DNA of 45,952 nucleotides, taken from IMG/VR virus record IMGVR_UViG_3300029286_000074, positions 1 to 45,952 of that record, one strand, 5' to 3'. The position numbers were made by a program, and so were the translations under genes. Positions 1 through 45,952 of this stretch are shown one piece after another (within the stretch, counting starts at the first letter, position 1; the number at the start of each line of letters is the position of its first letter). The DNA comes from a virus. The notes under the pieces were generated by a model. The model was not told where the DNA came from and ran no database searches. It saw nothing but the letters and a program-made list of their open reading frames with translations.

Positions 1-19
1 TTCCAGTAGAACCTTTCAT
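1..19 (-). CDS. Start of next late gene (partial)
   Basis: Only six codons are inside the window (ATG at 19-17, reading M-K-G-S-T-G). A GGGGGTGG stretch a few bases upstream can serve as ribosome binding site, and the ORF follows the decoration-like gene directly. In many phages the major capsid protein comes next, but nothing visible here identifies the product. Confidence 0.45.
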
Positions 20-31
20 CAGTCCACCCCC

Positions 32-730
32 TTATTTCAAGATGAAGAATCGTCCATCAACAATACCCAGAGCCGTAATAGCGGCTGCGGTCATATTAAT
101 GAGACTATTCTTGTAAAGGATAGCATTTGATACCACTAATGAAGAAAGGGCACCAAGAGCTTCCGAACCATAACCAGTGTCTACGTCCTTATCAAGAATG
201 TAGGCAGCGACATTGTTTCCACCAGCCCCACCCATGACATAAACGTATGATTTTTTGACTACCGTGACATTGGTAGCTGTGAGAGAAGCAACCGTGATGT
301 CAGCCATCAAAGTGGATGTAGTCACATCAATAGCTGAAATGACACCACCAGAAATGGGACCATCATCACTGTCATTATCAGCATACAGAAAATCACCAAC
401 TTTGAACTTGTAAGCATCTTGCAAAGACACATACACGTGGTTAGTAATGCTGTCCATAACAACCGGAGCAACTCCAATTGCTGAATCAGCACCAAGAACT
501 ACATCTCCAGAAAGAGGGACATAGGGAATGAGCTGGCCATACCCCCCACCACCACCGGTAGAAAGATTGATGGCCATGACTGTTCCTGCTTCAAGATAAC
601 CGTAACCAGCCTGAATAGTCTTGTCGAGAATTAAAGCAATATCCCGAACAGAGTGAAACAAAGGTTTGATTCCTTTGCCTTCAGGGTAACGGGTCATCTG
701 AGGAACGCTACTTCTAATCGCATTAAGCAT
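32..730 (-). CDS. Putative capsid decoration (head-stabilising) protein
   Basis: The 232-residue product starts at an ATG preceded by TTAAGGAGG. It has no membrane segment. It is rich in Gly, Ala, Ser, Thr and Val, with a glycine run (STGGGGGYG, about residues 57-65), which suits a beta-rich structural protein. The stretch LEAGTVMA near residue 46 resembles the N-terminal motif of lambda gpD-like head decoration proteins. Its place, directly after a fused protease-scaffold gene in the late operon, is the usual place of a decoration protein before the major capsid gene. The family assignment is inference from context and weak motif resemblance. A small capsid or spike protein is the alternative. 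Confidence 0.5.
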   Translation of the reverse strand: MLNAIRSSVPQMTRYPEGKGIKPLFHSVRDIALILDKTIQAGYGYLEAGTVMAINLSTGGGGGYGQLIPYVPLSGDVVLGADSAIGVAPVVMDSITNHVYVSLQDAYKFKVGDFLYADNDSDDGPISGGVISAIDVTTSTLMADITVASLTATNVTVVKKSYVYVMGGAGGNNVAAYILDKDVDTGYGSEALGALSSLVVSNAILYKNSLINMTAAAITALGIVDGRFFILK

Positions 731-757
731 GTTTATTCCTCCTTAACCTTGTATTTG

Positions 758-1285
758 TTATGCTTTCTTTGTCTGTCCAACATGCCCAAGCATGCGGTCA
801 ACCATAGCATCCTCGTTACCGAGAGTGTTTGTGTCAGACTTGCCGAAACTCATGCCGAGAATTGAGCTTTCTTCCCCTTCTGCAGGAGACCAATCCTTCA
901 ATTCAGCATCAACAGCCGCAGAGAATGCAGTCACATCCAACTGATCATCTTTAATGAACATTTCATGATTAAGCTGCTTTCTGATTTTGGGGAGAAGTCT
1001 TTCGGGAATATTTGCCGTTTTGACTTTTTCTGCAACCACCGCATCCGCAGACGCTTTGATACCAATTTCCTTAGTGAGAATTGCAGCTTTCTCAAGACTA
1101 AGAACCCTGGTACTGACATCTTTGTTATCAGCAGTCAACTTCTCTTTGTCAGCCGTCAATCCCACGATCTGTGCGTCAAGAGCTGCTTTAATGGGAACAA
1201 AAGCCTCATTAGCTTCTGTTTTGCCAATAGCAACGGCTTCAGCGTACACATCCGGATGCTCGGCCTTCAACTTTGCCAGATCCAT
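758..1285 (-). CDS. Nested scaffold protein, in-frame internal start
   Basis: A second in-frame ATG at codon 199 of the protease gene is preceded at ideal distance by AATAAGGAGGTTAAC, one of the strongest ribosome binding sites in the late operon. Translation from it gives a 175-residue protein that is only the coiled-coil scaffold half (starting MDLAKLKAEHPDVYAEA). Nested scaffold genes of this kind are known in phages, for example lambda C/Nu3. It would let the phage make many scaffold copies per protease copy. The site is seen; its use is inferred. Confidence 0.7.
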   Translation of the reverse strand: MDLAKLKAEHPDVYAEAVAIGKTEANEAFVPIKAALDAQIVGLTADKEKLTADNKDVSTRVLSLEKAAILTKEIGIKASADAVVAEKVKTANIPERLLPKIRKQLNHEMFIKDDQLDVTAFSAAVDAELKDWSPAEGEESSILGMSFGKSDTNTLGNEDAMVDRMLGHVGQTKKA

Positions 1286-1879
1286 GTTAACCTCCTTATT
1301 TATTGTCGTTTTTTGTTCAACTTCCATCACCACTTCTTCGTCTTCGGACATGGCTGCCGATTTCGTGTTTGAATCTGCCCCGAAGGTCACAATCGAACAC
1401 TCTTTTAAAACTGACTCACGCCAGACTGTACCCGGACCTTTCATAGTAAAGCCATTCACTTCTGCTATTTCATCTTCCATTAATCGCTGAACTTTGCTCG
1501 GACGAGCATACACGGAAGCTTCAAATGGAAAACCTTGATCTGATAATTTGATGAACTCTGCGGCAAACGGTGTGTCTACATACGTGGTGTCTTCTGCTAC
1601 TACCTCATGCTTGTCATTGACAATGAATGATCCAAACCCAATTTTCTTATCTGTAGAGTGATCTTGTAGAATTGGTGTGTCTTTCTTGGCAAACTTCATT
1701 CCCGCTGTGTCTATTGCTAAATCTCCCCAATACCAATGACCTTTTATGATCTTTCCTGAGTAAGCAGTCATTTTAAGATTTCGGGGTTTTCCTTCTTCAG
1801 AAGGTTCAGACTTAGCGAATGTATTTACATCCGTAAAACACAACGCCGACTTATTCAACTTCAAAGATTCTTTTGTCAT
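758..1879 (-). CDS. Prohead maturation protease fused to scaffold
   Basis: This 373-residue product has an N-terminal S78-like prohead protease domain (about residues 30-175). The likely catalytic His is H74 in LQDHST, and the likely nucleophile is S122 in FEASVYA. A variable linker follows, then an Ala/Lys/Glu-rich coiled-coil C-terminal half (about 199-373) typical of a scaffolding domain. Such proteases cleave scaffold and capsid during head maturation inside the prohead. The start has CGGAGGAATACTT upstream. It is followed leftward by the decoration gene. The sugar module separates it from portal, which is unusual because protease normally follows portal directly. The catalytic assignment is by motif position only. 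Confidence 0.75.
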   Translation of the reverse strand: MTKESLKLNKSALCFTDVNTFAKSEPSEEGKPRNLKMTAYSGKIIKGHWYWGDLAIDTAGMKFAKKDTPILQDHSTDKKIGFGSFIVNDKHEVVAEDTTYVDTPFAAEFIKLSDQGFPFEASVYARPSKVQRLMEDEIAEVNGFTMKGPGTVWRESVLKECSIVTFGADSNTKSAAMSEDEEVVMEVEQKTTINKEVNMDLAKLKAEHPDVYAEAVAIGKTEANEAFVPIKAALDAQIVGLTADKEKLTADNKDVSTRVLSLEKAAILTKEIGIKASADAVVAEKVKTANIPERLLPKIRKQLNHEMFIKDDQLDVTAFSAAVDAELKDWSPAEGEESSILGMSFGKSDTNTLGNEDAMVDRMLGHVGQTKKA

Positions 1880-1944
1880 AAGTATTCCTCCGAAAACTTA
1901 TTGTTCCTCATTACTTGGTCAAATAACAGAAAAAGCCCAACATG

Positions 1945-4900
1945 TCAAACTATTATTTTCAAATAAAATTGCAAATCATCTTTTATTATGGATTTCAATA
2001 ATTTATAATCAGGATCCATTTTGTATTTGCCATTATTTTCATTATGATGGGTTGTCAAACCTTTTCTTCCTGGTAGCCCTTTCATGCCTACTGACAAATA
2101 TTCCTCACATCTCACTATCAATTTTCTACCTTCTATTGATCTTTTACTGACCACATGTTCTGCTCCATTTCTTCTATCAGCTCGTTTAACTATTCCAAGT
2201 GGAATAGGTGGATAAAACATTGTTCCTTTCTCAATGACTTGTCCCGAAGTTACTTTTAAAGAAGTGGTTAACCTGATTGATCTTTCATCTTTAAACAGAC
2301 TCAAGGAATTTTTCCATAATTCAGCATCTACTAAACCTTTACCACATAAATCGTAAACAGAAGGAGCTGAATTGCAGATTTTTTGCACTATAGGAATTAT
2401 CTCTTTTCGGAAAGCTGTTTGGGCAAGAGCTGGTTGTTTAGCAGTTCCTTTGATCATGTATTTCTGCAAAGACGGATAATAAAAAATAAGATTAGCAAAA
2501 CCAACAAGATCCGCTTTATCAAGCAAATTGCTCATATAATCAATGTAAGTGGGATGATACCAATCATCATCTTCCATAATGATTACTTTTTTGCATATGA
2601 CTTTTTCCATAGCTATTGGAAGATTTAAACAGAGTGTATGAAGGTAATCTTTATCTGAAGGAACTCTCCTGTAATAATCAAATCCTGAAGTATCTGTTAA
2701 GGGAACTTTACCATCATCAATAACAATCCATTGTTTTGGTTTTATTGTCTGCTTACTCATCCAACGTCTTAATAATTCAAACGATTCAGGTCTATCCCCT
2801 GTACAAGTTATAATGGAAACATCTGATAACAAATCAAATAATGGTGCTTTCATGTCAAATCCACCATATCTCACATAACCTTCTGAATCATGAATGCAAG
2901 TAAATTTATTGAGAAAATAACTTTTTAGATGATTTTCCTTAATATATTTAGCACTTCTTTCCCACAAATCTGCATCTCCTGGAATAGCTTTCCCAGTTTC
3001 TCCGAAAACATCCCTTACCCTCAAAGGTATTGTAAACATATTAAAACAAACTGAAGATTTTATTATTCCACAAGGCAAAGGTAAGAAATCAATTAGAGGT
3101 TTGTTCACTACATTTCTTGGTAAATAACCACTCTTACTGTCAACCTTTGTCTTTGTGCATATCCAATCAGCAGAAGTGTCTAAAAACACTTGATTAAGTG
3201 ATTTTAAATGATCGGGCAACCAATAATCATCGTGATCTAGCAGACATACATAATTAACACCCTCTGCAAAAGCTTTTTCTAATCCATAATTTGTAGCATT
3301 GGTTCCCCCTGAACACCACAAAGCTTCCCTATTATCTGTGTATTTTTCTCTCTCTACAGCCACACTTAGGTTTTCAAAATATATTTTATTTCTAGGATAC
3401 TTTTTAACGATATCCAAAACCTCTTTAACATGTGTATACTTATCACCAATAAGATAAATTTTGAAGTCTTTGCATGTTTGAGCAAATACGGAATCTAATG
3501 TTCTTTTTAAATAGTAAGGAGTTTTACCATCACTTCTTTGATAAGTAGGGATAATGACAGCAAACATCGGATTTTGATCTTCAATGATTTTTACATACCT
3601 TTTGACAATGGATGTATTTTTTGCATTTCCTTTTTTAAGGTGTAACTCATACATTTTGTTATACATATTGGAAATTGCTACTTTTCGGACATTACCATTC
3701 ATTCCAGTCCATACTCCTCCTTCATGTATTCTATAAATAGAAGGAATCACATCTTTAATAAAACCACAACTTCCGTGAGTTCCCATGTAAGAATTAAATA
3801 AAAAATCACCACTGAAATTTATAAAATCCTCTTTTGTCTTCTCACTGTATATATTACGGAACATTTTAGTGGATGTGGCTATTCCACCAGGAGCAGCTAC
3901 TAGTCTCTGAGGTTCGTAATCTCTCCCTCTTTCTCCTAGTCCATAAAAAGCAAATTGATTATTATGCAAAGTTTTACAAGGATGGTAACACATAATGTGT
4001 TGAGGATTGCTTTGTAAAAAATCTACCTGTTTCTGAAGCTTACCAGGGTCTACCCAATAATCATCTCCTTCACACATAGCAATAAATTTTCCTCTTGCTA
4101 AAGGAAGAATATTTTTAGAAAAAGGATCATAGCCAAACAGCATTCCACTTAACATACCTTTTTTGTATTGGTTTTCTTTTTGTAAAACCAAACGTATGTT
4201 GGAATTCTTTTTTGCATACTCTTTAAGAATCTCGGTAGTACCATCAGTTGAGGCATCATCATGTATTAAAATTTCAAAAGGGAAAGAGGTTTTTTGCATA
4301 AGAAAACCATCAACTGCTTGTCTAATAAAATTTACATGGTTGTAAGTTGTACAACACACTGTTACTAAAGGAATAATCATTTCTTCTCCTTTAAATACTT
4401 TATAAGGACATGTTTTATTCTCTCCCCATATTTTTGTATTACTCAATCTTTCTTGAGTGTACGGATGATTTCTATCTTGGTAATAATCCCATGTGAGATG
4501 TTTTGATTTTGTAGTTTTAGTTCTGCCTGATTTCTTTCCAATAGATTTAGCATAATTATGGATATTTGTATCCAAAATAAGAAAAGAGTTGTGTTCAACA
4601 TACTTTTCAAAATCTTCGGATCTGAAGGTCATGAAACTGCATCCCGTTCGTGTTTCTAAATAATCTCCTTGATCAATTACATTAGGAGGAATCCAATTGA
4701 CAGCTTCTGGAAAACTCTTGATAGGTAGATTATCCATATAAAGAGAAGTGGCGATGACAAACAAATCCTTATTATTGTCAAGGGTTTTCTTGCACTCATC
4801 TAACCAACCTTTATCAGGAACTAAATCTCCATCTGTATAGACCACATATTTATAATCAGTGAATTTTACATTACCATCCATAAAAAACAGTCTAGGGGCA

Positions 4901-5103
4901 TTGTCGTATATATTTTGCTCAAATAAGGCATAACTTTTGATTTTTTTATTTTCCACATATTTTAAAATCTTTTCGGAAATATCCACATTTGATTTATTTT
5001 CAACCACATAAAAATCACAATCTGGAATATCCTTGATTGATTCAAAACACTCTAAGAAATGTTCGGAATTCTTGTAATAACAAATCACTATCGCTGTATC
5101 CAT
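1945..5103 (-). CDS. Four-domain GT-A (GT2-like) glycosyltransferase
   Basis: The 1052-residue product holds four successive GT-A type domains. Domain 1 is about 1-230 with acidic motif YTDGD near 90. Domain 2 is about 245-500 (VCCTTYNH start, HDDASTDGT, EGDDYW near 347). Domain 3 is about 515-750 (IIPTYQRSDG, DHDDYW near 625). Domain 4 is about 762-980 (ITCTGDRPES, EDDDWY near 846). Each acidic motif is where GT2 enzymes hold metal and nucleotide-sugar. No signal peptide or membrane segment is visible. ATG 5103 is chosen because AGAAGGA precedes it at good distance. The preceding acetyltransferase stop lies two bases away, so translation is coupled. It may build a multi-sugar glycan on a virion protein or other acceptor; the acceptor is unknown. 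Confidence 0.8.
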   Translation of the reverse strand: MDTAIVICYYKNSEHFLECFESIKDIPDCDFYVVENKSNVDISEKILKYVENKKIKSYALFEQNIYDNAPRLFFMDGNVKFTDYKYVVYTDGDLVPDKGWLDECKKTLDNNKDLFVIATSLYMDNLPIKSFPEAVNWIPPNVIDQGDYLETRTGCSFMTFRSEDFEKYVEHNSFLILDTNIHNYAKSIGKKSGRTKTTKSKHLTWDYYQDRNHPYTQERLSNTKIWGENKTCPYKVFKGEEMIIPLVTVCCTTYNHVNFIRQAVDGFLMQKTSFPFEILIHDDASTDGTTEILKEYAKKNSNIRLVLQKENQYKKGMLSGMLFGYDPFSKNILPLARGKFIAMCEGDDYWVDPGKLQKQVDFLQSNPQHIMCYHPCKTLHNNQFAFYGLGERGRDYEPQRLVAAPGGIATSTKMFRNIYSEKTKEDFINFSGDFLFNSYMGTHGSCGFIKDVIPSIYRIHEGGVWTGMNGNVRKVAISNMYNKMYELHLKKGNAKNTSIVKRYVKIIEDQNPMFAVIIPTYQRSDGKTPYYLKRTLDSVFAQTCKDFKIYLIGDKYTHVKEVLDIVKKYPRNKIYFENLSVAVEREKYTDNREALWCSGGTNATNYGLEKAFAEGVNYVCLLDHDDYWLPDHLKSLNQVFLDTSADWICTKTKVDSKSGYLPRNVVNKPLIDFLPLPCGIIKSSVCFNMFTIPLRVRDVFGETGKAIPGDADLWERSAKYIKENHLKSYFLNKFTCIHDSEGYVRYGGFDMKAPLFDLLSDVSIITCTGDRPESFELLRRWMSKQTIKPKQWIVIDDGKVPLTDTSGFDYYRRVPSDKDYLHTLCLNLPIAMEKVICKKVIIMEDDDWYHPTYIDYMSNLLDKADLVGFANLIFYYPSLQKYMIKGTAKQPALAQTAFRKEIIPIVQKICNSAPSVYDLCGKGLVDAELWKNSLSLFKDERSIRLTTSLKVTSGQVIEKGTMFYPPIPLGIVKRADRRNGAEHVVSKRSIEGRKLIVRCEEYLSVGMKGLPGRKGLTTHHNENNGKYKMDPDYKLLKSIIKDDLQFYLKIIV

Positions 5104-5104
5104 A

Positions 5105-5692
5105 TCATTTGATCCTTCTAGCAGGAACTCCACCGTAAACTCCTGCTTCAGTAATGTCTTTCACAACTCCCGAACTCAAACCAACAATTACATCATCACA
5201 AATTGTGATCTTTTCCCTTGTTGCCACATTTGTGCATAAATGAACATTATTACCAATCTTGTTATTTCCTGATATTTTAACACCAGGTGCTGTAGTAAAA
5301 CAATCTCCTATAACACAATCATGCCCTACAGTGGTGCTTAGGTTTAAATGACAGTGTTTTCCAATCACAATGTTTGTTGTCAAAATGCAATTGGCTGCAA
5401 TGAAAGATCCTTCTCCTATAGTAATGTTATTAGAAAGTAATTGAGCAGAAGAATGGATGAAACTGAAAAACTTTGTTTCTTTTGGTAAACGCAACAAAAC
5501 ATCAGATTTTCCTTTAGGAGAACCAATAACAATCAAAACCTCAAATTCTTTTGGATCAAACTCTGATAAATTATTGAGACCTATGATTCCTGGTTTCCAA
5601 TAAGCACTGTCCACGAAACAAGGTAGTAATCTATTCATATGGTTCATTACTTCCCTTGCAAATCCCCCGGCTCCTATCAAAGCTTTTTTCAT
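5105..5692 (-). CDS. PglD/NeuD-like sugar O/N-acetyltransferase
   Basis: The 195-residue product has an N-terminal nucleotide-sugar binding segment (MKKALIGAGGFAREV) followed from about residue 80 by hexapeptide repeats of a left-handed beta helix (for example IGEGSFIAANCILTT, IGKHCHLNLS, IGDCFTTAPG), ending GVYGGVPARRIK. This is the layout of PglD/NeuD-family acetyltransferases, which use acetyl-CoA to acetylate amino sugars or sialic acids. The catalytic His is probably in TTVGHDCVIGD. ATG 5692 is preferred to an upstream ATG because AAGGAG lies seven bases before it, and it overlaps the preceding stop as ATGA. Together with the DegT-like gene it suggests synthesis of an N-acetylated amino sugar. 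Confidence 0.8.
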   Translation of the reverse strand: MKKALIGAGGFAREVMNHMNRLLPCFVDSAYWKPGIIGLNNLSEFDPKEFEVLIVIGSPKGKSDVLLRLPKETKFFSFIHSSAQLLSNNITIGEGSFIAANCILTTNIVIGKHCHLNLSTTVGHDCVIGDCFTTAPGVKISGNNKIGNNVHLCTNVATREKITICDDVIVGLSSGVVKDITEAGVYGGVPARRIK

Positions 5693-6135
5693 ACCAATCT
5701 CCTTATATCCCATACTCTGTAATCATAAAGTTCACATTTTTTCAAAAAATAAGAATAGGAAGGTTCCAATATGAAAAAATAACCATCTAACATGATATTT
5801 AGATTTTCATTATCCACAATAAATCTTTGAAAAAAGTGATCCACAAATTCTTGATAACAGTTTTCATTTATAAAAATACCCAAAACTCCGGCATCTAGAT
5901 AATCTTTGTTTTCTTCGATGTAATCAACAAGGACTTTAATATCATGAGTGGGTTCTTGACAAGCTATGTCCATGCTCAGGTAATAGATGGAATCCTTCAG
6001 TAGTAACTCACTTAATGAAGACTTTCCTATTTCACTATCACCGGTAATGACAATGATTGTTTTCTTGTAATTGCCCATTAATTCTCTTGGACCTGGTCTA
6101 CCCCATTCTTCGGAGTTTGTAGAAATAACGATCAT
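5689..6135 (-). CDS. P-loop NTPase or small kinase-like protein
   Basis: The 148-residue product has a Walker A-like motif GDSEIGKSS at about residues 32-40, preceded by a hydrophobic strand (TIIVIT). A possible Walker B-like strand (LNIMLDGYF) lies further on. The size suits a small nucleoside or sugar kinase, but no family is recognised. ATG 6135 is chosen because AAGGAGG lies upstream at good spacing; an earlier in-frame ATG at 6156 has none. It overlaps the methyltransferase end by 38 bases and the acetyltransferase start by ATGA, so it belongs to the sugar module operon. Confidence 0.6.
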   Translation of the reverse strand: MIVISTNSEEWGRPGPRELMGNYKKTIIVITGDSEIGKSSLSELLLKDSIYYLSMDIACQEPTHDIKVLVDYIEENKDYLDAGVLGIFINENCYQEFVDHFFQRFIVDNENLNIMLDGYFFILEPSYSYFLKKCELYDYRVWDIRRLV

Positions 6136-6745
6136 AAACAGAACCTCCTTGCTCAACAGATGAGTACCTGTCTAATATGACAAACTTCCCTTGCATATAT
6201 TCATGGATTTTTAAATTATTTGGATAATCAAGTTCCAATTTTGCAGGATCATAAGGTCTAGGATCATGATTCACTTCAGCAACATTGTTTACTGGATATT
6301 CTTCTATCTCAAGTAAAAGAATTCCTTGATCATTCAATAGATCAAAACACTTATCCACTAACTCTTGTTGCTGATTAACAAGATAATGAAATGTGGAAAT
6401 ACAAAGGATAAGATCAAATTTCTGTGGAAAATGAAAAGAAAAGAAATCACCACTTACAAATTCTACTCTGTCTGATTTGAAATATTCCTTATTCAGTTCA
6501 TTGGCTACTTCTATCCAATTACCACCTAAATCTATACCAAACAAAGATTTAGGATTCTTAGCAAGCAATCTGAACAGAAAGTAACCAGCATTACATCCAA
6601 CATCTAAGCAGGTTTTTCCTTCTATGTCATATTCTTCAAGTTTCGATAATTCATACTTCTTACCACTGTTACTACCTTTTCTTTGACCATCCAAAAAATC
6701 AAAAGTCTGATACCCCGATTTTTCTAAAATCTTAGATAAATCCAT
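6098..6745 (-). CDS. Class I SAM-dependent methyltransferase
   Basis: The 215-residue product has motif I LDVGCNAGYF (about 47-56), the acidic motif II region GIDLGGNW (about 74-81), a VEFVSGDFF motif, and FDLILCISTFHY (motif IV region). These mark a Rossmann-fold methyltransferase using S-adenosylmethionine. The substrate is not evident. The neighbours (aminotransferase, acetyltransferase, glycosyltransferases) suggest methylation of a sugar or glycan. Ribosome binding site TAAAGGAGATTGTC precedes the ATG. DNA methylation is less likely, as no DPPY or PCQ motif is present. Confidence 0.75.
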   Translation of the reverse strand: MDLSKILEKSGYQTFDFLDGQRKGSNSGKKYELSKLEEYDIEGKTCLDVGCNAGYFLFRLLAKNPKSLFGIDLGGNWIEVANELNKEYFKSDRVEFVSGDFFSFHFPQKFDLILCISTFHYLVNQQQELVDKCFDLLNDQGILLLEIEEYPVNNVAEVNHDPRPYDPAKLELDYPNNLKIHEYMQGKFVILDRYSSVEQGGSVYDRYFYKLRRMG

Positions 6746-6756
6746 GACAATCTCCT

Positions 6757-7389
6757 TTAATCTGTATAAATTTTAAATTGACTAAGATCAGGATAGGGAA
6801 GTTCTAAATCTTCATTCTGAATAGGTTTTCCAGAAAAATCATAAAATTGATTCATCAAAAGCAATCCTCTGACAGAAAGCTCTGGCATAAGGTACATATT
6901 CCATCCTAACATGTCAAAATTATCGTTATGGTATGAGCATTCCCTTCTACCACTAAATCTCGCTCTCTTGAACCACAAGTAAGCTTGATAATCATCAGTA
7001 AGAATGGCTCCACCTTTTGATAATTTAAAATGCTTGTAAGGACCGGTGAATGACACACACATGAAAGTACCAGGAATGTACATCTTTGAAGTAAAACGTA
7101 AAGCAGAATCCCAAACTCTTGATCCTTCTAATTGGTAAGCACCTTTGAGAGTAGTTCCTTCTACTGGTTTAAACTTTACTTTGCCACCAGCATGTATGAT
7201 TTCACAAGGCACTGAAGGGTAAGTTCTTGCTGGAATTGTTATTTCTTTTCCTTTGACATTATCGTAAGTCAATGCCAAGAATAAAGCGTTACTCTGGTTG
7301 TCTACTGCAACTACATAAGAAGCTCCTGTATATTCTGATAAAGCACTCTCAAAATCAGCCGTACTTTTATGGGCGTTTACTATATTCAT
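6757..7389 (-). CDS. DegT/DnrJ/EryC1-like sugar aminotransferase, short form
   Basis: The 210-residue product matches the N-terminal two thirds of DegT-family PLP-dependent sugar aminotransferases: the cofactor-phosphate region (YVVAVDNQSNALFLAL, about 25-40), TIPARTYPSV (about 51-60), and the Schiff-base Lys region VSFTGPYKHFKLSKGGA, where K119 is the probable PLP lysine. Typical family members are about 370 residues, so the C-terminal domain is largely missing. The frame is intact, with ribosome binding site GAAAGGAGAAGGG, so this may be a trimmed but used protein rather than a decayed one. It opens the sugar module directly after portal. Confidence 0.65.
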   Translation of the reverse strand: MNIVNAHKSTADFESALSEYTGASYVVAVDNQSNALFLALTYDNVKGKEITIPARTYPSVPCEIIHAGGKVKFKPVEGTTLKGAYQLEGSRVWDSALRFTSKMYIPGTFMCVSFTGPYKHFKLSKGGAILTDDYQAYLWFKRARFSGRRECSYHNDNFDMLGWNMYLMPELSVRGLLLMNQFYDFSGKPIQNEDLELPYPDLSQFKIYTD

Positions 7390-7411
7390 GACACCCTTCT
7401 CCTTTCAGAGA

Positions 7412-9094
7412 TTATTTTTTAATCAAAGTTTTCTTTACGGGAGCAGGTTCTTCCTTCTTAACAGGTGCTGTTGCTTTTTCAACTGGTTTACCAGTCTTAG
7501 GATCAATTGCTGTTTTCTTTGGTTTCAAGCCCTGTTGATCCATCTGTTCTCCACCTTCATCTAACTGAGGCATCAATTCTGGATATTTTTCTTCTTCAGT
7601 GGCTTGAGCAAGTCTAAGTCTACGGTAATTACCAAATCCCATTCTCTTTGCAATTTCCTCATTAGGAATTCCAAGATTGTCATAAACAGACCCATGTTTA
7701 ACACCCAAGAAAGCTCTTGCTCTTGTTTCTGCATCATTGACCTCTGAAACTGGATAAGTAACATCAATCAAAAACTCAGGAGCTTTTGAAACATCTTTAA
7801 AAATAGGCTTCTTTGCTTTGTAGTCAACTGCTACTTTAGCACTGAATAAACGCGGGAAACTGCTTACTGCCGCTTTTAAATAGAAGACTGCACGATAGAA
7901 GTCATACTTTAAAAAACGGTCGAAATAAGCTATCTCATCCGACACACGATCTGACATTGGACCACGTGACGCCTTAACAGAAGCAAAGGTTCCTTTACTC
8001 TGCCCAGTAGACACATCTTCAGGTTCATTAAGTCCCCCTGTAACCATATGCAAAATATCTGTATCGGAATCGCTGATTGAAGGTAATTTGGGGGAATGGG
8101 CCTCAATCTTCATTCCTGGGGGAAGAACAAGAGTGCTACCCGGAGTCTTCTTTGCCATAATACCTGTTTTACGTCTTTCTTCATCAGTAAGAGAAAGCCA
8201 AGTACGGAAAGACTTCGGATCCTCAATGGACACAACCCAAACATAAGCTCCAGACGATTTCTTATGATCAATTTCATACTTCTTCAGATTCTCGTAATGG
8301 TTCAACCATTCAATAATTGTCCTAAGATAAGAAACATTACGGTAAGTGATGAATGATCTATCCCAAGAAACAATAAATCTCTGAAAACCACCAAGATCAT
8401 TGTAAATATTTTTGCTACTCTTGGAATCTTTCGTCAAACCCTCATTAAAATTATTCACTTTTCTTGCTACTTTCATCAACTCAGGGTAATAAGCCATGAA
8501 AATAGAAGGAACAAGCACTACCTCATTGTTGGTATTTCCTGTAGCAGAACTGTTTACAGTAACATAGTAAAACAAAGGAAAAGTGGATTTATTCGGATGA
8601 TAGATAATACCATCATCTCCTCCTCCTGTAATGTGAGCAGGGTCTATAAAATCAACTTCAATGAAACTATCAGGATGTACTGTCAAAAGAAGAAACAACT
8701 CACCTTCTACAAAAGCTCTTGCGGTAAACTTTGTCCAATACATATAAAGACGATTTCTTGGATCAAACTCTGTTTCTGTAATGGCTTCTTGGATTTCAGG
8801 AACATCACAAGATATTTCAAAACCAAGACCAGTGAGTCTGCCTACTTGCCCTCTAATAGCTGTACCTACAAAAGGGTTTTTGTTGAACTTAGCCCAACAT
8901 ATCTTTTGCAAGTTGGCTCGGTCTTCCATAGGATTAACTGCACCTATAGAAAAACCATCTTCATCCTTGGTTCCTTCTGATTCTCCTACAGCATCATATT
9001 GCCAAGGCATGGATAACTTTAAAGAAGAAAGTTCCTCATCTGTTAATTTGGATAAAGCCGATTCCGCTAAAGTTAAATCATTTTGATTACGCAT
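7412..9094 (-). CDS. Portal protein
   Basis: The 560-residue product lies directly after terminase (interrupted by the homing endonuclease). It has portal-like features: a conserved-looking N-terminal half with WAKFNKNPFVGTAIRG, GLGFEISCD and FVEGELFLL; a central stem region (GFQRFIVSWDRSF...LNHYENLKKYE); the phrase ITDSDTDILHMVTGGL-like around residue 350 with NEPEDVSTG; and a Lys/Pro/Ala-rich disordered tail. It would form the dodecameric DNA channel at one capsid vertex. The start ATG overlaps the endonuclease stop, and its ribosome binding site AGGAGG is inside the endonuclease's last codons. The first 22 residues differ from the older start left upstream (see 9587-9661). Confidence 0.8.
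   Translation of the reverse strand: MRNQNDLTLAESALSKLTDEELSSLKLSMPWQYDAVGESEGTKDEDGFSIGAVNPMEDRANLQKICWAKFNKNPFVGTAIRGQVGRLTGLGFEISCDVPEIQEAITETEFDPRNRLYMYWTKFTARAFVEGELFLLLTVHPDSFIEVDFIDPAHITGGGDDGIIYHPNKSTFPLFYYVTVNSSATGNTNNEVVLVPSIFMAYYPELMKVARKVNNFNEGLTKDSKSSKNIYNDLGGFQRFIVSWDRSFITYRNVSYLRTIIEWLNHYENLKKYEIDHKKSSGAYVWVVSIEDPKSFRTWLSLTDEERRKTGIMAKKTPGSTLVLPPGMKIEAHSPKLPSISDSDTDILHMVTGGLNEPEDVSTGQSKGTFASVKASRGPMSDRVSDEIAYFDRFLKYDFYRAVFYLKAAVSSFPRLFSAKVAVDYKAKKPIFKDVSKAPEFLIDVTYPVSEVNDAETRARAFLGVKHGSVYDNLGIPNEEIAKRMGFGNYRRLRLAQATEEEKYPELMPQLDEGGEQMDQQGLKPKKTAIDPKTGKPVEKATAPVKKEEPAPVKKTLIKK
9032..9049. repeat. 18-bp direct repeat flanking homing endonuclease, copy A
   Basis: TTCCTCATCTGTTAATTT lies inside codons 17-23 of portal. 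An identical copy is at 9599-9616, inside the severed older portal start. The two copies bracket the HNH gene and mark the portal segment duplicated or replaced on insertion. Confidence 0.85.
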
Positions 9095-9590
9095 AATTCC
9101 TCCTAACTAAAACTTTTTTAGGAAAATTTAATCGAGCAAATTCACCAAATAATTCTATTGCTTTTTTATCCCAAGCTCTTGCTGCCGCTTCTTCATTATC
9201 AAAATAACCTAAATAATGTACTGTTCCTTTATATTGTATCTGTACTCTCCATTTTCTTTTGTCATTCCACAAAACTCCCCTGTACAATGAAGATTTTTTA
9301 CAAACATGTATCTTCTGATTACATACGTTTTGCAACCGATTACAATTTCTTAAATTGCATTTTTGATTATTAAGACCATTTCCATCTTTATGATCTGTTT
9401 CCATTCCTTTGGGAGTATTCATAATTACCCGATGCATTGGTAATTCTTTGCACTTTTTTGTAATAGGATCATAAAGAGTTCTTACAGCATAAAAACCTGG
9501 TCTTACATGCCATTTCCATTGATTAAGATATTCAAAATCTTCATCATCCACTATAGTAACTTTTCCTTGTGTAAGTGTTATTTCTTTCAT
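9087..9590 (-). CDS. HNH homing endonuclease with AP2 DNA-binding domain
   Basis: The 167-residue product has an HNH_3-type nuclease core (MHRVIMNTPKGMETDHKDGN, then NLRNCNRLQNVCNQ; about 52-94) and a C-terminal AP2-like domain (SSLYRGVLWNDKRKW...AAARAWDKKAIELFGE...LNFP, about 100-158). This is the standard layout of free-standing phage homing endonucleases, which cut a cognate site in related phages and copy themselves in. It sits exactly at the 5' end of the portal gene. Its start overlaps the stop of a 24-codon leftover of portal, and its stop overlaps the present portal start. Its 3' end supplies portal's ribosome binding site. Confidence 0.9.
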   Translation of the reverse strand: MKEITLTQGKVTIVDDEDFEYLNQWKWHVRPGFYAVRTLYDPITKKCKELPMHRVIMNTPKGMETDHKDGNGLNNQKCNLRNCNRLQNVCNQKIHVCKKSSLYRGVLWNDKRKWRVQIQYKGTVHYLGYFDNEEAAARAWDKKAIELFGEFARLNFPKKVLVRRNYA

Positions 9591-9661
9591 AAAAATAATT
9601 CCTCATCTGTTAATTTAAGCAATGCCGAAGCAACAATTTCCATTTTATTTGTGTTTTTCAT
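9587..9661 (-). pseudogene. Severed original 5' end of portal gene
   Basis: This 24-codon ORF (M-K-N-T-N-K-M-E-I-V-A-S-A-L-L-K-L-T-D-E-E-L-F-L) has GGAGGATTTTCA before its ATG. It aligns with portal residues 1-23, sharing SALxKLTDEEL and an identical 18-base stretch. It appears to be the old portal start, cut off when the HNH gene entered. It may still act as a short translated leader that couples terminase to endonuclease expression. Confidence 0.75.
9599..9616. repeat. 18-bp direct repeat flanking homing endonuclease, copy B
   Basis: This is the identical partner of 9032-9049, inside the severed portal start. The distance between copies is 567 bases, slightly more than the endonuclease ORF. 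Confidence 0.85.
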
Positions 9662-9757
9662 TGAAAATCCTCCATTTTTTAAAGAAAAACCTAAATTTTT
9701 ACTAAATTTTGAATAAAATAACAAAAAAAGGAGAAAAAGTCAAGCTATTTCTTCCAA

Positions 9758-11725
9758 TTACCAAGCACCTAAAGGAACATGTTCTCTAACCATTGTTCCA
9801 AACCAATGTTCAGCTCGTCTTTCTCTAAAATCATTGACAGAAATTTCTCTACCACCATATATTCCCCAAGCAATACTGAATAAGCAGTCATCTTGTATGC
9901 CATTCTTTTCCATTTTCTCAGGAGAACCAAACCAATGTTTAGCAGGATCATGAAAAAATATTCCTGCTTCTTCTCTGAATAAATCCATTTCTTTGCTGCC
10001 CCAAACACCTAATGGAGCACATTTAATCCTAGCACCAGTAGCCGTCAAATATAATTCACTGAATGCAGCTTTTTGTTTGTCATAAGTAGGAAAGATAGCT
10101 TCTAAGGAAATAGTCTTTTCTTCACACCAAGGAACTAAATCCCAAATACCCCACCGCTCACCACATATTCTATCAATACCATCAAATTCAGTTTGTGTGG
10201 AAAGGATCAATTCTTTTATATCCGCTAAACTATGAGACTCCACATTCACTACATGAAGAATGATGTAAACATAATTAGGAGCAACCCCATTATCAATAAG
10301 AAAAGGTCTAGAACCACTACCAGGTAATCCTTTAGCAATAACGGAAAAAACAGTTCTAGCACCTTGATTTGTTATTTTCATCGGATCTGCCCGATCAAGT
10401 CCTGCAAGGATAGCCCACTTAGTATCGAGAATACTTCCCAACCGTTCAAGATTGTCTAAAGTACCCATCACAGGAAAACCACCCTCATCTCTTAAAGGCA
10501 TGTAGTTCTCCATGGGCATCAATCTTCTCTTGATGTTCTGTAACTCTACCATCTCACTACCAGACAAATGTAGTTTTGTTCGGTTTTCCTCAAACACCTT
10601 CATACTGTCCTCAAGCCTTACTTTTCTATCAATGGCAGGCATCAAAGCAATACCATTTCCAGCAACTCCATCAATTCCTAAATAACTCATTGCTTCTAAT
10701 GTTTCTGGAGAAAACACTCGCAAAGAACCAGAACTCCAAGTATTCAAAAAATACCTCTCATAATCACCAAGAGGAAACTTAGATTTATAAGCATCTAACT
10801 GGGGTTGGGACATATTGGGATTCCAATAGTCAGCAGCCGATCCATCCTTACTAAATCTGTAACTAAAAAACAATGACGGATCTTTCCTATGAACATAAGT
10901 GTCAAACAGATTGTAAAGGATGTGAGTCTTAGCAGAAACAGTGGAGTCAATAACACCGAAAGCATTTGGGATATTACGAATAGATCCATCTAGCTGCACA
11001 AAAAACTTAGGATTCTTCATGTCAAAGATTTCAGAAAACGTATATCCGGTAATATTAGAAACAATACCAGAGAAAGAAGAAATAGCCCGAATGACAGACA
11101 CATCATTCCCTTGATCATCAGTCAAACGAATCTTCTTCTCAAGGATGTTACGTTTACCAATTACAGCCAATAAAGAAGTTGAGTTAAGAATGATGTCTTT
11201 CATAATATCAAAATGGACGAAAGTAATCTGTTCCTTTGAATTAGCTCCAAGAACAATCTGCTGCTTCGACCAATTAAAGAACTTCCAAAGCTGTATTAGG
11301 CAAGCAAGCAGGGATTTGCCTTCTCCACGCATCCAACACAAAATAATCAACCGATGAATAAACTCTCCGTCAACCATTCGCAAAGCAGTCCGACAAATCT
11401 CTTTTTGTGCTTCCCAGATAGTACGATAAGATTTCCCAGTCTTAGGATTAATATCCGAGGGTAATTCGGAAATCGGACACCACTGTGCCATAACCGCCCC
11501 AACAGGATAAATAGGAATGGAAACATTATCCTCACACCACGCTACAAACCCCTCAGGCCCATCTTGATAAGAATCCGGTTCATAAATAGTGTAAGGTTCA
11601 AGAGAGTCTACATCTACGGTATAAATCTTATCCGGATCAAAAACACCTTTCTTGTTGGCTTTAATTAACCGTTTAGTATTAGCCCGAGATATGTTGGATA
11701 ACCGCTTACGAATAATAATACTCAT
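9758..11725 (-). CDS. terL: Terminase large subunit
   Basis: The 655-residue product is the packaging motor ATPase and nuclease. The Walker A-type motif is CWMRGEGKS (about 130-138), followed by the adenine/coupling region IVLGANSKEQ. The Walker B strand is probably GYTFSEIFDM near 227-236, followed by a coupling-like SVSAKTHILYN segment. The C-terminal nuclease domain begins at WAILAGLDRADPMK with an acidic metal ligand. Length is at the upper end of the usual range. The start overlaps the small terminase stop as ATGA, so the two are translationally coupled. Confidence 0.85.
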   Translation of the reverse strand: MSIIIRKRLSNISRANTKRLIKANKKGVFDPDKIYTVDVDSLEPYTIYEPDSYQDGPEGFVAWCEDNVSIPIYPVGAVMAQWCPISELPSDINPKTGKSYRTIWEAQKEICRTALRMVDGEFIHRLIILCWMRGEGKSLLACLIQLWKFFNWSKQQIVLGANSKEQITFVHFDIMKDIILNSTSLLAVIGKRNILEKKIRLTDDQGNDVSVIRAISSFSGIVSNITGYTFSEIFDMKNPKFFVQLDGSIRNIPNAFGVIDSTVSAKTHILYNLFDTYVHRKDPSLFFSYRFSKDGSAADYWNPNMSQPQLDAYKSKFPLGDYERYFLNTWSSGSLRVFSPETLEAMSYLGIDGVAGNGIALMPAIDRKVRLEDSMKVFEENRTKLHLSGSEMVELQNIKRRLMPMENYMPLRDEGGFPVMGTLDNLERLGSILDTKWAILAGLDRADPMKITNQGARTVFSVIAKGLPGSGSRPFLIDNGVAPNYVYIILHVVNVESHSLADIKELILSTQTEFDGIDRICGERWGIWDLVPWCEEKTISLEAIFPTYDKQKAAFSELYLTATGARIKCAPLGVWGSKEMDLFREEAGIFFHDPAKHWFGSPEKMEKNGIQDDCLFSIAWGIYGGREISVNDFRERRAEHWFGTMVREHVPLGAW

Positions 11726-12264
11726 CGGATCACACCTTTCCGAGAACCAGAACCGGAAGTCATACGTTTATAATAAGTAGGATCACCTTTTTCAAAGTCA
11801 GAAGAAGGGGCAGCAGCAGAACCAGGAGTAACTTCGGGTTTACCGGAGAAGGAAAATGACAAGTCAAGGTCTTTCCACATTATGTGGATTGTTGACAGTG
11901 TTGCTCGGATTTCCTTATAAATAGGATGTACGGACATACCTTTCTCGGTAAACACCATAGGCGAAGCTAACGACAATTCAATGATTTGCATTTTCATCAA
12001 CTGGACATACAGTGGTATAATCTGCATCCCTATCTTAAACAACATTGCTTCATCTAAATACTTGTAGGTAGTGAGAATAGAATTGTAAAGGGTTTCCAGG
12101 TATTTCACTTGCACAGCACATTTGCCACGTTTAAGATAACCACACATATCGTTCACTGGACACAGTTCCGAGGAACAGTCACGAATACCATCCCAGGCGA
12201 ACATCGTCATGTCCTTACGCACTTGCCCCTTTTCTAATGACATATCCCCAATCTTTAAATTCAT
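11722..12264 (-). CDS. terS: Probable terminase small subunit (P27-like) with Cys cluster
   Basis: The 180-residue product is called small terminase from its place overlapping terL and from a C-terminal stretch (SVHPIYKEIRATLSTI...WKDLDLSFS) that resembles the end of P27-type small terminases. An unusual feature is four Cys in an N-terminal segment (CSSELCPVNDMC then KRGKC, about 30-49), which could bind zinc. ATG 12264 is chosen because AGGAGG lies seven bases upstream; an ATG 14 codons earlier overlaps the -10 region of the late promoter. The tail is rich in Ser, Gly and Pro. Confidence 0.6.
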   Translation of the reverse strand: MNLKIGDMSLEKGQVRKDMTMFAWDGIRDCSSELCPVNDMCGYLKRGKCAVQVKYLETLYNSILTTYKYLDEAMLFKIGMQIIPLYVQLMKMQIIELSLASPMVFTEKGMSVHPIYKEIRATLSTIHIMWKDLDLSFSFSGKPEVTPGSAAAPSSDFEKGDPTYYKRMTSGSGSRKGVIR

Positions 12265-12287
12265 AATTTTTCCTCCTATTATGAGGG

Positions 12288-12316
12288 AAGGTAACAGAAT
12301 TTTCATTTTTTGTCAA
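12288..12316 (-). promoter_or_regulatory. Leftward late-operon promoter (sigma-70 type)
   Basis: On the minus strand, -35 TTGACA (12316-12311) is followed by 17 bases and -10 TACCTT (12293-12288). The start site would fall just before the small terminase ribosome binding site, giving a very short leader. It is the obvious start for the whole terminase-to-capsid operon. Confidence 0.7.
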
Positions 12317-12663
12317 CTTACATTTAAGGAAATCAGATAAATTTTATTCTAATCCTCACTTTACTTGCACTCTTTATGCTTATTCTGCTTATTTTTCGGT
12401 ATCCGCTAATGTCCGCTGTCTTACACATACTGTATGACAGACTTTAGACAAGTCATAGAATATTACTTATTACTAGAAACCAATGGTTTACTTATTTTGG
12501 CATATTTTTTTGGGAAAAAATTTATGGTTCGGTCCCTACTCTGCTGTTCGTTTTTTCTTCTCAAGATAAAGCTTGACGTGCTTAGTACGTTGAATTGAAT
12601 GAATTGCATGACTATATCAATCAATTGACTTTAAACGAGCATAATAAGCGATTAAAGAGCATA
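12317..12663. other. Gene-free AT-rich spacer
   Basis: There is no credible ORF here. Short inverted pieces such as CTGTC...GACAG (about 12418-12441) and CGTGCTTAGTACG (about 12577-12589) are present. I see no clear function beyond separating the late promoter from the terminator of the leftward gene at 12708. Confidence 0.4.
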
Positions 12664-12703
12664 AAAAAAGCGTATGAATGATTTTCTATTCATACGCTTT
12701 TTT
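12664..12703. terminator. Bidirectional Rho-independent terminator
   Basis: This is a perfect stem of about 16 bp (AAAAAAGCGTATGAAT pairing with its complement) around the 8-base loop GATTTTCT. It has an A-run before and a T-run after, so it reads as a terminator on both strands. It lies five bases past the stop of the leftward gene at 12708-13115 and shields the late promoter from read-through. Confidence 0.85.
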
Positions 12704-12707
12704 ACTT

Positions 12708-13115
12708 TTAAACTGTTCTCTTTTGTATTTTTTGCAATGTATCACTGTTTAAATGTCTAACTATTCTTTCAGTAACTTGACGATGATTCATACACTTATG
12801 ATTGTCTTTGCGATACATGCGCACATTATACTTACTAACTAAGTCATACAATTTTTTAGTAGTATCTTCGTCTTTACATGTTAACTTCTCTAACTCGACT
12901 TGAGTTAATAGAGATGCTTTTCGTAAAGCAGTAACAAAGACAGTAGATGCGTACGCTTGAGTAGTATTAACAAAGTCATATACTTCAAGAGTATTCGCGA
13001 TCTTTGCAATGCTATTAGTATCACTCTTGACAATCGCTTTATATACATTAGCAATTGCTTTATTCTCAACACTAATAGTCACTTTTTTTCTCAAGATGTG
13101 CTTTGTCATTGTCAT
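12708..13115 (-). CDS. Unknown Lys-rich protein in the divergence hub
   Basis: The 135-residue basic product is mostly helical in appearance (IAKIANTLEVYDFVN..., ELEKLTCKDEDTTKKLYDLVS), with a C-terminal CMNHRQVTERIVRHLN segment that could be a helix-turn-helix. The start is either 13115 or 13109 (both ATG); upstream AGAAAGAGAAAGA is only a weak ribosome binding site. It is a single-gene unit, with its own promoter (13310-13337) and terminator (12664-12703), separate from the late operon. Its place between the divergent early and late arms would suit a regulator, but no family is recognised. Confidence 0.65.
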   Translation of the reverse strand: MTMTKHILRKKVTISVENKAIANVYKAIVKSDTNSIAKIANTLEVYDFVNTTQAYASTVFVTALRKASLLTQVELEKLTCKDEDTTKKLYDLVSKYNVRMYRKDNHKCMNHRQVTERIVRHLNSDTLQKIQKRTV

Positions 13116-13309
13116 TGTCTTTCTCTTTCTTTCTATTAGTTAAACATTACAAATAAACAAATCAATATTTAAATTGAATATAGTTTATATGCTTTGTTTT
13201 CGTTTAATAGAGTTATGTCAAAGAACATCTAATCTATTCTTTAATGCTTTGTTAAAAGTCTTTAAAGACTGACACTAAAGAACAGAGTGCAGCTCTTGAC
13301 TGCGAAGCA

Positions 13310-13337
13310 ATAGTATCACAATCGAATGATTTGTCAA
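13310..13337 (-). promoter_or_regulatory. Leftward promoter for the 12708-13115 gene
   Basis: On the minus strand, TTGACA (13337-13332), a 16-base spacer, and TACTAT (13315-13310) preceded by TGA (extended -10). The -10 including TGA is identical to that of the rightward promoter at 31695. The resulting leader is about 190 bases. Confidence 0.65.
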
Positions 13338-13747
13338 ACAATACAATAAACTACGACTGACACCGACCGACCATTTACCATGACTCCTATAATAAACCTT
13401 CTCCTTATACACATACCCAGGCATATGTATCTGTTTTTGCCAATTAACCCCATGCCCTTTTACTAAATTGTTCTGCACCTACCTAAATAAATAAAGCACC
13501 TTATTTAGGAATAGTATATTATCCATGGATAGGGATGATCTTATATAGTTGCTTATTAATAACCACGATTTTCTTTTAATAAACCTTTTCCTGGTTTTCC
13601 TTTATTATTCCTTATCCTTAATATTTATTTAAAACCTTTTCCTTAATTAACCCATCTCCATGGATTGGTAGATCCATGTGTATATAAAAATTCCATATCC
13701 ATAAACAAGAGAAAATCAATTCTAAGTTTTATGGAAAGGAATTAGTT

Positions 13748-13775
13748 CCAGGAATAAGGAAATTCCTTATCCTGG
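13748..13775. repeat. Inverted repeat CCAGG...CCTGG
   Basis: CCAGGAATAAGGAA is followed at once by TTCCTTATCCTGG, a 13-bp inverted repeat with one bulged A and almost no loop. It is cruciform-capable and lies in the gene-free hub. Confidence 0.7.
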
Positions 13776-13833
13776 TAAAGTTAACCTTAACCTTCCCTTT
13801 AATAGGTAGAAAGGGTAAAAGGGAAACCCTCAA

Positions 13834-13880
13834 AAGGATTACCGAGGAAAAGGAAACCTTTCCATGGATCGGTAATCCTT
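13834..13880. repeat. Long inverted repeat with nested palindrome
   Basis: The arms AAGGATTACCGA (13834-13845) and TCGGTAATCCTT (13869-13880) are perfectly complementary over 12 bp. The 23 bases between contain a second inverted pair (GGAAAAGG/CCTTTCC, one bulge). No T-run follows, so a terminator is unlikely; a protein-binding or origin-type structure is more likely. Confidence 0.75.
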
Positions 13881-14708
13881 ACAAACAAATAGTAATCAGT
13901 AAGAAAACCTACTCCATGGAAAGGAATCAGCACAAGACTGTATTAAGTAATAGAATAAGTCCTACCGTTGGGCATATTCAAAAGTAAACGGTTACGGAGA
14001 CGGTTGTTGAATCATTGGACGGGCACTGGAAAGGTTCCGAGTCACCTCGAAAAGGCTCGGTTTCGTTTAATTTTGTTTATTCTACATAATTCAGCTCACT
14101 ACTCCTAATCCCGACAAGAAACTATCAATTCCGCACCATCTTCCTGGTTTTATCAATCAGATACTCTATAACACATAAGCAAGTCTGTTTACCTTTCCTT
14201 TCCTTATTCCTTATTCCTTTTTACGGTATCAAATTTCTCTTATACTATTCTACTACTCTTTTCTGCCTTTTTCTTCATTTTACCGGTAACATTCATTCTT
14301 TTACCTTTATGGAAAGGTTTTTTCTTTCTTTTCCTTGGTTTTTCTTTAGTTATTTACTTTACCTGGTTTTTGACGGAAGTTTTCCTTGGTTCTATTCTTT
14401 GTTTTCTTTTTTGTTCAGAGTTCTTCTGTCTTTGTGCTTATAACTGCGGACGATTGCTTTACCATCATTTCCTTTCTCTATATGATACTCTGTTCATTTT
14501 CTTTTAATTAATGCGGGATTTTTGATTTACCTTTAGGATCATCTCTTGTGAAAATCCTTCTTTCAGAAAATATTATCTCTGGGGCGGGAAATTCTTATTT
14601 CCATGGTATTCTTAGAAATTCCAGGTTATGTTCAAAAATGCTTTTATTTTGTCCAGAAATCCTTAGGAAGTGTTTGATTTCTTTTGAGAAAATAAATAAT
14701 CTTTTTTC

Positions 14709-14737
14709 TTGACACCCCAACATGTATCTGTTATCGT
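14709..14737 (+). promoter_or_regulatory. Rightward early promoter
   Basis: TTGACA (14709-14714), 17-base spacer, TATCGT (14732-14737) with an upstream TG (extended -10). The -35 region TTGACACCCCAACATG closely matches that of the promoter at 31695 (TTGACACAACAACATG). It is the best candidate to start the rightward early transcript. Confidence 0.55.
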
Positions 14738-14743
14738 TTTAAC

Positions 14744-15270
14744 ATGATTAATAAGAAAAAACATAGTGACTCCCGAATCAGAATTTTCACGATCTTGACA
14801 CATTTTCGGGAAAGTCGTAAGAGCCAACCATTAAATGTTCTCTTACATAGCTCTTGATCCGTACCGAATCTCAAGAGTGACAGACGTTTCCTCGGGAGTG
14901 CAATATAGAACATCTGCCAGCGCACATTTAAAAACGATCAGATCAGCGCCGAACCGAAACAATAAGTCAAAAATCCTTAAGGAACACGCACTAAGAACAG
15001 AAGCCCCGAGTGGCAGCGAAGTTTGAATCTGCCGCGTGGACATACTTCAAGTTGGAATCTTTTGATTTGCAGACTCTAAAGTGAGTTTTCCGAGAAAAGC
15101 CTTGCGGAGTTTGAATCTTGTCTTTTCTCGTAAAATTGCTTGATTGACCAAGCTGAGGGAGAGCAAATCATCATAGTTTCGTTAAATCTTCGTCCGTCAG
15201 GGAAGCATGTTACTTTGATAAATCGCAGTCGTGATGGCCTTAGGGTTACTCTCTTTCTTTTCTCCTAACG
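14744..15270 (+). ncRNA. Candidate structured leader or non-coding RNA
   Basis: About 530 bases between the early promoter and the first early gene hold no convincing ORF, yet look richer in GC and more structured than the tract to the left. Visible stems: GACT-CCCGAA with TTCGGG-AGTC (14769-14815), CTCTTGA/TCAAGAG (14851-14877), GGCAG/CTGCC (15011-15032), and CGAGAAAAG/CTTTTCTCG (15091-15130). The motif AGTTKGAATCT occurs three times (15019, 15049, 15108). No known RNA family is recognised. It could be a free ncRNA or a long 5' leader. Confidence 0.45.
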
Positions 15271-15294
15271 GATCGTAACTTTTTTGTTACGATC
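15271..15294 (+). promoter_or_regulatory. Leader hairpin 1 before first early gene
   Basis: Perfect 9-bp stem GATCGTAAC/GTTACGATC with a T6 loop. No T-run follows, so it is probably not a terminator. It is a fixed structure in the 5' leader, possibly stabilising the message. Confidence 0.6.
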
Positions 15295-15301
15295 TTCTAC
15301 T

Positions 15302-15336
15302 TGTTTCCCGGGAGTTTTGTTTGCTCCCGGGAAACA
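15302..15336 (+). promoter_or_regulatory. Leader hairpin 2 before first early gene
   Basis: Perfect 13-bp stem TGTTTCCCGGGAG/CTCCCGGGAAACA with a 9-base loop (TTTTGTTTG), ending ten bases before the ribosome binding site GAAAGGAA of the next gene. It is very stable compared with anything nearby. It may insulate or protect the 5' end of the coding message. Confidence 0.65.
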
Positions 15337-15358
15337 CTTTAACCGAAAGGAATTTAAA

Positions 15359-15874
15359 ATGAGAGCATTAAATGGGTATCACATCATAGAAATCCGTGAG
15401 GGTGAGAAAATCAGACATTTTCCATCTCGCTCTACTGTCAATCAGTATTCTACTGCAAAATGCCGTGTGATGGATCTTTTGCGAGACAGAAGATTCAAAC
15501 ACCTTGGAGAAAGACACTTTGAGATATGGGATGGGATTAGTGCTGTCATGAAAATTACAGCGTTTCCCGATGGCACTTACGTTGAAAAAAGTTATCTCTT
15601 GAAGCCGAAAAACATGATTGAAGCCCAAGGATATGAAAGAGATTGGAACAATTATTATCGTCCCCGATTAAAGAATCAACGTACCGGGAAATCATCAGCA
15701 GATATTTCCTCTTGGGTTATGTCATCTGCTAAAGACCCCGGAAAGTTTGATTCTTCAATTTCAAGAGTGAAAGCGTCCAAGGAATCTGAAAGAACATACA
15801 CAAGATGGTCGGGTCGTTTATCAGATGTTGGTTTAGGACATCAGAAAATAAAACACCGAGAGGATGACGAATGA
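15359..15874 (+). CDS. First early gene, unknown 171-residue protein
   Basis: ATG 15359 is chosen because GAAAGGAA precedes it; an upstream in-frame ATG at 15284 lies inside leader hairpin 1. The product is basic, with a compact N-terminal domain (about 1-85, alternating strand-like segments HIIEIREGEKI, HFEIWDGISAVMKITAF) and a Ser/Arg/Lys-rich C-terminal half without Cys pairs. No family is recognised. It overlaps the next small gene as ATGA. Confidence 0.75.
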   Translation: MRALNGYHIIEIREGEKIRHFPSRSTVNQYSTAKCRVMDLLRDRRFKHLGERHFEIWDGISAVMKITAFPDGTYVEKSYLLKPKNMIEAQGYERDWNNYYRPRLKNQRTGKSSADISSWVMSSAKDPGKFDSSISRVKASKESERTYTRWSGRLSDVGLGHQKIKHREDDE

Positions 15875-15963
15875 AAAAGAAGCCAAAATTGAATAAGAAA
15901 GAAAAGTTAAGCAAAGCCATCCGTAAGATTGCTAAAGAAGCCACACGGAATCGTACTCATTGA
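15871..15963 (+). CDS. Small basic peptide, 30 residues
   Basis: The start overlaps the previous stop (ATGA), with AGAGGATGACGA as ribosome binding site. The product is half Lys/Arg (begins MKKKPKLNKKEKL, then SKAIRKIAKEA), likely one amphipathic nucleic-acid-binding helix. Function unknown. Confidence 0.55.
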   Translation: MKKKPKLNKKEKLSKAIRKIAKEATRNRTH

Positions 15964-15975
15964 AAGGGAGGCAAC

Positions 15976-16161
15976 ATGAAAGTAATCATTGCACAATTCT
16001 TTCCTAACGGAAATGAAAACAGAATCTTTGATCTTTCCCCGGAACAAATTGCAGATAAGAAAAAAGAAGGATGGTTAGTTAAAGAACAAATCGGCACTTA
16101 TCGTCCAGGATTTTACACGAAAAAGCAAGAGTTTCTTGCAGCCAAGGGAAAGAACTTCTAA
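15976..16161 (+). CDS. Unknown 61-residue protein
   Basis: It begins 12 bases past the previous stop with AAAGGGAGG upstream. It reads MKVIIAQFFPNGNENRIFDL then a Lys-rich, Tyr/Phe-containing tail. No family is recognised. Its stop lies ten bases before the first ribozyme element. Confidence 0.7.
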   Translation: MKVIIAQFFPNGNENRIFDLSPEQIADKKKEGWLVKEQIGTYRPGFYTKKQEFLAAKGKNF

Positions 16162-16169
16162 GAGAAAAT

Positions 16170-16243
16170 GGGGATGGATACAAACAATAGTAGAGTTTTG
16201 TCTTGTATTAACCCACATGGACAGTCCAAAGTCTGTCCAAATA
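16170..16243 (+). ncRNA. Twister-like ribozyme, copy 1
   Basis: P2 GGG (16170-16172)/CCC (16212-16214); GA then TGG (16175-16177); P1 ATACAA/TTGTAT with a long loop; TAA with predicted cleavage 16209^16210; T2 bases AC; P4 GGACAG/CTGTCC with loop TCCAAAGT. T1 pairs TGG with CCA, a variant unique to this copy and fully compensated. No downstream GTGC partner. Confidence 0.75.
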
Positions 16244-16264
16244 CCGGGTAAAGGAGAAAGAAAG

Positions 16265-16588
16265 ATGGAAGCCATGATGGAATATTCGTGGGAAATAAAA
16301 GTAGATTATCGGATCAAAGAGCTTGTTCGTGACATTATTCCAATCAGTCATCAGCAAACAGCCGATCAGCGGGAGGCAAACGATTTGATTTACAAAGAAT
16401 TGATTGCCTTGATGAGCAATTATCTTCCTGTCGGAACAATTGAGCGACATGTTTTTGACCATTATGTCAGAGTTCCGTGGGTGTATAATTGCTATTCGAT
16501 CTCAACTCTAATTCCTGAACCACCCTTTTGGTTTGAGTACAGAGAATTTACCGGAACTATTTATCTGAAATGCATTGTTAATCCGTAA
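16265..16588 (+). CDS. Unknown 107-residue protein
   Basis: ATG 16265 follows AAAGGAGAAAG, the standard ribosome binding site behind these ribozymes. The product is mixed helical and strand, rich in Tyr/Trp near the end (RVPWVYNCYSIS, PPFWFEYREFTG). No family recognised. It is the first gene of ribozyme-bounded segment 1. Confidence 0.7.
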   Translation: MEAMMEYSWEIKVDYRIKELVRDIIPISHQQTADQREANDLIYKELIALMSNYLPVGTIERHVFDHYVRVPWVYNCYSISTLIPEPPFWFEYREFTGTIYLKCIVNP

Positions 16589-16621
16589 AAACACTAACCA
16601 CTAACAGGAGAGGAGAGAGAA

Positions 16622-16978
16622 ATGAATATCGTAATTTGTTTTGAAGACGAAATGGATGAGGAAACATTGGAACTTCTTTATGAAGACCTTGAGGAAACAG
16701 GTTTTCAGCTCGTCATGGAATTTGATGATGGAGCCAAGATTGTTGCAAATGTTCCCGACGAAGTTCCTGACCCCGACTATCCCGGAACTGTTGAAGATTA
16801 CTGGGAGGCAGTCATCAATGAATCAATGTTCCCGTGCTGTGATGGTGGGAAAACCGAAACGGATTGTGGTGTTTACTGTGTCAAAACTTTGAAGCAATTC
16901 CGGGAAGATGATCAGAAATTGAATCCCACCCTTGAAGGTGGGGGCTACGGTGACATTCTTTCTGACATCGAAGATTAA
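16622..16978 (+). CDS. Unknown acidic 118-residue protein
   Basis: Ribosome binding site CAGGAGAGGAGAG precedes the ATG. The product is strongly acidic (ICFEDEMDEETLELLYEDLEE; VPDEVPDPDYP), with four Cys near FPCCDGG...CGVYC. DNA-mimic and metal-binding roles are both possible from composition; neither is supported by a motif. Confidence 0.75.
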   Translation: MNIVICFEDEMDEETLELLYEDLEETGFQLVMEFDDGAKIVANVPDEVPDPDYPGTVEDYWEAVINESMFPCCDGGKTETDCGVYCVKTLKQFREDDQKLNPTLEGGGYGDILSDIED

Positions 16979-16999
16979 CCAAAAGGGGAAGGAGAGAAT

Positions 17000-17083
17000 A
17001 TGAAAAAGACAGAGTGGTTTACCGTTATGATGGCAATCTTCACAATCATTGTCATGACCATCTGGATGACTGTCAATTTGTAA
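17000..17083 (+). CDS. Small single-pass membrane peptide, 27 residues
   Basis: ATG follows GGGGAAGGAGAGAAT. The peptide is MKKTEW followed by one hydrophobic helix (FTVMMAIFTIIVMTIWM). Its TAA stop runs straight into ribozyme copy 2. It is a phage-type small membrane protein of unknown function. Confidence 0.6.
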   Translation: MKKTEWFTVMMAIFTIIVMTIWMTVNL

Positions 17084-17084
17084 T

Positions 17085-17143
17085 GCAGACGGCTGCCGCA
17101 ATGCGGCAGTAATGCACATTTCCCGTCCGAAGTCGGGAAAAAT
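17085..17143 (+). ncRNA. Twister-like ribozyme, copy 2
   Basis: P2 GCA/TGC; GA then CGG (17090-17092); P1 CTGCCGC/GCGGCAG; TAA with predicted cleavage 17110^17111; AC; P4 TCCCG/CGGGA with loop TCCGAAGT. T1 CGG/CCG is compensated. Downstream ATGTGC can pair with GCACAT after cleavage. Confidence 0.85.
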
Positions 17144-17164
17144 ATATGTGCTGGGAGAGAGAAA

Positions 17165-17338
17165 ATGGAAAAGAGAGAAGTACAGATTGCCGGAACATGG
17201 CGGGAATCTGCACAAACTTTCGGGAAAAATGTAAAGATTTCCCGAGAGAATGCAGATAAACGGTTAACCGAAATCATCAAGCAATTCACCCGGAAAAATA
17301 CTGTGATGTCCACTTTTGTTCTTGCCGACGAAAACTAA
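17165..17338 (+). CDS. Unknown 57-residue protein
   Basis: ATG follows GGGAGAGAAA. Basic and short (starts MEKREVQIAGTWRESAQ); no Cys, no membrane segment. It is supported by the ribosome binding site and tight packing behind ribozyme copy 2. No family recognised. Confidence 0.6.
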   Translation: MEKREVQIAGTWRESAQTFGKNVKISRENADKRLTEIIKQFTRKNTVMSTFVLADEN

Positions 17339-17360
17339 ACCCGAGAAAAGGAGAAAAACC

Positions 17361-17510
17361 ATGTTAGAATATGTTATCGGATTTTTAGTGATATTCGGAA
17401 CTTACTGCATTATGGACAAAATTTGTGATCTTGTCATCAAAAAAGGTTGGAAAAAGCTGTCATTGGGTAGTCTGAAAAAATCCAGACAGGTCATTAGGAT
17501 TTCAAAGTAA
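17361..17510 (+). CDS. Small membrane protein, 49 residues
   Basis: ATG 17361 follows AAAGGAGAAAAACC; an upstream in-frame ATG at 17316 lies inside the previous gene. One N-terminal hydrophobic helix (YVIGFLVIFGTYCIM) is followed by a Lys/Arg-rich cytoplasmic tail. Unknown function. Confidence 0.65.
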   Translation: MLEYVIGFLVIFGTYCIMDKICDLVIKKGWKKLSLGSLKKSRQVIRISK

Positions 17511-17534
17511 AATCCGCACCCAAAGGAGAAAAAC

Positions 17535-17696
17535 ATGGCAAAGAAGAAAGAGCAATCCATCACTAAGGAACAGCAAGAAGTCTTTGATTTTGACTGGAGC
17601 AAAGTAAAAGCTCCAACGGCTGATGATTTTCGGAAACTGAGATTGGATCCTGCATTCAAGAAAATGAACAAACGGAATAAGAAATTGCATCCGTAA
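17535..17696 (+). CDS. Unknown basic 53-residue protein
   Basis: ATG follows AAAGGAGAAAAAC. Starts MAKKKEQSITKEQQE and ends in a Lys/Asn-rich tail (KKMNKRNKKLHP). No recognised family. The stop lies five bases before ribozyme copy 3. Confidence 0.6.
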   Translation: MAKKKEQSITKEQQEVFDFDWSKVKAPTADDFRKLRLDPAFKKMNKRNKKLHP

Positions 17697-17701
17697 TACA
17701 T

Positions 17702-17838
17702 GCAGAGGGTAAGGATTTGAAATACACACCCTACCGATTAGGGGTTCAAGATTCTACGGATACCTTGTATAATATATCGGGTTACTAAAATTTCAAATCC
17801 TTATAATGCACACTCACCGTCCCAAGTCGGTGAAAATA
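17702..17838 (+). ncRNA. Twister-like ribozyme, copy 3, with enlarged P1
   Basis: P2 GCA/TGC; GA then GGG (17707-17709); P1 is a 14-bp stem (TAAGGATTTGAAAT with its complement ending 17803) capped by a 66-base insert (17724-17789) instead of a short loop; TAA with predicted cleavage 17804^17805; P4 TCACCG/CGGTGA with loop TCCCAAGT. Downstream TGTGCA can pair with TGCACA. The insert contains its own small stem and a TATAAT. Confidence 0.8.
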
Positions 17839-17869
17839 ACTGTGCATAAAAGGAAAAAGGAGAAAGAAA

Positions 17870-18589
17870 ATGAGTAAAAATGGAAAGAAGGTAGCGGAAG
17901 TGAAGAAACTGACACCGGTTAAGAAAGTCATTGTTGCCAGTTCCGAACTTACGGATGCAGAGCTTACGGGAAATGCTTCAACGACACCAGAAAATCTGAC
18001 TCCCGTTGTCAATGAGTCAGAACCTGTTGTGGAAGCAGCAGAAACGTCGGCTGCCGCAGTTGAGCCTGAGGTTGCTGACAAAGTCGAAGAGCCGAAAATT
18101 GTTCGTCCCGATATGCCCGCAGATTTCTGTATGGATCCGGCAGATTGGGACAGCAATCGTTTGTTCTTGGATAAATCCAACAACAACTGCAAGACCTGTG
18201 AGAAAGATATGCCTGAATGCTTCGGTGTTTGTCTTGCTCGTCAGAATTTCCTTTCAGGTCCTGGCAAAGTTGTGAAAGCTAAGAAGGACAAAGGAGCGAA
18301 AGCTGTAAGGACCAACAAGAACGGAAAAACTCCTCAGTCAATTGTCATTGACGGTTACATCAAAGCGGAAATGACTGTTGCCAATATGATCATTGAGTTG
18401 GCAAAAGCTGATTTCGGCGGAGAAACTGAACCGGGTCTGAAAGCTTCAAAGGGTCGTATTTCTTCACATCTCAATGCCATTGAGAAAGGAACATACTGTC
18501 GAGCGGCAGAAATGCTTCCCTTTGTGGCATACTTGAAAGCAGTACCGGTTGCTGCTGCTGTTGCAGAACCCGCTGTTGCTACCAATTAA
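17870..18589 (+). CDS. Unknown protein with Cys motif and Ala/Glu/Pro linker
   Basis: 239 residues. A Lys-rich N-terminus and an acidic Ala/Val/Pro/Glu-rich linker (about 20-75) lead to a segment with CKTCEKDMPECFGVC (about 104-118), a probable metal site. Then comes a basic stretch (KAKKDKGAKAVRTNKNGK) and a C-terminal domain (about 160-220) with a helical pattern like a winged-helix regulator. The layout resembles the protein at 42474-43085. The ribosome binding site is AAAGGAGAAAG behind ribozyme copy 3. Its codon use is somewhat more GC-rich than its neighbours, which may reflect high expression. Confidence 0.75.
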   Translation: MSKNGKKVAEVKKLTPVKKVIVASSELTDAELTGNASTTPENLTPVVNESEPVVEAAETSAAAVEPEVADKVEEPKIVRPDMPADFCMDPADWDSNRLFLDKSNNNCKTCEKDMPECFGVCLARQNFLSGPGKVVKAKKDKGAKAVRTNKNGKTPQSIVIDGYIKAEMTVANMIIELAKADFGGETEPGLKASKGRISSHLNAIEKGTYCRAAEMLPFVAYLKAVPVAAAVAEPAVATN

Positions 18590-18622
18590 GTCAGAAATTC
18601 TTAACACCTGAAAGGAGGATGT

Positions 18623-18634
18623 ATGCGTAGGTAA
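18623..18634 (+). pseudogene. Three-codon ORF with strong RBS (gene scar)
   Basis: AAAGGAGGATGT is followed by ATG CGT AGG TAA, that is, Met-Arg-Arg and stop. An intact initiation site with no gene behind it looks like the remains of a deleted gene between the 17870 gene and ribozyme copy 4, or a minimal leader. Confidence 0.4.
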
Positions 18635-18655
18635 TCAGAATTAAAAAATCCCAGG

Positions 18656-18726
18656 GCAGAGGGCAAGAGACTGTCGGGAGATAGGCTCTTGTAATGCACA
18701 TCTCAGGTCCCAAGTCCTGAGAAAAT
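18656..18726 (+). ncRNA. Twister-like ribozyme, copy 4
   Basis: P2 GCA/TGC; GA then GGG (18661-18663); P1 CAAGAG/CTCTTG with a larger loop; TAA with predicted cleavage 18692^18693; AC; P4 CTCAGG/CCTGAG with loop TCCCAAGT. Downstream ATGTGC (ending in TAAGGAG) pairs with GCACAT over six bases. Confidence 0.82.
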
Positions 18727-18750
18727 CTATGTGCTAAGGAGAAAGAAAGT

Positions 18751-18924
18751 ATGCCACACTTCAGTCAATGTTGTCCGGGAAGAGATGATTACATCTGCCA
18801 AGTTTGCGGTAAAATCAAATGCAGCGGTTGTCAAGATTCTGTATGGCGTCCTGACATCACGGGAAACAAATCAGCGGGAAATGTTTGTCCTTCTTGTTTG
18901 GAAAAACACAACAAAAAGGCTTAG
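18751..18924 (+). CDS. Small zinc-ribbon-like protein, 57 residues
   Basis: ATG follows AAGGAGAAAGAAAGT. Eight Cys occur in pairs: CC at 7-8, CQVC (16-19), CSGC (24-27), CPSC (46-49). This is a two-site treble-clef or zinc-ribbon pattern. It probably binds zinc and perhaps nucleic acid or protein; no specific family. An overlapping ORF in another frame (from 18731) is a shadow, with no ribosome binding site. Confidence 0.7.
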   Translation: MPHFSQCCPGRDDYICQVCGKIKCSGCQDSVWRPDITGNKSAGNVCPSCLEKHNKKA

Positions 18925-18948
18925 CAATTCCTGAGAAAGGAAAGAAAG

Positions 18949-19185
18949 ATGAAAAGCAACAATTCCCAAATTAAAAGCAGTAATTCCATTACTTCCAAAA
19001 CTTGGAAAATAATCAATGATTTATTTGATGACTTCCAAGAAGATAAGGAAGACTACTCTACCTCGGCATTCAAAGAAGAAATTGAAGATTGTTTTTCCAA
19101 CTATGTTCAAGAAACACTAAATGTCACTTTTACCGAAAAAGAACATGAAGAAATTACCGAAACAGCGTTACAGTGGTTTCACTGA
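18949..19185 (+). CDS. Unknown acidic helical protein, possibly frameshifted
   Basis: 78 residues from ATG after GAAAGGAAAG. Polar Ser/Asn start, then acidic helices (DLFDDFQEDKEDYS, EHEEITETALQWFH). Immediately after the stop, the +1 frame stays open to 19306 and its product repeats the pattern (TEVVEMALFWF against EITETALQWF). The real protein may therefore be longer through +1 shift, or the gene may be broken. Confidence 0.6.
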   Translation: MKSNNSQIKSSNSITSKTWKIINDLFDDFQEDKEDYSTSAFKEEIEDCFSNYVQETLNVTFTEKEHEEITETALQWFH

Positions 19186-19306
19186 CTGGTTGGTAGAAAA
19201 AGGAATCAATCTTACTCATGATGACGGTACGGAAGTTGTAGAAATGGCTTTGTTTTGGTTTTCAGAAAACATGAATAGCCGTTACCATAATAACGAAAAC
19301 AATTAA
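19164..19306 (+). CDS. Continuation in +1 frame of the 18949 gene
   Basis: About 45 codons in the frame +1 to the preceding gene, read through TDWLVEKGINLTHDDG and ending MNSRYHNNENN. It has no ribosome binding site or good start of its own (an ATG at 19121 lies deep in the previous gene). It is either the C-terminal part reached by a frameshift at TGG TTT CAC TGA, or a fragment separated by a one-base mutation. Confidence 0.4.
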
Positions 19307-19341
19307 GACTCAGAAATAGGAGAAAGAGAAAAGGAGGATTT

Positions 19342-19458
19342 ATGTGTGAGCATAAAAAACCGAGAGCAATGGTTAGCACACTTTGCCAGAAATGCAAAGC
19401 AGCCAACAACTTTGATCGGAAACAGATTGAACGCCTCCGAAAGATGGTGAAAAAATGA
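19342..19458 (+). CDS. Small Cys/His protein, 38 residues
   Basis: ATG follows AAAAGGAGGATTT. C2, H4, C15 and C18 (MCEHKK...LCQKCKA) form a likely single zinc site, followed by a basic helix (RKQIERLRKMVKK). It overlaps the next gene as ATGA. Function unknown. Confidence 0.6.
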   Translation: MCEHKKPRAMVSTLCQKCKAANNFDRKQIERLRKMVKK

Positions 19459-19760
19459 AAATGCCCATATTCTATCAGAAAAATCCATCATTCAAGGCTA
19501 ATTACGATTTGAGTATTCCAGATATTCTTCTCGGAAAAACTCACCGCAAAGTAGCAAGCCTCGAAGCTGACAGCTTGGATGAAGCATACGAGAAAATGCA
19601 AGGTGAAGTTTGGTCACCTAACGGAGAAAAACGTAATCTCATTAGTATGCTAGGTTTGCACCACACAAGCATGAGTGTCGGAGATGTTGCTATGTGTTTC
19701 CTTCCTGACGAAACGAAATTCTTTCAATGTGACCAAACAGGTTGGAAAGTAGTTTATTAA
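19455..19760 (+). CDS. Unknown 101-residue protein, YodL-like motif
   Basis: Starts in an ATGA overlap. The C-terminal part HTSMSVGDVAMCFL...QCDQTGWKVV resembles the conserved end of YodL-like small proteins common on plasmids and phages, with a Ser-x-Ser-x-x-Asp-Val core. Function of that family is not established. Followed directly by ribozyme copy 5, whose first bases abut the TAA stop. Confidence 0.75.
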   Translation: MKMPIFYQKNPSFKANYDLSIPDILLGKTHRKVASLEADSLDEAYEKMQGEVWSPNGEKRNLISMLGLHHTSMSVGDVAMCFLPDETKFFQCDQTGWKVVY

Positions 19761-19761
19761 T

Positions 19762-19820
19762 GCAGAGGGCACCGCAGAAATGCGGTGTAATGCACAAACA
19801 GGTCCCAAGTCCTGTTAAAT
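19762..19820 (+). ncRNA. Twister-like ribozyme, copy 5
   Basis: P2 GCA/TGC; GA then GGG (19767-19769); P1 CACCGC/GCGGTG around AGAAAT; TAA with predicted cleavage 19788^19789; AC; P4 ACAGG/CCTGT with loop TCCCAAGT, then TAAAT. Downstream TGTGC pairs with GCACA. Confidence 0.87.
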
Positions 19821-19845
19821 CATGTGCTAAAAAGGAGAAAGAGAG

Positions 19846-20676
19846 ATGAAAGAAAAGGCATTGGTAATAGAATCGGAATGGTCCTGCAAGTTTAATGTAG
19901 GGTTGATCAAAATCCTGGATCAGAAGTTTCGTGGTTCTGACTTCTTCAAAGAGAACCATGATTTCAGAGCATCAAATGGGTTGCTCATTGGATCTTGGTC
20001 ATCTCCTGAAATTAGTTATGATGGAACATACTTCTATGTCAGAGGTAATCACGAAGATACCGATGATACAACGGTTATGACAGATAAGTACGACCTCTTT
20101 TGCAAAATCATCAACGCCATTGCTGAATACAACGAAGCGATGGAGAAGAAACCGGATTACCTCTTTCTTCACAAGAAATTGTGGATGAAACTCGCTGAAT
20201 CTGGCCGTGAGGACAAAGCAGAAGCTTGTAGGGAAGTGATGAAAGAAGAAGGTGTTGAGAAACCCGCTCAATACTGTTTCTTGTGTGAAGAGGCAGGATT
20301 TGATTCTATCCGAGTTGGGTTTGATTCTATCCGAGATGGGTTTGTTAGCGGCACTCCTGATGTTTGTAAGAACTGTAAAGGTTATTGGGGTTATGATGTC
20401 GAAACGTGCTGTGAAAAGGGGTCTTACTATCAAATGTGGGATAACGAATCCGACATAGCTCTCAAGAAGGCTCTTGCATTGAGGATTGCTTTCAATGTGA
20501 AACCAGAACATGCGGCTGACTTCTACGAAGTGACCGATGATGAGCTGTACATCACCCAGACAGAGGGCAAGATTCCAGGGATTAAATCATACCGATCCCG
20601 AACAGGCAAAGGACTGAGGGAATCGAAAGAGGCTATTGAAGCAGCAATGGCAAACTACAACAATTACAAGAGGTAG
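19846..20676 (+). CDS. Unknown 276-residue protein with Cys pairs and repeat
   Basis: ATG follows AAAAAGGAGAAAGAG. N-terminal alpha/beta region about 1-130; middle CFLCEEAG (about 144) and CKNCKGYWG (about 174), a likely zinc site; the loop between holds a seven-residue tandem duplication (GFDSIRV/GFDSIRD). The C-terminus GIKSYRSRTGKGLRESKEAIEAA resembles the ribosomal L7/L12 C-terminal motif, which is often reused in phage proteins. No function assigned. Confidence 0.75.
   Translation: MKEKALVIESEWSCKFNVGLIKILDQKFRGSDFFKENHDFRASNGLLIGSWSSPEISYDGTYFYVRGNHEDTDDTTVMTDKYDLFCKIINAIAEYNEAMEKKPDYLFLHKKLWMKLAESGREDKAEACREVMKEEGVEKPAQYCFLCEEAGFDSIRVGFDSIRDGFVSGTPDVCKNCKGYWGYDVETCCEKGSYYQMWDNESDIALKKALALRIAFNVKPEHAADFYEVTDDELYITQTEGKIPGIKSYRSRTGKGLRESKEAIEAAMANYNNYKR
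20299..20340 (+). repeat. 21-bp tandem duplication within a gene
   Basis: Two copies of TTTGATTCTATCCGAG plus five bases, one mismatch (TTGGG against ATGGG). It keeps the frame and adds seven residues between two Cys pairs. It looks recent. Confidence 0.9.
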
Positions 20677-20684
20677 CAGAGGTA

Positions 20685-20747
20685 GCAGAGAGCACCGACG
20701 AAAGTCGGTGTAATGCACTGGCAGCAGGTCTCAAGTCCTGTGCAAAA
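20685..20747 (+). ncRNA. Twister-like ribozyme, copy 6
   Basis: P2 GCA/TGC; GA then GAG (20690-20692); P1 CACCGAC/GTCGGTG with GAAA loop; TAA with predicted cleavage 20711^20712; AC; P4 CAGG/CCTG with loop TCTCAAGT. T1 GAG/CTC is compensated. Downstream GTGC directly follows P4. The upstream bases GGTAGCAGA are tandemly duplicated across the stop codon. Confidence 0.85.
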
Positions 20748-20762
20748 GAAAGGAGAAAGAGA

Positions 20763-21131
20763 ATGGAAAAAAGAATGGCTGATGCTTTAGATCGGCACAT
20801 CACCGGGAATTACGGGGAAGATCAGTTTAAGAATGAAAAGCCTTTAGAATTCAAAATGGGAGATTCATTCATGTGGGGAGGTGAAAGACATATTCTTGCA
20901 AGAACCATTAACTATCGGGACGAGAACTTGTTTCACTTCCAACTGATTAGTGCAAAAACAGGAAATCGGTATTCCAATAGTGTGGTCACTCACAATTACG
21001 GAATTGATGATCTTATCATCATCAATGAAGATGAAATGATCTACTTACTGGAGATGGACATCAATGTTGATGCCGATGAAATTGAGCGTTATTTTGCTTC
21101 ACATAAGAAAGGTCCTCAATGGAAGGAGTAG
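20763..21131 (+). CDS. Unknown 122-residue protein
   Basis: ATG follows AAAGGAGAAAGAGA. Mixed fold with a GDSFMWGGERHILARTI strand region and an acidic end (EDEMIYLLEMDINVDADEIER). No family recognised. Confidence 0.72.
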   Translation: MEKRMADALDRHITGNYGEDQFKNEKPLEFKMGDSFMWGGERHILARTINYRDENLFHFQLISAKTGNRYSNSVVTHNYGIDDLIIINEDEMIYLLEMDINVDADEIERYFASHKKGPQWKE

Positions 21132-21134
21132 AAA

Positions 21135-21314
21135 ATGCCGAATGATTTCATTAAGATGCGGAACGATATGATGGATGCTGAAGCTTATCTGGCTTTGAAT
21201 CCGAAACCAATAAGTCAATCATCCATTGACAGAGAATGTGCCCGCAGAGATTCAGCAGATCATTACCACAGGCAGAAAGTTTTAGAGATGTTAGATGGGC
21301 ACGATTACGATTAG
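21135..21314 (+). CDS. Unknown 59-residue protein
   Basis: ATG lies three bases past the previous stop with GGAAGGAG upstream. Helical, Met/Asp-rich; ends in LEMLDGHDYD. The TAG stop overlaps ribozyme copy 7 by its last base. Confidence 0.6.
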   Translation: MPNDFIKMRNDMMDAEAYLALNPKPISQSSIDRECARRDSADHYHRQKVLEMLDGHDYD

Positions 21315-21375
21315 CAGAGAGCAGCCGAGAAATCGGCTGTAATGCACATTCTCGGTCTCAAGTCCGAGAAAATTA
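21314..21375 (+). ncRNA. Twister-like ribozyme, copy 7
   Basis: P2 GCA/TGC; GA then GAG (21319-21321); P1 CAGCCGA/TCGGCTG with GAAA loop; TAA with predicted cleavage 21340^21341; AC; P4 CTCGG/CCGAG with loop TCTCAAGT. T1 GAG/CTC. Downstream TGCAT pairs with ATGCA. Confidence 0.87.
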
Positions 21376-21395
21376 TGCATAAAGGAGAAAGAAAG

Positions 21396-22178
21396 ATGAC
21401 AAACGAAGCCAGGGACAACATTATTTCCAAAATCATGAAACTCATGGAACTCGGAAATGCTGAAAAAAACAGTAATCCTCATGAGCGGGAAGCTGCTACG
21501 AGAATGGCAGCAAAAATGATGGCAGACTACTCCATCGACTTTGCCCAGTTGCGAGACGGCAAAAAGAATCCCGATGCTTTTGTCTCTATGTCCGTTGACG
21601 GATCAGAAGATCAAAAGGTAGATTTTGAAGCATCGTTGGCTTTTCATATTGCCAAAGCTTTTGATTGCCAAATGATCAATTCTTTTGTCAAAACATTTAC
21701 TGGAGAACGTCGATATGGGGCATGGGAAATTCATTTCATAGGCACAAAGAACGATCTGGAGATTGCCGTGTTCTTCTTCAAGTATCTTCGGAGAAGTCTT
21801 TATGCCTTGTCACAGAAGAACGTGACCAAAGAGACTGTCATGCCTACTTACACAAGAAGTGGACAACGGAAAATTGATTTGAAAAATGCTCGTAGGAATT
21901 ACTGTTTTGGAATGACAAAAGTTATCGGGGAACGTCTTCTGGAGCTGTATCAGAAACGAGAAGAATTCATTCCGTCCGACTGTAAAGCATTGATGGTTGT
22001 CAAGAAAGATGGACTGGAAAAGAAATTCAGAGAATTGTTTCCTGATGCCAGAAAGGGAAGAGTTACATCATTAAAAGGGGATACATCAGCTTACCATAGA
22101 GGAGCTGAAGCAGGTCACAAAATCAATTTGTCTCGACCCATCGGCAACAATGGTCAAGCATCAGCACAAATCGGTTAA
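21396..22178 (+). CDS. DUF2786-like protein
   Basis: 260 residues; ATG 21396 follows AAAGGAGAAAG. The N-terminus (IISKIMKLMELGNAEKNSNPHEREAATRMAAKMMADYSIDFAQL, about 8-52) matches the DUF2786 pattern found in phage and plasmid proteins. The central part (about 75-150) is alpha/beta, and a basic C-terminal region follows (LEKKFRELFPDARKGRVTS...SAYHRGAEAGHKI). The role of the family is unknown. TAA stop abuts ribozyme copy 8. Confidence 0.8.
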   Translation: MTNEARDNIISKIMKLMELGNAEKNSNPHEREAATRMAAKMMADYSIDFAQLRDGKKNPDAFVSMSVDGSEDQKVDFEASLAFHIAKAFDCQMINSFVKTFTGERRYGAWEIHFIGTKNDLEIAVFFFKYLRRSLYALSQKNVTKETVMPTYTRSGQRKIDLKNARRNYCFGMTKVIGERLLELYQKREEFIPSDCKALMVVKKDGLEKKFRELFPDARKGRVTSLKGDTSAYHRGAEAGHKINLSRPIGNNGQASAQIG

Positions 22179-22179
22179 T

Positions 22180-22242
22180 GCAGAGAGCAGCGGCAGAAAT
22201 GCCGCTGTAATGCACATATCTGGTCTCAAGTCCAGATAAATC
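22180..22242 (+). ncRNA. Twister-like ribozyme, copy 8
   Basis: P2 GCA/TGC; GA then GAG (22185-22187); P1 CAGCGGC/GCCGCTG; TAA with predicted cleavage 22208^22209; AC; P4 TATCTGG/CCAGATA with loop TCTCAAGT. T1 GAG/CTC. Downstream ATGTGC pairs with GCACAT over six bases. Confidence 0.87.
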
Positions 22243-22273
22243 AAATGTGCTAAAGAGAAAAGGGAGAGTGAAA

Positions 22274-23173
22274 ATGGATACAGCATTACAGAACGTCGGA
22301 ATGGATTATGAATTGTCACCTACGGAACGTGTAGAGATTCAGAAAAAATATCCGCATGTTTATTTTCCAGAACCTGCTTTAGAACCCATCTATTACGGTA
22401 GGAGGGAGAAAGTCAGAGTTCCTGAAAAACGAGCTATTGTGGATCAGAAAGTCATTAATGCTCCAGGTGTGTTCGGACTTTGTTCTGAAGCATACAAGAT
22501 CATCCGTTTTGAGGACATCATTCACATGGTGGAACATTCAGTCGGTGAATTGACTGATTACGGAACTGTTCAAGTATGCCCTCATACTTATCTTGATGGT
22601 GGACGTATGAGGATCAGCGTGAAATTCCCCGACATGAAATCACAGATCAAAGTGGTTGATTCCATCATCCCAAAAGTTGATGTGTTTTCGTCTTATGACC
22701 TCAGCACAAAGTTGATGGGGAAATTCGGTGCGTTTCAGTTGAAATGCACAAATGGGATGGGAATCTGGAAGTCAATGGTTTCTTTCTCCAAACGACATCT
22801 TCAGAATCTTTTCCTGAATGATTTCGGCAACACTATCAGCGAAGGTCTTTTGATCTTTGGTGATCAAGTGAACATGTGGAAGAATTGGGCTTCTACACAG
22901 ATCAGTCAGGATGTTTACGAGACTATCTGGGAAGAACTTCCGTTCAGTGCTGCGGAACGTGTGAGAATTGAAGCATTGCCTGAAATTGGTACTCAAATGC
23001 TTTTGTCTCATGCTGTCAAAACTTCTTCGTTGGATCTATGGGGTCTGAACTCTGTACTTACCCAATTCGCAACACATGAGGTTAAGTCAGAACTTCGGAG
23101 AATTGATCTTGAACCCACTATTGCTCGGACGATGGAGCTGATTTATTCTCGTCAGATCGGGGGTGTCCGCTAA
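22274..23173 (+). CDS. DUF932 family phage/plasmid protein
   Basis: 299 residues. ATG 22274 follows AAAAGGGAGAG. The central region (VFSSYDLSTKLMGKFGAFQLKCTNGMGIWKS, about 145-175) carries the family mark: a strand-rich domain with a Cys-Thr-Asn-Gly core, then a helical C-terminal half. DUF932 proteins are common on phages and plasmids; their role is not settled. Its stop overlaps the next start (TAATG). Confidence 0.8.
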   Translation: MDTALQNVGMDYELSPTERVEIQKKYPHVYFPEPALEPIYYGRREKVRVPEKRAIVDQKVINAPGVFGLCSEAYKIIRFEDIIHMVEHSVGELTDYGTVQVCPHTYLDGGRMRISVKFPDMKSQIKVVDSIIPKVDVFSSYDLSTKLMGKFGAFQLKCTNGMGIWKSMVSFSKRHLQNLFLNDFGNTISEGLLIFGDQVNMWKNWASTQISQDVYETIWEELPFSAAERVRIEALPEIGTQMLLSHAVKTSSLDLWGLNSVLTQFATHEVKSELRRIDLEPTIARTMELIYSRQIGGVR

Positions 23174-23403
23174 TGGGAGATACCCTGAGAATGTTAACCG
23201 TGGAAGATTGTGAACAGGGTATTAAAGATGCAGAAACCCGATTAATTTCCATGAGAGATTGTCTTGATTGCACCGATCAAAATAAACTTGAAGCGGCTGC
23301 TGGGATAATGTTATGGGAAGAAATCAAAAATCTTGTATTTCTTGGAAATATGGTTACAATAGACTGTCAATCCCGTATTAAATTATGGGACAGTATTTCA
23401 TAA
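23173..23403 (+). CDS. Unknown 76-residue protein
   Basis: TAATG overlap with the DUF932 gene, implying coupled translation. Helical; three Cys (DCEQG, DCLDC). No family recognised. TAA stop abuts ribozyme copy 9. Confidence 0.65.
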   Translation: MGDTLRMLTVEDCEQGIKDAETRLISMRDCLDCTDQNKLEAAAGIMLWEEIKNLVFLGNMVTIDCQSRIKLWDSIS

Positions 23404-23404
23404 T

Positions 23405-23468
23405 GCAGAGGGCAGCGGGCTTAACACCCGCTGTAATGCACTTGCTGGTCCCAAGTCCAGCAAAATAT
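23405..23468 (+). ncRNA. Twister-like ribozyme, copy 9
   Basis: P2 GCA/TGC; GA then GGG (23410-23412); P1 CAGCGGG/CCCGCTG; TAA with predicted cleavage 23434^23435; AC; P4 TTGCTGG/CCAGCAA with loop TCCCAAGT. Downstream AGTGC pairs with GCACT, a covarying version of the alternative stem. Confidence 0.87.
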
Positions 23469-23490
23469 AGTGCTAAAGGAGAAAGAGGGT

Positions 23491-23835
23491 ATGGAAACAA
23501 AGGTGAATCATAAAATTATCAAAAAGGCATTGGAAGGAAAACACATTCATGTTGAGGCATTCGGTCAAAAGTATGATACGATCATTACCATTGACAAGTA
23601 TCGTCAGAATGGCAGAACAGCAATAGAACTTATCACAGCCGATGAGTATGAGCCTTTTTGTACCTTGACTTGTAATCTCGATCATGTTCCATTGAATGAT
23701 CGGGAAGTGATTGTTAAAACTTGGTCAGAAAATGAAGAAGTTGCCGCATGTGCGCTTGCTTCAGGGCTGTTTCGTGATACAGGCAAACGTGCCTTAACAG
23801 GATTTGTGTTAGCTCAAATATGGGAGGTGCTATGA
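23491..23835 (+). CDS. Unknown 114-residue protein, DUF4313-like end
   Basis: ATG 23491 follows AAAGGAGAAAGAGGGT. The C-terminus (IVKTWSENEEVAACALASGLFRDTGKR...GFVLAQIWEVL) resembles the DUF4313 pattern seen in mobile elements; this is from memory of the family and is tentative. Overlaps the next gene as ATGA. Confidence 0.7.
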   Translation: METKVNHKIIKKALEGKHIHVEAFGQKYDTIITIDKYRQNGRTAIELITADEYEPFCTLTCNLDHVPLNDREVIVKTWSENEEVAACALASGLFRDTGKRALTGFVLAQIWEVL

Positions 23836-24068
23836 TAAAGAAAGAATTTGTAGTTCCTGGTTTAGATAGCATAGGAATGTGGTCACTTCTTGACAGGTTC
23901 ACTAGGCAAGAACTTCGGTCTTTAGCAAAATCATTTGCTATTCCTGTTCCAAGAGGTCAGAATAAAAACGATACCATACTGAACCTTATGAGACATCCTA
24001 GAAATGTGAAACTTACCATAAAAATTGAAGGAGTGATAAAGGAGGAAGAACATGCCGGTAGAAACTGA
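23832..24068 (+). CDS. Small SAP/HeH-like DNA-binding protein
   Basis: 78 residues from the ATGA overlap. The segment RFTRQELRSLAKSFAIPVPRG followed by QNKNDTILNLM (about 20-51) has the helix-extended loop-helix pattern of SAP/HeH motifs, which bind nucleic acid. It ends with an acidic tail overlapping the next gene by 17 bases. Confidence 0.65.
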   Translation: MIKKEFVVPGLDSIGMWSLLDRFTRQELRSLAKSFAIPVPRGQNKNDTILNLMRHPRNVKLTIKIEGVIKEEEHAGRN

Positions 24069-24264
24069 CATCAATAACCTGCTTGATAGGATGAATGACA
24101 CTTGTGCAGAATTAGAAACAGAACTTCCTGCTCTAAAGCAAAGGATAGAGCTTATTCAGACTATTCTTTCATCAAGGAACAATCTTAGGAACAGAATTGA
24201 TTCCATTCATGTTGAAATGGACACCCTTCTTGATGCAGTAGGAAAGTTATCAAATTATGAATAA
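24052..24264 (+). CDS. Coiled-coil protein, 70 residues
   Basis: ATG follows AAAGGAGGAAGAAC. Nearly the whole protein reads as heptads (INNLLDRMNDTCAELETELP, then LKQRIELIQTILSS, IDSIHVEMDTLLDAVGKL). Likely an oligomer. No function known. Its stop abuts ribozyme copy 10. Confidence 0.7.
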   Translation: MPVETDINNLLDRMNDTCAELETELPALKQRIELIQTILSSRNNLRNRIDSIHVEMDTLLDAVGKLSNYE

Positions 24265-24326
24265 GTGGAGGGCACCGTCGAAAGACGGTGTAACACTACA
24301 AGTCGGTCCCAAGTCCGACAAATAAA
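24265..24326 (+). ncRNA. Twister-like ribozyme, copy 10
   Basis: P2 GTG/CAC (a three-base covariation against the GCA/TGC copies); GA then GGG (24270-24272); P1 CACCGTC/GACGGTG with GAAA loop; TAA with predicted cleavage 24291^24292; then T-AC; P4 GTCGG/CCGAC with loop TCCCAAGT and AAATAAA. No GTGC downstream. Confidence 0.88.
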
Positions 24327-24345
24327 AAGAAAAGGAGAAAGAGAA

Positions 24346-24720
24346 ATGACATTTGAGGAATTTAAAGAATTGGAAAAGATTTGTAAGGATGCTTGGAAGG
24401 AACTTGCAAAGACAGGGAGTTATTGGAAACCAGCAACACTCGATCCGTTCATAAACGATTGTCCCGCTTGTGATATTTCAGCGAATGCAGGTAATACTCG
24501 TTTTCATGATTGCCGATTGTGTCCTGTTGATAGATGGAGAAAAGCTGCACAAGAACACGAGCATTCAGAACTTGCCATTTGTCAAGATATTGGACGTAAA
24601 CCTTTGTATGCTACATGGATAAGTGATTTGTCATCCCCGGAAGATATGAAAAAAGCAGCGAAAACAATCTCCCGACTGAAGTGGACATATCTTCCGGAAT
24701 ATGAAAAAATCAAGAAATAA
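24346..24720 (+). CDS. Unknown 124-residue Cys-containing protein
   Basis: ATG 24346 follows AAAAGGAGAAAGAGA; the open frame upstream runs through the ribozyme and is not coding. Cys/His pattern DCPACDIS...FHDCRLCPVDRW (about 40-66) suggests a zinc site. Helical ends. TAA stop abuts ribozyme copy 11. Confidence 0.72.
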   Translation: MTFEEFKELEKICKDAWKELAKTGSYWKPATLDPFINDCPACDISANAGNTRFHDCRLCPVDRWRKAAQEHEHSELAICQDIGRKPLYATWISDLSSPEDMKKAAKTISRLKWTYLPEYEKIKK

Positions 24721-24721
24721 T

Positions 24722-24786
24722 GCAGAAGGCACGGAGCTGTTGCTCCGTGTAATGCACAAGTCAGGTCCTAAGTCCTGACAAATAAA
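24722..24786 (+). ncRNA. Twister-like ribozyme, copy 11
   Basis: P2 GCA/TGC; GA then AGG (24727-24729); P1 CACGGAGC/GCTCCGTG; TAA with predicted cleavage 24750^24751; AC; P4 GTCAGG/CCTGAC with loop TCCTAAGT. T1 AGG/CCT, unique to this copy and compensated. No GTGC downstream. Confidence 0.87.
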
Positions 24787-24805
24787 AAGAAAAGGAGAAA
24801 GAAAG

Positions 24806-25381
24806 ATGATTGTAACACATTATGGTGCCACTCTGGATTCAGAACTTCCAACAACAGGAGTATTTCAAAATAATCATATTGATTGGTTAGGAGAAGTGCT
24901 TGGAGATGGAGACACGGTTGATTTGAGTTATGAGGAAGCCCTTGACGAGTATGTCGGGGAAAGACTCAGAAACATCCAAGTCTTTCTTGACAATTATGTT
25001 CATGGGGATGACATAATTCCTATCATAACCCTTCTCAATGAAATTGAAGAACCTAACTTTGATTGTCATGAGTCTTTGACTTCTTTGGTAGGATTCAAAA
25101 AATCTGAAAACAGAGAAGAATGTTGGTATTGGTTATCTAATTTACAATATGGATTTCTTCCAAATAATTTAGCAGAATATTCCGCTATTGTTGGTGAAAT
25201 CTATACACAGGTAATCAAGTCAGAATGGGTATTGAAAGGAAGTCTTTGTAGTCCTTGTTACCCTGGTCAAGTTGATTCTGATTCTACGGGTAAATTCATC
25301 GGGTATTCTTTTCCACCTGATGCTTTTGAAAAAGAAAATCCTCTTTACAGCAAGATCAGCAAATGGGAGGATAAGTCATGA
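24806..25381 (+). CDS. Unknown 191-residue protein
   Basis: ATG follows AAAAGGAGAAAGAAAG. Acidic, Trp/Tyr-containing (HIDWLGEVLGDGDTVDL; REECWYWLSNLQYGF), with CSPCYPGQ near 160. No family recognised. ATGA overlap with the next gene. Confidence 0.72.
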   Translation: MIVTHYGATLDSELPTTGVFQNNHIDWLGEVLGDGDTVDLSYEEALDEYVGERLRNIQVFLDNYVHGDDIIPIITLLNEIEEPNFDCHESLTSLVGFKKSENREECWYWLSNLQYGFLPNNLAEYSAIVGEIYTQVIKSEWVLKGSLCSPCYPGQVDSDSTGKFIGYSFPPDAFEKENPLYSKISKWEDKS

Positions 25382-25632
25382 AAAATACCAGAACAGAGCA
25401 TAAAGATTTAAGAACCTTTTTGAAAAAGCAAGGGGGAAATTGTAGTGCCACTTACACAAGCATAAGCAAAACCTTTTACAGAGTTAAATTGTGGGACATT
25501 TCATCCACTGCAAAAATAAAGAAAAAGGTTATTGAAGATTATGCTTTATCCTTAGGAGCTTACGAAGTATCTTGGGGAAAAGGATGCTGTTGTTGTGGAA
25601 GTGAAAGTTTTATTGCTAAATTTCCTAAATAG
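25378..25632 (+). CDS. Unknown 84-residue basic protein with CCCC
   Basis: From the ATGA overlap; GGGAGGATAAGTC upstream. Lys-rich, with four consecutive Cys near the end (KGCCCCGSESF), a possible metal site together with Cys22. Its TAG stop forms the first bases of ribozyme copy 12. Confidence 0.65.
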   Translation: MKNTRTEHKDLRTFLKKQGGNCSATYTSISKTFYRVKLWDISSTAKIKKKVIEDYALSLGAYEVSWGKGCCCCGSESFIAKFPK

Positions 25633-25692
25633 TGGAGGGCACCGTCGAAAGACGGTGTAACACACAAACCAGTCCCAAGTCTGGTTAAAGAA
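25632..25692 (+). ncRNA. Twister-like ribozyme, copy 12
   Basis: P2 GTG/CAC; GA then GGG (25637-25639); P1 CACCGTC/GACGGTG with GAAA loop; TAA with predicted cleavage 25658^25659; AC; P4 AACCAG/CTGGTT with loop TCCCAAGT. Nearly identical to copy 14 except one P1 base pair (T-A against A-T). Confidence 0.88.
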
Positions 25693-25704
25693 AGGAGAAA
25701 GAGT

Positions 25705-25899
25705 ATGGGAGAATTGACTGTATTTGAAAAGCATCAATTAAAGATTGCCCGGGACACCTTGAAGATGAACAGTGTATTTGCCAACATCATGAGTGGTCCC
25801 ACAAAAGAAGAAGCAAAGAAAATCATTGCTTACCTTGAAAACAAAATTCTGCATACTGCCATTTATGGCAAAGGAGAGAAAAATGAGCAAAATCAATAA
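25705..25899 (+). CDS. Unknown 64-residue helical protein
   Basis: ATG follows AAAGGAGAAAGAGT. Helical (LTVFEKHQLKIARDTLKMNS; KEEAKKIIAYLENKI). Its end overlaps the next start by 17 bases. No family recognised. Confidence 0.65.
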   Translation: MGELTVFEKHQLKIARDTLKMNSVFANIMSGPTKEEAKKIIAYLENKILHTAIYGKGEKNEQNQ

Positions 25900-26311
25900 T
25901 ATGTCCAAAGAAGAAATCTACCGATTGGAGCGTCATTCGGAAACTCAACTGCTAACTGAAGGTTATTCCTTAGAGGAAATCACAGAGATTTTTGAACGAG
26001 CAAGTGCCTTCCTTGATAACGACATGAGGGAGACTAAAGAGATGGAAGAAGTTGAAAAACTGGTTGAAACTCTATCCCGTTTCGTCAATAGAGGGGGTTC
26101 CAGCAAAAGCAAGAAAGAATATTTTGTCCGAGCTGTTCGTAGAGAACACCGAACCCTTCAACAACTTCTGTTTAGTCTATTCATGGAATGTATCAAAGAC
26201 TGGGCTGAAACAAAAGAAGGTCATTACGACTTGCGGAATGAAGCTACTGTAAAAACCAGTAAAAAGATCATGACGGCACTTCCTGATTACTATGGAGTGC
26301 CTTTCATCTAA
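25883..26311 (+). CDS. Unknown 142-residue helical protein
   Basis: ATG 25883 follows AAAGGAGAGAAAA. Long charged helices (EEIYRLERHSETQLL, EMEEVEKLVETLSRF), a basic Ser/Lys loop (GGSSKSKKEYF), and a Tyr-rich end. Possibly multimeric; no family recognised. Confidence 0.7.
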   Translation: MSKINNMSKEEIYRLERHSETQLLTEGYSLEEITEIFERASAFLDNDMRETKEMEEVEKLVETLSRFVNRGGSSKSKKEYFVRAVRREHRTLQQLLFSLFMECIKDWAETKEGHYDLRNEATVKTSKKIMTALPDYYGVPFI

Positions 26312-26321
26312 AGGAGAAAGT

Positions 26322-26513
26322 ATGAAAAGAATTGTAGAAGAATGGAGTACATCGGTGATATTAGAAGGGAGTGAACCAGAAAGAATTTGCAGACTCGGAC
26401 AAGGTAGCAAATGTTGTGCTTTTCTCTGTGTAAGCCCAATAGGTTTTCAATGCCTGCGAATGGATTACCCTGCTAATGGTCCTATTTTTACAAGACTTGA
26501 AAAAGCACAATGA
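26322..26513 (+). CDS. Unknown 63-residue protein
   Basis: ATG 26322 follows AAAGGAGAAAGT. Strand-rich, with a Cys cluster (ICRLGQGSKCCAFLC, then GFQCLRM). No family recognised. Confidence 0.65.
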   Translation: MKRIVEEWSTSVILEGSEPERICRLGQGSKCCAFLCVSPIGFQCLRMDYPANGPIFTRLEKAQ

Positions 26514-26562
26514 ATGCTAAAGGGGAAGGTGGTTGGGAAGGTTGTGCGTGGGAGGGAAAGAT

Positions 26563-26823
26563 ATGAAAGTAGGAGATAGAGTAAGGATTTACATCTACAA
26601 TCCTGGTAAGTGGGTGCAGACATCAGTTGAATGTTTGAATGGAAAAACGGGAATTATCAAAGAGGTCAAAGAACCTAATTGGTTTTCCGACAATAACTTT
26701 CTTGTTGAATTTGACACACCTGCAAAAACGTGGCATAGTTATCAAACACCCTGGAGTGCTGCTTGGTTTTGTGAAGCAGATTTACTGCACACTGCATTCC
26801 AAGAAAAGGAGGAAGAAATATGA
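26563..26823 (+). CDS. Small KOW/SH3-like barrel protein, 86 residues
   Basis: ATG 26563 follows GGGAGGGAAAGAT. MKVGDRVRIYIYNPGKWVQ...NGKTGIIKEVKE...NFLVEFDTP is the strand pattern of KOW/SH3-type small barrels, which often bind RNA or DNA. Assignment is by pattern only. ATGA overlap with the next gene. Confidence 0.65.
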   Translation: MKVGDRVRIYIYNPGKWVQTSVECLNGKTGIIKEVKEPNWFSDNNFLVEFDTPAKTWHSYQTPWSAAWFCEADLLHTAFQEKEEEI

Positions 26824-26978
26824 TGAATCATGTTGATATTCTTTGGGAAGACCTTTCCGACAGTGGAAAAAAGAAAATCTCAGAAGCAATCGGTATCCCA
26901 ATTGACCACGTACCTAATGAAACAAACTGGGACATATGCCCTGTCGTTACTTTTGATTACTATGAAACTACAAATTAG
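26820..26978 (+). CDS. Unknown acidic 52-residue protein
   Basis: ATG 26820 (or the next ATG at 26823) with AAAGGAGGAAG upstream. Starts MMNHVDILWEDLSDSG, acidic, aromatic-rich. The TAG stop overlaps ribozyme copy 13 by its last base. Confidence 0.6.
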   Translation: MMNHVDILWEDLSDSGKKKISEAIGIPIDHVPNETNWDICPVVTFDYYETTN

Positions 26979-27038
26979 CAGAGGGCACCGACGAAAGTCG
27001 GTGTAATGCACAGTTTCGGTCCCAAGTCCGAAATAAAT
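26978..27038 (+). ncRNA. Twister-like ribozyme, copy 13
   Basis: P2 GCA/TGC; GA then GGG (26983-26985); P1 CACCGAC/GTCGGTG with GAAA loop; TAA with predicted cleavage 27004^27005; AC; P4 TTTCGG/CCGAAA with loop TCCCAAGT. Downstream GTGCTAA can pair with GCAC, or with upstream TTAGCA to close a P3 stem. Confidence 0.88.
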
Positions 27039-27064
27039 AAAGTGCTAAGAGGAGGAAAGAGAAT

Positions 27065-27385
27065 ATGGATTGGAAAGAAATGCATGAAAGGTCGAAACAG
27101 TTTACTGCTAAAAACAAAGAACTGGATTCACGATTAAAAAGTCTTGCCCAACATACATGGAATGTAATCGGTGGAGATGTTCTTCAATGCAGGCAAGAGT
27201 GTGGTGAAGGTGGTGACATGAAACGGTCAGAAGTAATTGAAACCGTTTGTGATGCCGACTATATGTTTATGCATGGAGATGACCATGAAGCGTATGCTTA
27301 TTTCATTTACCTTCGTGATAATCATCTTAAATATCGGGATAAGATCATGAAAGAAGCTTTCCCGTACAAAACTTACGGATGGTGA
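27065..27385 (+). CDS. Unknown 106-residue protein
   Basis: ATG follows AGAGGAGGAAAGAGAAT. Helical start (WKEMHERSKQFTAKNKELDS), Cys pair CRQEC, His/Asp-rich MHGDDHEAYAYF. No family recognised. Confidence 0.7.
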   Translation: MDWKEMHERSKQFTAKNKELDSRLKSLAQHTWNVIGGDVLQCRQECGEGGDMKRSEVIETVCDADYMFMHGDDHEAYAYFIYLRDNHLKYRDKIMKEAFPYKTYGW

Positions 27386-27388
27386 AAT

Positions 27389-27628
27389 ATGAAAATATTA
27401 GCCGTGTATGATAAGCCCGAATGTGCTGACAGGTACACCATTATTCTTGATGACACACAGCGTGGTAAATTTCATACCTGTCTTAGCGTAGATGATCGAC
27501 CATCTCATCCACAAGGGTTCTCTCAATTCGGAGAATGTATTTGGGGAGACCATCTTGGTAAACAAATCGAATTTTCTGATCTACCAGAAGAGGTGCAAAA
27601 ACATGTCATGTGGAGAATCGAAGAATGA
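27389..27628 (+). CDS. Unknown 79-residue protein
   Basis: Starts three bases after the previous stop. MKILAVYDKPECADRYTIILDD... then FSQFGECIWGDHLGKQIEFSDLPEEVQKHV, a pattern seen in small phage proteins of unknown role where the end LPEEVQ-H-- caps the protein. No function known. Confidence 0.7.
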   Translation: MKILAVYDKPECADRYTIILDDTQRGKFHTCLSVDDRPSHPQGFSQFGECIWGDHLGKQIEFSDLPEEVQKHVMWRIEE

Positions 27629-27849
27629 CAGTTGCATTCTCACAAAAAATGCTAATTGTGCCTCACGACGTTGACGGGTACCGCGTTTTCTCGTCTAAGA
27701 TGATAAACTATTCACACACAAGAAAGAAAGAGGATTTGATACTATGCTCAAAATGGAATGGAACAAGGAGAAGTCAGCAATGGTCTTGCTCACTAAGATC
27801 AAGGAAGTATCCATCACTAACTATTTTACAAGTGGTCCTTACACTGTAA
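27625..27849 (+). CDS. Doubtful 74-residue ORF in an ATGA overlap
   Basis: Starts in an ATGA overlap with GGAG nine bases upstream. The first 40 codons (MTVAFSQKMLIVPHDVDG...) fill an otherwise empty 115-base gap, but the last 35 codons overlap the better gene at 27744 in another frame. Either real with a long overlap or a broken gene. Confidence 0.35.
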   Translation: MTVAFSQKMLIVPHDVDGYRVFSSKMINYSHTRKKEDLILCSKWNGTRRSQQWSCSLRSRKYPSLTILQVVLTL

Positions 27850-28142
27850 AGGGATGGTACAACAAAGAAAATGCTTTCGTATTCGGTGATTATCTAACTT
27901 TGGATGAAGCCAGAGCTTTCGTTTCTACTTTACGTCTGAAAATGAAAATGGCTTGGAACCGACATAAGACGGCAGCAGTAGTTTTAAACCGTGTCAAAGA
28001 GTACACCATCAATCAAAACCTTGATAAGAATTATGATGTAAGAGGTTGGTTCAATAAAGAAAATAACTTCTTATTTGGGGATGATTTTGAAACTCTCCCG
28101 ATGGCACAGCGTTTTCTGGATGACATAAACAGTAGAATATAA
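27744..28142 (+). CDS. Tandemly duplicated small-domain protein
   Basis: 132 residues made of two copies of one about 60-residue domain. Copy 1 (MEWNKEKSAMVLLTKIKEV...VKGWYNKENAFVFGDYL) aligns with copy 2 (MAWNRHKTAAVVLNRVKEY...VRGWFNKENNFLFGDDF). The shared core GW-NKEN-F-FGD is striking. An internal gene duplication is evident; the domain is not recognised. Ribosome binding site AAAGAGGA is rather far (about 10 bases). Confidence 0.75.
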   Translation: MLKMEWNKEKSAMVLLTKIKEVSITNYFTSGPYTVKGWYNKENAFVFGDYLTLDEARAFVSTLRLKMKMAWNRHKTAAVVLNRVKEYTINQNLDKNYDVRGWFNKENNFLFGDDFETLPMAQRFLDDINSRI

Positions 28143-28156
28143 AGTGGAGGTGTTTA

Positions 28157-28315
28157 ATGAACAAAGAAGGTATGTCAATGCGGAGAGTATTGAAAACAAA
28201 GACCTGCTCTATCGGTCATGTAACCGATGTGCAGATTTACGATTTTAAGAATAAATGTTGGATTTATTACTGTGAGAAATGTCAAGAGACAGTTGATGAT
28301 CCTAACGGAATATAA
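28157..28315 (+). CDS. Small zinc-binding-type protein, 52 residues
   Basis: ATG follows GTGGAGGTGTTTA. Cys17, His21, Cys34, Cys39 and Cys42 (CWIYYCEKCQ) suggest one zinc site on a beta hairpin. Function unknown. It ends three bases before ribozyme copy 14. Confidence 0.6.
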   Translation: MNKEGMSMRRVLKTKTCSIGHVTDVQIYDFKNKCWIYYCEKCQETVDDPNGI

Positions 28316-28318
28316 CAT

Positions 28319-28378
28319 GTGGAGGGCACCGACGAAAGTCGGTGTAACACACAAACCAGTCCCAAGTCTGGTTAAAGA
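28319..28378 (+). ncRNA. Twister-like ribozyme, copy 14
   Basis: P2 GTG/CAC; GA then GGG (28324-28326); P1 CACCGAC/GTCGGTG with GAAA loop; TAA with predicted cleavage 28345^28346; AC; P4 AACCAG/CTGGTT with loop TCCCAAGT. Near-copy of copy 12, including the following ribosome binding site. Confidence 0.88.
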
Positions 28379-28390
28379 AAGGAGAAAGAG

Positions 28391-28597
28391 ATGAAAATTT
28401 GTCCTAAATGCAAAAACACGGAATTTACAAAACAAGGATTATGTTCTTATTGTGTTTGGAAAGGGGATGAAGGACCAGGTCTACTGCTTAAGGTAATGAT
28501 TAAGCAAATCAATGAATCGAAAGGAGAAAGAGATGAACCAAAAGTATGCCTACAGTCTCAAAACAGAGAGAATCAGGGAAAAGGATTTTCCATATAA
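28391..28597 (+). CDS. Zinc-ribbon N-terminus protein, 68 residues
   Basis: ATG follows AAAGGAGAAAGAG. CPKC (4-7) and CSYC (18-21) form a classic zinc ribbon. The last 22 codons overlap the RadC-like gene in another frame, so the C-terminal part may be under little selection. Confidence 0.6.
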   Translation: MKICPKCKNTEFTKQGLCSYCVWKGDEGPGLLLKVMIKQINESKGERDEPKVCLQSQNRENQGKGFSI

Positions 28598-28970
28598 TGG
28601 GGAATCTATTACAAGCACTACCGAACTTTTGTCTTTTGTAAAAAAATTACAAGATTCGGATGTGGAAAAAATGGTGTGCATTTACCTTAATGCACAAAAC
28701 AAACTTACAGGAATCCATGTAATTTTAGGATCAGTAAATCAAGCAGTAATATACCCAAGAGAAGTATTCAAACATGCCATTCTGCATAATGCTTCAGCAT
28801 TAATTATGGTTCATAATCATCCATCGGGATGTACTAAACCTTCTGATGCTGATATTCGTTTAACCAGAAGCATTACAGAAACTGGTAAAACATTGGATAT
28901 CACAATGCATGACCATTTAATTATAGCTGATGACAAATTCTTCTCCTTCAGAGAAGAAGGAATGATGTAA
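28533..28970 (+). CDS. RadC-like JAB/MPN domain protein
   Basis: 145 residues; ATG 28533 follows AAAGGAGAAAGAG. The metal motif VHNHPSGCTKPSDAD (about 93-107), and the run to ILGSVNQAVIYPREVFKHAI and HDHLIIADDKFFSFREEG are diagnostic of the RadC family JAMM-type fold. RadC proteins are frequent on mobile elements. The old DNA-repair assignment is doubtful and the substrate is unknown. The N-terminal helix-hairpin-helix part of full-length RadC is missing, as in many phage versions. Confidence 0.88.
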   Translation: MNQKYAYSLKTERIREKDFPYNGESITSTTELLSFVKKLQDSDVEKMVCIYLNAQNKLTGIHVILGSVNQAVIYPREVFKHAILHNASALIMVHNHPSGCTKPSDADIRLTRSITETGKTLDITMHDHLIIADDKFFSFREEGMM

Positions 28971-29036
28971 ATGAGGTTACTAATCATCTTACTATTATTT
29001 TGGTGGTTAGTGGTTTATCAATTTAACTTAATATGA
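28971..29036 (+). CDS. Very small membrane peptide, 21 residues
   Basis: ATG immediately follows the RadC stop. MRLLIILLLFWWLVVYQFNLI is a single transmembrane helix. Supported only by position and composition. Confidence 0.4.
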   Translation: MRLLIILLLFWWLVVYQFNLI

Positions 29037-29049
29037 AAGGAGAAAGAGT

Positions 29050-29337
29050 ATGGGTGCTTATTATGACACAAAAAAAGAAAAGTGGATAGCTGTCAAGAAT
29101 TTGAGGAACATCAAGATCGAAAAGTTTCCTGAATACCGATTCTTTATTCACCGTTGTGCTGATCGTTATATCAGGGTTTTTGGAGTAATTGAAGAATCAT
29201 CTGGGGGTCTTGTCTGCAAAGGTTCATCCAAAGATGATGCTGAAAGGAGAGCAAACGAGATTCTTAAGGGAACAAAGAAGAATTATTTCCGACGAATAAT
29301 CCAAGATGCTCGAAAGAAAAGTAGGAGGCCACTATGA
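29050..29337 (+). CDS. Unknown basic 95-residue protein
   Basis: ATG follows AAAGGAGAAAGAGT. Strand-rich centre (YRFFIHRCADRYIRVFGVI) and a basic C-terminal helix (AERRANEILKGTKKNYFRR, then RKKSRRP), suggesting RNA or DNA binding. ATGA overlap with the next gene. Confidence 0.68.
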   Translation: MGAYYDTKKEKWIAVKNLRNIKIEKFPEYRFFIHRCADRYIRVFGVIEESSGGLVCKGSSKDDAERRANEILKGTKKNYFRRIIQDARKKSRRPL

Positions 29338-29561
29338 TAACGGTCGTGAATGATCCGAAATTGGGAAAGACAAGAGTGATCACCCAACAGTATGAATCTG
29401 GATTGTATGTCGCTCTTTACCGAGAAGGTAAAGCTATTCCTGTTCAATTCGGAACAACAGAAAAAGAGATCAGTTACCATAAAAAACTCAGGAAGAAATT
29501 CCCCTGGATTGTTGAGGAGTCGAGTGAGCTTCCTGAGAAGAAAGGAAAGGTGAAAATATGA
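29334..29561 (+). CDS. Unknown 75-residue protein
   Basis: From an ATGA overlap with AGGAGG upstream. Strand-rich N-terminal half (TRVITQQYESGLYVALYREG), Lys-rich end. ATGA overlap with the next gene. No family recognised. Confidence 0.66.
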   Translation: MITVVNDPKLGKTRVITQQYESGLYVALYREGKAIPVQFGTTEKEISYHKKLRKKFPWIVEESSELPEKKGKVKI

Positions 29562-29713
29562 GATTTTGGATATTTTCATCTGCCATACTCATAGCGAGTG
29601 TTTTGGACACTAACCCGCACGAAAACAGTCAAGTACCGTTGCTTTTGTTTATGGTGTTTGTAGTAGGATTGTTTGGTCTTCTTTTAGACCTTTACGAAAT
29701 TACAAAGGAGTAA
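29558..29713 (+). CDS. Small two-pass membrane protein, 51 residues
   Basis: ATGA overlap; AAAGGAAAGGTGAAAAT upstream. Hydrophobic segments at about 3-17 (FWIFSSAILIASVL) and 26-45 (LLLFMVFVVGLFGLLL). A small inner-membrane protein; the role (exclusion, holin-like) cannot be told. TAA stop abuts ribozyme copy 15. Confidence 0.62.
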   Translation: MRFWIFSSAILIASVLDTNPHENSQVPLLLFMVFVVGLFGLLLDLYEITKE

Positions 29714-29714
29714 T

Positions 29715-29775
29715 GCAGAGGGCACCCCTTCGGGGGTGTAATGCACAAGTACAGTCCCAAGTCTGTGCTAAATAA
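29715..29775 (+). ncRNA. Twister-like ribozyme, copy 15
   Basis: P2 GCA/TGC; GA then GGG (29720-29722); P1 CACCCC/GGGGTG with a TTCG tetraloop in place of GAAA; TAA with predicted cleavage 29739^29740; AC; P4 ACAG/CTGT with loop TCCCAAGT, then GC TAAATAAA. This is the last copy; genes to the right lack them. Confidence 0.86.
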
Positions 29776-29791
29776 AGAAAGGAGAAAGAAT

Positions 29792-29947
29792 GTGGAGATT
29801 GGAGGATTGATTGATAGTGAATATGATGTCCTTAAAGACATGACCAAAGAAGAGGTTATCACATACTTACTTGACTTTGGTTTTCCCCAAGAGGACATTG
29901 ATTATTATTTTGAATGCTGTTCAACACCTTGGGAGGAGAAAAAATGA
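29792..29947 (+). CDS. Unknown acidic 51-residue protein, GTG start
   Basis: GTG 29792 lies seven bases past AAGGAG. An overlapping ATG one base earlier frames only six codons. Acidic (IDSEYDVLKDMTKEEV, FPQEDIDYYFECC). ATGA overlap with the next gene. No family recognised. Confidence 0.6.
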   Translation: MEIGGLIDSEYDVLKDMTKEEVITYLLDFGFPQEDIDYYFECCSTPWEEKK

Positions 29948-30378
29948 AAAAGTACCCTTTGATGGGAAAGTATGTAGAGGTCATGGCTTTCATGAAGCCG
30001 AAACGAAGCAGGTTCTCGGCAAGGGAACATATCAGATATGTCCTTGAAGATCAAAGAGTAGGTATGGTTGTTGGTTATCGTACTGTTTATGACGGTGTGT
30101 TTCATGCAGGTTATGGTGAGTATGATGACTATACACCCGGGTATCTTGAAGTAAAAGGATCAATCAAAGTGCTCCTTGTTTGCTTTTGGCCTACGCAAAA
30201 ACCCGTTCTTGTGAGACTTGAAGATGCTCACCGTGTTTGGTCAAATAGAGATGGAGTACCTCCGAAAGATTTGTATTACCCTAATGCTTACAGATGTACC
30301 GAAAAAGACAAAGAAGCTCTCCGAGAAATGATGAGAGACATTCCAAGAGACCCAAGAGGGAGATGGACTAAAGCATAA
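29944..30378 (+). CDS. Unknown 144-residue protein
   Basis: From an ATGA overlap with GGGAGGAGAAA upstream. Strand-rich middle (HIRYVLEDQRVGMVVGYRTVYDG, in pieces) with PGYLEVKGSIKVLLVCFWPTQ and LVRLEDAHRVW, and a basic helical end (RDIPRDPRGRWTKA). The barrel-like pattern suggests a small substrate- or nucleic-acid-binding fold. No family recognised. Confidence 0.7.
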   Translation: MKKYPLMGKYVEVMAFMKPKRSRFSAREHIRYVLEDQRVGMVVGYRTVYDGVFHAGYGEYDDYTPGYLEVKGSIKVLLVCFWPTQKPVLVRLEDAHRVWSNRDGVPPKDLYYPNAYRCTEKDKEALREMMRDIPRDPRGRWTKA

Positions 30379-30393
30379 GGAAAAGGAAAGAAA

Positions 30394-30684
30394 ATGTTCA
30401 CATTTAAGACAGATAAACCCACTGGTAAATATAAGTCTTTTTCTGATCCGTACCATCATATTCGGATTAAAAGAAAAGATGTAGGGTCTATTGACCATAA
30501 TCATCCTTACAGAATCAGGTTAATGGTTACCAAAAAAGACATCATGGAAGACGGAAATCCTAATTGTGATTGGCGTTGGGTTGTGATAAAACGGCAATTC
30601 ACATCTATGGAAGAAGCCAAGATGTTTCTAAACGAGTACTATGAGGAAATCACAAAAACATTTAATCTAAGAAAGGAGGAATGA
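30394..30684 (+). CDS. Unknown basic 96-residue protein
   Basis: ATG after AAAGGAAAGAAA. Starts MFTFKTDKPTGKYKSFSDPY, with a strand-rich middle (YRIRLMVTKKD, WRWVVIKRQF) and helical end. Size and basic charge suit nucleic-acid binding. No family recognised. Confidence 0.68.
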   Translation: MFTFKTDKPTGKYKSFSDPYHHIRIKRKDVGSIDHNHPYRIRLMVTKKDIMEDGNPNCDWRWVVIKRQFTSMEEAKMFLNEYYEEITKTFNLRKEE

Positions 30685-30686
30685 GT

Positions 30687-30923
30687 ATGGATAAAGCGGT
30701 TGACTTTTTTGGTAATCGGGTAAGACTACACAGTTACCAAGCTGCTTCAAAGGCATGGTTCAACTACTCCATAGAAGTCTATCCTGAAGCGGGAAAAGAA
30801 ACTCCTGATTGGAACAGATTTAGATGTGGTTTTGGTTCCTTAAGAAAAGCCACTAATGCAATGAGGAGGACGTGGGGTGTCATAAAACATCGTGAAAGGA
30901 GGGATAGGCGTGGAAGAGTTTAA
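30687..30923 (+). CDS. Unknown basic 78-residue protein
   Basis: ATG 30687 is preferred over 30681, which is only one base from AGGAGG. Aromatic-rich (KAWFNYSIEVYPE) with a strongly basic end (MRRTWGVIKHRERRDRRGR). Likely nucleic-acid binding. No family recognised. Confidence 0.65.
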   Translation: MDKAVDFFGNRVRLHSYQAASKAWFNYSIEVYPEAGKETPDWNRFRCGFGSLRKATNAMRRTWGVIKHRERRDRRGRV

Positions 30924-31111
30924 GAAAGATTCAAAAGGAAACATTAATATGCCCGTGGTGTCCACCAACCGGAGTAACAATTCTTATAAAGGATTGTCGT
31001 CATAACCCATTTGCATTGATGAGACGGGTTAGGGATTTAGAAGATGAAGTAGATCACTATCAAAGAGGTAATCGACTGCTTCAGGATTTAAAAGATTATT
31101 TCCAATCGTAA
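30908..31111 (+). CDS. Small zinc-type protein with unclear or shifted start
   Basis: This frame is open for 67 codons and reads protein-like: ETLICPWCPPTGVTILIKDC then a helical coil (RRVRDLEDEVDHYQRGNRLL). It has no ATG, GTG or TTG before the CPWC motif; the first ATG is 31019. A well-placed GTG with AGGAGGGATAGGC (30910) opens the neighbouring frame and runs only 31 codons to 31005. A frameshift near AAAAGG (about 30933), natural or error, would join them. Confidence 0.45.
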   Translation, partial: AWKSLRKIQKETLICPWCPPTGVTILIKDCRHNPFALMRRVRDLEDEVDHYQRGNRLLQDLKDYFQS

Positions 31112-31121
31112 AGGAGAAAAA

Positions 31122-31469
31122 ATGAAACTGATAACACCAAATTATAAAGAATATTATGACATTCAAAAGAGGGTTTCAGAATGTCATGGGTGGTGTGAAA
31201 TTACTGATCTAGGTGGTGATCATGAACTCGGTATTTACATGGCTACGTTTGCTGATGACTACCGAATCATCTTTGAATGGAATGAATTGGACAATGACAT
31301 TCGTTTAATGCTCACTTTGGATCAAGAGGTTACTTTTCTTGAATGCACCAATGAAGAAAATGATAACACTATGTATGAAATTATGGTGTTCTTCAACATA
31401 TTTCTGGAAAATACAGCAATCAAAAGCTTCAGTGCTTTCCATGAGTGTATGACAGGAGAAAAATTATGA
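31122..31469 (+). CDS. Unknown acidic 115-residue protein
   Basis: ATG follows AAAGGAGAAAAA. Alternating strands (LGIYMATFADDYRIIFEW, IRLMLTLDQEVTFLEC) in an acidic protein; ends in a helix. ATGA overlap with the next gene. No family recognised. Confidence 0.7.
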   Translation: MKLITPNYKEYYDIQKRVSECHGWCEITDLGGDHELGIYMATFADDYRIIFEWNELDNDIRLMLTLDQEVTFLECTNEENDNTMYEIMVFFNIFLENTAIKSFSAFHECMTGEKL

Positions 31470-31672
31470 AAAAATCCCAAGTGTTTAACTTCTCAAAAAT
31501 ATTAGTGGAAGATGCCAAACAAAAAGAATGTCCGAGATGTAAAGGATTTGGTGGTATCATTGGTGATGTGTTTGGTTGCCATCTCTGTAATGGGTACGGT
31601 AGATTGTGGATATCAGATTCAGGATGGACCCGTGCTTTGCACAAACGACTTGGTGATTCTCAATTATACTGA
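31466..31672 (+). CDS. DnaJ-type zinc finger protein, 68 residues
   Basis: From an ATGA overlap with CAGGAGAAAAATT upstream. CPRCKGFGG (23-31) and CHLCNGYGR (39-47) are two CxxCxGxG motifs, the zinc module of DnaJ. There is no J domain. Such stand-alone modules are common in phages and may hold proteins or tRNA-like folds; role unknown. Confidence 0.75.
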   Translation: MKKSQVFNFSKILVEDAKQKECPRCKGFGGIIGDVFGCHLCNGYGRLWISDSGWTRALHKRLGDSQLY

Positions 31673-31694
31673 GGAAAAGGAAAGAAACATTCTC

Positions 31695-31723
31695 TTGACA
31701 CAACAACATGAAAATGATACTAT
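31695..31723 (+). promoter_or_regulatory. Strong rightward promoter, replication module
   Basis: TTGACA, 17-base spacer, TACTAT preceded by TGA (extended -10). The -35 side shares TTGACAC-x-x-CAACATG with the promoter at 14709. Transcription would start about 10 bases before the ribosome binding site AAAGGAGG of the next gene. Confidence 0.75.
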
Positions 31724-31751
31724 ACCGTAAAAGAAAGGAGGTGTGTGTAAG

Positions 31752-32171
31752 TTGCTGAAAACCTTATCGCTTTTTGATGATGAAACAGAAGAAGTCTTTA
31801 CCCAAAAAACTAAAATTATAAGGACACCTACGGTCAAAAAAAGGTTGGTTGAGGTTTTAGAAAGTAAAGCAGATGTGCCTTACGAAAAAGAAGTTATGAG
31901 GTTGATCTTATCAACAGATAATAGACCGTATAAAAAAGAATTCCTGTATATGGAAAAAGAACAAATTTCAAAAAGTCTTAAGGAAGGATTAGAAAAATCA
32001 GGAAAACAATTAGAAATAATTGTAGATACTGTGGAGATTATTCTAAAAACTCACCGTAATTTATATGTGACTCAAGCTATAGAATTTGCCACAGATGGTG
32101 ATTCCTTTAAAATCATAAAGGAATTTTTACAAAAACCTTCATTGGGCACTAAGAAGATAATCCACACATGA
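31752..32171 (+). CDS. Unknown 139-residue protein after replication promoter
   Basis: No ATG is available. TTG 31752 lies ten bases past AGGAGG and is preferred; GTG 31743 is in frame but too close. Lys/Glu-rich and helical (KKRLVEVLESKADVP; EKEQISKSLKEGLEKSGKQ). It could be a regulator. First gene of this unit. No family recognised. Confidence 0.6.
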   Translation: MLKTLSLFDDETEEVFTQKTKIIRTPTVKKRLVEVLESKADVPYEKEVMRLILSTDNRPYKKEFLYMEKEQISKSLKEGLEKSGKQLEIIVDTVEIILKTHRNLYVTQAIEFATDGDSFKIIKEFLQKPSLGTKKIIHT

Positions 32172-32184
32172 AAGGAGAATTATT

Positions 32185-32421
32185 ATGGGACTCGGAGAAC
32201 CTTTAAAGAATTTCAAGACACAAGAAACAGGAGATATGGCTATTGAAGAAGGAAAAACATTGATTATGTACTTGAGACTTCCTTACAATATAGCCGTCCG
32301 ACTTCAGCACCAAGCAAAACGGTTATCTTGTACTAAAAATGTATTTGGAAGAATGGCAGTTATTAAACTGCTGGAAGAAGAAGAAAGTAAAGAACGGGCA
32401 AACATAGAGAGAAAGGAATAA
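32185..32421 (+). CDS. Ribbon-helix-helix-like DNA-binding protein
   Basis: 78 residues. LIMYLRLPYNIAVRLQHQAK (about 26-45) followed by RLSCTKNVFGRMAVIKLLEEEE has the strand-helix-helix pattern of CopG/Arc-type repressors (strand with alternating residues, then helix, turn, helix). ATG follows GAAAGGAGAATT. A regulator of phage promoters is plausible. Confidence 0.6.
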   Translation: MGLGEPLKNFKTQETGDMAIEEGKTLIMYLRLPYNIAVRLQHQAKRLSCTKNVFGRMAVIKLLEEEESKERANIERKE

Positions 32422-32425
32422 AATT

Positions 32426-32728
32426 ATGAAATGTTGTTATTGCTCCACTTACCAAGTATCTGCTATCAGACCGAACAACGGAACGAGATTTTGTATCAGC
32501 ATAAGAGATATGACAGAAGCAACAGGATTTTGTGATAATTACAATATTGCTGATCTCTTTTGGTGTGACAAATCTTCGTGTTGGCTTAGTTTTCCTATGT
32601 GTATAGCCCGACAAGATAAAGAACTTCCTGAATGTACTCATTGCCGACAGAAAAAAGATATTTGGGATGCAAAGCGTTTTGCGGGTAGACAAATCAAACG
32701 AGAAAAGTCCATTCTTGTAAGGAGATGA
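32426..32728 (+). CDS. Cys-rich 100-residue protein
   Basis: Nine Cys in pairs or near pairs: CCYC (3-6), RFC, FCDN, FWCDKSSC, MC, CTHC (70-73). Probably binds two or more zinc ions. Basic end. ATGA overlap with the following gene. No family recognised. Confidence 0.68.
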   Translation: MKCCYCSTYQVSAIRPNNGTRFCISIRDMTEATGFCDNYNIADLFWCDKSSCWLSFPMCIARQDKELPECTHCRQKKDIWDAKRFAGRQIKREKSILVRR

Positions 32729-32730
32729 CT

Positions 32731-33063
32731 ATGAAAGAGGTTGATGTCATAGAAAGAGCGGCAGAAATTCACTGGGGGCAATACCTGGATACCCAAGATG
32801 TTAATCTCCAAAATAAAGAATTGTATTTACAAACTTCGGAAACACCAGAATCTCTTTTGATCGAAAAAGATAGATTTTGGAAACTGCCAGAACAATGTAG
32901 ACTTGTCGCAGAAATCATCCTTAATCTTCCAGAGGAAATGTACATGTCTAATGGTAAGATAAAGAAAATGGAAGTATGCAAAGCAACTAAAGAGAAGTTG
33001 GGTTGGGATTACTTGAAAACCACTTCAATCATAGCTAAACTGTCTAAATGTTTAGGAGATTAA
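32731..33063 (+). CDS. Unknown 110-residue protein, possible HTH
   Basis: ATG 32731 is six bases past AAGGAG; an earlier ATG at 32725 is too close. The C-terminal half (LPEQCRLVAEIILNLPEEMY ... KMEVCKATKEKLGWDYLKTTS) reads like a helix-turn-helix DNA-binding region. No family recognised. Confidence 0.62.
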   Translation: MKEVDVIERAAEIHWGQYLDTQDVNLQNKELYLQTSETPESLLIEKDRFWKLPEQCRLVAEIILNLPEEMYMSNGKIKKMEVCKATKEKLGWDYLKTTSIIAKLSKCLGD

Positions 33064-33069
33064 ATATCT

Positions 33070-33099
33070 TTAAAATTTTTAGACATTATGTGCTATGAT
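33070..33099 (+). promoter_or_regulatory. Rightward promoter before helicase
   Basis: TTAAAA, 18-base spacer, TATGAT with TGC just upstream (extended -10). Very like the promoter at 42391. The helicase ORF's first two ATGs fall within the -10, so translation must start later (33134). Confidence 0.6.
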
Positions 33100-33133
33100 G
33101 AAAACAAGCACAATTCAATCGAGGATCAAAAAT

Positions 33134-34519
33134 ATGGAACAGCTATACTGGATAAAACATATGGATCCAATCGAAAGTCTGATGTCTCCCGCTTTATCGG
33201 AACTTGTAAAAACCTCTATCTCTTATCCTACAGTTTGGTACCAACAAGGAGCTTTCAGAAAAATTCGACAAGAGGGAACTAAATCTACCATAATCAGCAG
33301 AAATTCTAAGACTGGTCACACTTTTTTCACTGGTCTGATTCCTAGAATTTTAAGAGTTGCTGAAAGCAAAGGAATTAAAGTAGACTATGTTCCACCTTCA
33401 AAATACTTATCCCCTCCAAGAACAGATATCCGTTTACCAGAAGGGATAGAACTTCGATCTTTCCAAAATAATTTAATCGAGAAAATATTTGTATTTGAAA
33501 GAGGGGTACTCAAAGCTCCTACAGGAACGGGAAAAACTATTCTCGGTCTTTCCATAATTGCTTCTATGGGATATATAGATCAAGTCCTATGGCTTTGTCA
33601 CACTAAAGACCTTCTTTACCAAACTGCTGCTGAAGCTGAAAAATTCTTTGGTAAAAAAGCTATAGGACTCATTGGGGATGGTCACAAAGAAGCAGACAAA
33701 TTTCTGACCATTGCTACCCGACAATCATTCAAAGATTTAGCTGATGATCTTGGTACCAGTTATGATGTGGTAATAGTCGATGAAACCCACCATATCTCTA
33801 AATTCAAATCTGATTATGCAGAAATTCTTCATAAGGTTTTTGCACCGATTAGAATTGGATTGACTGCTACATTATCAACTGATGCAGAAGCAAAATTAGC
33901 AATGGAAGCTTTGATAGGACCGTTGATTGGGGAATTCACGATCAATGAAGGAATAGAACAAGGAATGATGGCTAAGATCAAAATCAAGATCATCAAAATG
34001 CCTAAACTTCAACGGATTAGAGATTTGAGAAAATATCCTGATGTTTACGAACAAGGCATAGTGAGGAGACTTGATAGAAACCGAATTATCATTGATCTAA
34101 TCAAGCTCTATAACCAAGAGAAAATTTCTTGTTTAGTCATTGTTAACCAAATTGCTCATGGTCATCTATTAATGTCTATGGCAAAACACTGTGGATTAAA
34201 TACTGTTTTCGTTTACAGCAATACCGATTCTGAAATGAGAGTAGAAACAAAACAAGCTCTTAATGGTTTTACTATAGGCAGCGTGATTGCTACGACAGTG
34301 TGGAAAGAAGGAATTAATATTCCTGAATTAGGAGTAGTCATCAATGCTGCTGGTGGTAAATCAGAAATTTCAACTCTGCAAAGTATCGGAAGAGGAACAA
34401 GGAAGACTGCTACAAAAGAGGAATTGATTATAGTGGACTTCTTTGATCCTTCTCATCCTTTTCTCTTAGATCACTGGGGTGAGCGATTTTGTTTATATTC
34501 TGATCAAGGATGGATATAG
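33134..34519 (+). CDS. Superfamily 2 DNA helicase (UvsW/RecG-like ATPase)
   Basis: 461 residues from ATG 33134 (CGAGGATCAAAAAT upstream). Walker A APTGTGKT (about 128-135), motif Ia/Ib region LWLCHTKDLL, Walker B VVIVDETHH with DETH (216-219), motif III GLTATLS, motif VI QSIGRGTRKT near 420. The N-terminal part (about 1-105) resembles the small domain of UvsW-type phage helicases. It would unwind branched DNA during replication or recombination. The stop is immediately followed by the primase start. Confidence 0.88.
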   Translation: MEQLYWIKHMDPIESLMSPALSELVKTSISYPTVWYQQGAFRKIRQEGTKSTIISRNSKTGHTFFTGLIPRILRVAESKGIKVDYVPPSKYLSPPRTDIRLPEGIELRSFQNNLIEKIFVFERGVLKAPTGTGKTILGLSIIASMGYIDQVLWLCHTKDLLYQTAAEAEKFFGKKAIGLIGDGHKEADKFLTIATRQSFKDLADDLGTSYDVVIVDETHHISKFKSDYAEILHKVFAPIRIGLTATLSTDAEAKLAMEALIGPLIGEFTINEGIEQGMMAKIKIKIIKMPKLQRIRDLRKYPDVYEQGIVRRLDRNRIIIDLIKLYNQEKISCLVIVNQIAHGHLLMSMAKHCGLNTVFVYSNTDSEMRVETKQALNGFTIGSVIATTVWKEGINIPELGVVINAAGGKSEISTLQSIGRGTRKTATKEELIIVDFFDPSHPFLLDHWGERFCLYSDQGWI

Positions 34520-35422
34520 ATGGGACTAGGAAGATTCAAGTTTGAAGGATTCGATGTTCTTAGTTATCTGCAAAGTAGGCACATTCCCTATAAAACTTCA
34601 GGAAAAAACATATCTGCCGGTTGGGTGGGTATAAATTGTTTATTTTGCATAGACGGAAGTAATCACTTAGGTATTAATCTTACGGCAAAAACCTTTTCTT
34701 GTTTTAGATGTGGAGAGACAGGAAATGCAATAAAATTAATTCAGACCATTGAAGGGATTTCTTCTGTCAAAGCTGCTTTTGAAGTGATGGAACAGTACAA
34801 CGGTGAAATTTTCACACCGAAGAAAACTCATTACCGATCAAAACTCATATTTCCAATAGGAACATCAAAGAATTTCTATGCTAACCAGATGTCATTTCTT
34901 GAAAAAAGAAGATTTGATCCTGATTCAGCTATAAAGAAATTTGATTTATACTCTGTAGGACCTATCGGAGATTTCAAGCACAGACTCATATTCCCGATCT
35001 ACATAAACAACCGTGTTGTTGCTTATGTAGGTCGGGATGTGACAGGACAAGCGGAAATTCCGTACAAAAACTCACCCGAAGAATTATCTATAAAACCAGT
35101 AAAATCATGTCTATATAATATTGACTCTGTTTACCGTAATACTGCAATCATTGTTGAAGGGATATTTGATGCTTGGAGACTAGGAGACGGAGCAATAGCT
35201 ACTTTCGGCACACAATACACCCATGAACAAATACGCTTATTGAAAGGAATGAAAAGAATATTCGTTATGTATGACGCTGATGCTTCGGAACAAGCTAATA
35301 AACTTGCTCATGATGCCTCTGCTATTGTTCCGAATGTAGAAATTCTGACATTATCCGAAGGAGACCCGGATAACTTATCTGAAAGAGATGTCTTTGCTTT
35401 ACGAAAGGATTTAGGATTGTAA
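34520..35422 (+). CDS. DNA primase (zinc finger plus Toprim)
   Basis: 300 residues. The N-terminal zinc site has C40, C43, H49, C61 and C64 (CLFC ... CFRCGETGN); the Toprim domain has VEGIFDAW near 215 and MYDADASEQANK near 250. This is a compact phage primase of DnaG type, without the C-terminal helicase-interaction domain. It makes RNA primers for lagging-strand synthesis. Ribosome binding site AAGGATGGATATAG. It pairs with the DnaB-type helicase at 37348. Confidence 0.88.
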   Translation: MGLGRFKFEGFDVLSYLQSRHIPYKTSGKNISAGWVGINCLFCIDGSNHLGINLTAKTFSCFRCGETGNAIKLIQTIEGISSVKAAFEVMEQYNGEIFTPKKTHYRSKLIFPIGTSKNFYANQMSFLEKRRFDPDSAIKKFDLYSVGPIGDFKHRLIFPIYINNRVVAYVGRDVTGQAEIPYKNSPEELSIKPVKSCLYNIDSVYRNTAIIVEGIFDAWRLGDGAIATFGTQYTHEQIRLLKGMKRIFVMYDADASEQANKLAHDASAIVPNVEILTLSEGDPDNLSERDVFALRKDLGL

Positions 35423-35428
35423 AAAGAC

Positions 35429-35457
35429 TTGACATTTATTAAATTTTGTTGTAAAAA
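35429..35457 (+). promoter_or_regulatory. Rightward promoter before replication initiator genes
   Basis: TTGACA, 17-base spacer, TAAAAA. The -35 is perfect, the -10 weak. The start would be about 25 bases before the ATG at 35492. Confidence 0.5.
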
Positions 35458-35491
35458 ATAAGTAACAAAACAACTTATAGAAAGGAAAAAA

Positions 35492-35857
35492 ATGAATAAC
35501 CCCGAAAAACACAAACACAGTCCCGGTTTTGTATTGAATTTAGATTTAGTTCCAATTATCAAATATAATGCAACCATTCTTTTAGCTGTTTTAATGGAAA
35601 AAATGGAAACAAAAAATCACACAGAAGATGGTTTCATTACTCTTTCTTTAAAAGAATTAGAAGAAACTGCTCATTTAAAAAGAGGTAGGCAACAATCCGG
35701 TCTTAAATCATTAGAAGAACACAACTTCATTGCATCTAAACCCAAAGAGGGTTCCCGAAAAAGACAATTCAAAATTAATTATGAGATTGCAGATCCTAAT
35801 GGTCTTTACCGAAAAGAAATAAAAAAAGAAATAAAAAACCGTATTGTTAATAAATGA
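35492..35857 (+). CDS. Winged-helix-type replication/regulatory protein
   Basis: 121 residues; ATG after GAAAGGAAAAA. The pattern NATILLAVLMEKMETK..FITLSLKELEETAHLKRGRQQSG (in pieces, about 27-70), then LKSLEEHNFIASKPK and strands, is that of a winged-helix domain as in replication initiators. Basic end. It sits directly before a second protein with the same type of domain, suggesting a duplicated initiator pair. Confidence 0.65.
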   Translation: MNNPEKHKHSPGFVLNLDLVPIIKYNATILLAVLMEKMETKNHTEDGFITLSLKELEETAHLKRGRQQSGLKSLEEHNFIASKPKEGSRKRQFKINYEIADPNGLYRKEIKKEIKNRIVNK

Positions 35858-35866
35858 GGCATTACT

Positions 35867-37246
35867 ATGGAAACTTCTGATCAAGAAAAACACACCTTGT
35901 TTTTTGATACTTTTTTACTTCCTGTAGAAGTAGCCTTCAATAAAAAATTAGACAAATATTGCCGAGATGTTTTTTGTCTAATTCGTCTTTTAGACAACCA
36001 CGTAAAACACTGTACAGCTTCAAATACATATATGGCTAATATTTTAGATATAACCACCAAAACTGTAAGTGATTCCATTACCACATTAAAAGAACAAAGA
36101 TACGTGGAATTATTAAGTTTTGATGGTAGAACAAGGGTTTTGCAAATACAAAAGAGTTACAAAACAGAATACCGATACCTCGTAGACGAAGTGGAATTAA
36201 GATTATTAAATTTAAAATCTGCATACACGGAATATTCTAAGCAGCTTAACAAAAATGATCTGCCTAGAAGGGATGTTCTAGGCAGAGTAGAAGGGAGCTT
36301 CACACATAATAAAAGCAAAGAAGAAGAACTACAAATCAGTAATCACTCCGTGATTAATTGTGAAAACTCCGTTTCCACACGGAAACTTATCAAGAGACCT
36401 ACAAAGAAGGAAATATTTCAACAAGACAAATTAAACCGTAAACCTGTCTTTAGAAAAGAAAAGAAACAACCGACTCTTGTTATTTCTTCTCTTGTTCAAG
36501 AAATCCTTGATTACTGGGATAAAGCAGGATTTACTGTTCATGCAGAAGGAACACAGTCTTTACGGAAAACCGTAGAAGATATAAACTCTTTGATGCAGGG
36601 AACATTGTTTCAGGATATAACAGACCCGGACTTAAAAAGATTCTCAAGACAGAAATTCAACTTGTCGGATATAAAATTAGCCATTGATAATCATTATCTT
36701 AGGGCTTTCAGCAACAGTCATCAGCCGGAAAAACAATCAACAAAAGAATTCCTTCAAAAAATGATGCTTTGTAATTTCTTCTACAATCCGAGAAATCCTT
36801 ACGAACATCTACAAAGTGAATTCCTTGTTTGTTATTCTCGTAAAGTAGGAAAAGTATCGGAAGCTAAATATCTTGCGGTAAAAGACACTATGCCGAATGT
36901 CACTAAGATGCTGACAGATTGGTACAAGAAAACTTTTGCTTACAAGATAAACGGAAGTTTTTCCATAAAAGACAGAAACACAATTGTTAAAGCCGGAAAG
37001 AGTTTAAAAGACTTTCTTGAAACAAACAAGACTAGGATACGAATAACATCAGATGATTTTCAGAACTCCGGTGTATTTAACGATCCTGTTTTGTATCTTG
37101 CTCATTCAATGACCAGAATGTTTGATGAAGAAGTCCGAAATAACGATACTTTATTTAAAATATTTGAACCTACTTGGTTTGCTTCTGAACTTACTTTGAC
37201 AAGCAGACTTCCTAAATTCTTAAAGAGTGAGGGGGTGATGAAATAG
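35867..37246 (+). CDS. Replication initiator-like protein with N-terminal winged helix
   Basis: 459 residues. The N-terminal domain (about 15-105: VFCLIRLLDNHVKHCTASNTYMANIL, in pieces, TTKTVSDSITTLKEQRYVEL) is a winged helix. A polar linker (about 125-205) follows, then a helical C-terminal half. The layout is like phage O-type initiators, which bind the origin by the N-terminus and load DnaB by the C-terminus. The linker-coding DNA carries three perfect inverted repeats (36261-36386), as expected of an origin inside the gene. Confidence 0.65.
   Translation: METSDQEKHTLFFDTFLLPVEVAFNKKLDKYCRDVFCLIRLLDNHVKHCTASNTYMANILDITTKTVSDSITTLKEQRYVELLSFDGRTRVLQIQKSYKTEYRYLVDEVELRLLNLKSAYTEYSKQLNKNDLPRRDVLGRVEGSFTHNKSKEEELQISNHSVINCENSVSTRKLIKRPTKKEIFQQDKLNRKPVFRKEKKQPTLVISSLVQEILDYWDKAGFTVHAEGTQSLRKTVEDINSLMQGTLFQDITDPDLKRFSRQKFNLSDIKLAIDNHYLRAFSNSHQPEKQSTKEFLQKMMLCNFFYNPRNPYEHLQSEFLVCYSRKVGKVSEAKYLAVKDTMPNVTKMLTDWYKKTFAYKINGSFSIKDRNTIVKAGKSLKDFLETNKTRIRITSDDFQNSGVFNDPVLYLAHSMTRMFDEEVRNNDTLFKIFEPTWFASELTLTSRLPKFLKSEGVMK
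36261..36284. repeat. Inverted repeat in initiator gene, 1
   Basis: TGCCTAGAA (36261-36269) and TTCTAGGCA (36276-36284), 9-bp perfect arms with a 6-base loop, in the initiator linker region. Confidence 0.85.
36341..36355. repeat. Inverted repeat in initiator gene, 2
   Basis: AATCAC-TCC-GTGATT, perfect 6-bp arms. Second of three palindromes within 126 bases. Confidence 0.75.
36371..36386. repeat. Inverted repeat in initiator gene, 3
   Basis: GTTTCC-ACAC-GGAAAC, perfect 6-bp arms. Third palindrome of the cluster. Confidence 0.75.
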
Positions 37247-37347
37247 AGCAGCGGTAACCACATTCTTTTTTACAAATGAACTATGAGTCGAAAAATTGAT
37301 TTAAATTGTGGCATGACTCAATTACCGAAGAAATAAAGAGGTACAGA

Positions 37348-38865
37348 ATGACAATTAAGCGAACAGTTGTTGACGCAAGTATAGAAAACCAGATAATAAC
37401 AGGAATGATTACATCTTCAAAGTTTTTATCTGAAATAAGACCAATATTCAATCTTGAGTATTTCCAAAACTCATTTGCAAAAGTCATTAGTTACTGGTGT
37501 ATTGATTATTATGACCAATACAAGAAATCACCAGGAATTCACATCAAAGACATTTACGACATAGAAGCAGAAGAAGGATTGTCCGATGAAGATAAAGAAA
37601 TAATTGGAATCTTTTTGGACAAATTAAGTAAGCAGTATGTGGAAGGTCAAGAAATCAATTCCGATTATGTTAGAGATAACGCCTTTGAATACTTCTGTAA
37701 AAGATCATTAGAAATCTCCGTAGAACAGATGCAAAAATTATTAGCAATGGGGAGAATAGCAGAAGCGGAAGCAATCCTACTTAATCACAAAAAAGTAGCT
37801 TACCAAACATCAGGATGGTTCAATCCTTTTGAACACAAAGAGATACTAGAAACATTTCTTGAGGAAGATGACGATTTCTTTATATTACCCGGAGCCTTAG
37901 GACATATAGTAGGCAAGATGGAGCGAGATTGGTTTATAGCTGTACTCGCTCCATTTAAACGGGGGAAATCATTTTTCCTACAAGAAATCGCTGTTAGAGC
38001 TATGTTTCAGAAAATGAAAGTGGTGTTCATATCTCTGGAAATGAAAAAGAAGAACCTCAAAGAACGTCTGTACAGAAGATTAACAGCTTTTGGATCAAAG
38101 TATCAGGAAGATACTTTTCTCTATCCTGCTTTTGATTGTGGGCATAATCAAGATGGTTCTTGTGATATGAGGGAAAGAACTAATCATATCTCTTTATTAA
38201 GAGATGGAGTAATGCCTGAATTCGATATTGATATGGAATACAGGGTATGTTCTTATTGCAGAGACCATCATGTTGAGGGTTATAAATTGAAGACATGGTT
38301 TGAACCTATACTTAGACCTAAATTTGATTTTAAACCTACAAAGAAAGCCATCAAAGCAATAGAAACAATGTATGGTGATAATCTTCGTTATATGTCATAT
38401 CCGAGATTCACAGCAGGTTTATCTGATATACGGAGAGACTTATATTTGTTGGAACAAAAAGAAGAATTTATTCCAGATGTCATCATTGTTGATTATGCTG
38501 ACATTCTTAAACCTGATACGAAAGGAGACAAGAGAAATCAGATAGATGATATTTGGAAAATGTTGGCTTCTTTAGCAGCCGAAAGACATTGCTTAGTTTT
38601 TACAGCAAGTCAAGGTACAAGAGGAGCTATCTATAAATCTGATGTTTCCCAAGATGACTTAGCTGAATGGATAGGAAAACTAGGTCATGTTGATATTTTT
38701 CTTGGTCTTAATCAAACAAAAGCAAACAAAAAATCGAAGTTGTTGAGGGTGAACGTCTTGGTTCATAGGCATAGAGAATCGGACGAAAGTTTACAGGCTA
38801 TGCTTTTACAGCAGCTTGAAGTAGGTCAATTTTCTTTAGATTCTGAACTAATGAGAGGAGAATAA
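37348..38865 (+). CDS. DnaB-type replicative helicase with zinc insertion
   Basis: 505 residues; ATG 37348 (AAGAGGTACAGA upstream) is preferred to 37306, which has none. N-terminal helical domain about 1-150 as in DnaB; RecA-like domain with variant Walker A APFKRGKS (201-208), H1a FISLEM (228-232), Walker B DVIIVDYADIL (377-387). An insertion after the Walker A half holds C264, C272, C301 and C304 (FDCGHNQDGSC...VCSYC), a probable zinc site that most DnaB proteins lack. Works with the primase and winged-helix initiator upstream. Confidence 0.85.
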   Translation: MTIKRTVVDASIENQIITGMITSSKFLSEIRPIFNLEYFQNSFAKVISYWCIDYYDQYKKSPGIHIKDIYDIEAEEGLSDEDKEIIGIFLDKLSKQYVEGQEINSDYVRDNAFEYFCKRSLEISVEQMQKLLAMGRIAEAEAILLNHKKVAYQTSGWFNPFEHKEILETFLEEDDDFFILPGALGHIVGKMERDWFIAVLAPFKRGKSFFLQEIAVRAMFQKMKVVFISLEMKKKNLKERLYRRLTAFGSKYQEDTFLYPAFDCGHNQDGSCDMRERTNHISLLRDGVMPEFDIDMEYRVCSYCRDHHVEGYKLKTWFEPILRPKFDFKPTKKAIKAIETMYGDNLRYMSYPRFTAGLSDIRRDLYLLEQKEEFIPDVIIVDYADILKPDTKGDKRNQIDDIWKMLASLAAERHCLVFTASQGTRGAIYKSDVSQDDLAEWIGKLGHVDIFLGLNQTKANKKSKLLRVNVLVHRHRESDESLQAMLLQQLEVGQFSLDSELMRGE

Positions 38866-38866
38866 A

Positions 38867-39163
38867 ATGAAAACCGTTAATCCAATGTCAGTAAAAGAAA
38901 CAAAGGAAGATATCCAAACAGTTTTACGAGTGCTTGCAGGGGGAAATAATTGTGATGGTTCCCCATACGATCAAATGCAGATTGCGGCTGATTATATTGA
39001 TAATTTGGAAGCAGTGGGGTCAAACATTGTACCGATAATAGACAAAATGAAACCACTTCTTCTCAAAATAGAATATGCTGATGCTAAAATTCTCTTGGAA
39101 TGCATCGAAACTTTAAAGGTCATTGCAGCTTGCTTCTATATGTACAAATCTGTAGAGGTTTGA
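38867..39163 (+). CDS. Unknown 98-residue protein
   Basis: Starts one base past the helicase stop with GAGAGGAG upstream. Helical; ends in a hydrophobic stretch (LKVIAACFYMYKSVEV). It may bind the helicase, by position only. Confidence 0.7.
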   Translation: MKTVNPMSVKETKEDIQTVLRVLAGGNNCDGSPYDQMQIAADYIDNLEAVGSNIVPIIDKMKPLLLKIEYADAKILLECIETLKVIAACFYMYKSVEV

Positions 39164-39167
39164 AGTA

Positions 39168-39377
39168 ATGGCAACACTTCACATAAAAAGACCAGAAGAA
39201 AAAACTCATCAACGAGCTTGGGACTATATTACTAAAAAATATGGTACTCCTGACAATATGGTGTTTCTTTATTCATGCTGTTACCCAGGTCGTTGGTCTG
39301 CAAAGATAAAGAACAGATTGATAATTGTTACACCCGAGGAAATTAGAAAATTTGAACAAAAATTGGGAAAAATTTAA
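39168..39377 (+). CDS. Unknown 69-residue protein
   Basis: ATG follows GTAGAGGTTTGAAGTA. Basic, Tyr/Trp-containing, one CC pair; no family recognised. Confidence 0.65.
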   Translation: MATLHIKRPEEKTHQRAWDYITKKYGTPDNMVFLYSCCYPGRWSAKIKNRLIIVTPEEIRKFEQKLGKI

Positions 39378-39423
39378 ATTTCGTCCACGAAACGTAAGAC
39401 CCAAAATTTAGAAGGAGGATAAA

Positions 39424-40005
39424 ATGGGAAGCAGAGAAGATTTTTACAAAGAAGCAGAGGTTATCAAAAGAGTTGGTAAAGAAAGTTTATTAGAATACTT
39501 GGAAGTGTCTGATTTCTTTACTGCACCAGCATCAACAATGTTTCATGGTGCTTACGAGAAAGGATTGATACACCATAGTCTAGGAGTCTTTGACATAGCA
39601 AAGGAATTGAATGAGACACTTGATCTTGGTTTTAGTTTAGAAACGATTGCCATTTGTGCTTTGTTTCATGATGTCTGCAAAGCCAATTACTATGTAAAGG
39701 AAATCAGAAACAAAAAGATTAACGGCAAATGGCATGAATTAGAAGTATGGGGGGTAAAAGACCAACTACCAATGGGACACGGAGAAAAGTCTGTCTACTT
39801 AATTACAAAGTATATGAAATTGACGGATGAAGAAGCTCTTGCAATCAGATGGCATCTTGGACCTTCTGATCCAGGTGTTCATTTTAATTACCCTTCTGGT
39901 TTCTGCCAAAAACAAGCATTCAAAGAAAACAAATTAGTTGCTTTGATCCACATTGCCGATATGACAGAATCATATCTAATTGCATCATGGGGGGAACCAT
40001 CATGA
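39424..40005 (+). CDS. HD-domain phosphohydrolase
   Basis: 193 residues; AGAAGGAGGATAAA precedes the ATG. HD signature: H50/H51 (GLIHHSLGV), FHDVCK with H82 and D83, then GHGEKS, IRWHLG, and IADMTES (D near the C-terminus). These are metal ligands of HD hydrolases. It may act on nucleotides, for instance to spare or reshape dNTP pools alongside the 7-deazaguanine genes. Substrate unknown. Confidence 0.85.
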   Translation: MGSREDFYKEAEVIKRVGKESLLEYLEVSDFFTAPASTMFHGAYEKGLIHHSLGVFDIAKELNETLDLGFSLETIAICALFHDVCKANYYVKEIRNKKINGKWHELEVWGVKDQLPMGHGEKSVYLITKYMKLTDEEALAIRWHLGPSDPGVHFNYPSGFCQKQAFKENKLVALIHIADMTESYLIASWGEPS

Positions 40006-40505
40006 AAGTAAGTACCGCAAACATTTGTCTATCTTGTGATACCATCTTTGAAGGAACAGAATGTACAGAATGCTGTGATAGGTTTTTTAAACCCTTAAAA
40101 TGTTGGATAGAACCTTTGTTTGTTTTTGAAGACATGAAGGAGGTGAGTCGTGCCTACAAAAAGAAAAACAAGAACCTTAACATTGTCAATTCTATTGCTC
40201 TTTCTCTTGGTGTTTCCACAATCACTAAACAGTGGGACATCACACCCAAAATCAGTAACAAAACAGCAGTTGGTAATGGTTATAAAAAAGAATCATCCAA
40301 ATCCAAAACTAATCAAAGCGATAATCAAAGTAGAGAGCAATTGGAATTCAAAGATTGTGTCGAAAGAGGGTGCAGTTGGGCTTATGCAAGTTATGCCAAA
40401 ATCTGCACTCTTTTACGGGAATATTCCCCGAAAGGATCTCTTTTGTCCAGTGAAGAATATCCAAATAGGATGCAAAATACTAAAACACCATCAAAGAAAA
40501 TATAA
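40002..40505 (+). CDS. Cys-rich protein overlapping the lytic transglycosylase
   Basis: From an ATGA overlap. The first about 50 residues look real (CLSCDTIFEGTECTECCDRF, a zinc pattern). The frame has no stop for another 356 bases because it runs over the lytic transglycosylase gene in a different frame, and that tail is low-complexity. Either a true long overlap, or a small protein whose stop was lost. Confidence 0.45.
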   Translation: MKVSTANICLSCDTIFEGTECTECCDRFFKPLKCWIEPLFVFEDMKEVSRAYKKKNKNLNIVNSIALSLGVSTITKQWDITPKISNKTAVGNGYKKESSKSKTNQSDNQSREQLEFKDCVERGCSWAYASYAKICTLLREYSPKGSLLSSEEYPNRMQNTKTPSKKI

Positions 40506-40581
40506 ATCTTTGAAAATGGCACTGTATAAATACAGTGGAGGGAGTAGAACTTATTACAGTAAAGTTATGAAGGAGATGTGA
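40150..40581 (+). CDS. Secreted SLT-type lytic transglycosylase
   Basis: 143 residues from GTG 40150, seven bases past AAGGAGG. A signal peptide (about 1-30: TKRKTR then a hydrophobic core LSILLLFLLVFP) is followed by the SLT domain: IKAIIKVESNWN with catalytic Glu62, GAVGLMQVMP (74-83), and YSGGSRTYYSKV. It would cut peptidoglycan in the periplasm. Placed among early-to-middle genes, away from any visible holin, so entry, lysis or wall remodelling are all possible. Confidence 0.85.
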   Translation: MPTKRKTRTLTLSILLLFLLVFPQSLNSGTSHPKSVTKQQLVMVIKKNHPNPKLIKAIIKVESNWNSKIVSKEGAVGLMQVMPKSALFYGNIPRKDLFCPVKNIQIGCKILKHHQRKYKSLKMALYKYSGGSRTYYSKVMKEM

Positions 40582-40790
40582 TGGCCAAGTATAATGCTAA
40601 AATTGATGCTGATAAAATTACGAACTGCACTTGCCCCACATGTAGGAAAAAACACGATGTTCAAGGAGTTATTAAACCACCTTGGAAATACTGTAATAAT
40701 TGTGACACTAACAGAAGATTTATAATGGCAGGAATGGATGAAGAATATGCAGTCCATTTGTACTACAGTCATAGAAAAATAAACTTTTAA
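40581..40790 (+). CDS. Small zinc-ribbon protein, 69 residues
   Basis: ATG 40581 is five bases past AAGGAG. CTCPTC (about 16-21) and CNNC (about 37-40) form a four-Cys zinc ribbon. Function unknown. Confidence 0.7.
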   Translation: MAKYNAKIDADKITNCTCPTCRKKHDVQGVIKPPWKYCNNCDTNRRFIMAGMDEEYAVHLYYSHRKINF

Positions 40791-40802
40791 AAGGAGGATG
40801 TA

Positions 40803-41192
40803 ATGGGAAAACTTTTTGTTTGTAAATCATTCACTTTTGAGGCAGCTCACTTTTTACCTAATCATAGAGGAAATTGTGGGGCAATGCATGGACACAGTTA
40901 CAAACTAGAGGTAGAAGTTTCTGGAGTGATTCAAAAAGTTGGCAGAGAAAAAGGGATGATCGTTGATTTCAGTCAATTAAAAACCTATATTCAAAATGAA
41001 ATCCTTGATGAATGGGACCACAAACTTCTGAATAACATGCTTGAAAATCCCACAGCAGAAAATATGGTTTACTATATCGTAAACAAACTCAAACCAATGA
41101 ACGGGTTAGGCACTAAGCTTGAAAGAGTCCGACTATGGGAAACTGCTACTTCTTACGCAGAATGGGTGGAAGAGAATGAAATCAGTATATAA
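40803..41192 (+). CDS. queD: 6-carboxy-tetrahydropterin synthase
   Basis: 129 residues, close to the usual length. Zinc ligands H16 (TFEAAHFL), H29 and H31 (CGAMHGHSY), catalytic C25, and the WDHKLLNN motif near 72-79. It turns dihydroneopterin triphosphate into 6-carboxy-tetrahydropterin, the step before QueE in preQ0 synthesis. RBS AAAAGGAGGATGTA. First gene of the 7-deazaguanine set. Confidence 0.93.
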   Translation: MGKLFVCKSFTFEAAHFLPNHRGNCGAMHGHSYKLEVEVSGVIQKVGREKGMIVDFSQLKTYIQNEILDEWDHKLLNNMLENPTAENMVYYIVNKLKPMNGLGTKLERVRLWETATSYAEWVEENEISI

Positions 41193-41463
41193 ATACACAT
41201 TCCCGATTAATGACATAATTGAATTGTCATTGCCACCGAGATCACATATTATTCATGTTGATACACAAGATGATGGGTACAGCAAAACAATTGCTGTATG
41301 GGCATTAGTGAATGTACCTGTTGAAAAGTATCTGCAACAGTATAAAATACGAATCGCGGGCACTGGACATCCTATTGATAATGCCTCGGAGCAACTGAAG
41401 TATATCAATACGTTTACAATGCTCAATAAGAATCTTTGGTTTCACGCTTTTGAAATCTTATAA
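41176..41463 (+). CDS. DUF7352-like small phage protein
   Basis: 95 residues. The pattern VYKYTFPINDIIELSLPPRSHIIHVDTQ (in pieces), WALV and KIRIAGTGHPI ... WFHAFEIL is that of a small phage protein family annotated DUF7352. Function unknown. It overlaps queD by 17 bases, with only GGAAGAGA as RBS. Confidence 0.72.
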   Translation: MKSVYKYTFPINDIIELSLPPRSHIIHVDTQDDGYSKTIAVWALVNVPVEKYLQQYKIRIAGTGHPIDNASEQLKYINTFTMLNKNLWFHAFEIL

Positions 41464-41476
41464 GGAAGTGGTAAAA

Positions 41477-41680
41477 ATGAAAAAAATAAGACCTGAACTA
41501 AGAACAAAAGCTTTAAAGATGCACAAATCTCTTTTGTCGGCTGTAGATAAAGCAGGAGGAAGTGGTGCAAGTTTCTCTTGGGATAAATTAGAACATCTTT
41601 CGGTAGTTGATCTTATGGATCAACTTGGAACGAACGGTATTCGATTCATTTACAGAAAACCTAAAAGAAAGGAACTATAA
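41477..41680 (+). CDS. Unknown 67-residue protein
   Basis: ATG 41477 after AAGGAAGTGGTAAAA. Basic, with a Gly/Ser centre (DKAGGSGASFSW). Its TAA overlaps the queE start (TAATG). No family recognised. Confidence 0.65.
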   Translation: MKKIRPELRTKALKMHKSLLSAVDKAGGSGASFSWDKLEHLSVVDLMDQLGTNGIRFIYRKPKRKEL

Positions 41681-42330
41681 TGAGAGTCGTTGAAATATTC
41701 AAAAGCATCAACGGTGAGGTCTCAAGTCAGCATCAGGGGAGTCTTTGTTTGTTTATTCGACTTAGTGGGTGTAATCTCCGATGCAGTTATTGTGATACAC
41801 CACAGGCACAAGATAAGGAATCCGGAAGAGTAATACCAAGACAGAAAATTCTTGACATGATACATGAAGCAGGTTGTAAGAACATTGTATTCACAGGCGG
41901 AGAACCATTACTTCAATGGAAAAAGAGTTTAGGTGCTCTTATATTGGAGTTGTCGGACCATCGTGTTTCTGTAGAAACAAATGGTTCAATGTTTATTCCT
42001 AGAGATGATTTTGTTTCTTTTGTTGTTGATTGGAAACTCACTTCATCTGGAATGAATGGAGATATGCACCGAAAAAACTTTCATAATCTGTCAAGGAGGG
42101 ATTTCATCAAGTTTGTGATACATGATAGGGATGATTTTGAAGAAGCGGTAATGGCAACCAATAAAATCTTTGACGGAATGCTATCTTACTATAGACCAAA
42201 GATAGTTTTCTCTCCAATTAATAGAGAAATGTCAGCAGAGATTATTGAGTGGATGAAAGCTGATCCTTTCTTGTGTGAAATAGGTGCAATCTTCTCTTTG
42301 CAGATTCATAAAGTAATCGGGGTTCCATAA
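41680..42330 (+). CDS. queE: 7-carboxy-7-deazaguanine synthase, radical SAM
   Basis: 216 residues. C31, C35 and C38 in CNLRCSYCDT form the CxxxCxxC [4Fe-4S] site. FTGGEPLLQ (71-79) binds S-adenosylmethionine; ETNGSM and VDWKLT follow. It contracts the QueD product ring to 7-carboxy-7-deazaguanine. Stop-start overlap with the preceding gene. Strong identification. Confidence 0.93.
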   Translation: MRVVEIFKSINGEVSSQHQGSLCLFIRLSGCNLRCSYCDTPQAQDKESGRVIPRQKILDMIHEAGCKNIVFTGGEPLLQWKKSLGALILELSDHRVSVETNGSMFIPRDDFVSFVVDWKLTSSGMNGDMHRKNFHNLSRRDFIKFVIHDRDDFEEAVMATNKIFDGMLSYYRPKIVFSPINREMSAEIIEWMKADPFLCEIGAIFSLQIHKVIGVP

Positions 42331-42390
42331 AAGAAAAAACTCAATACCGTCGCTAACTTGTAGGCATTATAAAATATTTTGTTAAAAAAC

Positions 42391-42420
42391 TTAAAATTTT
42401 TTAATGAAGTGTGATATAAT
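42391..42420 (+). promoter_or_regulatory. Rightward promoter before wHTH/folE unit
   Basis: TTAAAA, 18-base spacer, TATAAT preceded by TGA (extended -10). About 55 bases before the ATG at 42474. Same layout as the promoter at 33070. Confidence 0.7.
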
Positions 42421-42473
42421 GAAATTAAACGGGAACATTAGTTCTCAAATAAAGCAATCTGAAGGAGGAAGTT

Positions 42474-43085
42474 ATGAATTTAGACAAGATCCAGGTAGAT
42501 GCGTTGAAGAAAATGGCTGTCACTCTCAACATGGCAACTTATACTGATGAAGAGGGAACAAAACCTTTTCTGACTGGTAAGAAGATCAAAACAGTTGCAG
42601 TGGCGAAAGAAGCATTGGCAAAAGCTTTTGATGAAGCTGTTAGAAGCATTCCCGATGAAGTGGTTAATGATCTTCCGAATGAAATCATTGATTTTTACAA
42701 TGAGTTTTTCTCGGAAGCTACAGAAGAGGAAGTTGCAGCGGGAGAAGCTGCTGATCCTGCTGCTGAAACCAAAGAACCCGTTGAAGCTGCTACAAAGGAA
42801 AAGAAAGAGAAGCCTGTAAAGGAGAAGAAAGAGAAGCCTGTAAAGGAGAAGAAACCGAAGAAAGAGAAAGCTTCCAAAGAGCTGTCTTGTTTCGGACATA
42901 AGCTCGGTACCCAGGCTGCTGCTCTTGATGATCTTCTTGCTCCCGGTGAACCGATTTCTCTTGCTGACCTTGTTGCTAAGTCAGGCCGTTCAACTCTCGG
43001 TGTCAAGGGTCACATCAAACATCTCCAGGACTCCCGCGAACTGGTGATCGAAAACAAAGATGGCGTCTATCGGTTGATCAAATAA
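42474..43085 (+). CDS. Unknown protein with KEK-P repeats and winged-helix end
   Basis: 203 residues; GAAGGAGGAAGTT precedes the ATG. Helical N-terminal domain (about 1-80), acidic Ala/Glu linker, Lys-rich repeats (EKKEKPVKEKKEKPVKEKKP), and a C-terminal winged-helix-like domain (about 150-203: ISLADLVAKSGRSTLGVKG, LVIENKDGVYRLI). A DNA-binding, possibly abundant, protein. Resembles the 17870 protein in layout. Codons are more GC-rich at the 3' end. TAATG overlap with folE. Confidence 0.72.
   Translation: MNLDKIQVDALKKMAVTLNMATYTDEEGTKPFLTGKKIKTVAVAKEALAKAFDEAVRSIPDEVVNDLPNEIIDFYNEFFSEATEEEVAAGEAADPAAETKEPVEAATKEKKEKPVKEKKEKPVKEKKPKKEKASKELSCFGHKLGTQAAALDDLLAPGEPISLADLVAKSGRSTLGVKGHIKHLQDSRELVIENKDGVYRLIK
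42801..42848 (+). repeat. 24-bp perfect tandem repeat
   Basis: Two identical 24-base units (AAGAAAGAGAAGCCTGTAAA plus GGAG) encode the repeated Lys-Glu-Pro linker. Copy number may vary between relatives. Confidence 0.92.
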
Positions 43086-43666
43086 TGAATGAAGCAATTG
43101 TAAAAGATTGCTTAACAAAAATGCTTACGGAAGGGTTGGGGTTAGATTTAAAAGACCCCAACCTTTCTGAAACTCCCGACAGAATAGCGCGGATGTACTG
43201 TCAGGAGTTTTTTTCCGGCATTTCAAACAGCAATCCCTTAAAACTTAAAGCGTTCCCTAATGATAAAGGGTTTGATGAAATTGTCATGCTTGACAATATT
43301 CCCTTTGTCTCTATGTGTAGTCATCATTTTTTACCCTTTCCAGGTCTAGCATGGTTTTTATACATTCCTGATAACAAACTTGTGGGAGCATCTAAACCAT
43401 CAAGAGCTATTGAATTCTTTGCCAAACAACCTCAACTGCAAGAAAACTTATCATCTCAAGTCATTGATCACTTTATGGAAGAAATAAAACCCAAAGGAGC
43501 AATGCTTGTCATGAGAGCTGTTCACGGATGTATGTCCTGCAGGGGAGTCAAGACTGGTAATAATTCTGGAATGATCACATCTATAACAAGAGGCAATTTT
43601 AGAGACAATCTTTCAACGAGAATGGAAGCTATGTCTTTGATCCAATTATCTTTATCTTTCAAATAG
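43085..43666 (+). CDS. folE: GTP cyclohydrolase I
   Basis: 193 residues. Zinc ligands C78 and H81 (CSHHFLPF) and C149 (HGCMSCRGVK), plus the AIEFFAKQPQLQE and TRMEAMSLI regions. It turns GTP into dihydroneopterin triphosphate, the entry to preQ0 synthesis. Its gene overlaps the wHTH gene stop (TAATG). A phage copy removes dependence on host supply. Confidence 0.93.
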   Translation: MNEAIVKDCLTKMLTEGLGLDLKDPNLSETPDRIARMYCQEFFSGISNSNPLKLKAFPNDKGFDEIVMLDNIPFVSMCSHHFLPFPGLAWFLYIPDNKLVGASKPSRAIEFFAKQPQLQENLSSQVIDHFMEEIKPKGAMLVMRAVHGCMSCRGVKTGNNSGMITSITRGNFRDNLSTRMEAMSLIQLSLSFK

Positions 43667-43675
43667 AGGTGAATG

Positions 43676-44665
43676 ATGGACATCATTAAAGCAGAACTTT
43701 TGTGGTCCCGAAAGTGCCCTCTCAAATGTTCTTACTGTGCTATGGCTGACGGTAGGGACAACACCCCTTCCATTGAAGAATGGAAAAAAGGAATAGACAA
43801 CTTAAAGAAATTAGGTTGTTCTTTCATTGCTTTCTATGGAGCTGAACCATTAGTAGAATTTGATAAACTTCCTGAAGTCATTCAACATGCAGAAGTTAAT
43901 GGTATTCACACAACTGTCATTACAAGCGGTGCCATTGATCATCTCGATAACAAGCTGCAAATACTTCATGAACATGGTCTCCGCTCTATTACCACGTCAT
44001 ATGACAGTTTTTCAAATGATCACAGCTCACAAATCAAGACGAATAATGCTCTTAAAATCATAGACTCATTTAGGAGGTTTTCTCCTATACGAGATTGTGC
44101 AGTAGTAATGACCCTTACTCGGGAAAACTTTCAGTATCTTCCAGAAGTGATTACAAAAATGTCTTCTCAAAATATCTGGACATTTTTTGACATCATTCAT
44201 CCTAATAGAAATCAACCTGGTTCAAAAGTAAAGAATACGGATCTCAATCTTTTGTTTGGAAAAGGAGATGTAATAGACCTTGTAGAAGTATTAACTGATG
44301 TTTATGATATGAAAGAAAACGGTTATCTTTGCCATGCTAGCAAACCATTCATAGCATGGTTAAAGACTGATCTTTTCGGAAACAGTCTTTACTCTTGGAA
44401 CTGTGCAGTAAGTTCTTTCTTTCCTTCTTGGGTCACAATTGATTGTGATGGAACTGCTAAAGCATGTGATGATTTTTTCACTAAAAATGGCAAAGAAATT
44501 AAAGTCTGGGATTTGTTTGATAATTGGAAAACTTTCCAAAATATTTGGAGAGATAACATTTACACAAAATGTCCCGGATGTCTTTGGAATACTCATTATG
44601 ATGCCCACTTAATCAAAGCGGGGAAACTTCCTTTGTCGGAATACATTCACGGATTGGAGGAATAA
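43676..44665 (+). CDS. Radical SAM enzyme with SPASM/twitch-type C-terminus
   Basis: 329 residues; ATG 43676 preferred (GAGGTGAATG upstream). CxxxCxxC at C14, C18, C21 (RKCPLKCSYC); FYGAEPLVEF in the place of the GGEP motif. The C-terminal part has more Cys (NCAVSS, IDCDG, KACDDF, then KCPGCLW), the pattern of auxiliary Fe-S clusters in SPASM/twitch domains. It lies between folE and queC, so it probably modifies a 7-deazaguanine or another DNA or protein target. No exact family is recognised, and it is clearly different from QueE. Confidence 0.8.
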   Translation: MDIIKAELLWSRKCPLKCSYCAMADGRDNTPSIEEWKKGIDNLKKLGCSFIAFYGAEPLVEFDKLPEVIQHAEVNGIHTTVITSGAIDHLDNKLQILHEHGLRSITTSYDSFSNDHSSQIKTNNALKIIDSFRRFSPIRDCAVVMTLTRENFQYLPEVITKMSSQNIWTFFDIIHPNRNQPGSKVKNTDLNLLFGKGDVIDLVEVLTDVYDMKENGYLCHASKPFIAWLKTDLFGNSLYSWNCAVSSFFPSWVTIDCDGTAKACDDFFTKNGKEIKVWDLFDNWKTFQNIWRDNIYTKCPGCLWNTHYDAHLIKAGKLPLSEYIHGLEE

Positions 44666-44666
44666 G

Positions 44667-45335
44667 ATGATACTTTTATTTTCAGGAGGATTAGATAGTT
44701 ATATCGCTTACCATCTTCTTTCCAAACCTAAAACTCTTTATTTTGATTTAAGAACTCCTTACTCAATGAAAGAACTGGAAACAGTCCAACGATTAATTCC
44801 CAACACAATCATTGAGCGTTGCCTAGAATTAGGAAACAGACAGCAAGGAGACAATGCTTACATACCTTACAGAAATTTGCACCTTGCTTTACTTGCAAAC
44901 AAATATGATGACACCATTGTCATTGCTGGTTTAAAAGATGACCGAGTAAATGATAAGAACGAAGAAGTATTTAGAAAATGGACTGCCCTTATGAGTGACA
45001 TGATGGGCAGACCAATCAAAGTTGTTTCTCCTTTTTGGCAGCAGACAAAAGAACAAATAGTAAGATGGTTTCTCGACAACGGTGGAACAGAACGAGAATT
45101 AAAAAATACCATCTCTTGTTATTCAGAAGGGTATATAAAAGAATGTAATTGGTGCCCCGCTTGTTTTCGCAAGTGGTGTGCCCTTCGTGCCAACAATGTT
45201 GATGTTCCTGATTTTAAAAACAGAGACTTAATGCTCCAATATCTTAGCCATGCTAAAGAAGGAACATTCTATATCCCTGAGCGTAATGAAACAATCATCA
45301 GAGTAGTTACTGACTTTTTGAAGGAGAACAGATGA
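44667..45335 (+). CDS. queC: 7-cyano-7-deazaguanine (preQ0) synthase
   Basis: 222 residues. PP-loop SGGLDS (6-11), IPYRNLHL and four zinc Cys: C151, C160, C163 and C166 (ISC...CNWCPAC). It uses ATP and ammonia to turn 7-carboxy-7-deazaguanine into preQ0. RBS TTGGAGGAATAAG. ATGA overlap with the HAD gene. Confidence 0.9.
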   Translation: MILLFSGGLDSYIAYHLLSKPKTLYFDLRTPYSMKELETVQRLIPNTIIERCLELGNRQQGDNAYIPYRNLHLALLANKYDDTIVIAGLKDDRVNDKNEEVFRKWTALMSDMMGRPIKVVSPFWQQTKEQIVRWFLDNGGTERELKNTISCYSEGYIKECNWCPACFRKWCALRANNVDVPDFKNRDLMLQYLSHAKEGTFYIPERNETIIRVVTDFLKENR

Positions 45336-45649
45336 AACGGTACGGAATTGATTTAGATGGAACTTTAACAATTGATAATAACGGTTGGGATTATGCTAAC
45401 AGAACACCTAATCCTGATATGATTAAAATAATCAATGGATTGTATGATGAAGGTCATCTCATTACCTTTTTTTCCTCTCGATTCAAAATAGACAGAGCAG
45501 TTACAACAAAGTGGTTGAAAAAATACGGTGTAAAGTATCATGAACTAATCTTAGGGAAACCTAAGTTTGATGTGTACGTGGATGATATTAATATTACACC
45601 TGAAAATTTTATGAATGATAACGAAAGATTTCTGGAGGATTATGGCTAA
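45332..45649 (+). CDS. Small HAD-like phosphatase
   Basis: 105 residues. DLDGTLT (7-13) is HAD motif I; FFSSR is motif II; KYH and VDDINITPENF carry motif III/IV parts. The minimal size suggests no cap domain. It might remove phosphate from a nucleotide in the modification pathway; substrate unknown. It overlaps the following gene by eight bases. Confidence 0.8.
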   Translation: MKRYGIDLDGTLTIDNNGWDYANRTPNPDMIKIINGLYDEGHLITFFSSRFKIDRAVTTKWLKKYGVKYHELILGKPKFDVYVDDINITPENFMNDNERFLEDYG

Positions 45650-45952
45650 ATTATTTTTAGATAGTGGTGCATTTTCCGCTTACCAAAATAAAACTTCCAT
45701 AGACATAGAAAACTACATACAATTCATCAAAGAACATAAGGATGAAATCGAAGTCTATGCAAACCTTGATTCAATTGGTTCTGCTGAAGAAACTTGGAAG
45801 AATCAAAAGGCCATAGAAGCGGCAGGACTAAATCCTATTCCTGTTTATCACCTAGATGAACCTTCAAAATATCTTGATATGTGTATGGAATATCCTTATT
45901 TTGCTGTAGGTGGTTTAGCTTCTGCTAAAGGAAGATCATTAGCTCCTTTTTT
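45642..45952 (+). CDS. dpdA: DpdA-like DNA transglycosylase (partial)
   Basis: The first 103 residues are in the window; the gene runs off the right edge. MAKLFLDSGAFSAYQ, VYANLDSIGSAEETW, AGLNPIPVYHL and YFAVGGLASAKG match the start of the DpdA family, relatives of tRNA-guanine transglycosylase that insert 7-deazaguanines into DNA. TCTGGAGGATT precedes the ATG. With folE, queD, queE and queC it completes a route to preQ0-type DNA. Identification rests on these motifs only. Confidence 0.78.
   Translation, partial: MAKLFLDSGAFSAYQNKTSIDIENYIQFIKEHKDEIEVYANLDSIGSAEETWKNQKAIEAAGLNPIPVYHLDEPSKYLDMCMEYPYFAVGGLASAKGRSLAPF

Follow-up and report, generated by a model that had tools for sequence, protein, structure and literature searches.

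The early operon of the phage DNA analysed here (the window, 45,952 nucleotides in full) carries fifteen copies of the type-P5 twister ribozyme, and we consider it likely that these elements cut the early transcript, probably while it is being made, into about 16 independent, end-protected mRNAs that derive from one promoter. Cleavage in vivo, its timing, the protection of the ends and an effect on expression are what we infer from the features described below.

Table 1. Twister-P5 copies and the operon that carries them, with cleavage sites as predicted from sequence
Feature	Positions	Strand	Cleavage after	P2, T1 and remarks	Re-pairing strand	Score or basis
Early operon carrying the array	15359..33063	+				ORFs and Shine-Dalgarno calls, PHROGs, Pfam
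R1 twister-P5	16170..16236	+	16209 (U^A)	P2 GGG/CCC; T1 TGG/CCA	GGGU 16246-16249	36.2 bits, E 5e-4
R2 twister-P5	17084..17137	+	17110	T1 CGG/CCG	AUGUGC 17146-17151	47.3 bits
R3 twister-P5	17701..17831	+	17804		UGUGCAU 17841-17847	37.7 bits, E 2e-4
R4 twister-P5	18655..18719	+	18692		AUGUGC 18729-18734	47.9 bits
R5 twister-P5	19761..19814	+	19788		UGUGC 19823-19827	58.5 bits
R6 twister-P5	20684..20740	+	20711	T1 GAG/CTC		50.6 bits
R7 twister-P5	21313..21367	+	21340	T1 GAG/CTC	UGCAU 21376-21380	52.8 bits
R8 twister-P5	22179..22235	+	22208	T1 GAG/CTC	AUGUGC 22245-22250	57.7 bits
R9 twister-P5	23404..23460	+	23434		AGUGC 23469-23473	52.5 bits
R10 twister-P5	24264..24318	+	24291	P2 changed to GUG/CAC		55.7 bits
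R11 twister-P5	24721..24777	+	24750	T1 AGG/CCT		51.3 bits
R12 twister-P5	25632..25684	+	25658	P2 GUG/CAC		52.3 bits
R13 twister-P5	26977..27031	+	27004		GUGC 27042-27045	58.4 bits
R14 twister-P5	28319..28371	+	28345	P2 GUG/CAC; core almost the same as in R12		52.6 bits
R15 twister-P5	29714..29766	+	29739			53.0 bits

A cmscan search at the gathering threshold (37.6 bits for RF02684) returned 13 Twister-P5 matches of 47.3–58.5 bits, all on the + strand between positions 17084 and 29766. Permissive filters added R3, which scores at the gathering cut-off and has a much enlarged P1 hairpin (95 nt, with a predicted fold of −26.8 kcal/mol), and R1, which falls 1.4 bits under it; beyond these fifteen, no other match to any of 4227 Rfam families was found in the window. 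A covariance model of our own, built from 12 window copies and run unfiltered over the whole window, recovered the same fifteen (weakest E 7e-5; next match E 0.38). These are exactly the copies listed in the earlier note, which had described them as twister-like elements; in the Rfam search all are on the + strand, 13 score well over the gathering threshold, one is level with it and one lies below it. A reading of R1 as degenerate was ruled out, since in this copy the loop TCCAAAG matches GATGG, and CCC matches the P2 strand GGG. The search against all of Rfam revealed no hammerhead core in the window, and ten loci that carry arrays in relatives were likewise free of hammerheads at the gathering threshold.

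All copies align end to end with the Twister-P5 model; their elements run P2'-P1-P2-P4 and the chain is open beyond P4, which corresponds to type P5. The earlier note had the ribozyme opened at P3, a placement that would need P4 to precede P2'; it was mistaken on this point, as P4 follows P2 in every copy. The permutation, the P1, P2 and P4 helices, the T1 and T2 contacts, the conserved U-A-A and the L4 loop are those of type-P5 twisters already known (RF02684; PMC5408937, PMC10085705). The window array differs from these in the presence of fifteen copies in one operon, nearly all linked to stop codons, in a T2 that is often A-U where the consensus is G-C, and in an extra downstream strand, found in some lineages, that is complementary to the P2/T2 strand.

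Membership of the twister family, as proposed in the earlier note, held in every sequence-level test available, including covariation of both pseudoknots; as judged from sequence, it rests on pairing and covariation in addition to score. Among 150 copies (148 distinct), 98.1% of pair cells are paired, against 70.2% after shuffling, and 18 of the 19 pairs vary on both sides across the distinct copies, including all three T1 and both T2 pairs; T1 and T2 covary in this way though they are absent from the covariance models. The main helices (P1, P2 and P4, in P5 order) are paired in 97.8–99.3% of cells, with changes on both sides. T1, which joins L1 with L4, is paired in all fifteen window copies in five triplet versions; in the first set of copies, 22 of the 23 whose triplet differs from GGG are compensated. 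The two T2 pairs (98.0% and 97.3% paired, each with changes on both sides) are made up of AU in 90 cases and GC in 46. At the scissile site the bases are U (149/150), A (150/150) and A (150/150), and L4 retains AA (146/150 and 150/150) followed by G (140/150). The P1 sequences comprise 12 distinct versions among the 15 window copies, all of which still pair. Cores and leaders otherwise resemble each other between copies.

The operon consists of about 50 small, closely packed genes ahead of genes for a helicase (33095), a primase (34520) and DnaB (37306), with the terminase (9758–11725) encoded on the opposite strand. The fifteen copies are all intergenic and in sense orientation, occupying 15 of 50 gene junctions in the gene list used, and the internal segments between predicted cuts measure 459–1394 nt and hold one to four genes each. 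Across the wider set, the ribozyme begins no more than 5 nt from a stop codon in 110 of 150 cases (4.3% at random), and a start codon follows in 149 of 150 at a median of 25 nt past the ribozyme; in the window only R4 lies at a distance, 65 nt past the stop codon of the preceding gene. There was no support for internal promoters, with 43 promoter-like sites against 48.9 expected. In position and strand the copies are consistent with a single early transcript being divided into about 16 messages.

Each ribozyme would cut at U^A in J1-2, probably during transcription of the early polycistronic RNA. A blunt P1 hairpin just past the stop codon, with a 2',3'-cyclic phosphate expected, would then terminate the upstream mRNA, and the downstream mRNA would have a leader that starts with 5'-OH AA and contains the P4 hairpin together with a Shine-Dalgarno sequence that is exposed. 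In most window copies the strand just before the Shine-Dalgarno sequence may then pair with the P2/T2 strand that the cut has freed at the new 5' end, so that P4 becomes closed as a terminal stem-loop; this would displace P2, hinder reversal of the cut and shield the 5' end. The outcome would be independent messages with protected ends, resembling a natural, repeated RiboJ. Because the rates published for tested twisters are 1–10 per min under bench conditions (PMC5408937), cleavage during transcription is not certain.

In predicted folds the P1 3' ends are blunt in nearly all 15 window copies, and at about −13 kcal/mol the P1 hairpins that immediately follow stop codons are stable. Such hairpins could be expected of terminators or of protein or RNase sites that are merely twister-like, a reading that we regard as extremely improbable given that the full catalytic core and both pseudoknots are retained and that no U-tract follows the hairpins. 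The terminator-like sites on the + strand overlap no copy, which rules out intrinsic terminators.

Turning to the other product of the proposed cleavage, the predicted downstream leader is 45–68 nt long, and in the minimum-energy fold its new 5' end is paired with the strand just upstream of the Shine-Dalgarno sequence in 9 of 15 window copies. Of 137 copies, 23 have a re-pairing strand of at least 5 bp; a parallel-strand control gave 2 and a leader-swap control 13.4 (maximum 21 of 2000). Per-copy dinucleotide shuffles of the leader were mostly not significant; the leaders are too short for these to be informative, and the two other controls replaced them. The strand was found in 10 of 15 copies in the window and in 9/9, 5/5 and 5/6 copies in G001, G006 and G037, and is nearly absent from G004 and G007; since it is confined to some lineages it cannot be essential. 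Unmasking of the Shine-Dalgarno sequence by cleavage found no support: its predicted accessibility is about equal in cut and uncut RNA, and cleavage is therefore not a translational on-switch.

The life of an mRNA can shorten through new 5' and 3' ends and through lost linkage. Active ribozymes might accordingly serve mainly to lower or time expression, with the separated messages decaying independently and fast so as to tune the dosage of early proteins. That the operon is divided into one- to four-gene blocks and that Shine-Dalgarno exposure is independent of the cut would both suit this explanation, which we nevertheless think unlikely, since hairpins are predicted at both product ends and the strand by which several lineages close the new 5' end looks protective.

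Gene order is shuffled among relatives, and the ribozyme stays with the 3' end of its upstream gene. Orthologs of ribozyme-preceding genes, compared at 28–78% protein identity, have a ribozyme after their stop codon in 10 of 12 cases, against 6 of 36 (p 6e-5), and a tie to the start of the downstream gene was not significant (5/16 against 6/32). The ortholog of the gene upstream of R4 has a ribozyme after it in G039, G007 and G004, as does that of the gene upstream of R9 in G039 (78%), with weak matches in G007 (28%) and G004 (34%). The ortholog of the gene downstream of R8 has a ribozyme before it in G039, G007 and G004. In G039 a copy lies at the place equivalent to R1, and the orthologs of both neighbours of R13 lie apart, each with a ribozyme. 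Differing gene order, ribozymes located at the borders of modules and staying with the upstream gene, and the likeness of leaders and cores could instead reflect DNA-level linkers, short islands of homology for recombination and module shuffling in which ribozyme activity is incidental. We find this quite improbable: the 12 distinct but still pairing P1 sequences and the covariation of T1 and T2 argue for selection on RNA structure, the copies all lie on the gene strand with a start codon following in nearly every case, and arrays recur in phages that have few proteins, or none, in common with the window phage.

Sixteen other IMG/VR viral records carry 5–20 copies each, and at least two of these array phages appear unrelated to the window phage. 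The earlier note had held that such an array in one phage operon was not known as described. The window array is thus not unique, and the idea of ribozymes cutting polycistronic phage RNA is already published for tandem hammerheads of prophages (PMC3088659); an array of this size was not found in the literature searched. The hammerheads likewise surround single phage genes or short gene blocks and have the same proposed role, and on polycistronic RNAs of about 2 kb three arrays cleave in vitro and one in E. coli. They belong to another ribozyme class, the tested arrays are short (one is described as triple), and the stop-codon rule and re-pairing strand were not found for them in the parts of that publication consulted. 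Hammerhead and twister ribozymes are also enriched in the vicinity of Mu-like phage genes and of other ribozymes (PMC10085705), sharing with the window array the clustering of twisters and the association with phages; this is a statistical association whose biological reason is described there as unknown. The synthetic insulator RiboJ likewise lies before a ribosome-binding site, where its cut leaves a standard 5' hairpin leader and raises mRNA (PMC6206723). It is engineered, single and derived from sTRSV, whereas the window elements are natural, repeated twisters that, unlike RiboJ, would also form the 3' end of the upstream gene.

Each internal fragment would begin with the 3' half of one twister and finish with the 5' half of the following one, so that the ends could rejoin. 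Circular early mRNAs, formed by reassembly of the twister core or by an RtcB-like ligase, seem to us very improbable; if they form, the differences between copies in T1 and P2, along with the re-pairing strand, would govern which ends are able to join again. The P2 and T1 sequences are mostly the same at both fragment ends. RtcB-like joining would use 5'-OH and 2',3'-cyclic phosphate ends.

The arrays follow clear rules (many copies per operon, on one strand, at stop codons, with the same gene neighbours despite shuffling, and recurrent), and strings of 5 to 20 copies look like a recurring, poorly studied form of phage mRNA processing. This points to built-in ribozymes as a means by which some phages process early mRNA. 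The array offers defined cleavage sites to map and natural designs for insulating operon genes, and the re-pairing strand, if real, would show how a ribozyme cut can be made one-way in nature.

No cultured phage with an array was found in INPHARED by blastn with helicase-region DNA, a ribozyme and four other arrays, nor by tblastn with the large terminase and the reading frame at 22277–23173; the one weak match, Pseudomonas phage HRDY3, is without a twister-P5 match. As for a host, a single contig in GTDB fits the pattern, from an Oscillospiraceae MAG with two copies, and 3 of 291 genomes of the class of that MAG contain any copy.

Thirteen copies in the window scored above the curated threshold of the Rfam Twister-P5 model (RF02684) in the covariance-model search that the earlier note had proposed; permissive filters added the remaining two copies of its list and nothing else across 4227 families. 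An unfiltered covariance model built on twelve window copies returned an identical set of fifteen matches, with the next match at an E-value of 0.38. Because the Rfam scans and this model converge on the same copies, the presence and positions of all fifteen (R1–R15) are confirmed. The single error in the earlier description was the permutation, given as a twister opened at P3: the elements run P2' (the first P2 strand), P1, P2, P4, and the opening of the chain comes after P4, which makes the type P5.

Twisters are defined by three essential stems, two pseudoknots and a U-A scissile bond (reviewed in PMC5408937). The covariance models used contain no pseudoknots, so that pairing in T1 and T2 is an independent test. 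Each of the fifteen window copies has a paired T1, in one of five triplet versions (GGG/CCC, GAG/CTC, CGG/CCG, AGG/CCT and TGG/CCA), and across 71 copies from the first six phages a non-GGG T1 is compensated in 22 of 23 cases. In a 150-copy alignment, standard pairs occupy 98.1% of pair cells versus 70.2% after shuffling (counts for P1, P2 and P4 lean towards the structure because the alignment was fitted to those stems, whereas T1 and T2 are free of this bias), and shifting the partners by 1–3 columns brings the share down to at most 40%. Changes on both sides occur at 3/3 T1 pairs and 2/2 T2 pairs, and the scissile U-A-A is conserved in 149, 150 and 150 of the 150 copies, respectively. We conclude that the window copies are twisters rather than look-alikes, and self-cleavage is predicted on this basis.

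The array operon, whose named exceptions encode a DUF2786/DUF7168 protein and a RadC-like JAB protein, lies on the strand opposite to the terminase and is followed by genes for a helicase, a primase, a replication initiation protein and DnaB. Within the window, promoter-like sites showed no excess, and no + strand terminator-like site overlaps a ribozyme copy.

Coordinates of the array and of individual features near it or in other records
Feature	Record	Position	Strand	Observation
Twister-P5 array	window	16170–29766	+	operon of small, mostly unnamed genes
Sparsely coding DNA	window	12306–15284		~3 kb separating divergent structural and early operons; possibly early promoter region or RNA
Segment within it	window	14919–15016		86% identity to relative G039
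P1 hairpin of R3	window	17715–17797		95 nt long (enlarged); contains a structured insert
Enlarged P1 (several other arrays, examples)	G002; G037; G036	30706–30802; 21259–21356; 32553–32645
Stop of 17870–18589 to R4	window	18590–18654		strong Shine-Dalgarno and tiny three-codon open frames; as if deletion had left only the start and stop codons of a small gene
Overlapping frames	window	18949–19185; 19121–19306		resemble single small gene with frameshift
R6 5' edge	window	20670–20690		GTAGCAGAG directly repeated, providing upstream gene's stop codon; looks like short tandem duplication of ribozyme edge
L133	Oscillospiraceae MAG G012, contig C4	6500–8900		two twister-P5 copies ~530 bp apart; only GTDB contig matching scan pattern

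Most window copies start no more than a few bases from a stop codon, the bases of which sometimes form part of P2. Of 150 copies in 26 records, 110 start at most 5 nt from a stop codon, against 4.3% of random positions; the median distance from the ribozyme's end to the following start codon is 25 nt. The gene list used, based on simple ORF and start calls, has 50 junctions, 15 of which carry a copy; many of the others are overlapping or very short.

Early genes are found in different orders between relatives. Orthologs of window genes that precede a ribozyme are themselves followed by one in 10/12 cases, against 6/36 for orthologs of the other genes (Fisher p = 6e-5, from cases that are not fully independent and include some weak orthologs); the gene downstream showed no significant link among orthologs (5/16 versus 6/32). 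The ribozyme therefore behaves like the 3' part of the upstream gene. At equivalent positions in relatives, P1 stems differ in sequence and keep their pairing.

Cutting at the predicted U^A sites would give internal segments of 459–1394 nt and downstream leaders of 45–68 nt. Each upstream product would terminate in the P1 hairpin with at most a slight overhang; the predicted energy of this hairpin is typically about −13 kcal/mol, and −5.8 in the weakest case. In the minimum-energy folds of 9/15 window leaders, the new 5' end (AAUGCAC; AACCCAC in R1, the copy at 16170) pairs with a complementary strand immediately 5' of the Shine-Dalgarno, and P4 is thereby closed off as a terminal stem-loop. 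In R1 the P2 strand, its partner and this third, re-pairing strand are altered together, and a similar matched change occurs in one copy each of G001 and G004. Leader complements of at least 5 bp number 23 among 137 distinct copies, compared with 2 in a parallel-strand control and a mean of 13.4 (maximum 21 in 2000) after leader swapping; these pooled counts are the fair measure, since the strand was first spotted in the window, ahead of the test, and the choice of the four strand-rich records followed it. Those records are the window phage (G000), G001, G006 and G037, with G001 (locus L056) having nearly uniform leaders and the strand in 9/9 copies. Because it is nearly absent in other records, the strand is a lineage-specific addition.

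As the geometry suggests, cleavage would precede re-pairing, because the ribozyme would be complete before the re-pairing strand is transcribed. The cut would leave the new 5' end within a stem, the Shine-Dalgarno open, and the upstream 3' end in a hairpin, where a cyclic phosphate is expected. Since Shine-Dalgarno accessibility is alike in cut and uncut predicted folds, any benefit would lie in the ends and independence of the messages rather than in unmasking. The same logic underlies RiboJ, an engineered insulator that increases mRNA level (PMC6206723).

In 2011, prophage genes flanked by closely spaced tandem hammerheads were reported, three of the arrays being active in vitro, together with a proposal like the present one, in which the ribozymes would process long phage transcripts into short messages (PMC3088659). 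A 2023 paper summarises the enrichment of hammerheads and twisters in the neighbourhood of Mu-like phage genes and of one another, and describes the reason as unknown (PMC10085705). Neither an array this large nor the stop-codon rule was found in the literature searched, which stops short of the primary 2014 twister paper and its 2015 follow-up; the array appears to extend known phage ribozyme clustering.

IMG/VR pattern scans followed by RF02684 scoring identified arrays of at least five copies in at least 16 other virus records (G039 and G043, which are 99.8% identical across 23.5 kb, count as one), a lower bound because the viral scans relied on fixed patterns. The largest array among the records found has 20 copies (G004) and is continuous across the join, as the record's ends share a 55 bp repeat; given the 90.6 kb of this relative, the window, which spans an entire IMG/VR virus record of 45,952 bases, is probably a genome fragment. 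Neither the window's large terminase nor the query 22277–23173 (one codon inside a gene with its ATG at 22274) had a tblastn match among 50,697 phage records. In a protein comparison covering G039, G043, G007, G004, G006, G001 and G002, the window phage had proteins in common with G039, G007, G004 and G006, sharing its terminase with G007, G004, G006 and G043, and its helicase, primase and DnaB with G039, G007 and G004. G002 (locus L051) has just six weak protein matches to it and G001 none, yet they carry arrays of 15 and 9 copies.
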